From Asterochloris sp. CNOR1 (lineage: Eukaryota; Chlorophyta; Trebouxiophyceae; Trebouxiales; Trebouxiaceae), in the NCBI GenBank assembly GCA_963969365.1, contig OZ017760.1:744001-808000 (forward strand): a stretch of 64,000 nt of DNA. Direction: 5' to 3'. The first letter of the stretch is position 1, and each line of letters begins with the position of its first letter. Shown one piece after another: positions 1-64,000 of this stretch. Below the pieces are notes generated by a model that saw only the letters and a program-made list of their open reading frames with translations, was not told the DNA's origin and made no database searches. The position numbers and the translations under genes were made by a program.

Positions 1-907
1 TGTGTGTGGCGGCCTCCATCTGAGCTGCTCTGGGGCTGCTCTTGCTTTGCTGTGCCAAGCTGGCCAGCCACCAAAGGCTGGAGGGCCTGGGGCAGCAGGA
101 AGGCTGGAACAAGTCACTGGCACCCCATCATGCTGTTGTCCTGTGCAATTTGTATCAAGAGCTTTGAGTCCAGCACTACGTCCTCAGTGTGCAGACGGCT
201 GCCAGTGCACAGTGCCTGCTGACTGAATGGTTTTGCTGCTGCCTGACAGCTGCTTTTGTGGCAGGAAGGTCGGTCGGCCGCGTCCAAACTTTGTGGAGCG
301 CTGCTGGCCAGATGGGAAGCTGCGGTTTGACACAGCAGGCGTCCCACTCTGTGCAGCGAACGCCATCAACCCTGCTGAGGGACGCAAGAGTTTCCCCTCA
401 GGTGAAGTGCCTGCATCAGCTGCTCATGGTTGCCCTCCTGTGGTGCCCTGCACAGACGGACAGCAGGCAGCCACTTGCCTGTGGCTGCCCACATGTCATG
501 GCGCAGTCTGGCTGGGCTCCACTTTGTGCCCACCCTGATGTGTAGACAGCAAGTTGATGTCTTGAGCTGGAGATGTCCCTTTTGACCAGCAACATGGCCT
601 ACATACCAAAATGCTTGGCTTCGTGCCAGTTCAGCAACCATGTCACGTCCTACTACCAGGCACAAGCCGTGGACAACAAACCCTGGCCATATATACGCTG
701 CAGTGAGCTGTCAACTCCAGCACTTCACCCTCAGTGTCCAGATAGTGGCCTTGCCTGCTGCAGGGCACACGTCCTGGACCACCAGCGGCATGGCCTACCT
801 GAGCTTCTGGGCAGCTGGCAAGCTGCGCTGCTTTAACGGCGGGGGCCACCCCTGGCGCCTGGTCGTCAGCGGAGCCCCCACTGGGTTGGCAGCGTGGGTG
901 GGGTTCA

Positions 908-999
908 CCAGGCTGCAGGCAAGCTGGGAAGTGGGTGATGGTCATCAGGTTGCAGGCAAGCTGGGAGGGGGTGACCAGGTTGCAGGCAAGCTGGGAAGG
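908..999. repeat. Three tandem copies of a short GC-rich repeat
   Basis: The core CAGGTTGCAGGCAAGCTGGG occurs three times in a row, once with CTGCAG in place of TTGCAG. The copies are separated by variable GTGGGTGATGGTCAT or GGGTGAC-like spacers. Each unit resembles a splice-acceptor end (TGCAG) followed by a donor-like GGTGAC. Confidence 0.75.
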
Positions 1000-1717
1000 C
1001 CCCAATCCCAACAGGCTGGTTCTGGTGGCTCAGTGCTGCCTTGCCCCCAGCTCTGCTGATGGGATCACACTGCCAGACTGCTTGTCCTGTGGCCCCCAAC
1101 CCTTTTCCCCCTGATGGTATCTGCTGGCGCTGAACGCTGCCAGCTCTTGCCTGATTGGCCCAGGCCATGCTCTGACGTGTCATGATGCCTGTCCTTCTCC
1201 AAGCTGGCCTTGCCTGCCAGTCAGCAATGCTGTGCTTGCATGCAGGACTACTGGCATCACTGGCAGGTGCGCCAATGCTCCGGTTCTGCTGCCAAATTGC
1301 CTTGCAGTGAGCCCGAGCGAGTGTTGAGTTTGTTGCGCAGGATGTTGGTGCTGGGTTCCTACTAGGTCTGGGGTTTGCCTACTTGTTTTACAGGCAGCAC
1401 TATCCCGGCTTGCTGAGCTCACAGGCTGGCGAGGCATACGTTTCAAGATTAGAAGCTGGCGCCCAGCCAGGCTCACCCAGCAGCAGGGCGCGTGGCAGCT
1501 CAGCAGCCCTAAATCAGCTTGAACTTGGATACCTGTCAAGTGTATAACAGTTTGGGTGACTGCCAACAGAGCACCGGCTTAAGAGCGTATTCTGCGCCTT
1601 CATTTCATGAATTGACAAGACCACGTGTGAGTGAAGCTGGTTGGTAACTGGTATTGGGCAAATGTGGACCAAAAGCTGCTGCACAGCTGTGCATTTCTGT
1701 TCAAGCATTCAGGGAAT

Positions 1718-1765
1718 GCTGGACCAATGACATACAATTGGTCCAACCTATGTCATTGGTCCAGC
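1718..1765. repeat. 17-bp perfect inverted repeat (hairpin)
   Basis: The arm at 1718-1734 (GCTGGACCAATGACATA) is exactly reverse-complementary to 1749-1765, around a 14-nt spacer that repeats part of the arm (TTGGTCC). It lies about 130 bp beyond the stop codon of the minus-strand gene. It could therefore sit in that gene's 3' UTR, or be a small foldback element. No flanking target duplication is obvious. Confidence 0.8.
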
Positions 1766-1895
1766 TGTGAGTCTGAAGCCTGCCTGGCTGTCACATTATA
1801 GATGCTGTAACTGGCATTTGCCAGCATAGCAGAAGCTACTTGTCACTAGCATTGAGTGCTGCAGGTGCTACTGCTGGCGCTCTAGCAGGTGCTGG

Positions 1896-4800
1896 TCAAA
1901 GGGCCATTCTGACAGATTTCTGCCTGCTGATCTGGACCTGGGCCACCTTGTCCCCAGATGCAGCAGACTTGAGGCTGGTTGCAGACTTTGGGGGTGACTG
2001 TGCCTGCCCTGCTTCCTTGCTGGCCTCTCCCTCCCCTGACTTGGCTGAGGCCAGCTGAGAACCAGCACTGCTGGAGGTCCCGCCCGGTCTGGCCCCTTCA
2101 GCGGGCGCCTGCACCAGTTGTTCGTGTGTGATACAAGTGTGTGTGATACAACTGGCAGGTTGTCATTGCTGTGCAGACAGGTATCACTCTGAACTAGTGC
2201 TGCTCAGCGTCTACAGTAGCCAGTCACCCCCTGCAGCCCCTTGCACCTTGGAGATGCAGGCAAACAAGCAAGAGCAAAGCTGGGAGTACAGGAACTGAGG
2301 AGCATGTCTGATTAAGATGTGATTCAGTAAAGGTGCCGCCGTCCCTGTGCATACCTACGCACGCTGCAGCCCATGCAGTGTCACCATGGGCACTGAGCAA
2401 TCTCCAAAGTGCTAGGACATCATTCATGGAGCTCTGACACTCAGACGCCAGCCGCTGTGCACTGTGGCCCAGCCTATTGCCATGCCATGCCAGTGGGCTT
2501 TGAGAGGGTCCCTACCAAACCATTCCCCTGCTGCCTGGCTGGCATACATTGCTGCTGCATTGCAGCGCTGCACTTGCGGGCTGGCATGCAGCTGTGTGTA
2601 CCACTGACGGCTGTCAGGTGACCTGTCTATGCAGAATACGGAGCTCTGCCCTGGCCTCTTGCTGGCTCTCTCCGGCTCTTGCACAGCACAGACTGCAAGC
2701 AACAGCCTGTGCTCACCAAGTCCTGCCCTGCAACCAGCTTGGCAGCTTCAGTGACCGCCCTCATTGATGATTTCTGCCTCTCCAGCGACGTTGCAGTATT
2801 TGCCAACATCTTCATTGACTTCTGCCTCTCCACTGGCCCGCCCCCATTGAATGACACCTTCATGGATGGCTGCCTTGCCAGTGACGTGCTCACTTCGTCC
2901 TCCTTAACTGTGTCCTCCCCAGAGTCCACCTTGGCCTGCGCAGCCGCTGCCTACAGGGAGCACAGGCACAGTCTGCCTGCCTGCACTGTTGCAGGCCAGG
3001 ACCCTGGGTAACCAGTGCTTTTCATGCACAGCTGTCATGTGGTGCAGCACCTGCAGGCCTTGGCACCAGGATAACCCTGTGCTAGGACATCGTTCATGGC
3101 GTCCCGACACTCAAGACGCCGGCCGCTGCGCACTGTGGCCCAGCGTGCCGTCATGCCGTGCCAGTGGGCCTCAAAAGGGGCCAGCCGCTGCGCACTGCGG
3201 CTCAGCCTGCTGTCATGCCACGCCAGTGGGCCTTGGAAAGGACCCAGCCACACCACTCCCCTGCTGCCTGGCTGGCATGCACTGCTGCTGCATTGCATCG
3301 CTGCACTTGCTGGTGGCATGCAATCGTTTGCACCACTGATGGCTGTCTGGTGACCTGTCTAATTTAGCGCACCAAGCTCTGCCCTGGCTTCTTGCTGGCA
3401 TGTGCTACTGCCTGGGACACCTGCTCATGCACAGCACACACTGCAGGCATCAGCGCACGCTCACCGGGTCCTGCCGCGCCACCAGCCTGGCAGCTTCAGC
3501 CACCGTCATCATTGATGATTTCTGCCTCTCCAGCGACGTTGCAGTGTTTGCCGACACCTTCATTGACTTCTGCCTCTCCACCGGCCTGCCCCCGTTGAAC
3601 GACACCTTCATGGAGGGCTGCCTCGCCAGCGACCCGTTCACATCACCCGCCTGCTTTGCCGAGCCCTGCCGGCCCGCAGCCCGCAGCTTGGTGGCAGCAG
3701 CAGCGCTGAGGGCTCCCAGAGAGGCAGCTGGGGAGTCAGCGGGCGCCTCATCCTCGTCATCCTCCTCGACTTCGTCTGGTGGGGCCCCAGCATCCAGCTT
3801 GGCCTGCGCAGCCGCTGCCTACAGGGGCCCAGGCACAGTCTGAGGACGTGCACTGTTACGGGCAAGCACCCTGGGTCACCGTCACCCATGCTTGCAGGTG
3901 GTGGCAACCGCGTCTGCTGCGGCTTCTGCCTGCAGCCTGGCATCTGCAGATGGATGAGGCTCAGCAGCACCTGTAGACAGTACCTCTTGGCCTGTGTGTC
4001 ATGCAGACAGCCTCCTTGGCCTGCAGCTGAGCCTGGAGGCCAGGCCCCTCCGGCAATGCAGCTTGCAGCTAGGCCCTTCTGACCTGCAGGCTGCTGTGCA
4101 GGCTGGCCACACCTGCAGCTCGTTCCTGGCAGAGCCTACAGCGAGGCCTCCCTGGCGTGCAGCTGGGCATGACAGCTAATCCGTTCAGCCAGTGCAAGCT
4201 GCGATCAAGCCTCCCAGACCCGCAGGTGGGCCTTGAGACCTCCCTTCTTTGAGCGGCCCTGGCCAGCTGCTAAAGTAAGTCAGGGACCCTCAGACTTCAT
4301 TCTGATCACAGTCTGGCAGGTGCAACCATGCCTTCAGGGTCGGCCTCACAACTGCCCCTTAGCATATGGAGTCCCACAGCAGCAGGCATCTTGCTCGCTT
4401 GTTGTTCAGGCAAGTGGCTTGAGCTTGCTGCAGGTGTTGCCCATGCTCAGCAGGGTAGCGTGACCAGGACAGCCCCCGGGAGCAATCCCCAGAGCAGCAG
4501 CGCACCCTCTTGGCCTTCAAAGCGAGCGCCTTGAGCTTGCTGGTGGGGGCCTTGGTCGTCCCGCTGCCCATGCCCTGCCGCAGCGTCAGGCGCTGGAGGC
4601 GCTTCATCACCACCGGAATGCTGTGCTGCTCCATGCCTGCCTCAAAAACGCTCTCCGCGCGCTCCCAGGCCTATAGAAAGTATGACCTAAGGAGCGGGGC
4701 CAGAAGGTGCTTGAGAGCATTGCAAGGCGCATTGGATGCTGACTCCCTGCATGCTGAACGTCACATTCCTGCACCTCCAGCCGATCTTGGATGGTGACTT

Positions 4801-7800
4801 GAGCTGCTCCCTGCCTGGCTCAAACATGTCCTCCACATGCTGACAACAGCCACATGCCCCAAGATGTGTGCAAAAAGGGGGAAAGCCCTTCCCTCTCCTC
4901 TCCAAGCTCCACGCATGAGTTTCCACCTTCATGCGTGGAGCATGGGTCAAGGGCACTGCATGAGCGTCCATCGCTGACCTGCTTCTCAAACATCTCTGCA
5001 TCCAGGGCCATGAGTGCGTCCACCACGTCCTTGCGCGTGCAGGTCTCCTCTGAGTGTGCGTGGTTGCAGATGGACAGCTCCAGGTCCTTGTAGAACTCCA
5101 GACGCTCCTTCAGGGGCAGCCAACAACAGCACTGCGCCCTCAACATGCCAGCTGGTAATGTGTTGCACCCAACGCCACCAGCCCTGTGGGGGCTCTGCAC
5201 ACTCACACTGGGGGTGCACCAGCGGCCCTGTGGCAGCTGGGTACTGCCACCTCCTGGAGGTTGCTCCAGACCTGCCAGACCAAAGGTCTATTTGTATGCC
5301 ACAATACTACGGGCATTCCACATTGTGGGCAGCATCCTGCACCAGCAGCCCAAGCTGCTGCAGGCATGCCTCTGATGACAAAGGCAAACCTCCTGCCTGG
5401 CTGCTGCCACTGCTCCAGCAGGCATTCTGCAAAGCATTCGGGTATGCAGCATAAGAATGCCTCATGTCCTTGGGCAGACCTTGGCTGAGCCACATCCCTC
5501 ACATGCAACTGCATGTGGTGAGGCAGACCATCTTGAAATACCCTGGACGTTAGGTCTCTACCGGTGAGCCCCCATCCTGCAGCCCTTCTCAAAAGCTCTG
5601 AGCCCATCCCCAAGCACTGGAGATGCATGCCCTTTCCCAGGCTGGCAAGCATTCCTGTGCTAAGCTCTGCTGGGCGGCTGAACAAGGCAAACACCTATAC
5701 ATCTGTGTCAGCTCCCATGCCCACCTGCAGCCACTGGTCCCTCAAGCACTCTGCAAAATCCCCCTGGTTGAACTCGCGGTCCTCCTCAAAGATCTTGCCG
5801 TACTCCACAATGTCACCCTCCTGGTCCTCATCCAGGGCCTGCACCAACGTTCACGCTGTCATTTTGGTGTCTTTAGGTTATCTTGCATGTGTGTTGATGG
5901 ACTTGCAGGGGTGTCAGCATGGCGCTCATGGTCCTAGTCCAGGGCCTTCACACACTGAGTGTTGGCTAGGTCTGACCAGGCCTGCAGTGCAGTGCCAGGG
6001 GCTTTCAGAGACGTGGCAGATGCCTCCCAATCTGCTGACGCCAAAGTCACTGGTCTAAATGTAGATAAGTCCTCATCCATGGATTGCCTTATAACCATCA
6101 TCAGTGAGAGGCAAACCAATGAGACAAGGTTTTCTTTATACTGGCTTACCTCCTGGCTAGCTCTCACCTTGTGCAGCAGCCAGGACATAGGCACAAACCC
6201 TGCACTGTTGGCTCTGGGATAGTCGGCATCAGGTGCTGTACCAGTGGCAGAATTCACAGCACCTTAGCTCTGCCAGTGAAGCCCCTCATGGGCGTTTGTG
6301 GTGGCATAGGATGTGTCATCACAGTAAAACAAAGCAGCTCTGAATCGAAAGCTTGCATGTGCTGCATTACGCAAGCTAAAGTCAGCAACTTGATGGAAAC
6401 CAACCTCCTTGAGCTCCTCAAACCGGATGTCTGTCTTGTACCCTGGCTGCCCCACCCTGAAGTAGCTCTTCAGGGCCTGCAGGAGCTCGGCCTTGAGAAT
6501 GAAGCCGGAGGGCGGCCCATGCGCCTTGTCAATCTGCAGGAACAGCGCCTCCAGCTCTTCCTGCAGCCACCATGTGCAGCGTCAGGGAGGTGCCAGAGTT
6601 CTGCACATCAGAGCTTTGAGAACAGAGTCTGAGAGCAGCCTGGTGTCCTTGACTGAGTTGCTCTGACCTTGATTGGCAGCAGATGACACCATGGAAAGAT
6701 GGGTGCACTTGCACTCAGGCAGCTCATGCAAGGAGCCCTGGACCCGATGCAAGTAGGGGCTACACAATCACTAAAGTGGTGGCTGCCGCTCGAGATCTGG
6801 CAGCACACCCTGAGTGTGCTTGCAGAACATGTATCAGCAGCAAGTCCCGCTCCCTGTCCTGGCACCAACCTGCAGGCCACCGTGAGCAGCGTGTGCAATC
6901 TTCCTGTGCAGTCTGCCCTGACCTGCAACCACAGACCTCACCACATATGGCTTCAAAAGCAGTTCTGTCTCATCAGCTGCACCGCGCTGCCTTTGGGCAA
7001 ACGGCCTGTGCACTGCCCACTGACCTGCAGATTGACCTGTGCGATGTAGACGTCCTCCCTGACCTCATTGGACAGGATGCGCAGGAACAGCTCGCAGTCC
7101 GCATCCCACTTGTACTTCCACACGCCGTACAGCAGGTTGTAGGCAGCCTGCAGCATTGCAGTTTGAGTCCGGGAGCAGCCAGCGCTTTGCGCTACCTGCA
7201 GCAAGGCTAGCTTCATGACTGCAAAAGACAACGAGAGACTCAAAGGAATGGGTTATGTTGCCAAAAATTTTGTGGTCTGCGCTCCTGAGGCCGCTTGCTC
7301 TGCATCCAATGATTTCTTACCCAAGATGCGCTATGCAGTGTACTGGAGGCAACGCTCCTGACAGCCAGCCCCAAACTCACCTCCACAACTGCGCTCATGA
7401 GTCCCTTGCCCTTAAGAAAGTAGCCAAAGATGAAGTCCGCCAGCTCCTGGGGCTGCTTGCCTGCCTTGTTCTCCTCCATCTTGGCCCTCCAGATTTCCTT
7501 CACCTGCTTCTCGGTGTCGCGCTTGGAGGGCTGCTTGTTGCGGACCTGCAACGCCGATGGGGTCTGCTTGAATGCTGGGCTGCTGCAGCAGGAGCTACAA
7601 TGACTGAAGGGGTGCAGTCTAGCTTCTGGTGTTGAGCCATAAGAGCAGGCCTTTGCGCATCTGCATCAGGACAGCGCTGAACAGCAGCAGAAGGGTGCTG
7701 ACGACCACAAGTGTGTGCCAAGGGTCTTGCATGTGCTGTGCACCTCAAGGGCTGATGTAATTCTTGCAGGTGCAGCGTGGGCGATGCAAGCCTTGCACCA

Positions 7801-10800
7801 GAAGAGCAGGATGCCTGTTTCGACTCATACCTTGGCCGTAGTCCTGAACATCTTGGGGATGTCTGCCGTGTTGCCCATTGTTGGCAGGTCCTTGGAGAGC
7901 TGGGATTCGGCCTGCAGTGCATGGCAGTTTGCATTGGCAGCCAGCTGCATTGCTCAGGCAGCAGGGTTCAGCAGAAGCTGCCTCAAGCAGGGTTGAGCAA
8001 CCCGTCAGCTGCACAGCAGTGACATCATGACAATCAGGTGGGCCACGCCAAAGCTCCAACGGAGCTCATATCCAGATGTACTAGATTTTGCCTCACAAGC
8101 CGCATCCCTCAGGCAGCAGCATTGTTCAAGCTCTCATCTGCCCCTGATAGGGGACTGACCCAGATTATCAGCTTAGTGTCCGCAGCAACCAGCTATCTCA
8201 TGCAAGCCGAGCCCACCCGCTCGTCAGGTATGTCAAGTCTCAGCTGCCATGCATGTCATCCTTCAGAAGCATGGCCTCACACAGAGCTCCTTGACAGCCC
8301 TGCCTCACCCCAATCACTACAGCCAGCGTCACCACTCCCGATCAGTTCGTACTTATCATCCTGCCAATATGTCTGACAGACTGCCATCCACCAGGGCGCC
8401 CCATAACTCACCATGCTCTCCAGCACCCTGATGTACTTGTCAATGGGGTGCTCCGTGGAGAAGCCTTCAGCAGTCCTGGGCCGACTGCTCCCCCCCTCCT
8501 GTGTGCCATCCTGTGCTGCCCGCGCACTGCCAGCCTGCAATCCACAGGGCAGCATTCATCGAGCCAGTCTGCACTGCGCAACAAGAGTTGCTGCATGCTC
8601 CTGCCAGCTCTGCACTAGCAGGCATGTGTGACCAACCACCTCTGAGCAGAGCTGTAAGTATGTCTTGCAGTACGCAGTGTTTTGCACACCATGATGCCTC
8701 GTGGCCTCTGCGTATGACCTTCTCTGGCAGCTTCCTGCTGTGCCTGACATACAAAGGCTAGTTGCTGCAGGGAGACGGCCAACCTGCACTGAGTGTGCAG
8801 CAGTGGCCCCAGTATGTGGCGCACAACCTGCAAGGACAAGGGCACCCTGGTGACTCCCGCTGCAGCTGCCAACTTACCCCTGCCTCTCCTAGCTGCTGCT
8901 CTAGCCTCTTACACAGTTTGCGTTTCAAAGGAGCCAGCCAGGTGAAGTGGTGAGCAGTACAGCTTGGCGGTACACAGCAAAGCATGCATGACGCCGGCAT
9001 GCAGTCCCTAGCACAATAGCTAGCGGGGTGGCATGCAGTTGCTTTTCACTTTTTGACTGGCCATGGCAAAGCCATACCTTGCAGCCAGCCTGCCTCTGAC
9101 TTGAGTGCTTCCAGCATCAGGCAGGGTCTTTCAGCTCACCTTGATGGCACCCTCTGCAGCTGCCAGCTTGGCCTGTGTGTCCCGCAGCTGCTGCTCCAGG
9201 CGCTGCATGCGCTCAGCTGTGGATATCGTGGCCTCCTCAATGATCTCTGTCAGAGCTTGCAGAGGCATGTTCTGCAGGCAGTGGAAGCAGTGAATGGGCA
9301 TGAGGCACCGGTCATTTGCCTTGTATTGCTCTGCAGGGGCGTGCTCACTAGGGACACTAGTCCTCTCAAAACAGTTCACAGGCAAGCTGGTGGCAGCAGT
9401 GCATAAAATAGAGCAGGTGGGGCGTGCTAGGGCTTACAGATGCCGTTGAGCTGGCGCAGGACCCTCCTTGTGTGAAGGGGCTTAAGGAACACGGAGACCA
9501 CCACCATGATGGCGCAGGTCACCACAGCATAACCTATTGTCGGTCCCGCAGCCTCACCGCTTGGTGACGGAAGAAGGCCACATCATACTGGTCAACAGCC
9601 TAGCGGCACCCCAGCCAGGGAGAATGCCAGCAGCTCTATATGGTGCTGGTCCACCATGCTGCGCACAGCATGTTGCCTTCACACTCAGACAACAGCCCCC
9701 CCGCAACATGCTGCTCCAAGAGCCCTGAAAGCCCACCTCATGGTGCTGCAGCATGCTGCCATAGAAGGCCACATCATACTGGTGCCCGGTCTGGCTGCGC
9801 CCCACCAGGTAGTCTGCCAGTGGCTCCATGCTCCAATCTGCCTTCTGGGCCCTAGCCTCAGCCACGTGCTTGGACAGCCAGGCCACCTGCTGCCCCGTCA
9901 GCATGGCCACCAGGGGCCGTACGTTGACGCTGTCGAGCACCTGCAGGATAGGGTATGGGTGTTGCTGCAGGGTATGCGAGCGGTGCCCTGCAGGGTACTC
10001 ACGTTTGGGCTGGAGAGTGGTCTAGGCTGGTGCCTGGCAGCATACAAAGAGCTCACAGTCCACGTTGTACCACAGCAACCCCCATGTGCAGAGTGGGTAC
10101 ACGCTGCCGGCCTGTCTTCAGCAGCTGTATCCTAACAGCATGTACTGCCACTTAGGCAACAGCACCACAGCATCAAGTGCACCAGCGCCTGGAGATGAAA
10201 ATAGCCAATCAGGGTTGCCTGCACCGAGACAGCATAGCCTCCACATCACCAAGCACAACAACCTTTGCCTGTCAAAAGTCCTGCATGCTGTGGCGCAGGT
10301 CAACAACTCTTGACCCGGCAGCCCACTGCAGCACACTGTGGCTGCAGTGGTGACAATTGTCACACACATCTACACAATGAAGTCCGGCCAAATGAATCCC
10401 TGCCCACCTGCAGGATTCTCTTACGCGGTGCACCCCAGAATTGACTGCATTGGCTAAGTTTCCTTGAATACGGAAAATCACTTTGCCGACGAGTACTGCT
10501 GGTACGCAACCTGCTCCCAAGATGCGCAGGCACCAAACGTCCTGCCCACCTGCAGAATGGCTTCCCGGGTGGTGCGCCCCAGGTTGACCGCCTTGGCCAG
10601 GCAGCCCAGAGCAAAGGGGGCCTCCGAGGCAACGCTTCTGCTCTGGCACTCAGGGCGAGTGCTGGGCTCCCCCAGCAGCATAAGGGCCAGTTCCTGGGCT
10701 GGCCACACCCTGCATGTGGGCATGGATCATAGATGGTTGTGCATGGATTCATGGAACTGCTGCTGATGATTGGCTGCCCACACCCATACTGACTAGCCCA

Positions 10801-13800
10801 AGGCGACATCAAGTCAGGAGGCTTCTGAACCTGTCCAACATGTTGGGCCCGCCAAGATTTATCTTCGGCCCAGAGCCAAGCATAGCAGCAAGGCTTTGTG
10901 GACTACCTTGCCAAGAGGCGATTGCGCCGCACACACAATCCAGGTCAAACTTGTTCAACAATACAGCCAAGACCTTCAAGCTGTTGCCTCACATTAGCAT
11001 AAGGGCGTGGTGCTGACACCCTACCTGAACCTGTCCACAGCCTGCTCCAGCTGAAGCATGCCATCATCCCCAAGGATACGCTCAATCGGATAGGCGCCAA
11101 CCATCAGGCCGTTTAGGTGACGAGCTGGCCGCGGAGTGATGCCTTGGCCACCCTTGAGGGAGCAAGCACCTGCAGTGCCTGAGATGGCCTGCCAATGGGC
11201 CTCCAGCAAGGCAGTCACCTCTGCCTGCAGGCTGGTTAGCTGCAGGGGGCAGAGAGCAAGAAGAGGTCATGCAAGCAGATGAAGATGCCAGCAGAGTGCC
11301 GAGACCCCGACTGCAGGCTGGTCTGCTGCAGTAAACAAGCTTCAGAGAGTGCAGCTGCCATGAGTAGTAGTGCTGCCCATAATGTGGCCTGCAGGGCACT
11401 GGCCTCTGCCAGGACGGCGGTGTGCTGCAGACTGCGGAGGGCTGAAGTGGGGGCTAGCAGCATGGTTGCACAGTCTGCACAAGTGACTTGTGCAGGACGT
11501 GTGGACAACTGCTTGCCAAGCTGAAAGGCTGCTGCCAGCCTGTGCGCGGCTATGCCTGCATTGTGTGTGATGCAGCCTGGCAATCAGCTGCTGAGTGGAT
11601 CAGCTGAAGGCTGCTTTGTCAGCCTGTGAGTGAGTCTGGCTTTGTGTGGGGGGTGCAGCATGGCATCCAGCCTGCTGGGTGGATCGCTTGCCTGGGCATC
11701 GGCCTGGCTGAGCTTGCTGCGGCAGTCTGCCACAGTGGCCTTGAGGGCGGCATTCTGCTCCACCAGGTCATCCTGCAAGGCCCAGCCTTCAGCGGGGCCA
11801 GCTGCATCCTCCGAGTCCTGCGCCAAAATTGAAGGGAGTGCCTGTCTCGGTAGCAGTAAGTTGTAAGGAGCTTCAGCACTTGAGTAAGATGTTGCAGCAG
11901 GATTGGATTGCTGCAGCAGTGTGCACATGTGAGCAATTGACAGCAAGCTAAGCGGATGCTGCAAGCGACTAACACAGAAGGTGCGCAAATCCATGCTACA
12001 TTTGAGAAGAACTCCAACCAACCCTGGGAAATGCACAGCACATGTTGCCATCTCTGTGACGCTCAAGGCACCGTCATAGCAGCCTGAAAAGAGCGAAATC
12101 GGCCAATCACCTCAGTGTGCTCAGCTCTGCTTGCCACTGTGTCAATTGCTTGAGTACCACTGCTATTGCAGAATCCAAGATTGGAAAAGGCTGACCTTGA
12201 GCATTCGCAGGACGCTGTCAACCACCACAGCTGCGCCCCTCAGCCCTGTCTGCACCTCTGCAAAGGGCCGCTCCTCTCCCGCTTCAGCCTGAGGAGCCTG
12301 GTAGCCTAGCCGCATTGTCTGGGACAGGCCTGTAGTCCTATCTTCATCTGCAAAGCAGCAGCTCGTTGACTTCTGGGGCTTCAGGGATCTCCAGCAAGCG
12401 CTGGAAGTTATGCCACATGTGTGGTGGCCTGGGACTCTGCTTCTGCTGCTGCGCTGGCACAAGCTGCAGCAAGATGAGCCAGTTTGACATGTGCTTGCCC
12501 CCTGTACACGCTTGCCATCCCCCTTTTGCCACACAATACACCACATGCCATCCCGCCTGTCACCACACAGTGCACCCATGCCATCCCAGTTGTCATCAGC
12601 TCACCTGCCGGAAGGCGGCTGCCCCCTTCCTCCATTTGCACATGTTGCTGCATGCTGGGCATGGCTTCCATGATGCTTGCCTGCCGACCCAGCATTAGCT
12701 GGTCTCACCTGCCGGCATCTCGCCATCGCCATCCTCTAACCACGCCGTGCTGCTGCGCCTCAGGCTGCTGGGCTGCCGGAGCAACGCTGACTTGCTGCGC
12801 TGCAGCTGCAGGACTTCTGCTGGTGGCTGAACGGGGACCTCCTCCTCTGTTGGAGGGTCTGTCTGGGTGGCAGCGGTCATGATGGGTTTGCCTTGCATTG
12901 CTGCAGGGGATAACCTGCTATTGTTGGTTGCGCACAGCTGCAGCATCCATCCCTTCTGGATACCCAACAGGGATAATAGGCGATGGGAAAAGTGCAGAGC
13001 AGCAAGGCGACCAGACTGCAGTGTGCAGAGAGTTGCTGAGGTTTGCAGTCCAACCTGTGGGGGTATTCAGGGTGGGTTGCAGGTGTAAATCCTGCTGCAA
13101 GGCTGCAGGATGTCAGGACCAAGTGGGCTCCAGTGCTCTTGAGGGGAGGCTGCAGGTAGTCAGGTACCAGCTGCATGGCTACAGAGCGCTGGCCTCAACA
13201 GCAGAGGGAGACAGACCCACCCTGGATCAGTGAGGAGCCATACTTCTGCAACAGAGCCTGCTCATCGCGCTTGCGCGCGACAGCAAGAGCATCGTCAACC
13301 ATCCGGGCTTTTGTCCTGCATGAAAGGCAGATCTCAAACTTGGCTTCTGGGGGGTTGAGAGGAAAGGTAGAAGTGGACATGCGCAGGGATTCTTTTGTCC
13401 TGTCGGTGCTCAGCATCGTGTGGGTTTGCATGGTGGCCTGGGGCTGCACCCTGCAAGGGAAAGCCAGTACTCTACCTGGAGTCAGCTTCTCCTGCAGGAG
13501 ACCGCGCTGCGCATACATCAAAGGCTGTGCACCTGCATGCCTGCCTGGGATGCTTGCACTTCTGCTGGCGTCCCGCCAAACAACATGGCAGTTTGTTTAC
13601 TGCTCCTGTTGGCCGCATGAATGAGGAGTCTAAAACCACCAGCATGAGGGCATTTCACGAAGGAACCTCCTGCGATGTCATCTCATATGCTCGCCTCATC
13701 AAGTCCTCGTGCAGGGCAGCCCGCTGCCCATACAGCAGCTCAATCTCGCTCTTCAGCAGCAACTCCGTGGCATGCTTGTCCAGAGACGCTGACTTCAGCC

Positions 13801-15450
13801 TGCAGACGATAGCGAGGTATGTGAGCCCATCAGCTGCTGCAGTGCATGCCTGCAGGCAACGTGAATGTCTCCTATGGACTGGAGACCGCCTCATAGACAG
13901 CTGCCCTTTTGAAAACAGGCTGGTGATGGAGAAGAACCTGCAGGACACCGGCTACTTGCACCAGGGCTCAAGCATGTCCATCGACGCCACTCGCAGCCTA
14001 TGCAGAGACGCCTGTTTCAGCCTGATCTGCTGGCCACCAGCTGACGCCGCACCATTGGCTAGCTGTGCAAGAGCTCATGCACCATGCAATTGTCAAAAAC
14101 AGAAGCCACAGCAGCACGAGTGGCTGCTGATTCCCCACTCCCAGCTGCTGCAGCACCTGACGAGGTGGTAGCCTTGACACCCCTGCCACGAGCTACAAAT
14201 GCCCTTTGACAGCTGCGACGCTGGGGGCTGACTGTCAGCTAGCCCCACCCTTACTGCTGAAGCATGCAGAAGTCCAGCTGGATGCCAGCTGGCACAACAT
14301 CGCTGATCAGCATGCATGCAGTCCCTCCACCACAGATGCATTGTATACATGGGAGCTGTAGCACTTGGGCTCCCAGTCGTGCAACCCTCCAGCCTGCAAG
14401 CAGCGTTAGCATGCTTATGCCCCCACCCCTCATCACAGCAAAGCGCAGCTGCATGGCACCCAAGCTGCCGCACAGCACAACCATGGGGAATCTTGAGGCA
14501 CTGCACACTTGGCCTGATCTGTCAGGCTGAGCTCGTGCAGCTGGTGCACTGCAGACTCCAGCACCTGCCCATACGACGCCCAGACCTCTGCCAGCAGGGT
14601 GGCACGGTCTTGGCTGTGTGCGCCCACCTGCAAAAGGGCAAGGTGAGACCCTAAAGTGCAGTGTCTAGCACAACTGCGCGCAGGATGCATGTGTTGCTGT
14701 CACCCCACAGGGTGTGGAGGTGTGCTGGCATAGGATGCAACTGGCACCTGCTGGACCAGCATGACCCCAGCAACAGACTTTCGTTGACAGCCCCAACAAC
14801 AAAAAAGTGCAGTACCTGGCGGACCAGCTCGTGAAAGGCCCGCCCATACAGCTCCCGCGCCCTCTCGGCCGCCAGCATGGCCCCCTCCGCTGGTGGCACG
14901 TCTGGGCGCTGCTGCGAGACAATGGAGTTGAAGGCAGCGGTCTCTATCTGCAGGGGAAGATGGGGATAAGCACTGGCAGTGCTTGGAGTTTGTCAACTGC
15001 TGAAATATTTCTGGGCAGGCACACACACACACATACACACACAAAGTGCGCATCAGATGTGCCGCAGCGTATCACGCAGTGTGACAGGCTGCTCTGGCAG
15101 TACTCCAGGTGTCCAACTACCATCACCGTTGACGCACTGCCAGCTGGAAACCCGCGACTGCCTGCTGAGCATGATCAGTGCCCTGTGTGACAGCTCATAC
15201 TGCCAGATAGCCAGTTCCCCAGAAAGCAACACACCCGAGATGATGCCTCTGCACACCTGCAGCCATCTGCTGAGCAGGACAAGCTCCCTGTGCTCTGCTG
15301 GGTGAGTGATGGCGGCCAGAGAGGGCAGGCCCCGCACCTCCTGCCCAGCAGGGATGATGTCACCATGGCGCGGCACGTCCCATATATGCAGGCAGGCGAT
15401 GCAGATGCTGAGCTGATCATCAAAGGGCTGCACGGCCACCATCAGCATAC
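1896..15450 (-). CDS. Large coiled-coil protein with axonemal dynein light-chain-like segment (AXDND1/p28-like)
   Basis: Multi-exon gene; the start lies at or beyond 15450 and is not resolved. 5' exons whose phases chain are 15257-15450, 14816-14947, 14509-14627 and 13667-13799. They encode RARELYGRAFHELVRQ and then RATLLAEVW, the spacing typical of the p28/axonemal dynein light-chain family. The stretch 13.6-10.7 kb holds coiled-coil fragments I could not chain. The 3' half is clean: 10550-10693, 9737-9940, 9140-9271, 8412-8534, 7831-7911, 7381-7545, 7037-7147, 6405-6560, 5725-5838, 4979-5131, 4506-4670, 3465-3818, 2717-2950 and 1896-2108, every one a multiple of three in phase 0. Exons 7381, 7037 and 6405 carry KQPQELADFIFGYF, WKYKWDADCELFLRIL and a degenerate EF-hand-like segment (DEDQEGDIVEYG). 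The tail is rich in RQKS/RQPS motifs that look like basophilic kinase sites, and ends RQKSVRMAL. The dynein-domain call is by pattern only. A ciliary role would imply an alga with flagellate stages. Confidence 0.6.
2410..3822. repeat. Tandem duplication of about 0.7 kb containing a coding exon
   Basis: The segment from 2410 is repeated from 3081 (GCTAGGACATC and downstream). The offset grows to about 750 bp because the second unit has an internal duplication of roughly 75 bp (GCCGCTGCGCACTG near 3120 and 3183). Each unit holds one exon of the minus-strand gene, 2717-2950 and 3465-3818. Both copies keep an acceptor (TGTAG), a donor (GTGAGC), an open frame and phase 0/0, so both can be used together. 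The encoded segments share LARQPSMKVSFNGG and TATSLERQKSSM. Confidence 0.85.
9541..9625 (-). pseudogene. Decayed copy of the 3' part of exon 9737-9940
   Basis: On the + strand 9573-9592 is identical over 20 bases to 9764-9783 inside the real exon, and the flanks align loosely. The minus-strand reading gives QYDVAFFRHQ against HQYDVAFYGS in the exon. It sits in the next intron downstream, just past the donor. A GTGAGG remains near the expected donor but the frame closes soon after. Confidence 0.7.
10390..10460 (-). pseudogene. Decayed copy of the 3' end of exon 10550-10693
   Basis: The + strand CCTGCCCACCTGCAG at 10399-10413 equals 10541-10555, the exon's donor junction. The next 45 bases align with many substitutions (GCGGTGCACCCCAGAATTGA against GGTGGTGCGCCCCAGGTTGA). 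The minus-strand reading is NAVNSGVHRVRESCR against KAVNLGRTTREAILQ. It lies in the intron directly downstream of the real exon. Confidence 0.75.
15019..15043. repeat. (CA)n microsatellite
   Basis: Runs of CA, interrupted once by a T, lie in the intron between exons 15257-15450 and 14816-14947 of the large coiled-coil gene. Confidence 0.9.
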
Positions 15451-16422
15451 CTGGTTGAGATTAGAGACAATCCCAGATTGGGGGGGCACCAGCTGTTTGC
15501 TTGCTGCCAGTCGGGTCCTGGGGTCCAGCAGGTACGGTTCGACAGTGCTGAAGTGCTGGGGAAGCTGATGCCACTGCCTGGCTTCCTTCATTGGTGAGCA
15601 GCTGCAGATTGTGCAGGCAGCCCGAAAGAAAGAGGAAGCACGCTGTGCGAGCCAGGCCCAGAAGCATTGTAGCTGTTGGAAGGAAGCAGCTCAGTTCAGT
15701 GGCCAGGCAAAACAAGCAAGGCAGCTCCAGCTGCAGGTCCAAGCTACATGGGTGCAGCAACTTGCCAGAGTGGTTATTACCCCTGTTCATGCCTGTGCCG
15801 CCATACTGACACCGCCTGCATTCAGCATGGCAACCAGCCACCACAGCCAACACTGCTCTGGCAGCAAACACAACTGGGGCTTTAAATTGGGTGCATTATT
15901 GTATGGTGACAGGGCTGCCATCAACAGCACCAGGCATTGTCCTTACTGCAAGGCTGCCACTGCAAGTATATGCTGAGCCACTGCAGCACCTTTCTGGACT
16001 CAAAGGCACACAAGCTCAGCCTGGCTTGCAGCAACCTTTGCATTTCAAAAGAACGTAGTGCTGGCCGTTGCTCACAGCGTTTGGCAGGACGTGGTGGGGC
16101 GGCATTTCCACAAGCATGGCTGCACATGGAAACGACGTCATCTGCCAGGTGACCACATGGCATCAATACAGCAAGCAGGTGTAAAGTGGGCAACAGCTAT
16201 CAACATGATGGACTTTCTCTAGTGACTGGGTGTAATTCAGCACCACTGCAGCCATCCCCAGGCTGGTAACAGCACTGGAAACAGCACTGGAGCAGAGCGC
16301 CTTTAGACATGAATTGCTCAGCTCTGAGCCATTCCACCCTCACAGTTCCTGCTGGTATCCACGGTAAAGGCTCGCAACATCAGGTATTTATGATCAGAAT
16401 TATGAGGTGCGACATGCTTCTT
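15451..16422. other. Region without a resolved gene
   Basis: This should contain the promoter and possibly first exon(s) of the large minus-strand gene. I could not fix a start codon and found no other exon with supportable splice sites. Confidence 0.4.
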
Positions 16423-16487
16423 GGGGCCCTTAACTCAGTGGTAGAGTGTTCGCTTTGCATGCGAAAAGTCCAGAGTTCGATATCTAT
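16423..16487 (+). tRNA. tRNA-Ala(TGC) pseudogene, 3' half decayed
   Basis: The D arm (ACTC/GAGT around AGTGGTA, 16433-16447) and the anticodon arm (TTCGC/GCGAA around TTTGCAT, 16449-16465, anticodon TGC) are perfect. A-box-like and B-box-like (GTTCGAT) sequences are present. The T stem (CAGAG against TCTAT) does not pair, the 5' GGGGCCC has no 3' partner, and no CCA-adjacent end exists. This is a broken tRNA or the head of a tRNA-derived SINE, not a working tRNA. Confidence 0.75.
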
Positions 16488-16522
16488 GCAATTCATTGAG
16501 CTCCTCTGACGGTCCAATCATT

Positions 16523-16630
16523 TTGGCTTCCCCTTGGTGGAGGCAACTATAAGCATTCTTCAAACCACTGGAGGTAGGTTGGCTTCCCCTTGGTGGAGGC
16601 AACTATAAGCATTCTTCACACCACTGGAGG
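16523..16630. repeat. Two tandem 52-bp copies next to the tRNA pseudogene
   Basis: 16523-16574 and 16579-16630 are identical except for one base (CAAACC against CACACC). Each begins TTGGCTTCCCCTTGGTGGAG and ends CCACTGGAGG, with a 4-bp spacer. They start 35 bp after the recognisable tRNA-like head, so head plus tandem body could form one SINE-like element. Confidence 0.85.
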
Positions 16631-17234
16631 AGATAGGGCAAGCAGAACAGGGTGCCCAATAGGCAAGAGGAGGGGAAACAAAGTAATTGCCAATATCAGC
16701 CATTGGCCAGCGAGGCAGCAGACGAATGAAGCCTGAAAGGCTGTCTAAGATTGAAGACTGTCATGCTCCTGCACGCAAAGCAGAAACTGCAAGTAGCAGA
16801 GCTCCTGAAGTGTCCAACTGAACCGCAGGTGCCAACATGCAGCTTGCAAGTCGACAGCAACTGGACTTTAGTTTCAAAGCCATATCTGGACTCAGCCAGG
16901 TCCTTCCCAGTTACAGCGCTAAATCAACGAATCTGTTCAGGAAGACATGCGGTGTCGACTGCACTGCAGCAAATGTGTCTACAGGGCAGGCTGGTATCCA
17001 GCAACAGGCGGGGTGTGGTAAAAAGGTTATTCCTGACAGCAAGAACTGAGTGTATCTGCAAATACACTGCAAACACTATTGCATCATGCCAGGGGCAGTG
17101 AGGCGTCAAAGAAAAAAGGTATAAAATGAGGGGCGATGAAGTGGGAAAAAAAGGAGTCAAGTGTGAAGAAGCAGACGGACATGGACAGGCTTGTCTGTAA
17201 TACGAGCCATACCAATCACTCTGCCAAGCGCATG

Positions 17235-20200
17235 TCACAGCATGCGCTTCAGGAGGGCTTTGGCGTGAGCCACCAACTCTGGCTTCATGCCTGGGGCAGT
17301 GATGCAGTTGTGTAAGGCCTGGTCGCACCCAGCAGAAGCGAATTCTACCCGATAGTCTGATCTGGAGGCACAGACAGGGGAGCATGTGAGTGTCAGCCGA
17401 CAGCACATCAAACACAGGGCAGTCATGCTTGCCAAAGGAAAGGACCACAAGAGCTGAGACATGGTTTTTAGCTATCAGGGAAGGGCAGCGCAGCAAGCAT
17501 ACCCTGTTGCAAGATGTTCCACAAATGCATGCAGAGGCTCACGGCCCCAGGAGCACCACAATGCGGCACCCACATGCCACCATCAAGTATCGCCAGCAGA
17601 AATCCATGGCATAACAAGGCCCCCAAGGCAACATGACAGGTCTGATAGATGCCAGCCATCAACCCCTGTGCGCACTGTTGCACTGCCCACACAATGCAAG
17701 CAGATCACCGACAACATAGTGCAAAGCCCCCTTGGCAGTCTTGAGACTGCTGCGACCAGCCAAATAAGTACAAGCAAAAACACTTGATGTTCTGTGCAGA
17801 GCCCCCAGGGCAATCTGCAGCAGGTGTCATGAATGCCAAATCTGTTACTATGATGTAGTCCTCTTCAATGCCTGTCAGACCATGCACTTCAAAATGACCC
17901 TGTCAAGGCAGAGCAAGCTCACCTTGATGTAAGGTTGTGCAGGGCCCCCAGGGCAACCTCGCGGCAGGCCTCATGGCTGCCAGCCAGCAGAGACACCAGC
18001 GGCGGGATGGCTCCTGCGCGCACTATCTGCACCTCTATTTCATCATTCACAGCCAGGCTGCGTAGGGCTCCCGCAGCAGCCTCTTTGCCTGCATGATCGA
18101 AACCATCTCGTCAGAAAGTGAGGGCAGGCAAAGCAACGCTGCTGGGTGTGTGCAGCAGCCTCTTTCCTGCACGGCATGGGACCAGCAGGGGTGACACCTA
18201 GTATCTGGCTGGTCCATACTATTGATGAGCTGAGCAGCACAGCATCTGACTCAACACACAGCAAGGCAGGGCCAACAATCCTGTACAGGCAGGCGTGCCT
18301 GAAGCTACATAAGTTCTGAGGCTCCACAGCTAGAGAAGCACAGAAAGCGCATGAGACACAAGCATAGCACACAAATAGGCAGGCTTTTAGCCAACACGAG
18401 GATGCCTGCATAACGCCACATATGTGCCCAGCTGAGGCAGCTAAACCAGCGTGGAGACTGCCACTGAGACGAGCCGGCAGATCCCCGCATTTGACCTTTG
18501 CCAGCAAAAATGGAAGAAGCCAGACCAACTCCTCATATGGCAAAGTTGCATCAGCACATGACATGCCATATAGACCAGCAGGCAGCTGACCAGCAGGTGC
18601 CAAGAACAGGTTATCCCAAGAAGGCCCTTGTCAGCAAAGTAGGAGACCCCCGCCCACCTCCAAATGTGCCATAGCTGAGAAGCTGCACTAGCGCGGGCAC
18701 CGCCCCTGCATTGGCGATGGCCACCTTGTTTTGGGAGTTGTAGGTGCTCATGTTCCAGAAGGCTCGCGCAGAAGCCTCCTTGGCATCGTCTGGGCCGCCC
18801 CACAGCAGCTGCGTCAGGGGCCCAATGGCACCAGACTGCAAGGCAGCACACTCACCATTGGAGGTTTATGTGGAGAAGGGCTATGTCGCAAAGCAGGTGA
18901 GGCATGGCAGAAGACCTCTTTGAACAGGTGATCCAAGGTGGGTGCAGGACCCAGGGCTGCTGGTAGCAGACAAATCTCTCAACCACAGCAATGCTGTTGG
19001 GAACCTGATCTGATCTGATGAGTGGTTGAACTCCAGGTAAGTCCCACAAAACTGACAGTAACAGGCAGCCAGCAGACCAGGATGCTTCTCCTTGCATCCT
19101 GAGCAGGTGCAGCCTCGCCGGCAGCATCCATCATGCTTGAGCTGAGCACAGTTTGCAGTGCTGCAGCATGTCACCTGTCTGCACCAGCCTCACCTGTGAG
19201 ATGGCGTGAGTGTTGTCGTCGTCACGTGCCATGAACCACAGCGCCCGCGCAGCAGCGGTGCGGCTGCCATCAGGCATGCCGCTCCCCAGCTGGTCCACCA
19301 GGACGGCGATGCCGCCACACTCCCTGCAGGGCCGCAGCATCATGTTGACAACGGCTGGGGTGGGGTGGTCAGCAGAGACTCTGCAATGGTGCAAGTCAGG
19401 TCTGAGAGCCGCTGCACAGCTGGCAGGCCCACGCAGCAATGCTGCCACACAGCCTACAGGGCAGCAACAGAGGCCGAGGCAATTGGTGCCATGCGCACTC
19501 CATGTCAGGGTCATCTTGTATCCAATCCAGGCACACTGCCTGTGAGGTGATACAGGGTTGGGGTCCCTACAGCAGAACCTATGGTGCAGCCCTGACTCGG
19601 CAGCGGCACCCTCAAGGACCTTTCTTAGACAGCCCTTGTTGTGTCCCTTTTGGCATGGATCCCACGAGCTGCCTCACAGATCACAAAGGTGTGCATGTGG
19701 CATGCCCCTGCATGTCTGCGCCCTCACACCTCTGCTTAGATGCCATCACAGCCCACCGGCACCGAAGTCCTTTTCACAGTAGCCCACCTGACAGCCACCC
19801 TGGCGGCCGAGTCTGCATCCACCATCTCCCCAATCCTCCTGGTGGCTGCCTCCACGGCCTGGGGCGCCGTCTTGCCCCGAGCAGCCTGGCTGAGCAGTGT
19901 GATGAGACCCACCACATCGTCGGGAAGCGGAGGGGGCACTGTGTCCAGCAGCTCACTTGAGTTGCACCTGCATAGTATGACGCAAATGAAATGATAAAGA
20001 TTGCAAGACAAGGGTGGCTTTGCTTATTGTGCGCCTGAGGGGCACACTACGGTCTGGCCTGGCTGAGCAGCGGGTTTCAAGCCACAACAGCACCTGGCAG
20101 GGGAAGAGGCAGCGCGACCAGTATTGAACTCCATTGCTGCCTGACTGCATCACATTTGCATGTGAGTCTCAGCACTGCATGTGCAGCCTGGCGCCTTGCA

Positions 20201-23200
20201 TCACATCCTCAGCCAGGCAATTAGTTTTCTGCTGAAGCACGCAGCGGCTGGACAGCTGGGCAGCAAGCTCCCTAAGCCAAGCAAGTCCCAAGCAGGGCCT
20301 TTTGAGCAGTAAGGTGAGCGCATGTATACCTCCAGGCAAGTGCTACGTGGGACTCTCCAGCAGGATTCCTGCACAGAAGGAGCCAGAGAAGGCCTCAATT
20401 CCACCTGCTCATCGTGCTTATGCAGCATGCTGGGCACCTCCTCCAGTGCCAATCAGCGCCCCACCGGGTCATCATCCATGAGCGGGAGGGGAGCCTGCAA
20501 GTTGCCCACCTGCTGAGCGAATCGCTCTCCAGCACGCTGGGCATCTCCTCGGCCGCCGAGCTCTGCTCACGCGCCATGGCCACATTGCGCTCTGCCAGCG
20601 CCGCCAAGCTGATGTTGTGCTGGCGGCACCAGTTCTCGATGGCGTGCTTCAGGTTGTAGTTGGGGATCATGCGCTTGTTCAGCAACACCCGTCCTGCAGC
20701 AGAGATGGTGTCCTTTTCGATTGTTTGTGGTTTATGTTCTGCGACCTGCAGATTTACATAGCTTCACTGCTTGCTTGTGAACATGGTCATGCACAGCAGC
20801 AGGGCTTTGTGCCCCAGTCACAGGCTGCCACTGGGTCATCTGCTTTATGTAGCGGCTACCCTGCAGGGTAAGCAATGGCAGTGTGCATTTTGGAAGACAA
20901 ACACAGCCTGGTGAGCCTCAATGCCGGTCCATGCACCCGGGTGGGCACCCCCCTATGATATCTCTGCTGCAGGCAGAATCATGCTGCATGCTGCTGACTC
21001 ATTGAGGCCACCCTCCCAGCATTACCGCAGCCACGACATCTCCCAGAAGGAGGAATATTTGGTTTCTGCAACTTGCAGCCCTACCGACCGAGCAGCCTGA
21101 GCATGTAAGGCGCACAAAGGTGCCAAACTCATTGCATGCAGTTTGCTTGTCCATGCTCTGCCAGGCCCCAATTAGGCAGGGTCTCATCTCACACGCATAC
21201 TGCTGCCCAACATTGCTGCCAGCTCAACGGAGAGAAAAGTGAAAGGCCGCACCAACACTCCAGCATGCACCAGGCCGCACCTGAGAGTGGGCAGATCTCG
21301 TTCCCGCAGGCAAAGTGCTGCTCGATGCTGCTGCGGTCATAGTTCATAGCTGTCTCAATCATGATGACTGGGTCCGTCATGATGTCCAGGGAGATGGGGC
21401 ACAGGAACTCCTCAGGGACTGGGGGCATCTCCCTGCAGCCATCAGAAGAGATTCATCAAGCAGCAGAGGGAGGCATGCAGACTTGACCCGGTACACGCAG
21501 CCCTGTATCTCAGCAGCTCGGCTGTGCAAGCCTGCACCAGCATCAGAGCAAGGGCATTGTCAGCAGTGATCTCCAGGGAGGTGGGGGCACAGGCACTCTC
21601 CAGGGGGCCACCTCCCTGCACGTTTGAAGAGCAGTTGCTCAGTGTCATCACCTTACATGCTAGCAGGGTGCTTGCAGTTATGCAGGGTGTCTCAATGCGC
21701 AGGCGAGGGGGACCACATTCGCCATCACAGCCTCAGAGATGTGTTGGGCTGGTGCCATCACAGTGGTGTAGCGCACAATAGCAAGACAGGATGCAGACGA
21801 ATACAGGTGTCTCATGAGGCAGGGTCAGCAGCAGGGCGTAATACAACCAAGGCAACAGGAGATGGGGTTGCCTCCAGTCGTATCAATCGCAACTGCCTCC
21901 ATTTGCAAAGCTGCTGCTGCTGACACTGGACCAGTTTGCAGGGCACAGCTCAGTTGAAACGACTGGCATAGGCCAAGCAATAGCCACAGGGTATTTGACA
22001 CATCACAGATTCCCATTCTGCTGGTAATGATGAGGCAGCACGAAACCAGCCTGTAATACAATCTCTGGTGTCCAACCACCCAGACCATGGGTGCAGCAAC
22101 CACAAAAGCCAATCCCAGTCTGGCACTGCAGCGTTCGCTGCGCAGCACCTGGAAACATGAATGCAGCCGACGCACACCTGCTGCTGCTGACGCTGGACTG
22201 TCCGGCATGGCGGGGACCAATGGACTCAGCTGCCACAGGGCGAGCGATGCCCTCAAGTGTTTGCAGGATCTGGGTCCAGAAGAAGTGGGGGGCTGTGTCG
22301 GTGGCCTGCCGGCTGAGCGAAGCCTCAGAACGCACATCATCTAGCTCTGTGTCGAGCTCCTGCTGCACCTGGGGGATGCCTGTGTTGCTGAGGCCTGCGG
22401 ATGCACAGAGGGTTGTCCGGCATGCAGGAAGACGTGGGCCAAATTCCAGGTTCAGAACTCCCTGCATTGCGGGAACCGCCACCGCTGAGGCCTGTAAGAG
22501 GGCAGACATTTGCTGACTTCTGCAGTGGCATACTACTCCAGCTCTGCTGGAGGGCTGCGGCTTCTGGGGCCAGACTCGTGAGCGGGAGGGCTTGTGAGTA
22601 GGGCAGCAAAAACCACATCTCCACATCACAGAAACGCGCAAAGAGGGGGCAATACTGCTGGCTGCCAAAAGTTGAACTGCATGCTGCAGCGCCTGCTGCG
22701 GCAGCAGCAGCTGCAGTGTGCAGCCTCCAGCACCAACTGGCAGGCAGGGAAACAGGGAGGCACAGCACTGACCTGCATGCTGTAACACTTGTTGAAGCAG
22801 CAGGCGCAGGCGGCCAGTTGAGGCTGCAGTGCCCGCTCCTCCCGATGCCTCCTGGAGCCTCTGTACCTCCGCCTGTATGAGGGACGACAGCTCCCAGTTC
22901 TGCTTGGCCACCTGCAGGCAGAAGCAACAGTGGCATTGGGAGGTGAAAGGGGGCCCAGCTCTGTGAGTTGTCACCCTGAAAACCACTGCTCTAGTGTGCA
23001 GAGGCTCACGTTTCCAAATGCTGAGTGCATGACACACAGGCCAGTCACTGCAGAGCATGCACTACAGATGCGCACCAACCTGGGGCGCCACTCAACCATG
23101 TAGCACTATTTACCTCGGATCCATTGCACAGACTGCCAGGCAGCTTTAGGCACTTTGGATTGCAGCATCCTGTGCTACAGAGCCACCGCCCTGTTTGCCA

Positions 23201-25516
23201 GGCAGCTTCAGACAAGTCTGGACATGGAATGTGAGGCTGATAGCAGCCAGTGTGTGACTGGGAGCTGACATTGCATGCCAAACGCTCACCTCAAAGTCAA
23301 GCCGCCAGAGCTGCCCCTGGACGTGCATCAAGTCCTCGTGCACGTCCTCTGGAATGGTCAGGTGCAGCTTGTCAAGGGCCACCAGCATGTCCCCTAGCGC
23401 CATTGCTGCACTTTTGAAGTCCTTGCTCACATTGACTGCACACAGGGAACAGTGGGTGAGCGCAGTAATGCCTGGTGCAGCTACTGGCTGCAGGCAGGGG
23501 TCCTGCTAACCTGAATGCCTGCACAGAAACAGCAGCTGACACGAAGTCTGCTTCATGGCAAAGCCCGCCGATTACCCCGCACATCAGACAAGACACACAC
23601 AACCGCTCCTGGCCAGGTTGGCTGAGCAGCTGCTCTGTCAGCATTGGACACAACTGCCACAGTCTGCACACCCCTGACAGCAATAATTTGCTGTCGTGGC
23701 CGCCTGCAGGATTGGTCAATCTGCACATTCCCTTGAAATTCCATGGTGCACTCTTATGTACACTCTTCTGACTGTCACCAAATTGCCCAGATGAGCAGCC
23801 TGTAAGCTCTATTAGCCTCTTCTCTGCTGCTGGCAACCCAAACCCCCTTCCTCCCTGCTGACAAATCACTGCATGTCACCTGCTTGGATGAGCAATCTGC
23901 ACTTCCCCATGGTGCCTGTGTGCTCGACAAGTTCCAATGTCTGCCTCATCTCCTCCAAGATGGAGTCCTGGACCTCAATGAATGCCTCAGCCTGCTGCTG
24001 GGGAGTGTTGGGGCCCAGTGCAGACTCAATCTCCAGCATTATGAAGTGCAGCTTATTGCAAAACCTGCAGACACAGAAAGGACAGCTTGACACAATCACT
24101 GTTAGGCATGACTGCATCAAGCCGCTGCAGCATGTAGCACGGGGACTGCAAAGAACACGCAGGAAGGCGTCAGCAGATGCTTGGAGAACCTACAGCAGTC
24201 TCAAGGGCAGCAGCTTGCAAGCCTGCTGCGCACAGGCTGGTGACCTGCAGTCGCGCTGATGCACGCGCTCCATGCGCGGCCCAGCACAGCATGAATGCAG
24301 CCATCACAGTATGGACTTGTGCTGTGCCAGCAAGCATCCATGTCTCGTGCCCCACCGTGCAATGGTGATGCAGCGCTCTTTATTGCGCACAGCTGAACGT
24401 GCCCGCTCCAGAATGAGCTGCACGAGCCCCTGAGTCGTGCTGGGCTGGTCTCCCTCAGGGCTCAGAGTCACAACATGGGCAGGCCAGGTGCTCCTCTTCT
24501 GGCGCTGATGCTCCGCCTGGAGCGCTGCAACGCAAAGAAACAGAGTGTGATAGAAAGAATGTGAGACAGACAGGCGTCACTGCAGCTTTGACACTCGGCG
24601 CTGTTGCTCGTCTGAAAGCGCCGCAAGCCAGCTTATAGAGCACTGATGCTAATATAGGTGAAGCTGAGGGCAAGCCGGCTGCAGGCAAGGAACAGGGTCT
24701 GTGGTGGAGGGATCTAGATTGCAACTAAGCAGACAGGCGCCACAGTTGCTTCAGACTTGGTGAGCTCTGTTGGGAGCACTGCAGGGCAGACCATACAGTC
24801 AGTGTGATACCAAGCAGACATTGCACTCAGTGCTGTGAGCCAGCCAGATACCCATCCAGCTGGTGCTGGTGCTGCTACTGAACATGAAGCGCTGCAGTTC
24901 AGAAGTGGCATTTTGGAAACAGATTTGGCTGCTGTTGTTTGGCGCCGCTGTGCGCGCCCCTTGAGCTCTGATGTACAGGCCTTGGACAGGGTTCAAGCAG
25001 AGCAGGTTTCTGTGGGCGGCGCTGCTGTGCTGGCAGGGCTCGCAGCAGAATGACGTAAGCCCTGTGAGGGCTTCAGCATCAGGGCCTGGCTTGAGGACAT
25101 CACTACATGCTCTGCTGGATTGCTAAGACATACCCCGCTGGCTGGCTGGGTCCCTGTTGAGGTTTGCCAGGTGTAGCCAAACACCTGGGCAGCCTTCAAG
25201 AGGGCGCTGGGGTGCTGCTGCTGCGGAAGACAGTGCGGCCCATGGCTGGCTGGATGAATCTCACCTGGAGTGCTGGCGGGCACGGGAACGACCTGATCAG
25301 CCTTTTCGGGCGCTGCCGTGATACTGCTGCTGCCTCTACTGCCTCTGCTGCCTGTGCTGCCGTCCCTGCTGCTCCTGGCCTCCTCATGCCCCTCTGGCCA
25401 GAAGTCCTGCTCCTGCTGGGGCGCACCAGTCGGCTGGTGGGTCGCAAAGGGGGAGGGCGGCAGTGCCTCTTGCCGCCTCTTGTGCCGGCTGTGGCGGCTG
25501 CTGGACCCAGCGCTGC
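17235..25516 (-). CDS. Plant U-box (PUB) E3 ubiquitin ligase: UND, U-box, ARM repeats
   Basis: Thirteen exons chain in frame: 25265-25516, 24356-24524, 23880-24064, 23290-23435, 22773-22911, 22178-22379, 21281-21432, 20510-20693, 19788-19967, 19194-19323, 18658-18835, 17923-18088 and 17235-17361 (stop at 17235). From 24524 to the stop this gives 651 codons. Order of parts: a low-complexity Ser/Arg/Gln segment, then a helical PUB N-terminal (UND-like) region with LVQLILERARSAVRNKERC. The U-box is split over two exons (PPVPEEFLCPISLDIMTDPV, ICPLSG, then MIPNYNLKHAIENW). At least three ARM repeats follow (e.g. AGAIPPLVSLLAGSHEACRE). The U-box should recruit an E2 enzyme and the ARM repeats a substrate; family knowledge predicts a cytosolic or nuclear monomeric E3. 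Start not resolved: the first listed exon needs an upstream partner in phase 1. Substrate unknown. Confidence 0.88.
17608..17850 (-). pseudogene. Three decayed copies of the last ARM exon's donor end
   Basis: The real exon end (17923 onward on +) reads CTTGATGTAAGG...GGGCCCCCAGGGCAACC. The intron repeats it at about 17783-17850 (CTTGATGTTCTG, GAGCCCCCAGGGCAATCT), 17716-17765 (GTGCAAAGCCCCCTTGGCAG) and 17608-17660 (AAGGCCCCCAAGGCAACATG). The minus-strand translation of the last copy is AGIYQTCHVALGALLCHGF against AGSHEACREVALGALHNLT in the exon. The copies become more diverged with distance from the exon. Confidence 0.75.
21555..21622 (-). pseudogene. Decayed copy of the U-box exon's acceptor end
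   Basis: The + strand GATCTCCAGGGAGGTGGGGG, followed by CACAGGCACTCTCCAGGGGG and CCACCTCCCTGCA, parallels 21381-21437 at the U-box exon. The minus-strand reading is GPLESACAPTSLEITADNAL against PVPEEFLCPISLDIMTDPV. It lies in the intron just upstream of the real exon, about 180 bp away, and has lost the invariant residues. Confidence 0.75.
23700..23756 (-). pseudogene. Decayed copy of the donor end of exon 23880-24064
   Basis: The + strand GGTCAATCTGCACATTCCC and CCATGGTGCACTC align with GAGCAATCTGCACTTCCCC and CATGGTGCCTGTGTGCTC at the real exon end (about 23888-23925). The copy lies in the next downstream intron. Confidence 0.65.
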
Positions 25517-28500
25517 CTGTGGCAGACATGAGACAGATAAGGTGTGAGAGCAAGCAAGGTGACCGGCTGTGCCATCAGCAGATGCGCTGCCTTTGTCAGA
25601 AAGGACAGGTACCACACAAGAGAGCTGGCTGTAGAGCAGGCAGACCGCTTGGCTCATGCTGGCTATGGCGGCTGCCAGATCCTGTGCTGCCTTTGTTCAA
25701 CAGAATGGGGCTGAGATGATGATGGGCAGCTTTCCCAATGTGGGGCCATGCGTGCAAGCAGTTGAGGACTCAAGTGAGGCACCTGACATGCACCAAGTTG
25801 AGGTTCTGTTGCTGGAAGCATTGACATATGCAGCCCCGGGACAGCATGCTCTGCCCGGCACTGTGACGCCTGGCATACAGCAAATGTGTGACCTGACAGC
25901 TCTAGGAGAGCAGTGAGCACACCTGTGCGTGTCAGCAGCTGCTGCCTCCCTTCCTCCAGCGAAGCATGCGACGATGCCAGCGACACCTCTGAGAAAGGAG
26001 ACCTGCAGTGAATATGGCCCATGGCTGAAGGTGCAGAGGAATAGCAAGCGTAGAGCTCTCAGTGAAGCAGGTGCGAACTTGGGTACAGGGGCCAGGCTGG
26101 GGGCTCACAGGCACTTGCTGAAGGCCAGGTGCCGATGCACAGGCGAGGGGTGCCCCACTGAAGCAGACTGGGACCACTTAGGAGCCCAAACGTGCCGTTG
26201 CAGGCATGCTGCATGGACAGGCAGCCATGACCTGATGCTCACTAGATTGGCTGGCATGGTTGTTTCGGGAGGAGACCACAAGCACCGCTGCACTGGTAAA
26301 CAAAGCCTGCTTATGCCCCAGAGCCTTTGTGGCTGCTTGTTCCCAGTCACATGATCACAACTCGACCCATTCCCCTGGGAGGCCCAGATCCTGAGCCCCA
26401 GATAAGTGCATTGCTGCTGCCCAGGGTGTGTCATGGCTGGCAAACCCATCCCAAAACATCACAAGCTGACCCACCCGCAGCCCGCCTCATCAGGAAGACC
26501 CCAGTCCCCCAGGCTGCCTGAGTCAGGGAAAGGGGAGCCAGCTGTTGCTGTGCTGCTGCTCACTGAGTCATCAGAGCACTCCAGCAGGTTGACCACTAAA
26601 CCCTTAAGCATGCTGCCCTGCAAGGGACTCAGCCTCATCTGCGTGGCCTTGTTTGGGATGGCCAGCTGCTGAGGCCTTCACAAAGGGATATGCACCCTTG
26701 TAAGCTGCAGCAGAGGCTACCCCTTGTGGATTACGCTGCCTGGCACCGACTGTGCTGAGGGCTTGCGCTGGCTGCTGAGGATTGGACGAGGTCACGGCCA
26801 AGTGGCTGGAGACAGCCAGTGTTGTACCACGACTAGTTGGCTGCTCCCAAAATGAGGAATGACATAGCAGATTTGAGCCCTTGACTTGCAATGCTGTGGC
26901 AAACTTGGACCGCTCAAAGTTCGTCTGACACGAGATGATATCTAGCATGACCCCACCTGCTGGCTTAGCCTGAATGCACCTGAAGAGTCACTGTCACCCA
27001 CCCGCCCAAAGCAGGTGGGCTGCAACCATTGCACCTGATGGGCAGCGTGTGCGCCTCCCACCCAAAGTGCTGCTGCAGAGCAGTGGCCACTCCCTTCTTG
27101 AATCCCCCCCCCCAACAAAACACCCCTTGCTGCTGCGCAGAGCAGTGGCGTCTCTTGGCTCAGCGTAGGCCACTGGCCTGGTCCCTATGTCTCACCTGCT
27201 GGGGCTTTCACGCTCCTGCTGCTCAAAGTGTTGGTGCAGAGCTGCGGCTGCCTCCTGCTGTCTGTGCCCCTCTCGCGCCGCAGCATCCCCATCGAAACTG
27301 AACAGCCTGCTGGTGCCGGGCCGTTCCCTGAAGCGTTCACTGCTGCGATGCTGTCCCTCCTCCAGGTGCAGTTCCCTCGGGGTGGCAGGCTGCAGGACAG
27401 AAGTGAAGCAGTCAGCAGGGACTGCATGCAAACCGTTGCAGTGCTCTGCTGCCTGGCACACTCCTCTTTAGGGACAGCAGATGGCAGGACAGCGTTTTGC
27501 AGCCAGAAACACTTTGAGACACCTGCAGGCAGCCTGAGCTGGGGTGGCCCCCCAGCAAACCTTTACCAAGTGCAGGGACCTTGCGGCGGCCAGCTGCAGG
27601 GCAGGGGTTAGGGTTTACTTTTAAGACCAACAGAGGTGCAGGCAAGCAGGCAAGCAGCCTGCTGAAGTGCTCACTACTGAAGCCTGCCCTGCAGCCTGCT
27701 GCCCCAAGCAAGCAGTAGCCAGGGCAGGGACAGAGGCAGCAAGGCGAGGTGCCCCTCTCCCAGTGCTGGTAGCTGCTTCGGCCATCAGGCTGTGGCACTG
27801 GAGTGAAGACAGACAAATAGGACGTCAAGCATGCAGGTGTGCACAACATGCCTCCCAGAGCAGCTAGGAGCATTCGATAGCTGAGGGGAGCCAGCACAGA
27901 ACAGGGAGTCAAACAAGCCCGCTGCTGCAGGTCACACCTGTACCTCAGCGGCCGGCCGCTTCTGCTGCCTGCTGTGTGTGCTCCTGCTCTGCGCTGTGTC
28001 TTGGCTGCGTTCGGATCCGCAGTCCACAGGGTGCTCCATCTGCCGCGGCGGGCCCTGGTCTAGCACTGTGTTGGCGAACCCATTGAGGCGAGGCTGGTGC
28101 CCCTGGCTAGGCTGTTTCTTAGCTGCCTGCTGCAGGGGCTGAAGCTGCCTGTTGGACTCTGCAGTGTGTCGCGACTGCAGGACAGAGATAGGTGAGTGAA
28201 TGCAGCCATGCACATGTGACTGCAGCAGCAGAAGAGGCACAGCTCATGCAAGGGCATGTACATGCCAGCTTTGATGGTGCAGACACTCTCAAGCTGGAAA
28301 TCACATGCTGTGCACCATCCAGAGTCTACAAGTGCTGGGCCCAGGTTGGCACATGTGCTGCTCACTGCAAGCAGCTGGCAGAGGCAGCCAGCAGCATGAG
28401 CAGCTGCGGTGCTGGCGGTGGCTCCCTCATTGTTGGTGGTCAGCGGGTGCAGGATGTTGACCAAAGCAGGTGTTGATTTGCATTCACAGAAGCCAATGTC

Positions 28501-29533
28501 AGGCTGCTGTAGCCTGCTGGAGCGACTCTGGCAGATGAGTGTTCTCTGTTGAGTGCTTGTACACCGAGCCCACCCGCTGTGGCGACTGAGGAGAGGGTGT
28601 GTTGGGCACCAGGCTGGGCTGCGCAGGAGAGGTGCCCCGTGGCGTGTGCTGCTGCGTTACCGCCATGAGAGCCTGCTTGAGGCCGTCAGAGCTGACTGTT
28701 TGGGGCAGGCTGCCGCTGGCCTGGTGGCGCTGTGCTGGGCTGGATCTCCCCTGCAGCAGTCATCAAGAAATGAGATCTGCCAGTAGTGCCCATAGTGCTG
28801 TGTTCGGTGACGGTGCTTGGTAGCAGTGCATAGCAGGCCCAACTACAATGCGCTTCAACCTGAATCTGCTGAGTCGGCCATGCCATGGCGACCACCAGCT
28901 TGCAGTAGGGGCTCTATCATCCAGGCTCGGCAGATTCTGCTGCAGGGACTTGGCAACAGGGCCAGACACTGCCATGCAAACTACCTGCAGCTGCTGCTGG
29001 GGGTGCTGCTGTTTGGTAGATGGCCGCTGCTCCACAGAAGTTCCATTGAGCTGGCCGGGCTGCTGAGTCACATGCTGCTGCTGTCGCCTGCGGTCGTCTC
29101 CGTTTGGCAGGCCGTCAGACAAGTTGCCGCTGAGCTGACCATTGAGGGGCGAGGCCTTATTGCTGTCGCCCTTGCCTGCAAGCACAGGCTGGGTCTCAGC
29201 ACCAACTTGACCCCCGTACAGAAGGTGCCTGAACATGGTGGCGAGCGCTTGCGGTGAAGACCTCGGCCAAGCTTCTGAAGCTCCGATGGACCGTCGGCCG
29301 GCCAACAAGCAGAGCATGTGTATGCACTGGGGGCAGGCGCAGAAGGTACTTGCTTCGAACAGGGCCATTGCGCTCTGCCTTGCCGCTGGGCACCTGCATA
29401 TCTGAGCACACAGGGCAGTGAGAGGGTGCTTGCCTGCAACACGCGTCTTTTTCTCTGCCTCGCTGCTCAATTGCGAGTCAGGCCTGCCCCGTCGGCTGGG
29501 GGAGATCAGACCCTGGCGCAGCCTTTTCATCAT
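25517..29533 (-). CDS. Probable 5' exons of the U-box gene (disordered, Gln/Ser-rich), or a separate gene
   Basis: Minus-strand low-complexity exons include 27190-27390 region (starting PATPRELHLEEGQ, ending RESPSR at a GTGAGA donor), which joins in phase 0 to 27947-28170 region (starting SRHTAESN, ending RQQKRPAAE). An exon near 28570-28720 carries QQHTPRGTSPAQPSLVPNT. At the far end an ATG at 29533 begins MMKRLRQGLISPSRRGRPD, and the same frame runs open to a Gln-rich stretch ending near 28990. No domain is recognised. The exon at 25265-25516 has the same character and splices in frame into the UND exons, which is the main reason to join this region to the U-box gene. The links across 28.99-28.72 kb and 27.19-25.52 kb are not established. 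Confidence 0.4.
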
Positions 29534-30724
29534 GGCGCCTGCCTAGCTGGGTGCGCTGAGCGCACTTGCTGAGCAGCCCTGCTGTACCTGTGCGGCTGTC
29601 AATACTGGCACCAGTGGCTGCGCAGAGCCACCCACTGAGGGCAACACTGCCTCTGCTAAAGTCCCCTGCGCTGACTCCTACAGCTGCAAGCAGGGCTGTG
29701 GGCCGTGCCTCTGGCAGCAGGGCACCAGGAGCTTAATTTCACACTGCCAAGAACCCTCTACCTCCCCAGCCTAGCGGATAGTCCTGCTTAGGCTGCTGTG
29801 GGGTGCCCAGGTGCCACACCCCTGGCAAAGGGTCTGCCACTGTCCAAGTACTATGGCACAGCTGCCGTGCGGGCCACACCGAACGTGGCTGGTCAGGCAC
29901 TCCCAGACCTCAATGACGCTGCTGGCTGCCTGCAGTCATTCAGGGCATGCATCGGGGCTGGCCAGCAGAACCAGCAATACAGAATGCCGTCCTAGCAAGC
30001 TGCCCTAGACTGCTTCTCTCTGCAGCTTACCAGGTACATGGGTACGGGAGGGAGAGGGCACAGTATGCATGCTCTTCCTGATGCATGCTGGCTGCTATAA
30101 ACACGGGGGCATACCGGCATCATGCTCCTGGAAAGCAGTGCCTGGCGGTGCACAAACCAGCTGACTGCGAACATAACAGATGCCAGAGGACAATGCTCAA
30201 GGACCGCTGCGGCAAGCAGACACTTGAAAATGAGAATGCTGGCAGCGTGACGCTGTATGCCGCTAGTTAGCATGAAAAGTTACCATGTATTGCCAGTGCA
30301 GGTGCTGAGCCAGAGACAATGGAACTCGAGCTGCTTTGCACACTAAACTGGGTGCAGGGGCTTGGGGTGAGAGGCCCTTTACCTGACTCCAAGTGGCAGA
30401 CTATGGACCAGTCAAGCATCGGCGCAGACTCCTGCTCTCGCACAAGTGAAGGTCTCGCTGAGCCAGTCCGAACGGTCCTGCCTGTCTCCTGCTCGGGGAT
30501 GTCTCATCTGCACTCTCAGACCTTGCACTTGACCTGCTTCTATCCCTGACCCCTGGCTCGCGCAAACTCGCTGAGTGGAGCGCTCGGCCCTGTGCGAAAG
30601 GGGGATGATCTCAATTTTTAAGCAAAATGGTAGTCTACAGATCTCAGCTAGACGTGGACACTGTCAGGACGTTAAACACCCACAGCATAGTGCTTTAGTC
30701 TGTTCTATGTGACTGCCACACTTG
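29534..30724. other. Intergenic region
   Basis: Lies between the possible start of the U-box transcription unit and the stop of the aldo-keto reductase. It should include that unit's promoter. I see no exon, RNA gene or element here. Confidence 0.5.
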
Positions 30725-33700
30725 TCACCACTCATGCCAGTCATGGTCCATAGTTCTGAGCCCAGTGTCCAGCTTGTCAAGCTGTGCCTGCAGCATCGAT
30801 GGGATATGCTGGGCTCTGGAGGTAAGCACCATTGGAGGTAAGCACCATTGAAATTCCGGTGCCCTGAAGGGGCAAAGGATGATCCGGTAGGCGCTGCACG
30901 GGCCCAGCTGGATATATGAGACATGCGAGGATGGCTCACCTTGACATCATGTGGTAGGTTCCACTCAAACATGCCCTCGATGTTACTGCGGATGTTTTCT
31001 GGAGTCTCTGACCGTGGAATCACGGCCACACCACGCTGGATGTTCCACTTGAGCGCAACCTGCATCAGGGATGCTATTGTGCAGAAGCTGCCGCGGGTGG
31101 CCTGGCACGCAGCATGCCCCGTGTGCCTTGATATTGTCCCAGTAAGACACCCTCAGAGCTTGCAGGTGTCTCAACACAGCCGCAGCTGCTGATCTCCAAG
31201 GTGAATTGTCTGCATCTCATCACAGAGTCGATGCCAAGGTTTCCATCTGCATCTCGACGCCTTGCTCACTTGTGGGCCCTGACACCCCTCCTACTAGGTG
31301 CACACTACTCACTCCTAAGGACACAAGAATCAGTTCTGAGCACACCTCTGGAGCAGACCCTGGGAGACCACTGAGCACATAGGCAAGAACTGCCGCCCAT
31401 TGCCCATAGACGCATTACCCTGAAAACATAGGCTGCGGGCTGTGCCATCATTGAGGCAGGCATGGACAACTTGACACCTGTTGCAAGGCACACAGACCAG
31501 CATGGTCTTGGACCCATGTGGATGCCCACATGGGGTTGCAATCCCCTCAATGCAGGCCACCCTTCAAGCAGGCTCACTATCAATGTACCAAAAGGCCTGG
31601 GTGAAGGTGCCACACCCACCTGGGCAGCCGTCTTGCCAGTCTGCTCGGCCGCCTGCTGCACCCCAGGGGCTGTCAGCACGTCGCCCTTTCCGTGGCCAAG
31701 AGGCGAGTGGGCCACACAGTGCACGCCCTGCAGCGCCATCTGGGACTATTGGGATAGCTCAATCATGGAGGAGGTTTGTGCACTCCAGAACAGCAACACT
31801 GTCCGGCTTTAGCGTGGCCTCTTTGAGGCTTGCACAAAAGAAATTCTGTCTGCGACCTTATCCACCTTTATCCCCTGCAGTGCTGGGCAGGGGATCACCA
31901 GGTACAGGCCTTGTCTTGTGGGCTGCAGTCGACATCTGGGGCCTCCTGAAGATGCCTCCGTGATCAGCGGCAGCTAACTCAGTAAGGGGCTTGCATGCAG
32001 CCCACCAGGACAGCTGGCAGAGCAGACCGGCCTAACAGAAGCCAGCACTGCAGTACTGGCCTTTGAAGCTGCATTCACTATCACCACAGGGGGTTACACA
32101 CCGCCAGGCAGGCTGCAGCTGGAGGCTTTCCTGCTTGAGGATGCAAGCTGACCTTACGCAAGCAACTGCCCAGAGGCTGCCATGGGACAGCAGCGAGTGC
32201 ATCTTGGACAAGTCCACAGCAAACACTTCACTGCAGGCTGTTTGGACCCTGCTCACCTGGCGCAGCTAAGTGCCCACGCACTTCCATTGGGACAGCACAA
32301 GGTGCAGCTCTCTTTACAGCGAATCATCTCACTCAGGCTCTTGATGGACTTCTCACTGTTCGCGAGCAGGTGCCCACCAGCGGACGGCGGGGCCAGCAGG
32401 GCTGCAGCTCAACCTGATGCGCATTGCCCTTCAGCTTGCCAGGGACCATGCCCACCTGCCTGGGTGCCACCTAGCCTTGTGCAGGAGAGTCAAGCACGCG
32501 CAGGGCAGGGACGGCTCACCTTCCGCAGGCAGGTGCCCACAAGCTTCCGTTGCGAGAGCAGCGGGTGCAGCTCAACCTGGTTCACCACCGGCTTCACTCT
32601 TGCCTGCGCCAGCAGGTCCTCCACCTGCTGCAGGTTGAAGTTGCTCACTCCAATATAGCGCACCAGCCCCTCATCTACAAGGGCCTCCATCGCCCGCCTG
32701 CAGAGGCATGGATGCTCAGGCTGTTCTCATGCACAGGTGGGCAGTGTGTGCAGCAGGTGGAACAAGGGAGCCACACAGCAGGCCAGCATGCCCACAGACA
32801 CACCCAATGCTGCAGGACATATGACCCCAACACGATGGTAGTGCTGCTCTAGAGCGCTGTGCCAGCCCAGCTTTTGACGCCGTTGACGTCTGGTCTACGA
32901 CGTCAGCCCTCAAAAAAATTCGTCTGGGGCGCTTACCAGGTGTCCAGGATCGTCACGGTGTTGTCTGGCTCCTTGTCTGAGCCGGGCATCCACGCGTCTG
33001 GCCAGTGCATGAGAAAAATATCCAAGTACTCACAGCCCAGATCCTTGATAGACTGCTGGCAGGATGCCCTGAAGAGGGCAAGGACCCATTAAATTGTTGA
33101 CATGGGGGCTATGGGCCTTCAGGCCTCTGGCATGAGGGTCGAGAATGTGCGAATCGTTTTCAGCTCAGGGCTCAAGGTTCTGCACAGGTTGTTGGGGGCC
33201 AGCATGGGGAAGAGGGATTGCTCTGATCTTGTGACGTGTCACCTTATGCAGAATGCAGCCAAGAACAGCTGCCTGTGCATTGACGGCAGGCTCATGCATC
33301 GCCTGCCAGCCCACAGCTGACATGTTGCGGCTCGACCCGGGAAGGCGTCAGCATCTGTGAACACAAGGGAGGTGGCAGCCCCGCACCTGACTGCATCAGG
33401 CCTGTGGGCATCGTTCCAGACCTTGCTGGTGATGAATAGCCGCTGGCGCTTGCCCTGCTGCATCTCCTCTTGCAACCCCTCTCCCACCAGTGCCTCATTG
33501 CCATACGAGGCTGCAGGCACAATGTTGGTTCACATCAGTAGAGGTGCCAAAGGGAAGACGAACACAGTAAACAGCAGCAGGGGCAGCAGCACTTCAAGCA
33601 GTGTCCCAGTGCCATGCGAGGGGTGCAAGCACAACAGAGCGTGCTGGCAGCACACTTCATCACCATGCATAATTGTCACGTGGTGCAGGCATTGAAAAGG

Positions 33701-34328
33701 CCAGGACCGGTTGGCAAAAGTGCGCTCACATGAGCAGCAGAGGCAAGGTGATTGGACGCAAAGTGAGTGGACACGGTGTGAATGCCAAGCAACCCTCCTG
33801 GCAGGCGAGCATGTCAGGAGATCTCACCTGCACAGTCAAAGTGGGTGTACTCAGCCTCAAGGGCGGTCCTGAAGGCAGCAGAGGGCAGTGCTATCAGCTG
33901 CAGATTCTGGAGCTGACTGGCCTATGTCGCACAGCAGGCAGGCTGAACAGAGTGGAGCGCCACCCAAGCATTCTGTGCTGCAGATGCACCACTGGAGAGG
34001 TGGTGCCTGCGTATGGATGGAGGCCGTGGTACATGCCTCTGTGAAAAATAGAAGCTCACCGTATCACATCTGCAGAGGCAACCTTGTAGGTGCCAAAGCC
34101 CAGCAGCGGCATTCTGGAGCCCCCTGGCAGCAGAATGCTGGTAGGAGGCCTATCTGCAATTGCTGCAGGGACTGCCTGCAGACATGCAGCTTGGTCAGTG
34201 CTGCTGCGCTCGTTGCAGGAAGTTTGCTGCACGCAGGCGGATCCTACCGTTTCGGCTGCTTGTGTGGCCCCCCGTGGTGCAGGGCCATCCCAGACGCCGG
34301 TGTTGGCTTGCTGCAGGGAAGATTGCAT
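30725..34328 (-). CDS. Aldo-keto reductase family protein
   Basis: Eight exons in frame: 34060-34328, 33828-33868, 33387-33510, 32937-33068, 32520-32697, 31620-31727, 30940-31059 and 30725-30787, giving 344 residues if the ATG at 34328 is used. The AKR core starts near residue 68 ([19 protein letters not shown]), so that start leaves an N-terminal extension of about 65 residues that could be a targeting peptide or mis-assigned. The catalytic tetrad is complete: Asp101 (HFDCA), Tyr106 (SYGNE), Lys133 (FITSKVW), His166 (LMHWP). Family landmarks follow in order: [40 protein letters not shown], then a C-terminal [15 protein letters not shown]. By family it is a soluble NADPH-dependent aldehyde/ketone reductase. 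The loop regions are not enough to name a substrate. Confidence 0.93.
30818..30849. repeat. 16-bp perfect tandem duplication
   Basis: GGAGGTAAGCACCATT occurs twice back to back inside the last intron of the aldo-keto reductase gene. This is a small recent duplication with no obvious function. Confidence 0.85.
32251..32430 (-). pseudogene. Two decayed copies of the donor end of AKR exon 32520-32697
   Basis: The real junction reads, on +, GCTCACCTTCCGCAGGCAGG, then TGCCCACAAGCTTCCGTTG and GGTGCAGCTCAACCTG. Copy one (32251-32315) has GCTCACCTGGCGCAG, TGCCCACGCACTTCCATTG and GGTGCAGCTCTC. Copy two (about 32363-32430) has AGGTGCCCACCAGCGGACGG and GCTGCAGCTCAACCTGATG. Both lie in the intron just downstream of the exon. 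Confidence 0.75.
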
Positions 34329-35363
34329 GCTTCAGCTGAGGAGTGCCTGGCAGTCCAAAACCATCAGATGTCACCTGTGAGGGCAATGCAGGTCTGATTG
34401 CTGCCTGGCTGCTCTGCCTGCCTGCAGACGTTGTGCAGGCTCAGCTGACAAGTACACGAATGACTGGTGACCAACTATGGGCAGATCTGCTTGAACAGTT
34501 GAAGCAACTTGCCTCTGACCTCGCCATAGCTGTGACTCTGACCTCCAACTGGGTGCAGCATGTATGAGAAGGGCTGCCCATACCATGCCGGCTTCAGGCT
34601 GCCATCTGACGCCATGGTAGACCAGCGGATCTGCGTACCAGAGCGAAACCTGGCCAAATGCATGCAGCTGCTGCGTGTCCAAGTTTTTGACCAGCCCTAA
34701 TTCCTGACATTGACATAAGAGCCTTTTGAAAGTGGCCAGCAGCAAGCATAAAAGACAATACATGGATGCCTATGATAGACCCCTAAGCTTCAGCGTCGCC
34801 TTTGAAAACGTTCAGAGGGTCATGTCCGCATTTCCCTCATTGGATATAGTCGGAGTGCATTGGGCCTGGTTCAGACGATTCAGTGCTTGTGCACAGGGCG
34901 ACCTGCAAGCACAGCAGGGCAGGGGTGAGCGGGAACTGAGACAAAAGGGGCAGGCTAGAGCTGCAACACAGATTGCTCACCATGAAGCTGGGGAAACAGC
35001 TCCATTGTCGCCAGCTGCAGAAGGCACTCCCATGTACAGAGAAGAGGGTCAAGGGTGCAGTGCGGCTGCCTTAGCCTCAAAAGGGTTGGGCAGGTCTCCA
35101 GCCGTCTGGGAATCCTGCAAGCAACGAGGGCGATTTGAGTCAGCTTTGCGACTCGTTCAAGATCGAGCTCAAACAGAGCTTGCCGCTGCACAAGCCCAGG
35201 GCGCAGTCATGGCTTCTAGGCACGCTGGTGGCAGCGAAAGCCCTCAGCCAACATTGCCATGCCGTGTATGGCCAGACTGAGTGGCACATGTCCTTTTGCC
35301 CACCCTCTCACAGGCGGTTCCCGTCTGCAGTTGACAAGCAGGCAGCCTACAAGCAGCCTGACG
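34329..35363. other. Intergenic region
   Basis: Lies between the AKR start and the CG-1 gene's stop, so it should hold the AKR promoter. A 130-codon minus-strand ORF (34371-34763) has no recognisable similarity and no supporting splice partners, so I do not call it. Confidence 0.4.
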
Positions 35364-38300
35364 TCAGCAACAGACACACGCGCTCAAGGCTCTGACCATT
35401 GGCATCACACTGCTAAGGTGCCTTTCGCTAAGGGAAAGCTCCTGGCCGAGCCTCTGCAGCCCTGCCCCAGACGACCCTTGCAAGGTGCCCGCAGCTCTCA
35501 GACAATCAATCAGCACTGCAGCCACCTGTCCAAGTACCTTGACCACCTGCATCAGGTTGCCCAGGTGGCTGCTGCTGATGCCAGCACACTCAACAAGCCA
35601 CCTGCTAAGCTATTGCCTGCAGCAGTTGGCAGCACATAATGGTCCCTGCTCACCTGAGCGTAATTGTTGACCATCTGCACCAGACCTTCTAGCGGGTTGC
35701 CGCTGAACAGGACCTGGTCCCACCCCACCAGACTGGTCAGCGCAGCCGTCAGCTGGGGCGTGGTGGGGCGCCCATGGGCCCCAAAGGACATTGCCAGGGT
35801 TTGCTGCTCATCAGCTGATGGTAGCAACTGCAGCTGGGGCTGCTCCGGCAGCTGAGCCTGGGGGGAGGCAGGGGGGAGCGAGATGGCATGCCTGTGCACC
35901 AGTTCTGCGCTGCTGGGCGGTGGCGGCTGATGCTGGCCGCCCTGCGTGCAGAGGGCCTGACATCAGACAGAAGTTTGAAGAACAGCACAGAGCGCAGACA
36001 GAGGTCTGCCCTGCTGTGGACAGGACTGCCAAGGGCTGATGGAGGGGAGGGCCCAATTGCTGGTGGCCGCACTGCAGGTGCAGCCTGAAGTCAGTCTCCC
36101 TCAGCACATTGGGGGGCATGCAGCATGCAACTCTTCGGCTGCTGCCACTTCGCCAGGTCTGAGAAGCTCATGATGCCTCAATGGGACTCTGCATGGCTCC
36201 AGCTGAGGGGCAAGCTGAGGGCCGCCGCCTCATTCTGCGCTGCGTGCAGCGCATCCTGGGGCGGGAGCCAAAGCGTGATGCATCTGCTGCCACAGACTCA
36301 CAAGCAGCCCCAGCTTCACCTGTTGCTGGGACAGTGCCTGCAGGCTCTGCAGCGTGGCAGGCAGAGCCCCCTGGTGCTGCTGCGACTCCCGCATCTGCTC
36401 CGGCCGCAGAGCGTGCTCAGGCTCCGTGTGCTGCTGCTGAGCAGCTGGTGCTTTCTGGGGCTCCGGCTTGGACTCCTGCACCGCCTGCTGCTGATGCTGG
36501 CTCTGGGGTTGGAAGTGGGGACGGTGCTGTTGGAGCGGCTGGTGCTGTGGGAGCTGGGGCCTGGGCACCTGGGGGTGGGGCAGCACGTGAGGCTGAGGCA
36601 GCTGGGTGCCCGCCTGCTGCGGAGGGTGGCCTGACAAGGCCTGATGGCCGGCAGAGGTAACGCCCGTGGGGCCCCGGCCATTCAGGAAATGCCCTGCGGC
36701 ACCATGCACCGCCGCCAGGCCTGGCAGGGGCTGCTCCAGCCCCATCGCGCGCGCCTGCAGGGGAGGGACAACATGCTGAGCATTTGTGTGTTGCCTTGTC
36801 TGCATGTCAGCAGGGTGTACACCCCGGCCAGGCCTGGCAGAGGCTGGGTAAGGCCACTACGCCAACCTGCAGGGGGAACAGATGTGATGACCAGTGATGT
36901 GTAGCTCTGACTGCGTGTCAGCATCACAGACAAGATCCAACAGGCACAAGCATTCACAACGAGCCACCCATGCCCCTGTAGCAGGTTGCATATTGAGATG
37001 CTGTTCACTTGTCTTGCAGCTGTGCAGGATGGGCAGCCGATAACGTGATGCAGACTGGTAAGAGGCGCTCTCGGTGTGATCCAGGCAGACAAGTCTGATG
37101 GCCATCTGAGCACCATCGCATACATTGCTGCAAGCCCGCATTGCAGGAAGCAAAGGTGTATGTCACCGCAGACCCCCTTTTTCACTAATCTCGGGCCCCC
37201 TTGTTCAAGGTTTTGCCTAGCTCTGACAATGCCTCAGCACACACCTGAGCTGCCGCTGCATTCTGGGCTGCGGTGGTTGCTCGTATACGTGAGCCCTGCC
37301 CCGCCACCAGGTAGTGCACCAGCACAATGTCGCCATCCCCCTCCAGCATCCAGTAACATCGCCGCTGCAGGGTCTGCAGGCAGGGAGGAAGACTGGCGTT
37401 GGCGTGCAGGCAGCTCTGCAGGGGCAGAGCATGCATCCAGCACCCCAGGGTCTTTGAGCAAAAATGCAAATGTCAGAATGGCACGACACTCAGATAATCA
37501 AGCATTACCGGACAGGCACTGTGTGCAGGAGGGCGTGCTGCCCCTGTATGCTGCTCACGCATGTGTCCTGACACGCCACACAACAGTGCCTACAGCCTCA
37601 CCATCTGGGCGTGCTCCCCCTCCTCTGCATGGGCATAGTAGCAGTTGAGCATGTCCTTGTTCCCGATCTGCAGGCAGACATCTGGCTTCAGAGTTGTGGC
37701 TGCTGTGTGAGGCAGGCTGATGAAGCCCTGGCTTCTGATCAGCATGCTTGAGGCAGGCTGTTGCAGCCCTGACAACATGGGGCTAGTAGCAGTCGAGTAT
37801 GGCCTCCCTGCCGATCTGCATGCGGGCAGCACTTGGGTCCAGACTCCTGACCAGCATGTCTTGCGGCAGGCTGATGCATCCCAGACGACTCAGCTCATCA
37901 GCAGCATGAAAGTCGGGCAGCCACTGCCACACAGTCCCTGGAGCGGCATTGCTGTGGTCCTGCAGGCCTGCAGACCCTCTGGCAGCACAAGGGCAGCCGG
38001 TAGCACAGCTCTGGCCCTGCAGCCTGTCAGATCTCCGGCGACACTGACTGCGGGGCCCGCAGACCACAAGCTCTGGCTGCACAAGTCTGAACACCCTGGG
38101 TAACACTGGCGCATGATTCAAGCAGAGCAGCAGCCCTAGCTCCTAGAGAAGGTCATTTTATGCCAATAGTTGCGGGGCTGAGGGAGCTTAATGCAGGCAC
38201 ACCTTCAGCTTCTCATGCGTCTCCCGCACAGTTTTGCCGTCTGCCTTCTTCCGCCAATTGTGCCCGTCTTTCCTGAAGAAGCGCACAGCCCGCCGATTGA

Positions 38301-39558
38301 ACAGGAACAGCGAACCCCCTGCAGCAGAAGCGGCCCTCTGTGATATGGTATGATGGTCAGCTGGCGGAGGGTTTGCTCAGCCTGCAAGCCTCAAAGCAAG
38401 ATCAGGTCAGGAAATGCGTTGGATGTACATCAAACATGCCTTCATTGAGCAGTTGCACCAGCACTGTATGGGCACCACCTCATCTCAGTCACCCCTCTAC
38501 GCAACTGCGCTCACCTGGGATGCCAGCAGGATGGTAGCCATGTCAGCTGGATGCGGAGGTGCAGGCAAGGAGCTTGACACCGTAGCCAGCAAGAGAAGCG
38601 CCTGATGATACTGCCTGACCCCACAATCGTCAGCACGCACACCGCTCACCTTCATCAGCCAGCTAGCTGGGCCACTCTGTACTGTCTAAGCCTGCTGCTG
38701 GCGGCAGTGCGCAACAATGCTGTATGCATGCATGCCCTGCTGGGCCAGGATGCCAGCAGCATGCGGCATCATTTGTTGTGTACAGTCCTGTTGCCGCCTG
38801 GACACATGGGCAGGCGCACCTGAGGGGCGGACAGGCGCCTCCTTGCTGACTCTGAAGTCATAGGCTCGATAATTGCTGAGCAGGTCCACCACCTCTGTGT
38901 TCTTCAGCCAGTGAGACCTGCAGGAGATAGGCAGCTAAGTTGAGCTGCCATGTGCTGCCATTGCCCCTGCCCGAATGCGTCCCCTCTGAACCACAATATC
39001 AAATGGGAACCCATCACTCCAGTCCAACAGGATGCAAGCAGCTCTGGGGCGAGATGTTGCTTGTTTCAGATGAGGCAGCAAGCCTCTTGGAGCTGTGCGG
39101 GTTGTCAGCACTGGATTGCAGAGCTGGCGCCGGGCCGCCATTGAGTAGGTGCTCAACATGTAGCCGCAGCGCAGCTGCTGCCCAGCCGTGCCTGCCTGAA
39201 CATCTGCCTAGGACACATGCCTGGCTGCTGCTGAACAAGAGGTGACTTGGTTGCAGCACAAACAGTTCAGCAGGAGCAGGCAACGCAGCTTCACGCAGTA
39301 AGACAGCATGAAGGCTGGTCAGCATGCCTTGGGGGCCATGCCTGCCTCCCAGCAACTGCTGCCTGGCAACTTCAGCCTGTGCAGCTTTGCCAGCCAACGT
39401 CTGTGACATGCTGTCCGCAGCAGTCAATGCAGCTCCACGCACTTGGCCTTGTCCAGGATCTCCCGCACTTTGCGAGGCTGTTGCTGGGAAGTGTCCCCGC
39501 CCAACTGCCCAGGGCCGCTCCGCATCAGGCTGGGAGTCCTCCTCTGCACAATGGACAT
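35364..39558 (-). CDS. CG-1 domain (CAMTA-type) transcription factor, short form
   Basis: Eight exons in frame: 39443-39558 (ATG, MSIVQRRTPSL), 38820-38917, 38203-38318, 37602-37667, 37245-37364, 36320-36754, 35654-35857 and 35364-35546, encoding 445 residues. Residues about 30-155 form a well-kept CG-1 DNA-binding domain: KVREILDKAKSHWLKNTEVV, LLSNYRAYDF, GSLFLFNRR, RKDGHNWRKKADGKTV, HEKLK, LNCYYAHAEE, RRCYWMLEGDGDIVLVHYL. Residues 173-317 are a Gln/Pro/His-rich exon typical of activation regions, followed by about 128 residues without a known fold. Plant and animal CAMTAs (often about 900 or more residues) add IPT/TIG, ankyrin repeats and calmodulin-binding IQ motifs; none is visible here. 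It is therefore predicted to be nuclear and DNA-binding, but calcium/calmodulin control is not supported by sequence. The last two exons chain in phase but have no homology support. Confidence 0.85.
37783..37830 (-). pseudogene. Decayed copy of the acceptor end of CG-1 exon 37602-37667
   Basis: The + strand CTAGTAGCAGTCGAGTATGG followed by CCTGCCGATCTGCATGCGGG matches ATAGTAGCAGTTGAGCATGT and TTCCCGATCTGCAGGCAG at 37635-37676. The minus-strand reading is MQIGREAILDCY against QIGNKDMLNCYY. It lies about 150 bp into the upstream intron. Confidence 0.75.
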
Positions 39559-41052
39559 GTCATTGTCAAGGGCAATATCAGCGAGATGGCGTGCCCTGAT
39601 ACCCTGCACAGGCTGCGGTCAGCAGTGACATGTCGCGCGCGGCGCTGGCGAACTTGCATCATGCTGCAACAAGTATGTTGCATACTCAGGTTCAATGCCA
39701 TCATCCTTAGCACATGTACTGCAGGGAGACATCTGTGGAAGCTGGGGAGTTCTGATGCAGCTCCCTAGCCACCCAGCCGAAGCCAGCATCGACTGTGCTG
39801 AACACACACAGTGGGTGGAAGGCATGACAGATCATGCCGTTGGTTGACAGCACACCTCTGTGGCTGCCTGGGGCACAGCCACGCCTGCTCAGCCCTCGGC
39901 CCCCGTACTGGTCCTCCCCATGGAGCAAATGGAGAAGGTGAGGGCCTGAATGGCGCAAGAGAGGGGTGGTCTGGCTGCACAGCACCTGGCATCAGCCAGA
40001 CTTGGCTCAGTTCTTTCTAAAGTTCCTACCTGAGAGGTGCCTCCTACAGTGTCACTGGCCCGCAGCAATCCTGACTAGTCCGATGTGAAACGAAGCTGCG
40101 CCGCACACCTGGAGCCTCCTTTTTGTTTTGCGAGCTAGCAGTGTCAAGGCTTCAGGATTGCGCGTGGGAAAGTGTTGAGGCTCAACGCGGTCGGGTGATA
40201 TACAATTAAGTTGAGCTGCATGATATGTGACTCCACCACATCTGCATCATGGACAGCTTGCTCCTAGTGCAAGATGGGATACCATGGGAGCTCATGCCGC
40301 CCTCTTCCGCATAGCCAACCATGACCAGCACATGGGCATGCATGCCACAGCATCACTGGGGCACTAAATGATTCACGTGGTATGCAGGCGTCAGGAACCT
40401 CACCAGACCGATCAAAGGAGATTGACCAACATGCCTCCATGCAGACTGGATGCACAGTCAGCAGGGACTGTTGTATGTGCACACAGGGCAGATTGCAGTT
40501 CCCAGACGTTGCAGCGTCCCCAGCAGCATCACACCGCCTGACAGATGCAAGCGCTGCCAGATGATTGCCTGGCAGCCGGATCAGCACGCTCAAACAGCAT
40601 TTGACCGGCAGCAGAAGGCAATGTCAAAGCATCAGCCTCGGGGAGGCAGGAGACCATGTGCTACATGCTGATGTGACAGTGCACAGACTGGTTGCCAATG
40701 CAACGAGCAAGCAGACCTCTCATGGCAAATGGCCTTCTTTCCCCTTATCTGCTGCCCCTGTTGACTCATCTGCACCGAGCACACTTAAGGCCTCTTACGC
40801 ATGGCATGGGCAGAAAAGCTTCAGCAGGGTCTTCTGGCTGAAGTTAGCCAGCATTTGCACTAGTTAGCAAGCTCAGAGCCTTTGACTTCACGTTCCAGAC
40901 CAAGCAACGAGGTTGGGTGTGCATACATGCGTGTATAGGGGGTGCAATGGTGCTTGACAGCAGGTTCACCCAGCTCAGCTGCAAACTCGTTCCTTGCTGC
41001 CATCACGCAGAATGCAGAGCTGCTGCTTCAAGTGATCAGTGATGAGAGCTGC
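39559..41052. other. Intergenic region, CG-1 gene promoter side
   Basis: I see no exon or RNA gene. The right edge abuts the inverted-repeat element. Confidence 0.45.
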
Positions 41053-41055
41053 CCA

Positions 41056-41108
41056 CCCTACAAAAAGAGGGGGGGTTTCCCGGACCCGGGTTCCCCGGGA
41101 TGTGGACT
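41056..41108 (+). repeat. Left terminal inverted repeat
   Basis: Begins CCCTACAAAAAGAGG and runs through TTTCCCGGACCC to CCCCGGGATGTGGAC. It pairs with the right end in inverted orientation; apart from the G-run length the first 32 or so positions match. Confidence 0.8.
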
Positions 41109-41298
41109 GTGCTCCCGGGAACTCCAGTCCGGGATCTGGCCACCACCGTCTACCCCGTCCAGCAATCACAGGCACCCCGTCCAGCAAGGAAGGCCTCATA
41201 AGTCTAGAATGGCGGCTCTGTTACAGTGTGCAGGCATTCACATCCAAACTAGACACGTATATGGTGCTGTACACGGGTTGAATTGATTTCAGCAGCCA

Positions 41299-42615
41299 CT
41301 ATTTCGGTGGCAGCTGCACTGGCGCGCCTGTGGCACCTGTACCCCTGCGCACTGGCCGTATCACCTGCAATGCAGCCATCCACTCCATTGTGGTCTGCAA
41401 AGCCTTGCTCTGGTGTGTGCAGATCAGCACTGCACTGCTCACCTCATAGGCCTTGGCAGCCATATTGTCCCTTGTGGCGGCCCTTTTAGCCTTAGCAGCC
41501 TGCTGCTTGGCAGCCTGCTGCTTCTTGGTGACAGCCTTGGTTCTGTCCACCATCTGCTTCTCGAGCACCTTTTGGGAAGGCTTTGATTTCCGGCGTCTAA
41601 CCTGCACCTGGCTGCTTCCCTCGCAGATCTCTTTTACAAATACAAGTGCAAGCCATGCAGGTCCCAGGTAACTTGAGGTCCAATGAACGAAGACTGCACA
41701 TCACCTCACCTCATCTGCCGAGGACACAGCTGTGTCCTCTGCGCCAGCAACATATGAACCATCAGAGTCAGAGGCCTTGGCACACTGGGATACACGCTTG
41801 TGCCTGGTACCAGGGAAAGGACCCAGCATGCTGCAGGCAGGGCTAAGTATCTTGGCTGCTGTAGAGGCAGTCAAGCACCCACCACCAGCACTCAGCCCCT
41901 GCAGAAGGCCACAGGGGTTGGCAGCAGCTACAGATGCATTCAGAGAGGCAGGATTGCTGTAATGCTGCCTGCGTACAAGCCTGGGCAGCAGTGCTAAATG
42001 CTGAGCTTGCCCTGAACTCGTTCTTGACTCTTTTCTCATGCGCGACGTCCCTGAATGTCTTGCCTTGCTTGATGTCTGCTTTGAAATTATTCACAGCCTT
42101 GTGCACATCTCTCTGCGCGCACACACACACACCATGCTCTGGGGCTGTGAGACTGGGTGCAATGCACGCATGTGGGAGCTCCAGGCAATGCAGCTCTAGG
42201 CAGCTGCTCACGGTGGCATGCGCCTGCAAAAGGCAGCAGCCGCAATCATAGCGCGGTGAGCTAACTCCAAGCAGCTGCAGGCAGTCCTCACCTTCACACC
42301 AAATGCGTCGCTTGGAGAGAGCATACGAAGACAGAAGCGGCCTTTAGAATCCTGCGAGCGGGAGTGCTTCTGGATGGCTGCCACCCTGGCCTGTGTTGAC
42401 AGCAGTGTTGACCCAAAACTCAACAATTTGCCGTTGCTGCTCCCCCTGTTGTGCTCTTCGCTGATCACACAGGCCTGTCCAGAACCCTGGTGTGCGTTAG
42501 GAGTGCAAATCTGGCCTTTGGCACGTTGTTGATTCAGGTGTTCCATGAAGGTGTGTATCATACTGTCCTGCATTTGTGAGAAGAGAGCCACCTCAGCTTG
42601 GGTCAGCTGAGCCAT
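41299..42615 (-). CDS. Uncharacterised lysine-rich protein inside the inverted-repeat element
   Basis: Five exons chain in frame: 42292-42615, 42018-42112, 41710-41803, 41443-41601 and 41299-41394, encoding 255 residues from MAQLTQAEVALFSQMQ. An in-frame ATG 27 codons upstream (42696) is an alternative start. Residues about 110-140 are basic (KAVNNFKADIKQGKTFRDVA). Residues 172-224 are very Lys/Arg/Ala-rich (VRRRKSKPSQKVLEKQ, KKQQAAKQQAAKAKRAATR) and probably helical and nuclear. I recognise no family. The gene lies wholly between the inverted repeats, so it is either a host gene captured by the element or the element's own accessory DNA-binding protein, a TnpA-like role that is speculative. 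Intact splice sites and an open frame argue against decay. Confidence 0.6.
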
Positions 42616-43001
42616 GGCTGGCAAACGGCCTGGAACACGAGGCCAGGCGCGTTGACTCCTTTCCTTCTGGTCAGCGCTCCCAGCATAGCCTGCCAAAGCC
42701 GCCCCACATGGCAGTGAAGCAATGTCCAGAGAGAGGGGGGCTTCGTCCAGTCTTCAAGCCTGTATACCTTTGCAAGCTAAGCTGGCCATCTGGATTTCCA
42801 GGGAGGTCCATCCAAACCCCGGGAAACCTGTCCAGATCCCGGGGTCCAGGCGAACATGAATGTCACATGAATGCCTGTTTCTGGGCATTCAGAAGATCAC
42901 TAGGAGGACACTGATAGCTTGTGTTGCCTCAGAACCTCGCAGTGTCCAGCCTGGAGGCCTCTGCAAGCTGGTTACTAGGACTCCGGGAATCCCGTCCAAC
43001 T

Positions 43002-43059
43002 CCCGGTAAACCAGGGGTCCGGGAAACCCCCCCCCCCCCCCCCCCCTCTTTTTGTAGGG
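43002..43059 (-). repeat. Right terminal inverted repeat with a C20 run
   Basis: On + it reads GGGTCCGGGAAA, 20 C (43027-43046), TCTTTTTGTAGGG. The homopolymer is longer than the matching G7 of the left end and could vary between copies or be mis-sequenced. Confidence 0.8.
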
Positions 43060-43062
43060 CCA

Positions 43063-43471
43063 GTGAACCACCATAATGCAATGTGTGTGCTTAGAACAGA
43101 TTTTGGTGAAAGAAGGCGTTTCACGAGGCATTGGGAGACTTTTAGGCCTTGATGAATTGTGCCTGTCTCTTCCTGACGGTTAGCGGGAAAACTTGATTCA
43201 TGATATTCTAATGGGACCCATCATAACTGAAATCGCTGCACTATCTCTGCGTTTCACAAGTTCGATGGAGCACAGGGCCTTCTGGAAGGGCCTGCACGAA
43301 GGAATGAAGGCAAAACTCCCGGGTTGCAGTTGAGACCAACCGGTGCACCTTGATAAAGTCCAGCTCCGGATTAGTGAGCACCTCTCTGTCTTGGCCTGAG
43401 GATGGATCTGCAGGTAAGCATTCTGAGCTGGAAAGACTATGTTGAGTGCATGATCTTTTGCCGAGTGCGAG
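43063..43471. other. Short intergenic gap, 5' flank of the exonuclease-ATPase gene
   Basis: About 410 bp between the target-site side of the mobile element and the chosen ATG at 43472. Promoter elements are not recognisable by eye. If the gene starts further upstream, part of this would be coding. Confidence 0.4.
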
Positions 43472-46400
43472 ATGTCCATGCAGGCTGCCAAGATACGGCT
43501 ATCAGCAGCCATTGACCAGGCTTGGACGGGCAATGACCTGAGCCTGCTCAGAATACTGGCCAGAGCTTGTGTTGACCAGGGCCTGGTAACAGATGGCAGC
43601 CGGGTCGGCTTCAGCTTCTCGCTGCTGGCAGTGAAGTGCTCACAACTTGGAAATGTAGCAAGCAAACATCCTCTGTACAAAGGGGGTCTGGAGAGGCTGC
43701 TGTGTCAGTTTCCATACAGCCTCTTCTTTGCACTCGGCAGCAAAGTGGACAACGGCCATGCTGTTCCGGCACCAGCGTTGCTGCAGCTGCCTGTCGCGGT
43801 CCCACAACCCTCAGCTGAGGTGCAACAAGTCCTTGATCTGACATGGTGGAATGGCAGGCCGCCCATAAGCCAACCCAGCAGCGGCGGCATTGCCAAGGAG
43901 GTGAGGTGCTCACAACAACAACAGTTCCGCACAATGCCATTCAGTGAATTGTGCAAAAGCTGTTTAGATCTGCACAGCGCCTAACAGCTGGTGGGTACTG
44001 GTCTGCAAACCAAACGCCACTCACTTTGCATGACAAAGCTCTATGCCCACTTTGCCAGGGGCACCTGCTCGGCAATTTGCACCGTGCTGTGCGGGGCCCA
44101 GGTCACCTGACGTCCTGTCTGCTGTCTCGTGCACCCTGCAAGCAATGATTTGCAGTGTTGTGCTGCTGGCTGCAGGCCGTTCGTGTAAGAACTGACAACA
44201 TTCCTGTACGCTCTGCAACATCACCAGAGCCAGTTCAGCAAGTAGGGCCAGACTTGGCTCACGCAAAAGCCGAGAAGGTCAGACCCGCCTGGTCCTCTGC
44301 TTGTCATTCAGCAGTAGCTGCTCTTCATAAGCACAAATACAGCGTAGTGGACAAGGAGCTCATGCTTTAGCACATACTGTGCCATCTGCAGGAGAGTCTC
44401 ATTGCAATGGTGTGGAGGGCCAACTTGAAGCCTGATGATGCCAGCATCATGCGCTGTGCTGTGGCTAGACGCTGCATTCAGTTGGGATACCAGACAACCT
44501 CTGACGGTACTTTGTACCTCAATGCAGTTGACCTGGCCTCCTTTGGTGATGATGCCCTTTTCAGAGATGTGCGCAGCCAGACATCTTACCGTGACATGAA
44601 ACTAGGCAGATGCCTGCAGCTGCCGGAGTTTGCCCCCTACTTTGTGGTGGTCCAAAGCAAACCCAACCCTTTGGTCATCTTGCAATTCCATGCACTTGTC
44701 CCCTCTCCGAGTACCTCAGAAAAAGCCCTCCTTTCCAAACTCAGCAGCGCTGGCACTCCTATGGCCAACGGAAGCTCTCAGCCTCACTTGGGCAGGCTGC
44801 CAACACCTCAGCCAGCAGCAACAGCTTCTGCAAGCAGTTCTGCTGGTGTGCAACGTCAAGATCCTGCCAAGGTAAGTAACCCTCTGGGGCTGACAGCATG
44901 CCAGGCACACACCTGTCCTGTCAGGTGCACATGCGCCTCCTGGCTGCACATTTACTTGTTCATGCTGCCTGTTGCCCACATGCTGCCATGCCAGTAGCAA
45001 GCAGTTGCTTGCTTGCATTTGCTTGGCTGCTCAGCGCTTCTTTGGTGCAGGTGCAGGCAGTGCCCAAGGCCAGTGGCGTAAAAGCAAAGGTGCAGGCTGC
45101 AACGGCACCCTTGCAGCAGGCCAGCACAGCGAAGCAGCCACCCAAGGGCCATTCTGCAGTAGATGCCGCAGCAGCAGTAGTGTCAGCAGGTGCCAGCTCA
45201 ACTTGTGACAAGGAGGTGCAGGTGCGCAAAGCGGCCTCTGTGTTGGCACCCCCTGCGTGAAGCTTGGGACCCACCTGCTTGAGTGTTTTTGGCAAGTCTG
45301 GTGCCCGAACTGTTGTCTGGCTCTGCGTTGAGCCAGCAACTTACAGCTTCATTGCTCCTGGACGTTGCAGGTGCAGCTGGTGACCACAGAGGCGATGGCT
45401 GCTGCAGCCCTCAGGCACATCAGCAAGCAGGCCGCCATTGCCGTCGATTGCGAAGGTTGCAGCCTCTCCAAGAGCGGCCTTCTTTGTGTTGTCCAGGTGA
45501 TCTGCTGACGGGCTGCACAGCCATCAGGGCACCCACCGTGTGCGCCCTGAGACATCCCTGACAGCCAGCTGGGAGTCTGCAGTCAGCCATTTCCAGTTGA
45601 CATTGCTTACATCAAAGTGCTTGCAATTGACGTGCAGGTGTTTGCCCGGCCAAAGTTCTGCTATGTGTTTGACTTGGTGGGCACACAGAGAGCCGCACTC
45701 CTGCAGCAGCTGCGGCCTGTGCTTGAGGACCCCTCCATCCTAAAGGTCTTTCACGACTGCCGCCAGGACAGTGCTGCCCTCAAGTACCAGGCAGGCATCC
45801 GCCTGCAGCACGTGCTAGACACGCAGGTGACTTCCCCCTTCTATTGCTTCCCCTCGTATGTTGCAAGTGCATTTGGGTGGACAAAGGCTGGCAATGACCG
45901 CCTCAAAGCCAAACAAGGCAGCCTGCTGGTTGTGTGACAGGTTGTACGCCCACACAGGCAGTGTTTGAAACACACAAATCTGAGGTCAGTCGTCATGCTT
46001 ATTGGAAGCCAGAACCGCCTGCTGACGCTGCATGTGCTGCGCTGCAGGTGGCAGCTGGATTTGTGGCAGTGCTGAAGAGTGCAGGGGGCGTGCCAGGGGT
46101 GTTTCTAGAGCGGATGGGGTTGCAGCGTCTGATGAAGCAGGAGTCGCTGGGCTCCCTGGATCGAAAGTCAGGTTGTTGCTCAAGCAAGCATTGGACATAA
46201 GGCTTTCATCAAAGCAACATGCCTCGTGACAATTGTCAGTCCACAGATGTGCACCCGACCCCTTGGCCTGGAGGGCTGACCAGAGCCAATGGTGGCTGGC
46301 ATGCAGATGTCCAGGCTCGGATGGCTCTGACCCCAGACCTATGGAAGCAGAGGCCGCTGCCAGCAGAGCTGGTGCAGTATGCATCTGATGACGTGACACA

Positions 46401-49331
46401 ACTGCTGACCCTGGCGGCTCTGTTGGTGCAAAAAGTGGGCTCGGCCGGCCTCACAGCAACCATGGCTCTGAGCAAAGCGCAGATGGAGTGGTATTTCGAC
46501 CCCTCAGACAGGACCGGAGCAGGTGCAGAGGGCAGCACCTCATACAAGTAGGTATCTAATCCCTATGCCTGTGGTGATACCTGTGCACATGTGTTGTGAC
46601 ATTGGTCGTGTTGAGCTCAAAGCGCGTCCCAGCTTTTTTCCTGCTGCAGGGCCCATGCAGCCTTGCCAGTGAATTGCCCCCTGGAAATGATGTTTGAGGA
46701 AGGGGATGACGGCAGCTGCACGCCACACTTCACTCCCCTTCCTCTGGGACACTCAGAGGATGCAGATGCAAGTGCAAGGCAACAGGACCCTCAGCAGCCA
46801 GGTGGCCTTTTGCTGCTGCTGAGATCTTACTCTGGGACAAAGCTGCATGGCGCCTCACACCATGCTAGATAAGTTTGGCAGCCCCTCAGCCTCTGTTCCA
46901 CATCAGGCAATGCTGCTTGCCTTTCCTGCAGACCTGGAGGACCCCTGGCTTGCCAGCATGCTCCCCGTCCTACCTGGAGATGTGGCCACTGCAGTGTCAT
47001 GTTGCCAACAGGCACCAGCAGCAGACCAGGCAGAGGACCCAGCTGGAAAGGACAGGTGCGCATCACAGCCCAGCAGCTGGCAATCCCAGCTCCTGCAACG
47101 CCCATTCAGATTGTTGCATGCAGCAACACTTTTTGATTCAGTGCTGTTTGGGGGCAATGTTGCAGGGCTGGCGCTGCTGTGTGCAGGCTACAGCATCCCG
47201 ATTGTGGAGGTTGTGGCTGACCTGGGCAGGCAGTGGCTTGTCAGGTTCAGCAGCGGAACAGAGGTGGACCTGCAAATTAAGTGTACGGACCTGACTCCTG
47301 CTCTGGCCAAGCTGAGCCAGAGCAGCACATCTGGGGAGTCTTCCAGCTGGGTCAAGTCCTTCTTGACAAGCAAAGAGTCGACCTCAGGTGCAGTCTGCCT
47401 GCGCCTCTTCCCATGCCAATCACTGTGCAGGGACCTGCACTTCCTGCGTTGCAGCGGAGCTGATGCCCATCCGTCTGAGGCAATCTTGAAAGCTGAGCAC
47501 AGCATTGATTGACTGGCAAGCAAGCCCAGGGAGCTGAAAGCAACGCTGAAGTGTTGCATGATTCATGTCACTGCAGACTCTGCGCGCAGCCCCTTCCACC
47601 ATGACAACCGCGCAGGCATCCCGGGCACCCTGCATCGCATCAGCGTGCTCATGGCACGTGACGGCTGTACCCCTGTGGGACTCACATACCGTGTGGGTCG
47701 CCACATGTCGGGTGAGGGCTGGTTGAGCCAGCAGCGTGCTGACAAGTGCCCAACAACGCTGTGACGCTGCTGGCTTGGTTTCAGGAGATCTCATTTGCTC
47801 AACATCTTTTGGCATGTTCTTGTCCAGCTCCCCATTGAGCTCTTCTTGGCCTCAGTATGCAAATTTGGCTGGTCCTGGGATCTCTCAGGCAGTGCTGTGC
47901 TGCTTTGACAGTGCAAGTGGGTCAATTGAACACTGTCCCATCACATGCAGGCATTGGAATGCTGTTGCTGGACATCCTGGCAAGGATGTCTGAGCAGCTG
48001 GCAACTGCCCTGGCTGATGAAGATCAGCTGAGCCCCTCCCTGCTGATTCTGGGTCCCCCTGGCGTTGGTGAGTTTGGCTGACGCAGGTTGAGCAGGATCG
48101 CAGCTGCTTGGGGCATCCCTCTTGGTAGCTTGCGGGTACATTGCGTTTGTGCAAGTTGTCCATGAAACAAACATGGCAACTAAGTTGCAAGCGCTGCCTA
48201 GCTGAAGCTGTGTCTGCTTGATGCCGAGCTGCCGCATTTCCAGAATGTGGCAGTGAGCCGCTCATGGCCTGCATCAAGCAGTCTGCTGTGCTGATGCAGG
48301 GAAAACCACCCTGTTGCGGGATGTGGCAGGGCTGCTTGCGGACCGCTTCAAGCAGCGCGTGATTGTCGTGGACACCAGCTGTGAGATTGCAGGGGACGGG
48401 GTCCTCGCTCACCCCTGCATCGGGCGGGCACGGCGGATGATGGTGCCTGCCTGCGAGAGGCAGCACGAGATGCTGCGGGAGGCAGTGCAGAACCACAACC
48501 CGCAGGTGGCTCTGCATTCAAAGGCCTTGCTTGAAACGATTGTTGCATCTTAGGCCTGCTGCACCTCCAAGGATGGCAGGCTTGGGAGAGCTTAGTAGGC
48601 TACAATAACATCACGGCGGGCCTCAAGCTGTGCTCCCTCTCAGCCTGAGGGCTCTTCTGCAGGTGATTGTGGTGGACGAGATTGGCAGCAAGACTGAGGT
48701 CGCAGCTGTCAAGGACATCGCACAGAGGGGGGTGGCAACCGTGGGCACTGCCCACGGTGTGTCCCTGAAGAGCCTGCTGAAGAACCCTGAGCTGAATGCC
48801 CTGGTTGGAGGCATGCACCAGGTCATCGTCGGAGACGCAGCTGCCAAGTAAGCCGTTGACTCCCGATGGTGGGCTGGTCCTCCCAGCCTCTTACATCCAC
48901 GCATGCTCTGAATGGCACCATCTGCAGCCTTTAGGTGCAGCTGCATGGCGAGAGGCACTCACAGGCTGTCTTTTGGCTTTGGTTCAGCAGCCCTCGCATC
49001 AGCAAGTTTTGTGTGCCATTGCAGAAACACTCCCCTCGGCCAGAAGACCCGCACAGAACGCAAGGGCGCTCCTTGCTTCAGCACTCTGGTGGAGGTGTTG
49101 GGCTACGCTCGCTGGCGGGTGCACCTTAATGTGGCACGCAGCGTTGACGCTCTGCTGGCTGGAGAGCAGCCAGTGACCCAGCTGAGGGAGATGCAGGGCA
49201 GCAAGATGTTGATGACCATTGAAATGGCTGAGCCACCCTCCCTGGGTGTGCACAGCAGGCAGCCAATCAATGGGGGTGCCTCATTGGCCTTGCCAGCCTG
49301 GATGCAGCAGCTGCAGGCATACTCCAAGTAG
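43472..49331 (+). CDS. Fusion protein: DEDDy 3'-5' exonuclease joined to a Ycf45/SpoIIIAA-type P-loop ATPase
   Basis: Sixteen exons all keep frame: 43472-43900, 44176-44277, 44392-44871, 45051-45221, 45377-45496, 45638-45826, 45958-45984, 46048-46166, 46284-46547, 46650-46801, 46932-47387, 47577-47711, 47951-48067, 48300-48505, 48663-48847 and 49025-49331, giving 1152 residues. Residues 1-394 are unrecognised (DGTLYLNAVDLASFGDDALF) plus an Ala/Gln linker. Residues 395-582 form an RNase D-like nuclease with ExoI (AIAVDCEG), ExoII (VFHDCRQDSAALKY) and ExoIII (Tyr578-Ala-Ser-Asp-Asp582). Residues about 730-1152 match the Ycf45/SpoIIIAA ATPase: GLTYRVGRHMSG, Walker A GPPGVGKTT (916-924), EIAGDGVLAHPCIGRARRM, Walker B VIVVDE (990-995), GTAHG, and a C-terminal R3H-like tail (RWRVHLNVARSVDALL). 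Land-plant relatives of the ATPase part include plastid proteins, so organelle RNA or DNA work is plausible; no clear transit peptide is seen. Exon 45958-45984 is only 27 bp. The 46166/46284 junction is the least certain. Confidence 0.88.
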
Positions 49332-49628
49332 CTACTACCCTATACATTGTGTATTTCACATGAGCTGTGGCTTATGCTAACAACTGTTCTCAAGGACGCA
49401 AGCAGCCACTAACACATCAAAGATGCAGCAACACATCAATTGGCAACGCATCCTTGCAAGTTGTCGATGTTCATGCTGCCCTTGCTCAGTTGAAGCTGCC
49501 CTGCTTGCTTCATTTGCCAGTTCACTGCACGACTACTTGAGCGAATGGTTTTATTCTGGAACTTGCAGTTCAAGGCACTAAAGTTGTGAGACTCGCTGAT
49601 CAAAGGCCACAAGACATGCTAGCGAGCT

Positions 49629-50084
49629 TTAAGGCCACATGGCTGGTGGTGTGATGCCATCATGATAGCAGTAGTAGTATACTGCAAGCCAGGCCTTGAG
49701 CTCCTTGCCAACCAGGTCTGGCTCCAGCTGCAGCCTGCGGCCGCCCCCTGATGGCGGCTTCAGATGTGCCATATGAGGCTGTGGTGTGCCATTGCCAGGG
49801 CCAGACCCTGCAGTGAGTTGACCTGGTTGGCCTGCTGATGAAACAAGGTCAGTGCTGGCGATGCCAAACACGACAATGAACACTGTAGCTGCAGCAAGCA
49901 AGCTGGTAATCTGTGCCAGCGCTGGGCAGGTGTGCAAGCCAGGACCACACATCAGACTCCCCTCGCCACCATGTGCTGATGAAGCATTGATGCCCAGGGC
50001 TGGTGCATCCTGCCTGGGTCCCTTTGGATCTGTCCCCTCCACCAGCACCAAGCTGTTGGGAACAAGAGTCTGTCTCAGCCCCAC
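49629..50084 (-). CDS. Hypothetical 151-residue protein with one membrane segment (doubtful)
   Basis: A minus-strand ORF opens with MGLRQTLVPNSLV and contains a plausible transmembrane stretch (ITSLLAAATVFIVVFGIAS) and a C-terminal KELKAWLAVYYYCYHD. No homology is recognised. It lies downstream of the GT90 stop and opposite the 3' end of the exonuclease-ATPase gene. It could be chance or a terminal exon of an unresolved gene. Confidence 0.25.
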   Translation of the reverse strand: MGLRQTLVPNSLVLVEGTDPKGPRQDAPALGINASSAHGGEGSLMCGPGLHTCPALAQITSLLAAATVFIVVFGIASTDLVSSAGQPGQLTAGSGPGNGTPQPHMAHLKPPSGGGRRLQLEPDLVGKELKAWLAVYYYCYHDGITPPAMWP

Positions 50085-50534
50085 TTAGACTGCCCTCATA
50101 TTGCAAGGAAGTGGATAGCCCCATGAAGCCATCAATTTTGTTGTTTGCAAACCAGGCCTCCAGCTGTTAGAAATCATCAGCATCAAGATTGCACTGTGAT
50201 TTGTGCCCCACAGTTGCAGATGCATCAATCTCATCGCTTGGCCATCAGTTGATAGACAGTGGCCACCAGCAACTTGCGTCATGCAGGCTGCTCATGCTGC
50301 AACTTGAGTCAATTGACTGGGGTGTATATTCCTGGAGGAGAAGGGGAACTTCGATTTATGTCTACTCAGGTCACGGTCAGATCAGCACAAGCAGCAATAC
50401 AGCCTCTGCTGAATGTGCATGGCAAACTTCTGAGGTTAGCATGCATTCAAAAGGGCTCTAGAGGAGGAGTCATGGCAACAGGAACAGCAGGAAAAGTCAA
50501 CATACACCATGACAGCCCTGGATGCAAACAGTCA

Positions 50535-53500
50535 TCAAACTGGGTGCGGGTCGCCTTTTCTTGAGGGGTAACGTTTGAGCTCCTCTAAGAAGATCTCCTG
50601 CAGGTTCTCCCCTTTCACAAACTTGTTGATATAGGCCAGCAGCAGCCTCACAGCGTAGCATTCCAGGCCGTGGGTGCTCAGGTGGGTGTCAGCAAAATCT
50701 GTGGCTCGATCCGAGATCTCCCTGATCTGCACAGGGTGCTCAGAGGCCCACTGGTGCATTCCAAATATGTTGGTCCCAAAGGTGGAGGTGTAGAATTCCG
50801 GCTCAAAATGCACTGCAGGTCATCAAGGGTGGGGTGAATTGGTTCTTTCAACGCTCAAAAGCCAGGAATGACATTCACAGAAAGTGCAAGGTACTGCTGT
50901 CACTGGGCTGCAGCAGAGTGGCTATGCTGGACTCAGTCAGGAGACAACAACATCCGAAGGCAAAGAGGCTGTGCCTGTGCATGTCACAAGAGTAAAAGAA
51001 AGCAAAAAGGCAAAGAACAACTGCACAGACCTGGCACATAGTGGACGAAGGGCACGAGCAAGGGGAAGTACCTGTTGCAGAGCAGATGACGATGTGTCAG
51101 AGCGCGCTGGTGATCATGAATTTGTGCAGACGAAGGGCAGCACGGCTTACATCGCCAGCGAGGTGTTGCTTACCTTTGTCAAGTGCAGCTGCATGGAGTT
51201 GGGTGACCGTGCAGGGTACGATGCTAAGCGCAGACGAGCTGCGTATGCATTGCCAACAACAGCAAACAAGAGCTTGACAGCCGGAGCTGCAGACGCTCAC
51301 CACATCCACCGGGGGGTGCTGACCATGAAGACTGTGGCATCTGTGTACAGCATCTGATCCAGACGCAGGCTTGCGCTGTGCCCATCAGCATAGATCAACC
51401 ACTGCAAGGGACAATCAGCTGCAGCTCGGTACTATTTTCAGGACAGGGGTGTGCCCGTCACGGACAGGACTGCGCACGGCAAGCAAAGCAAGCACGCAGC
51501 TGCGAAAAGCAGCGCACTGGCAGCAGGCAGTATCAGGAAGGCCGGGCAACACCTAAAGGTAATGACCTTCTCTGACATGCACTCCAACTTAGGTCTATAG
51601 GCCCAGCTCAGGCTATCTAACCCCACCAGCAGCTGCCCAAGCACCAGCAGGCAGCACAGCCGTCTCCTTGCTGCAGCCATCTACATGCTATTCTGCTCCA
51701 CGCATCTGAGAACTCTGCCACCAAGCTCACCCAAATGCGGACCTTCCGCTGTGATACAGACAGGCTCTTCTGCAGTGTGCACTCAGGCCCTGCCCCCAGC
51801 CCACATGAAAGCAGCCCACCTGATGCAACATAGACACCCAGCTCCTACAGTGTGCCAGGCCTCTGCAGCCCTGGATTCAGTTTGAGGCGGCCCACCTGGT
51901 GCAGCCTACCGTGCCCTTCTGCATTGTCAGCCTCACCTGAAACTGGTCCACCTGCTGCAGCATGGACATGCCCTTGTGCACGGTGGAGTTGAAGGTCTCC
52001 TTGTCCTTTGCGTCCATGTAGTCCATGATTGAGGTCAGCCCCGCATAGATCAGACCTGGCTGGGCCATCCCGGCACGCATTATGGCTTTCCTGCAGGCAC
52101 TGGCGGTCATTAGACATGCGGTCATGCCCCGCTGCATGCCTTACCCTGACTGAGAGATGACAGCTCGCAGCATGGCCTCCCTGCACACAAGGGCAAGGAG
52201 CAGACAGCACCTGTCAGCCCTGGCTGGCTCGATCCAGTCTGCAGCATTCCTGCAGGTAGGGGCAGCGCGGTGTTGCATTGCTGGTGTTCCCACCTATGCA
52301 TGCCTTGATGGCACACCTTAGCCCTGGCAGAAACATGCCAGCTCGCAGCATGGCCTTCCTGCAGACACGATCGAGGGGCGTGCAGCAGGCTAGTGGATCG
52401 GCTGATGCATGCCTTCCTGCTCAACTGGGCCGGGAATTGCAGCATGTACCAGCCCTGGCTGAGGGGTTGAGTGCACCTGCCAAGGTAGAGCCGTAACAAT
52501 TGTAGGAATGATGTTCTGGCAGGCAATGTGCTGTGCAGATCAGCTTGCAGCCATGCTGCTCTGCAAGGCCTTGCAGCGCTGCTGAGACGCTGTGAGAAAG
52601 TTGGAGGCTACTGCATTGCTGCTGCTCAGCATGGCGCATCTTCCTGGCAGACAGCAGGGCTGGTCCTGCTTGCTTCCAAGCCTCGACATCAGCCAGACTG
52701 CATCCCTTGTCAGGCTGAGCATCCGAGGGGTTCCTGGGCTGCAGCCAGGCTGCGCCCTCTGGGCACCTGTGTCACCAGGGTGCTGTAAGCGTGTTCAGGC
52801 TCTGCCCCTGCCACTGAGACCAGCTTGACGGCGCCAGGCCTCACCTGCGGCCATTGGTCCACCCTGTGGGGCTGCCCAGGAAGCAGGCTTTGCGTTCTCG
52901 CTTGTCGCCTGGGCCGGCACGAGAGTGTGACTTGTCGCCCAGGAACTTGGGCCCATTCATGGAGATGGGTAGCAGCAGGCTGTTCTCTCTCATCTCCACG
53001 TTGCAGAAATCTGCAGAGGGAAAATCGTACGCGGTTTGCACCGAGGACCAACAGGTGCAGCAGACAGGGGAGTGAGTCATTGTCCTTCATCCCCCACATC
53101 ACAGGAACCTGCAGAGATGCAGTCAGATATGCATATGCTGTTTGCATTCTGAGGGTACAGGGCTTGAGGGGCTGGGGCACGGCTGCACAGCGTTGCGCAA
53201 AGGAACAGCAGCCCAATATCCACAGAGGCCTGGCATGAGCTAGAAGCTTTCCATTGTGCAAATTAAGGGTGACTGCTGGACGCAGTTCAGTTTGGAGACC
53301 TGTGAAGTCCATGCAGGGGCAACCTGTGCAGACCTTCTAAAATGCTTTTCTAAGACAGTGCGTCGTGACAGCTCAGATGTCGGTTGGCTGCAACACACTG
53401 CAGCCCCTACTCACAGACATTTGCAAACAGGGCTTCAGAGAGGCTGGTGCAAGAGAGCAGTTGTTACCACAGCACTCACCTAAGAAAGGGAAGGGGTAGT

Positions 53501-54622
53501 ATAGGTGGGCAAGGACTGGCTCGTCCCATATATTGAAAGCTGCCAGGAAATCTGATTGCACCCAACAGAAGAGCCTTAGATTCTTGTTGTGGCTGTCACA
53601 AGCCTTGAGAAGCTGTGACCTGCCACCACCTGCAGAGCCAGTCAACAAAGCAAGGGTCAAGCTTACCTGGGAATTTGACCTTCTGGAGCAGATGGCGCAG
53701 CACTGGCAGAATGTGCCATGCTCCTGCAGCCAGCCCAAATGCCTTTGATGCCAACATGAAATGTTGGCGAGCGTGACCTGAGGCCAAGCTGCTGAAGGTG
53801 CTTGAGGCTTCAAGATCTGTCTGGGCGGTCACCAGCAGTGATGGACACAGCGCCTCCCTAATTTTGGCCAAGCCATCACTGGCAGCGTTTGGCACATACA
53901 AGCAGCCTCCCCACTGCCAAGTTGCCCTGTCATGAATGGCAGGACAAGCCAAAGGGGTGGCACAGGTTTTCAGCAGCACTGGCCAGCACGTGACACACAG
54001 AGGAGCCTGGTTCCTGTATTCCTCACCATTGCCCAGGTGGTTGGGGTGTTCTGGCAGATTCTTATGGTCCCCAATCTCTGACAGCGAGGGGTGTACATAC
54101 AAATTGTTGTTCAGCATGAACAGCATGGCTTTGGGGTTGCCCCCGCCCGCACTGTGTGGCAGGAACCTGCAGAACAGGAGCAATGGAACACACAATGACA
54201 GTGTGTCCAGGGGTGTATGCTCTGATGTGCTCCAAAACACGCAGCGGAAGCTTTCATGCGTGCCCAACCTGTCAGCCACCCCTCAAGCAGATGGCTTACC
54301 AGTCTGGGAAACCCACTGACACCATTTCTCTAGCAGAAAACTTCTGCTTGTGAGTCCAGCGCCTATGGAGCCAAAAGTCAATCAGGAAATTGTGATCCTG
54401 CTCCACATGCTTACAGTTCTGTTCCAGGAAAGCTGCTGGATCCAGCTTATCTGCCCCTGCATGGAGGCATAATTGCCCAGACATCAGAGGTTACTCCAGC
54501 ACGCCGCATGTACTCTCGGGCTGAACCTGCCCAGAATGTCAGCACATCGCCAGCACATGCCTACCAGCATGTCCAACGCTCATTAGCAGAGCCAGGACTG
54601 CTAAACTGACAGGGGGGGCCAT
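50535..54622 (-). CDS. Secreted/ER GT90 (CAP10, rumi/KDELC-like) glycosyltransferase
   Basis: Starts with a signal peptide (ATG at 54622, MAPPVSLAVLALLMSVGHAG). Exons in frame: 54565-54622, 54300-54456, 54027-54166, 53480-53629, 52845-53010, 51937-52090 and 51301-51401 (308 codons so far); the last exon is 50535-50812 with the stop at 50535. One short exon between 51301 and 50812 is missing: phases require a length of 3n+2. GT90 landmarks in order: PVLAHLYYPFPFL, RKACFLGSPTGWTNGR, the DG sugar-nucleotide region WLIYADGHSASLRLDQ (Asp281-Gly282), EFYTSTFGT, and the C-terminal helix FADTHLSTHGLECYAVRLLL. By family it would transfer a sugar such as glucose or xylose in the secretory pathway. The C-terminus is KGDPHPV, not KDEL. 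Donor sugar and acceptor cannot be read from sequence. Confidence 0.82.
52100..52400 (-). pseudogene. Decayed repeats of the acceptor side of GT90 exon 51937-52090
   Basis: The exon start reads, on +, CGGCACGCATTATGGCTTTC followed by CTGCAGGCA. In the upstream intron, GCTCGCAGCATGGCCTCC with CTGCACACA (about 52160) and GCTCGCAGCATGGCCTTCC with TGCAGACA (about 52330) repeat it, and a weaker copy with ATTCCTGCAGG lies near 52245. These are visual alignments. Confidence 0.55.
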
Positions 54623-54796
54623 TCCAGGTATGATGCGTGCTCAAGTGAGGCTGCATGCCACATTACGAGCGATGTACATGCAGAGGCGTGACACACTCAA
54701 CTGTATCATCGCCAGATGATGATGTCCGACGTTGGGCAGATTATTGATTAGTAATTTTGAGGTGAGTGAGGGGGTCAGAGCAAGACAATGTGGTTG

Positions 54797-54923
54797 TGGA
54801 CCAGGAGCAGTAAGCAATGCGTCACATGTTGGACTCTCAGAGTGTTTGGGAACGCAACAGATGTACTTGTGACCAGGAGCAGTGAGCAATGTGTCACATG
54901 TTGGACTGTCAGAGGTTTTGGGA
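54797..54923. repeat. Two tandem copies, about 55 bp each at 72-bp spacing
   Basis: ACCAGGAGCAGTAAGCAATG at 54800 and ACCAGGAGCAGTGAGCAATG at 54872 each continue with GTCACATGTTGGACT and a GTTTGGGA or TTTTGGGA end. The repeat lies between the stop of the beta-helix gene and the start of the GT90 gene, both minus strand. It could belong to the 3' UTR of the first or the promoter of the second. Confidence 0.8.
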
Positions 54924-54939
54924 TCAAAATAGAGGTCTT

Positions 54940-56777
54940 TCAACCAAATCGGACGGATCCCTGCATATCATTGGCGCTGCAAATTGTTCCCATGTCAAGG
55001 TCAGCAGCAGGATCCACGCTGGCCGCTCCCCGTGCATTCCCCTGCACCCTGTTAAACCTGATGTTGCCACTGCAGTCCTGCAGGGGACGTGCACCATGAA
55101 GTCGTCAGGCCAACATTGCAGCAGTGCCTTTGCAGGGTCTCACAATCGCATTACCTTGAGATAGAGACCATACTGCTTGTTGTTCAGAATTAAATTCCGC
55201 ATGAGCGAGAGCTTGGCGCCATCTCTTGCCAGCACCCCATGCTGAGCACACTGGACCATCACGCAGTCCTCGATAGTGGCCAGCTGAGGCCTGTCTGCAG
55301 GCAGGGTGCACAGGGTTGCAGGTGCTGGCTGAGCAGGTGCACTCGAGCCCGGTGTGCAGGCAAGGCGCGTGCAGTTGCAGCAGAAGGTATGCTGTTGATG
55401 CAGCAGCTTCGGCTGGGACCTGTCGGCAGTCATGACGCACAAAGCTGCCAGTGTCCCTGCACAAACAGTTGATCACAGAGGCAAGTGAGCTGCTGAGATG
55501 GTCGCCATTTGGCAATTCAGACAGCACCATCCTGCATCCCAATGTGAGAGTCCAAGGGAGCAGTCCTGGTCAATAGTGCACTCGCATTGCTGCCATGCTT
55601 TGAGACACCACCTAAGAGACCAAGTACACCATACCCACCTGGCGTGTCATCTGATAGCAGTTCTCCAAAGACCGCCACTCCGCTGCGTGCACAGGAGTGC
55701 ATGGTGCATTTGTGCAAAGTGGCGCCGCCCTCGATGCCTACCCCCGTTCCTGTGGAGGAGGATATGTCACACTGCTCCAGGGTGGCATCGCAGCCCTGTA
55801 ACAGGTGGCAATCGAGCTTTCCTTCAGTTGAGTTCAGTGCCGGCTCATGGAGCTAACTGCACTGCTCCAGGGTGGTGCTACAGCCCTACAGAGGATGTAG
55901 CAGGTGTGAAAGCAAGGCTGCACTGCCCCAGGTGGCAGCCCTGCAGGAGATTTGCATTCCCCTAACATTGGGTCCTAAGCAGGTGACCAGTGCACATCCA
56001 AGGGATCCTGTGCTGCAGCTCTGTTGAGCTCAGACATAGCCACAGTGATCAAGTGAGGAGCAAGCTGCAAAGAGCATGGGGCATGAAGGGCAGGCTCTGC
56101 GCAGCTTCGCACAGGTGAGGCGGTGCCGTAGGCAGTTGGGTGCACGTCGTGCGGCACTTCCACACCTAGCTTGCCTCAACAGGAGCCCCACACAAAGCCA
56201 GCACACCTGGAGGTGCACTGCATAGTTGTCTGCCACAGAGGGAGAGGCGTGGCGTAGGGTGATGCCCCTAACGGTTGCATGGCACCCTGAGGTGCAGTGC
56301 AGCACTGGCTGGTAGGGGCTGCTGGTCTCCCAGGTAACAACAACCTTGGCGCCCTGCCACACAGGAGCGGCTGCAGCTGTGAGTTCCTCAGTCGTGGCAA
56401 TATGGGGCAGGCATGGCATGCAGCAGTGGCGCAGGGCAGCAATGCACAGCAGCAAGCAGCAGCAGTGGGCAGGCTGCTCACCTGAGGCTCTGCTTGCAAA
56501 GTAATGTCCTTGTTGATTGTGAGCCTCTCACGATAACTGAGGCACACAGGCCACACATTCAGGCTTCTCATCAGACATGGGCCATTTCACACAAGCAGGG
56601 ACTCGTTGAGCTTGAAGCTAAGCCTCTCGGCCAAGCCACGCAGTGGGTCTGTGTGTGTTTCGTGTCACATGCCACCAACCTTCCTTCTGCTATCTGAATC
56701 ATGCTGCCAGGGGATGCTGCACTGATTGCTGCTATAATGCTACTGAATGCTGCACTGGTGCCTCCCACTGTAAGGGC
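54940..56777 (-). CDS. Right-handed beta-helix (CASH/FBXO11-like) protein, 3' part of gene
   Basis: Six exons chain in frame: 56680-56777, 56482-56536, 56207-56353, 55639-55795, 55155-55294 and 54940-55077 (stop at 54940). The encoded order is ISAASPGSMIQIAEGSYRER, LTINKDITLQAEPQ, HCTSGCHATVRGITLRHAS, GCDATLEQCDISSSTGTGVG, GGATLHKCTMHSCARSGVAV, ATIEDCVMVQCAQHGVLARD, RNLILNNKQYGLYLKDCSGN. The regular G-x-C/L-x-x-C and I-x-G/N-x-x-x-GV/GL spacing is that of coiled beta-helix rungs, as in FBXO11, pectate lyases and CASH proteins. The opening PGSMIQIAEGSYRE is a common first rung. The start and any F-box lie upstream in 56.8-57.7 kb and were not resolved, so an E3 adaptor role is not shown. It reads away from the secreted gene that begins at 57743. 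Confidence 0.78.
55855..55948 (-). pseudogene. Two decayed copies of the acceptor end of exon 55639-55795
   Basis: The real exon start reads on the minus strand as GCDATLEQCD. In the upstream intron 55855-55895 reads GCSTTLEQCS followed by a stop, and 55917-55948 reads GCHLGQCS. On + the shared text is CACTGCTCCAGGGTGG, then CAGCCCT, in the first copy and CACTGCCCCAGGTGGCAGCC in the second. Confidence 0.8.
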
Positions 56778-57742
56778 CTGCAGGCATTTGCTCTTAGTTT
56801 TGTCAATGTCTGGGACTCCCAGAACCCAGACCTGGCAGTGATCTTCAAGCCACCTGTTTCTCAGCGTGCTCCTGCGCCCAGGCATTGCCTGACTTCCAAG
56901 CTGGCACGAGCAGTAGTGTCTGCAATAGCTGCCTCCGGTGCACAGCTGCCAGCTGCTGCATGCCGGAAGCATGTCGAGGCAGATGTTGTTGTTGACTGGC
57001 CCCACCTGCCGCAGACCTGCTGCCACAATGACACTTTAGCAGGATCATGTGGGGCAGAGGCCTCGTCTACAAGCGGCAGAGGTCTCAAGAGCGTTCGACT
57101 CTCATTCTGGTCACAAGGCACTTGAATGACTGCTATTTGCCCTCACAAGCACAAGAGGACGTTCAGCCCAGGATAACAGGGGCAGCCGTAACGTACATAC
57201 AATCTGATAGTCATGCTGGTCTTGGATTGCTCCCAGAAATGCACCACCGATCGTTGCAGAGACCGCTGGAAGGTTGCGCCGGCCAGCCTGGAACAGAGGC
57301 GATCAGCTGCCAGCAATCCCTTACACTGTCATCGGCATCCTGAGCACCAGCCTGATACCAAACTGCCCTTCACAAGGTTGCCAGATCATGAAAGGTACTG
57401 CATAGCCACAGACGACTGGCAAAGGCCTGCACCATCTGCGGTGACAAGCTGGGCAAGGTCCATGCCTCGCTGCCAACAGGCAAGCTGGCCGTTATATTGG
57501 GATCTCTTATGTTATGCAACATACACCTACACACACAGACATGGCTGCTGCAGGGGTACCAAAATAGCTGGCAGCAGCCAGGAGCTTCCCAGGCCTCAGT
57601 CATCTGCTGCAAACGGCTGCAAGCCTGAGCAGAGAAGGCAAGCAGCAGCAGCGTAGCTGCATAGCCGCCTCAGCCCCGCTCAATGCTCACACAACCAGCT
57701 GACGCCCGCAGCGTCAGCTGCTGACTCTCCAACACAGACTCA

Positions 57743-60700
57743 ATGCGAAGTGCTGGGCACTCACGTACAGCTCAACCTTGGCTGATGACAAGGCCGCCCA
57801 GAGCCCCGGCACAGCTGGAGAGGAGTGTGTGGGGGGCTTGGTGCCTGGCCCTGGCTCTGTGTGCCCGCTTAAGCTCAGCTCAAATCGGAGAAGCTGCGGC
57901 TCCCCTGCTGCAGCCTGTGCCTGCTGTACAGCCCAGCAGCGCGGGCTCCAGCTGTCCCATCTCCATCGAGTATGCAGTCAAGTGAGCGTGTTGTTTAAGT
58001 TCCCATGCTGCACAGGCAAAGCTGCCTGCCACAGTATGCAGCACCTGCGCTGGTCCGCAGCCCCCTGCACACCAAGAGGCCACAGTCTCTTCTGTTCAGG
58101 ACAGCATGGGGGCCGGAACCTTTAGTCCCAAGATCAGCAGGATGCTTGTCTTCAGCTGTTTGAGCCTAGGCTGCCTTGTGTTGTTCTGGGGAAAGCTTGC
58201 AGGCTGCAGAGGAAACATGTACGACCAGATCCAGGGTGGTTGCAACCACCAGTCAAGACCAGGTCAGGAGATACCTGAGAGGGGCATGACGCAGGATCAT
58301 CCCCGGGTGGAACAGAGGCCCCATGCTGCATATAGCCAAGACTGAACTGCAGTGAAATGCTCTGATGGTCGGCCTCTCACCGGTTGCAGTCTGGGGGCTC
58401 CTCAGGCAGGGGATGACGGCACCAACTCTGGCGTCCCCATCTTCTTTGGGAGCATTGGCATCCTGAACAATGGAAACGTAAGCTGCGGTGCCTCCTTTGC
58501 CAGGCTGTCAAGGCGCACCTGGGTGATGCAAGTGCCCACAGGATGGCAAGCTGTCAGCCTTGCAGCGGCGTCCAACAACCAGATTTCCACCAGTTTGGCC
58601 AGACCAGCCCGCGCTGTCTTGTGCACCTGCACGGGCCCCTCCCAACTGCACACGATGCACTTCACTTCAAGGCTGCACAGGCTGCCACAGACTGCCTGCA
58701 GGCTGTCCCCAGGCTGCAAGTTCCCCTTTGGCACGTCCTTGCTGCTGCTACTACTCCTGCTGCTGGCAAAATCGCATGTTTCTTTCCACCCAAAGTCTGC
58801 ACATGCTGTTCCTGCAGACCATCTGCTGGGGTTCGCTTGCATGGGTGATGCACAAGCTGCCCACAAGCTGACAGCATGTGATGTTGTGCTGTGCAGGACA
58901 CACTGGAAAGCTGGCAGTTGGGCTTTGACTTCCAGGAAGGGGAGGTCATTCAGACGACGAATGACTATTTTGACACCTCCAATGGCAGCCTGCTGCTGCC
59001 AGCGTGTGCCAACCAGCGGGAGGTGGAGCTGCAGAGCGCACTCCCGCCAGCCTCGCAGCAGGCTGTGGCTGCTGGTGTTCTCGTGCCAGGGCAGGTGAGC
59101 AGCCAGGGATCAGCATGCGCAGCAGGTACCATTATGGGGCATGCTGCAGCTTGGCATTACAAGCTTGAGGGTTGCGACACCATTAGAGCAGCTAGAAAGG
59201 GCCACATTCAGCTAAAAATTGAAGCTGCAGAGCGCAGTGCCGTCATTCTCACAGGAAGCTGTGGCCGCGGGCGCCCCTTGCCTCAGAGCAGATGACAGCA
59301 GTGTCTGGCATGGTCAGGCCTGCAAATAGAGCTTGCTACAGATTGTCAAGGAGGGCTGCAGGGTGCACAGCCACCCACATGAAAGTGAGCTGCGGCTGCT
59401 GTTGTGCTGGCAATATACACCTTCAAGAAGGGCAGCGCGTAAGCTGTGGCTACCGCTATCGTCAGATCCCTGGCAGACAGGATTCAGCATGGCAGAGACC
59501 CAGCTGGGGCTTGCTGCAGCTCAGCACAGGAGATTTGACAAAGTTGAGTGACATGTCGAGAGGGAATAAGGCAGGCTGTAAGGCAAAAGCTTGCCTCTCG
59601 CTCGGCACTGGCCAGGTCTCATGTGCAGAGGGCAGACTTACTCAGTCATGCTGCACGACGTGCAGGACAGGACAGTGCAGTTCATTGGCACGAAGAAGAC
59701 AGGCAACGCCACTGACCCCAGCAGTGATGTCAGGGTGGCCCCCGTCCAGGTATGCTGCACCTGCAGCCTCAAGGATTCCCTTCTGTGACTCTTCATTGAT
59801 GTGAGACTGCAAGTGAAACAGGCGCACATGGCCTTTGGCTCCTGCTTTCTCCTGCAGGCTCTGCTGCCTTGCCTTGTCTTCCCAGGCTGCTGCTTGTGCT
59901 TTGCTCTCCCTCATCACCATGATGACGACATGTCTCTGTACAAATGTACTGCTCTGGCATCCATATGCATGTGTGACCCTCTGTCAGGCCGACCCAGCTA
60001 AGGCTGCTGCTGTGTCATCAGCTGGCTCCATTGAGGGCAGCCACTCGTCATCCCTGCACTCTTGTGCAAATGCAGTGCTGAATGCTGCCAGGCCCAGCAC
60101 AAGCTGTTGGGAGCTGCTGGCCGTCCATCAGGATGTTTCCACTGTCTGCTCCTGACTGCACATGCATATTTGAGCACACCAAGTATGCTGCGCCAGGCCA
60201 AGCACCAGACGCCAGACCCGCTGTCGGCGGGCAGCCTGGCAGACAGCTCGAAGCCCACAGCTCCTCATGCTCTGCAGAATGTCACATTCAACAGCATCCC
60301 CTGCTTCTCCAGCCTGCCAGGACTGGAGGGTGCCCCTGCACCCTCCCCTGAGACTGAGCAGCCTGCCATGGCGGCCTTTTATAACTCCTCGCAGTCCGTC
60401 TCAGATGGCCTTTTCATTCAGTACACACCGGTGAGAACAACTTGCAGATGCTCCAGGTCACATGTGTAGAGACTGCCGTGCCCTGGCAGCTACTTTTGAC
60501 CCCATGCGGGCAGCCTGCATATTCAGCATAGCGACTTTGCAGAGACCTGCCTTGCCCTGATAGCCAAGCTCAGCCCCACACACAGTGGGAGCTTGTGGTG
60601 AGCGGAATCTTTCGGCGCACGACTGTGGTTGCCAATGCACAAGTGGTCAAACTTCTGCTCCCGTCTCACCATTGGTCAAAACCCTGCAAAGAGGCAAGTT

Positions 60701-63700
60701 GGCTGCCCTAGCAACAATGGAATACCCCCGCAATCAAGCCTCTGCACGCACCTCACTTACAGGGCCCTGTGCAGGTAGAGTACACCGGACTCCCAGCAGG
60801 CACACCCTCCTTCACTCAGATGCTGATCAGGTAAGGTTCCCCGTAGCTGTTGCGACCGACAGTGTCCTGCTTGGCTGGTTTGGGCACCTCACTGCTTGCG
60901 TAGGCATCAGAGTGCTTAACGGCTGTTGCGTTCCCACTGACTTATTTCAGTGGAAGAGCCACTCAATCATGATAGAGCTGTGCTGATGCAGGCTGACAAA
61001 TCTGGGGGATCACAATGTGTTGCTCTCAAATGTCACGTTAGGCTACTGGTTCAATGGGCCCCAGCAGAGCCAGCCGGACACTCAGCAGTACCAGGCTGTT
61101 TGCAGTGATGCCACGCCAGGTGTGCCTGCATGCCTTCAGATGGTGTGAGCGGCACGCCTGCTGCACCATGCGTGAACGCCTCTGTCAACATGAGCAGCAG
61201 ATAGCTGGTCAGGCTGTTCAGCCCAGTGGCGGATCCGGCCTGGGCAGCCCACACCAGCATCAAGAAGCTTGCCAGGCTGCAGGCCAGCTCGGCTGTTGTT
61301 GACCTGTCACAGTGTCACAGTGCAGGCCTCTTGCTTCACCCTGCGGTCTGCGTGTTGCCCAGACGACGCTGTTACCCAGCTCCAAGCTGCCCAAGTAGCT
61401 CGCCAGGCTTTTAGTCCCACGGTCTGCCTGCAGGCCAACAATGTCACTGCCCATGTCAGTGCAACCTCATAGCAGGCTTCAAGCCCCACATACTGCCTGC
61501 ACCCTCAGTAGACTGCCAGCATCTGCGCCGTCTGACCCCAGGCTCTGGAAAATCAGATCAGGTGCCGGCGACATAGATTCAAGGCACCTGGCCAGCACAT
61601 GTCCCACCCCCTGGCTGGTTGCCTGTAGGCTGCCCCAACATCACAGCTGGCATCAGTGCTGTCCAGCTTCAGGCTGTGGGAGCCCGCTTCCTTATGACCA
61701 TTGGCTTCAGTAATCTGGCTGGCACATTGCTCACATCTTCAACGGCAGCCCTCAGCAACCCCAGCACAGCCTCCAGCAGCAACCAAGGCCCTCTGGTGAG
61801 CAGCGTGGAGCTGCTGATCCTACTCCAGAGCAGGCAGTTCCTGGTCAACATGAGCAGCCAGCTAGATTATTCTTACATTGATGCCCCCAGGTGAGGTGCT
61901 GCATGGAGCAGCTGTTCTGGCCTGCAGGTTAAGCACGGCTGTGACGGGTGCAGCTCGCTGCTGTTGGTCACCCCCCGCCCCCAGTGCTGCAGAAGTTATG
62001 AGCTTCATGCTGCAGCAGCCCTGTCCTGGGCAGGAGGCACTGCCCAGTCTGCCTGCTGCGGCTGCAGGGCTGCTGCTACTTCTCAGGTTTTAATTGCAGC
62101 TGAGACCATAGACCATGTGCTGCCGCAAGAAAACCTGTGCAAACTGGAGACACTGACATGTCTGCCTGTCACTGTGGCTACAGGCCTGTGGCTGCCCCCA
62201 GCCCCAGCACTGCAGAGAATGCGAACTCCATCAATATCATCCCCCGCATTGCTGTGGCCAACCCCAAGCTTGTGGCTTATGAAGCCGGACAGGTGGTTTG
62301 GGGGGCGGCACCTGTCCTGGTAGGCCCTGCCACCATTTATCTTGATATGCAGGCTCTTTTGCAGCAGGCTCCGGCACCCAATCTGGGTGGCAGGCAACGA
62401 TGATGCAGGCTTCTGACCGCTTTTGTGGGCAAAGCTTGACCTTACATCAGCAGCAATGCGGTGCCCTTTTGATGACGTGTTGCCTTCCATGCCACTGCAT
62501 GCAACAACCCTACAATTCAAGCACGCCAGCAACCTGTGTGCCCAGCTGATGTGCCACTGCGCAAAGCCAATATTGCATGCACAGATCCTGCTGTTGTGAC
62601 TCTGCAGGTGCCTTTGGCTGCAGCTCCTGCCCAGCAGCCTGCCTCTAACTCCAGCCTGCCTCCAGGCATCTCCTGCCAGGGCTCAGGGTCTGATCAGGTG
62701 TGCGCCTCTCGTGCAGTCAGGCTTGATGTGCCTGACTTCAGGCTTCTTGTGCTGTGCCAGCCCAATCAGTCTTGATGCGCTGTGCACACAGCGTTCATTT
62801 ATGATACACCTGTGGAGCATCAGCTCTATGCTGGAAGGATGCCATTGTTTTTGAACTTGTTGCGGTGCAACACACCAGGGCACTGCCTTGCAGGTGTGCG
62901 GTGTGTCTGTGACCTACTGCTGCGCGCCACCGGCAGGGCAGGAAGTCCCTTCCACCATCCCTGTGCCAGGACCTGCATCTGCACCAGGCCCAGCAGTGGC
63001 TGCGCTGCCTCACCTGCCTGTGCTGGCACCCATCGCAACAGCACAACCCGCGTCAATGTCTTCTGCTCCTGAGGCCCCTAGGTAAACTGCTGTGTTGGGC
63101 TTGCAGCGGGTATGTGTCTAAGCGGGCACTTTGTCACCTCCAGCGTCAGCAGCGCTGCAGGCAACTGCCCTGTTTGGGCGCCTCACATCCCCAGCGGAGC
63201 CGCCGGCCTGCTTTTGGTGTGGTCTGATGCTCAGGTCCTGAGGTGCTTCAGTTGCCCCACCTGCTGTGTGGGTGCCTGTTGTGACAGCACTCTCTATATC
63301 CTCTCCTAAGGTCCCCAGGTGACCTCCCTTGCCTTTGCGAGTTGGTGTCATTTGCTTGGATGTGGTCATCAGGCAAGACAGTGGTGGCTTGTGAGGCCTC
63401 CACTTGCAACTCAGCTGGTGCTGCTGATCAGGCTTCAGTCATTGCTGAGGGTACCTCACTCATGGACTGAAAATTCTGCAGATGACCATCATGCTGCATC
63501 TCTAGCCTGTGGGCTGCCTTGCTGCTCCTTTTGGCCGCTGTCTTGACGTCAAGGTCTGACCTGCTAATTAGGTAGCCCTGCGGCTGCTGCAGTCCGCATT
63601 TGAGTTCCCCATCTGGCAAGGGCAATGCTAAAGCAGGCCCCGCTACTGGGAATCTTGGGGCACAATCGTCCAGCAGCAGTCTGGGAGCGGGGGCTATCGC

Positions 63701-63711
63701 TGGCATTGCAG
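57743..63711 (+). CDS. Secreted modular protein with CBM2-like and CBM3-like segments (3' end open)
   Basis: Exon 57743-57981 encodes a signal sequence (GAWCLALALCARLSSAQ), a Pro linker and SCPISIEYAVK. Later supported exons: about 58390-58480 (GVPIFFGSIGILNNGN) joined in phase to 58897-59094 (SWQLGFDFQEGEVIQTTND), a CBM2-like beta-sandwich. Then 60259-60430 (FYNSSQSVSDGLFIQYTP), 60776-60832 and 60992-61119 (LTNLGDHNVLLSNVTLGYWF, CSDATP), resembling CBM3. Then 61629-61891, 62185-62291 (NSINIIPRIAVANPK), 62609-62697 and 62893-63081, a Pro/Ala-rich linker with two paired Cys motifs. The last visible exon ends SLGAGAIAGIAG at a donor near 63711, which looks like the start of a transmembrane helix. 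Likely a cell-wall or surface polysaccharide-binding protein. CBM family names are by resemblance, several junctions (59.1-60.3 kb, 63.1-63.6 kb) are unresolved, and the gene may run past the window. Confidence 0.6.
61255..61520 (+). pseudogene. Serial decayed copies of the acceptor side of exon 61629-61891
   Basis: The exon start CTGTAGGCTGCCCCAACATC, then ACAGCTGGCATCAGTGCTG, is echoed near 61430 (CTGCAGGCCAACAATGTCAC, TGCCCATGTCAGTGCAACC) and more weakly near 61275-61330 (CTGCAGGCC, ACCTGTCACAGTGTCACAG). All lie in the intron just upstream of the exon. Confidence 0.5.
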
Positions 63712-64000
63712 GTCAGCAAGCTGGCTGTGCACGATGCTACAATCTGTGGGCTCCTCCAGTCTCCTTAAGCTGCACAAGGCTTTAGGCGCCTTCTGGCAGC
63801 ATGCGACACCATCCAGCACACCCCCGTTCCATCTGCCAGGGGTGCCCAGCACCTGCTATTCTGCACAAAATTCACCTTGTGCACCTGCACCATTTGCCGC
63901 ATGCCTTTTCAGTCGTACGCCAGGCCTACCATCTGTGCGCTGCATGACGGTGCACGTTGCTGGCTGCAGATGCAGTCAAAGCAGAAGCATCTGTGAGCTG
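63712..64000. other. Unresolved right edge, probably intron of the secreted-protein gene
   Basis: It follows a GTCAGC donor at the end of SLGAGAIAGIAG. No exon with clear splice sites is visible before the window ends. Confidence 0.4.

Follow-up and report, generated by a model that had tools for sequence, protein, structure and literature searches.

Introns of Asterochloris sp. CNOR1 carry decayed copies of their adjoining exon ends, probably left by short tandem duplications

The window analyzed here, a stretch of 64,000 nucleotides from Asterochloris sp. CNOR1, contains among other genes a predicted aldo/keto reductase (AKR) exon, a U-box/armadillo-repeat gene and a gene piece that matches Pfam PAP2, and introns throughout it hold partial copies of the exon ends that they adjoin (Table 1). 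The AKR exon is followed by three such copies, the first 163 bp from the exon and the others spaced 100–105 bp apart; the shifts given in Table 1 rule out an exact 106-bp array. In the U-box/armadillo-repeat gene one exon is copied at both ends, and its donor-side copies are the serial copies that the original prediction had placed at 17.6–17.9 kb. The donor crossed by the 37-bp array in the PAP2 gene piece is a GC donor. A case proposed at 9541 holds as a perfect 21-bp match but does not span its junction, and the junction nearest 61520, where the series had been said to end, has no listed match at p ≤ 0.01.

Table 1. Source exons, exon-end copies and tandem arrays (window positions unless a stretch is named)
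Feature	Position	Strand	Details
AKR exon, source of three donor-side copies	32520..32697	-	predicted exon; Pfam Aldo_ket_red, E 2.1e-53
AKR copy 1	32346..32416	-	55/69 bp; shift 163 bp from source
AKR copy 2	32251..32310	-	46/60 bp; shift 263; readable donor AG|GTGAGC
AKR copy 3	32147..32204	-	45/58 bp; shift 368; donor now AG|GTCAGC
U-box/armadillo-repeat gene exon, both ends copied	17923..18088	-	predicted exon; Pfam Arm + U-box
Donor-side copy, exon 17923-18088	17783..17838	-	48/55 bp
Farther donor-side copy, exon 17923-18088	17615..17654	-	32/40 bp
Acceptor-side copy, exon 17923-18088	18152..18171	-	20/20 aligned bp, one gap
Acceptor-side copy, start of exon 21281-21432	21567..21620	-	87%
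Acceptor-side copy, start of exon 19194-19323	19408..19469	-	81%
Donor-side copy, end of exon 10550-10709	10399..10454	-	83%; CTGCAG|GTGGGCA kept
Donor-side copy, end of exon 9140-9271	8843..8904	-	79%
Identical piece of exon 9737-9940 in downstream intron	9572..9592	-	21 bp; junction not spanned
Acceptor-side copy, start of exon 11025-11239	11288..11331	-	83%
Donor-side copy, end of exon 20510-20693	20392..20443	-	88%
Tandem array across donor of exon 764-918	888..998	+	37-bp period, 3.0 copies
Donor-side copy, end of exon 58897-59094	59231..59299	+	76%
Young abutting repeat (at least 93% identity) in stretch L013	545-744		68-bp unit, three copies

To the window we added 26 stretches of 10 kb, with at least one from each of the 18 chromosome-size contigs. 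Gene models were built de novo and trained on these data from generic starting splice matrices, which sharpened in training to CAG|GTGAG and CTGCAG|G. The penalty of the gene finder was raised, as earlier settings yielded ~1,700–2,000 mostly tiny exons. This gave 407 introns in the window and 18 stretches, and the 8 additional stretches were kept out of training as a held-out set. Because the models fuse genes (one chain in the window has 68 exons), the exons are usable while gene counts are not, and some modelled "introns" may include intergenic gaps and missed exons. Each exon end (60 bp of exon plus 25 bp of intron) was then compared with its own intron, and as controls with swapped introns, with its own intron in reverse complement and, in the window and 18 stretches, with order-2 Markov introns.

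Exon-end copies in their own introns proved to be real and widespread, as had been claimed from the window. A direct-orientation copy was found at 80 of the 522 junctions tested in the window and 26 stretches, where ~5 are expected by chance. These matches involve 77 of 345 tested introns, about one in five, and they extend across chromosomes, with at least one match at 21 of 27 loci (29 matches over 82 tested introns in the window alone). In the window and 18 stretches, with 205 junctions of each type, a match at p ≤ 0.01 was present at 36 donors and at 33 acceptors, with 2 of each expected from swapped introns, and the reverse-complement control gave 4 donors and 1 acceptor; taken over both junction types this is 69/410 in direct orientation versus 5/410 in reverse complement, with ~4 expected from swapped introns. 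At a score of at least 35 the own introns yielded 22 donors and 23 acceptors, the reverse complement 1 donor and 0 acceptors, and swapped or order-2 Markov introns about 0.1 each. The held-out stretches behaved alike, with matches at 17 of 112 junctions against 3 for the reverse complement and ~1.1 expected. The copies are thus local and in direct orientation, as short tandem duplication demands. Introns with copies are also longer (median 478 bp versus 327 bp), which fits growth, although more room for matches also contributes to this difference.

The matches concentrate at exon edges. For introns no shorter than 430 bp in the window and 18 stretches we made a profile of 50-bp windows. Of those that began 50–30 bp short of the exon edge, 17–26% matched their own intron (40/188 at the exon end), as compared with 0–2.7% of those starting 100–150 bp inside the exon and 1–3% of those starting 100–150 bp inside the intron (7/376); a separate interior scan at the latter distance gave 15/376. 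The alignment crosses the exon/intron junction in 57 of 80 cases, so that the prediction that each copy includes the junction was too strong. CTG/CAG-rich introns might produce such similarity by chance or low complexity, and CTGCAG and CAGCAG are indeed very common words in the window. Repeated domains such as ARM might do so as well, and 11 of 244 exon-interior windows match the exon sequence that follows. These explanations are contradicted by the swapped-intron, Markov and reverse-complement controls, by the border-crossing alignments and by the unrelated nature of the affected genes (CG-1, AKR, U-box/ARM, PAP2), and we regard their probability as practically negligible.

Several boundaries carry serial copies, as 19 junctions have at least two. 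The expectation that divergence rises with distance from the exon was borne out overall (Spearman -0.51 over 52 copies of at least 30 bp) but not at every boundary, since only 13 of the 19 junctions with several copies have their best score at the nearest one, and no fall-off is seen at 32.1–32.4 kb (80, 77 and 78%).

The arrangement of the young copies points to a tandem origin, which is probable for the old ones as well. Among young local pairs (at least 93% identity) 8 of 11 abut within 15 bp. Among older pairs (below 93%) only 13 of 124 do so on strict alignment, which speaks against a tandem origin, as does the 163-bp distance of the first AKR copy from its exon; relaxed alignments, which were made without a control, often close the gap between older pairs, including boundary copies of 87–89% identity in two of the stretches (L008 and L005). 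Clear abutting units measure ~25–120 bp, with some near 400 bp. Tandem duplication also predicts similarity in the intron sequence that adjoins the copied exon end. In a test anchored on 78 matches, similarity past the first alignment extends into the intron (z 3.6 for donors and 6.3 for acceptors), and to a lesser degree or not at all in the direction away from it (z 2.5 and 0.7, respectively); the donor-side rise away from the intron, which counts against this reading, is perhaps due to the test window ending at 60 bp of exon. An earlier tail test gave ~2.6 and 4.0 into the intron and 1.5 and 0.1 away from it.

Once formed, the copies decay as non-coding DNA, in line with the proposal that the old junction is left behind as a fossil. 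Mismatches are spread almost evenly over codon positions (118, 121 and 161), 68 of 96 gaps are of 1 bp and only 7 of 96 are multiples of three, and the GT/AG of the copies is kept about as well as the neighboring bases. This decay bears on whether the copies are functional and under selection as alternative or mutually exclusive exons, decoy splice sites or splicing regulators. Some good splice motifs do remain, as in the second AKR copy, but alternative exons would keep a reading frame and coding constraint that these copies lack, and GT/AG retention no better than that of adjacent bases argues against selected splice sites. We therefore give a functional role very little probability.

The copies could also be relics of intron birth, in which an exonic AGGT segment is duplicated in tandem, or of mobile introners, which are near-identical introns dispersed over many genes. 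A review (PMC3443670) describes how tandem genomic duplication can create introns, with duplicated splice motifs and a choice by the spliceosome that can keep the coding sequence, and the class of mutation is identical to the one considered here. In that model an exon acquires an intron that it did not have before; here, an intron already present becomes longer. We compared the end of exon 1 with the end of the intron and the start of the intron with the start of exon 2, and 0 of 262 introns reached at least 16/30 identities in both tests, with 0.4 expected by chance. The signature predicted by the model is thus without excess at these intron ends, and since the copies match their own intron above swapped introns, they are unlikely to form a dispersed family. 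Very old, decayed births could still exist, but as the source of the copies intron birth seems scarcely probable.

We propose instead, as the probable explanation, that short tandem duplications along genes lengthen introns and leave decaying exon-end copies, apparently without targeting of boundaries and at a rate that was higher in the past. Such duplications would arise along the genes of the alga, and those within exons would mostly be selected out. A duplication across a splice site would create two sites, and with continued splicing at the outer one the mRNA would not change; the intron would then gain one unit while the inner exon end and its splice site decay as non-coding DNA. Repeated rounds may yield several copies at one boundary. 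Boundary copies would dominate the readable set since each such pair includes an exon under constraint, while duplications in the intron interior decay on both sides.

Local pairs number 78 that involve exon sequence and 50 outside predicted exons, which is a boundary share of 0.61 with 0.25 interior pairs per kb, and the boundary share climbs with divergence (3/9, 17/29, 18/34 and 40/56). We compared these values with simulations in which parameters were hand-set and not fitted. Position-blind duplication at a constant rate with exon conservation was rejected, as it gave 0.18–0.51 in the interior and 0.14–0.48 at the junction (data 0.01–0.04 and ~0.2). Constant-rate runs also produced too many young boundary pairs (37/136, and 14/41 in one run, versus 3/78 observed), with the exception of one low-rate run (2/22). 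This scarcity of young copies suggests that the duplication rate fell. One position-blind run with an older burst came close to the data: its boundary share was 0.64, and interior pairs occurred at 0.21 per kb. Position-blind older-burst runs with 65–75-bp units gave 0.12–0.18 at the exon end, against 40/188 observed, and 0.04–0.07 at 100–150 bp inside the intron, against 7/376 observed, and since the latter over-predicts deep-intron copies some boundary bias is possible.

A stronger form of such bias would have breaks or slippage concentrate at junctions, for example at CTGCAG/CAGG motifs or transcription-linked structures, so that introns grow from their edges. The observed drop in match rate from the exon end into the intron is steeper than in the position-blind runs, and a tenfold bias combined with an older burst gives 0.021–0.030 deep in the intron, close to the data. 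However, the same tenfold bias leaves only 0.05–0.10 interior pairs per kb, well below the observed value, and at a constant rate it predicts 34.5 young boundary pairs per 580 introns where 3 are observed. The argument from interior pairs is weaker if some of them are boundary pairs of missed exons. We consider boundary targeting a rather doubtful alternative. Of the idea that introns lengthen by tandem duplication of their boundaries, tandem duplication is favored and the boundary as its target is not required by the data. A broader and rather doubtful reading, which we advance only tentatively, is that intron sequence in this lineage is largely home-made by serial local tandem duplication with a preference for splice boundaries. 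Most of this would have happened in an earlier burst, now slowed, and the exon-end fossils would then record how single introns grew.

Short insertions are known from human indels to arise as tandem duplications, a mutation of the same type and roughly the same size; here it is read via exon-end fossils and at high density. Gao and Lynch (2009, PNAS) reportedly described internal gene duplications, including ones across exon-intron borders. Unlike those, the copies in this genome are partial, decayed and sometimes serial, occur in 77 of 345 tested introns and are read as intron lengthening. The genome paper of Chlorella variabilis NC64A may mention exon-derived repeats in introns, and if so the finding of exon-end copies is less new. 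Among the matches listed in a literature search that covered few subscription papers, no title or beginning of an abstract describes the pattern. Tandem exon duplication, as outlined in PMC9013439, likewise places copies of exon sequence side by side, but here they are incomplete and degrade like non-coding sequence. What we describe is a known class of mutation, tandem duplication, in its effect on the length of introns.

The lengthening of introns is seldom observable, since their neutral sequence keeps no lasting record of its past. For annotation, a decayed copy whose splice motif can still be read might lead gene predictors and spliced aligners astray. A constrained exon serves as a nearly unmutated reference that makes it possible to recognize and count single events of growth in one genome, and perhaps to place them in order. 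How fast introns have grown, how this changed over time and what doubled splice sites do thereby become directly testable.

The original prediction held that introns of Asterochloris sp. CNOR1 contain copies of the adjacent exon's end, and comparison with control introns bears this out. We searched each exon end (60 bp of exon plus 25 bp of intron) for degenerate direct copies in its own intron, in the window and in 26 10-kb stretches elsewhere in the genome (27 loci). Junctions were taken with an exon score of ≥8, an exon of ≥50 bp and an intron of ≥150 bp. Three controls were used: segments taken from other introns, introns generated by an order-2 Markov model, and the intron's own reverse complement. 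At p≤0.01, matches were observed at 36/205 donors and 33/205 acceptors where 2 each were expected, with 4 and 1 in the reverse complement (69/410 overall, versus 4 expected and 5). Eight stretches outside training gave 17 matches at 112 junctions and 3 in the reverse complement. With all data pooled, copies occur at 80/522 junctions and in 77/345 introns: 7/85 of 150–250 bp, 16/105 of 250–400 bp, 33/89 of 400–600 bp and 21/66 of ≥600 bp; in 6 of the 27 loci no intron carried one. The lone reverse-complement match scoring ≥35 among the 410 junctions is an inverted exon-end copy at one donor (of 205), with a score of at least 60.

Gene models came from a purpose-written two-strand exon/intron finder trained on long open reading frames from generic starting splice matrices. 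After training the consensus was CAG/GTGAG at donors, with about one in ten GC donors, and CTGCAG/G at acceptors. GC donors are common, with 26 of 263 confident introns across all loci starting with GC and 237 with GT. Pfam matches support the models: 8/10 pieces matched at E≤0.001, two did not, and six exceeded the curated cut-off (CG-1, aldo/keto reductase, U-box/ARM, 3'-5' exonuclease, Spore_III_AA/AAA and PAP2), with beta-helix and CBM_3 falling under it. Two open frames unusually long for an intron-rich genome are possibly mobile-element genes (table). The genome comprises 56.38 Mb in 21 contigs, eighteen of 1.99–4.47 Mb and C19, C20 and C21 of 43,319, 110,056 and 215,390 bases (the last by subtraction); the window lies on C15 (744001–808000), with GC of 0.52–0.62 in 2-kb steps. 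Passages of the genome paper on the lichen alga Asterochloris glomerata (PMC6652019) describe a 56-Mb genome with 9 introns per gene, in which 98% of the nuclear sequence has a GC of 56–62%; the mitochondrion and chloroplast measure 110,932 and 217,546 bases.

We profiled match position with 50-bp windows around introns of ≥430 bp. Windows whose start lay 30–50 bp short of the exon edge matched their own intron in 17–26% of cases, versus 0–2.7% beginning 100–150 bp within the exon and 7/376 beginning 100–150 bp within the intron; a separate interior scan gave 15/376, and exon interiors 11/244 (1.6% by chance). The claim that every copy includes the junction is true of 57/80 alignments and fails for the remainder.

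A local-duplication scan returned 135 pairs. At ≥93% identity 8/11 lay within 15 bp of abutting (examples in the table), and below 93% 13/124 did under strict alignment. Among 78 matches with room to test, similarity continued beyond the aligned part into the intron (z 3.6 donor, 6.3 acceptor), and less (donor, z 2.5) or not (acceptor, z 0.7) in the direction away from it. Under relaxed alignment of the 24 best matches, source and copy often met on extension, a step that had no control. Two or more copies (score 26; null ~0.02 per junction) occur at 19 junctions. In the aldo/keto reductase gene (AKR) three copies lie at shifts of 163, 263 and 368, spaced 100–105 bp, with donors reading AGTGAG, AGGTGAGC and AGGTCAGC. 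That divergence rises with distance agrees with the correlation of period with identity (−0.51, n=52) and holds less well for the nearest copy, top-scoring at only 13/19 multi-copy junctions. ARAGORN found no tRNA in the tRNA-like sequence adjoining the 56-bp duplication.

Coordinates of duplications and other features (L numbers are 10-kb stretches elsewhere in the genome)
Locus	Position	Strand	Feature
L013	545–744		abutting pair; 68-bp unit, three copies
L019	3221–3293		abutting pair; 33 bp
window	16523–16630		abutting pair; 56-bp unit, 98% identical tandem duplication, contains GGAGGTAGG
window	16424–16479	+	tRNA-like; Rfam RF00005, 31.7 bits, cut-off 29
window	32520–32697	−	AKR source exon
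window	12505–12587		33-bp unit, 2.5 copies (80%), in intron before predicted exon 12196–12347 (−)
L012	~6221–6609 and 6622–6995		~400-bp tandem duplication including predicted-exon coding sequence (86–95% in pieces)
L002	4512–7962	−	open frame, 1150 codons
L014	3224–5714	+	open frame, 830 codons

Mismatches at exon positions fell at codon positions 1, 2 and 3 in 118, 121 and 161 cases, 68 of 96 alignment gaps were of 1 bp and 7 were multiples of three, and copies retained splice dinucleotides about equally to neighbouring bases. These counts suggest that copies decay as non-coding DNA, with change in the exon concentrated at third codon positions. The signature of intron birth by tandem genomic duplication (exon-1 end like intron end, intron start like exon-2 start) was found in 0/262 cases with 0.4 expected by chance, giving no excess.

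The Chlorella NC64A genome is reportedly a possible precedent for exon-derived repeats in introns. Titles and abstract openings among the literature matches listed do not describe the pattern. In the portions available, PMC3443670 discusses tandem genomic duplication as one way in which introns are gained, without using the term 'intron length', PMC9860276 concerns introners, and the Coccomyxa genome paper (PMC3446292), the Trebouxia A48 paper (PMC12712428) and an intron-evolution review (PMC3488318) contain nothing of the exon-end-copy kind.

Pairs involving exon sequence numbered 3, 17, 18 and 40 at identities of ≥0.93, 0.88–0.93, 0.83–0.88 and lower; pairs outside predicted exons, 49/50 of them in predicted introns, numbered 6, 12, 16 and 16, and exon-only pairs 2, 0, 3 and 2. 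We applied the window tests or the same scan to forward simulations with parameters set by hand. Constant-rate, position-blind duplication made interior matches about as frequent as boundary matches, unlike the data, and usually yielded more young pairs than observed, one low-rate run excepted. When position-blind duplication was faster in the past (unit ~65 bp), the boundary share was 0.64 and interior pairs 0.21/kb, versus 0.61 and 0.25 observed, but the match rate was 0.063–0.068 at 100–150 bp within introns versus 7/376 observed, and 0.146 at the exon end versus 40/188. A tenfold bias of duplication toward splice boundaries left too few interior pairs (0.05–0.10/kb), although with the older burst it gave a deep-intron rate of 0.021–0.030, which fits the data. 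Missed exons could mean that some of the interior pairs are in fact boundary pairs, in which case the bias would be higher. The scarcity of young pairs suggests that the duplication rate is falling. As to the proposal that boundaries themselves are duplicated, a moderate bias may operate, and we conclude that strong boundary targeting is neither needed nor favoured.
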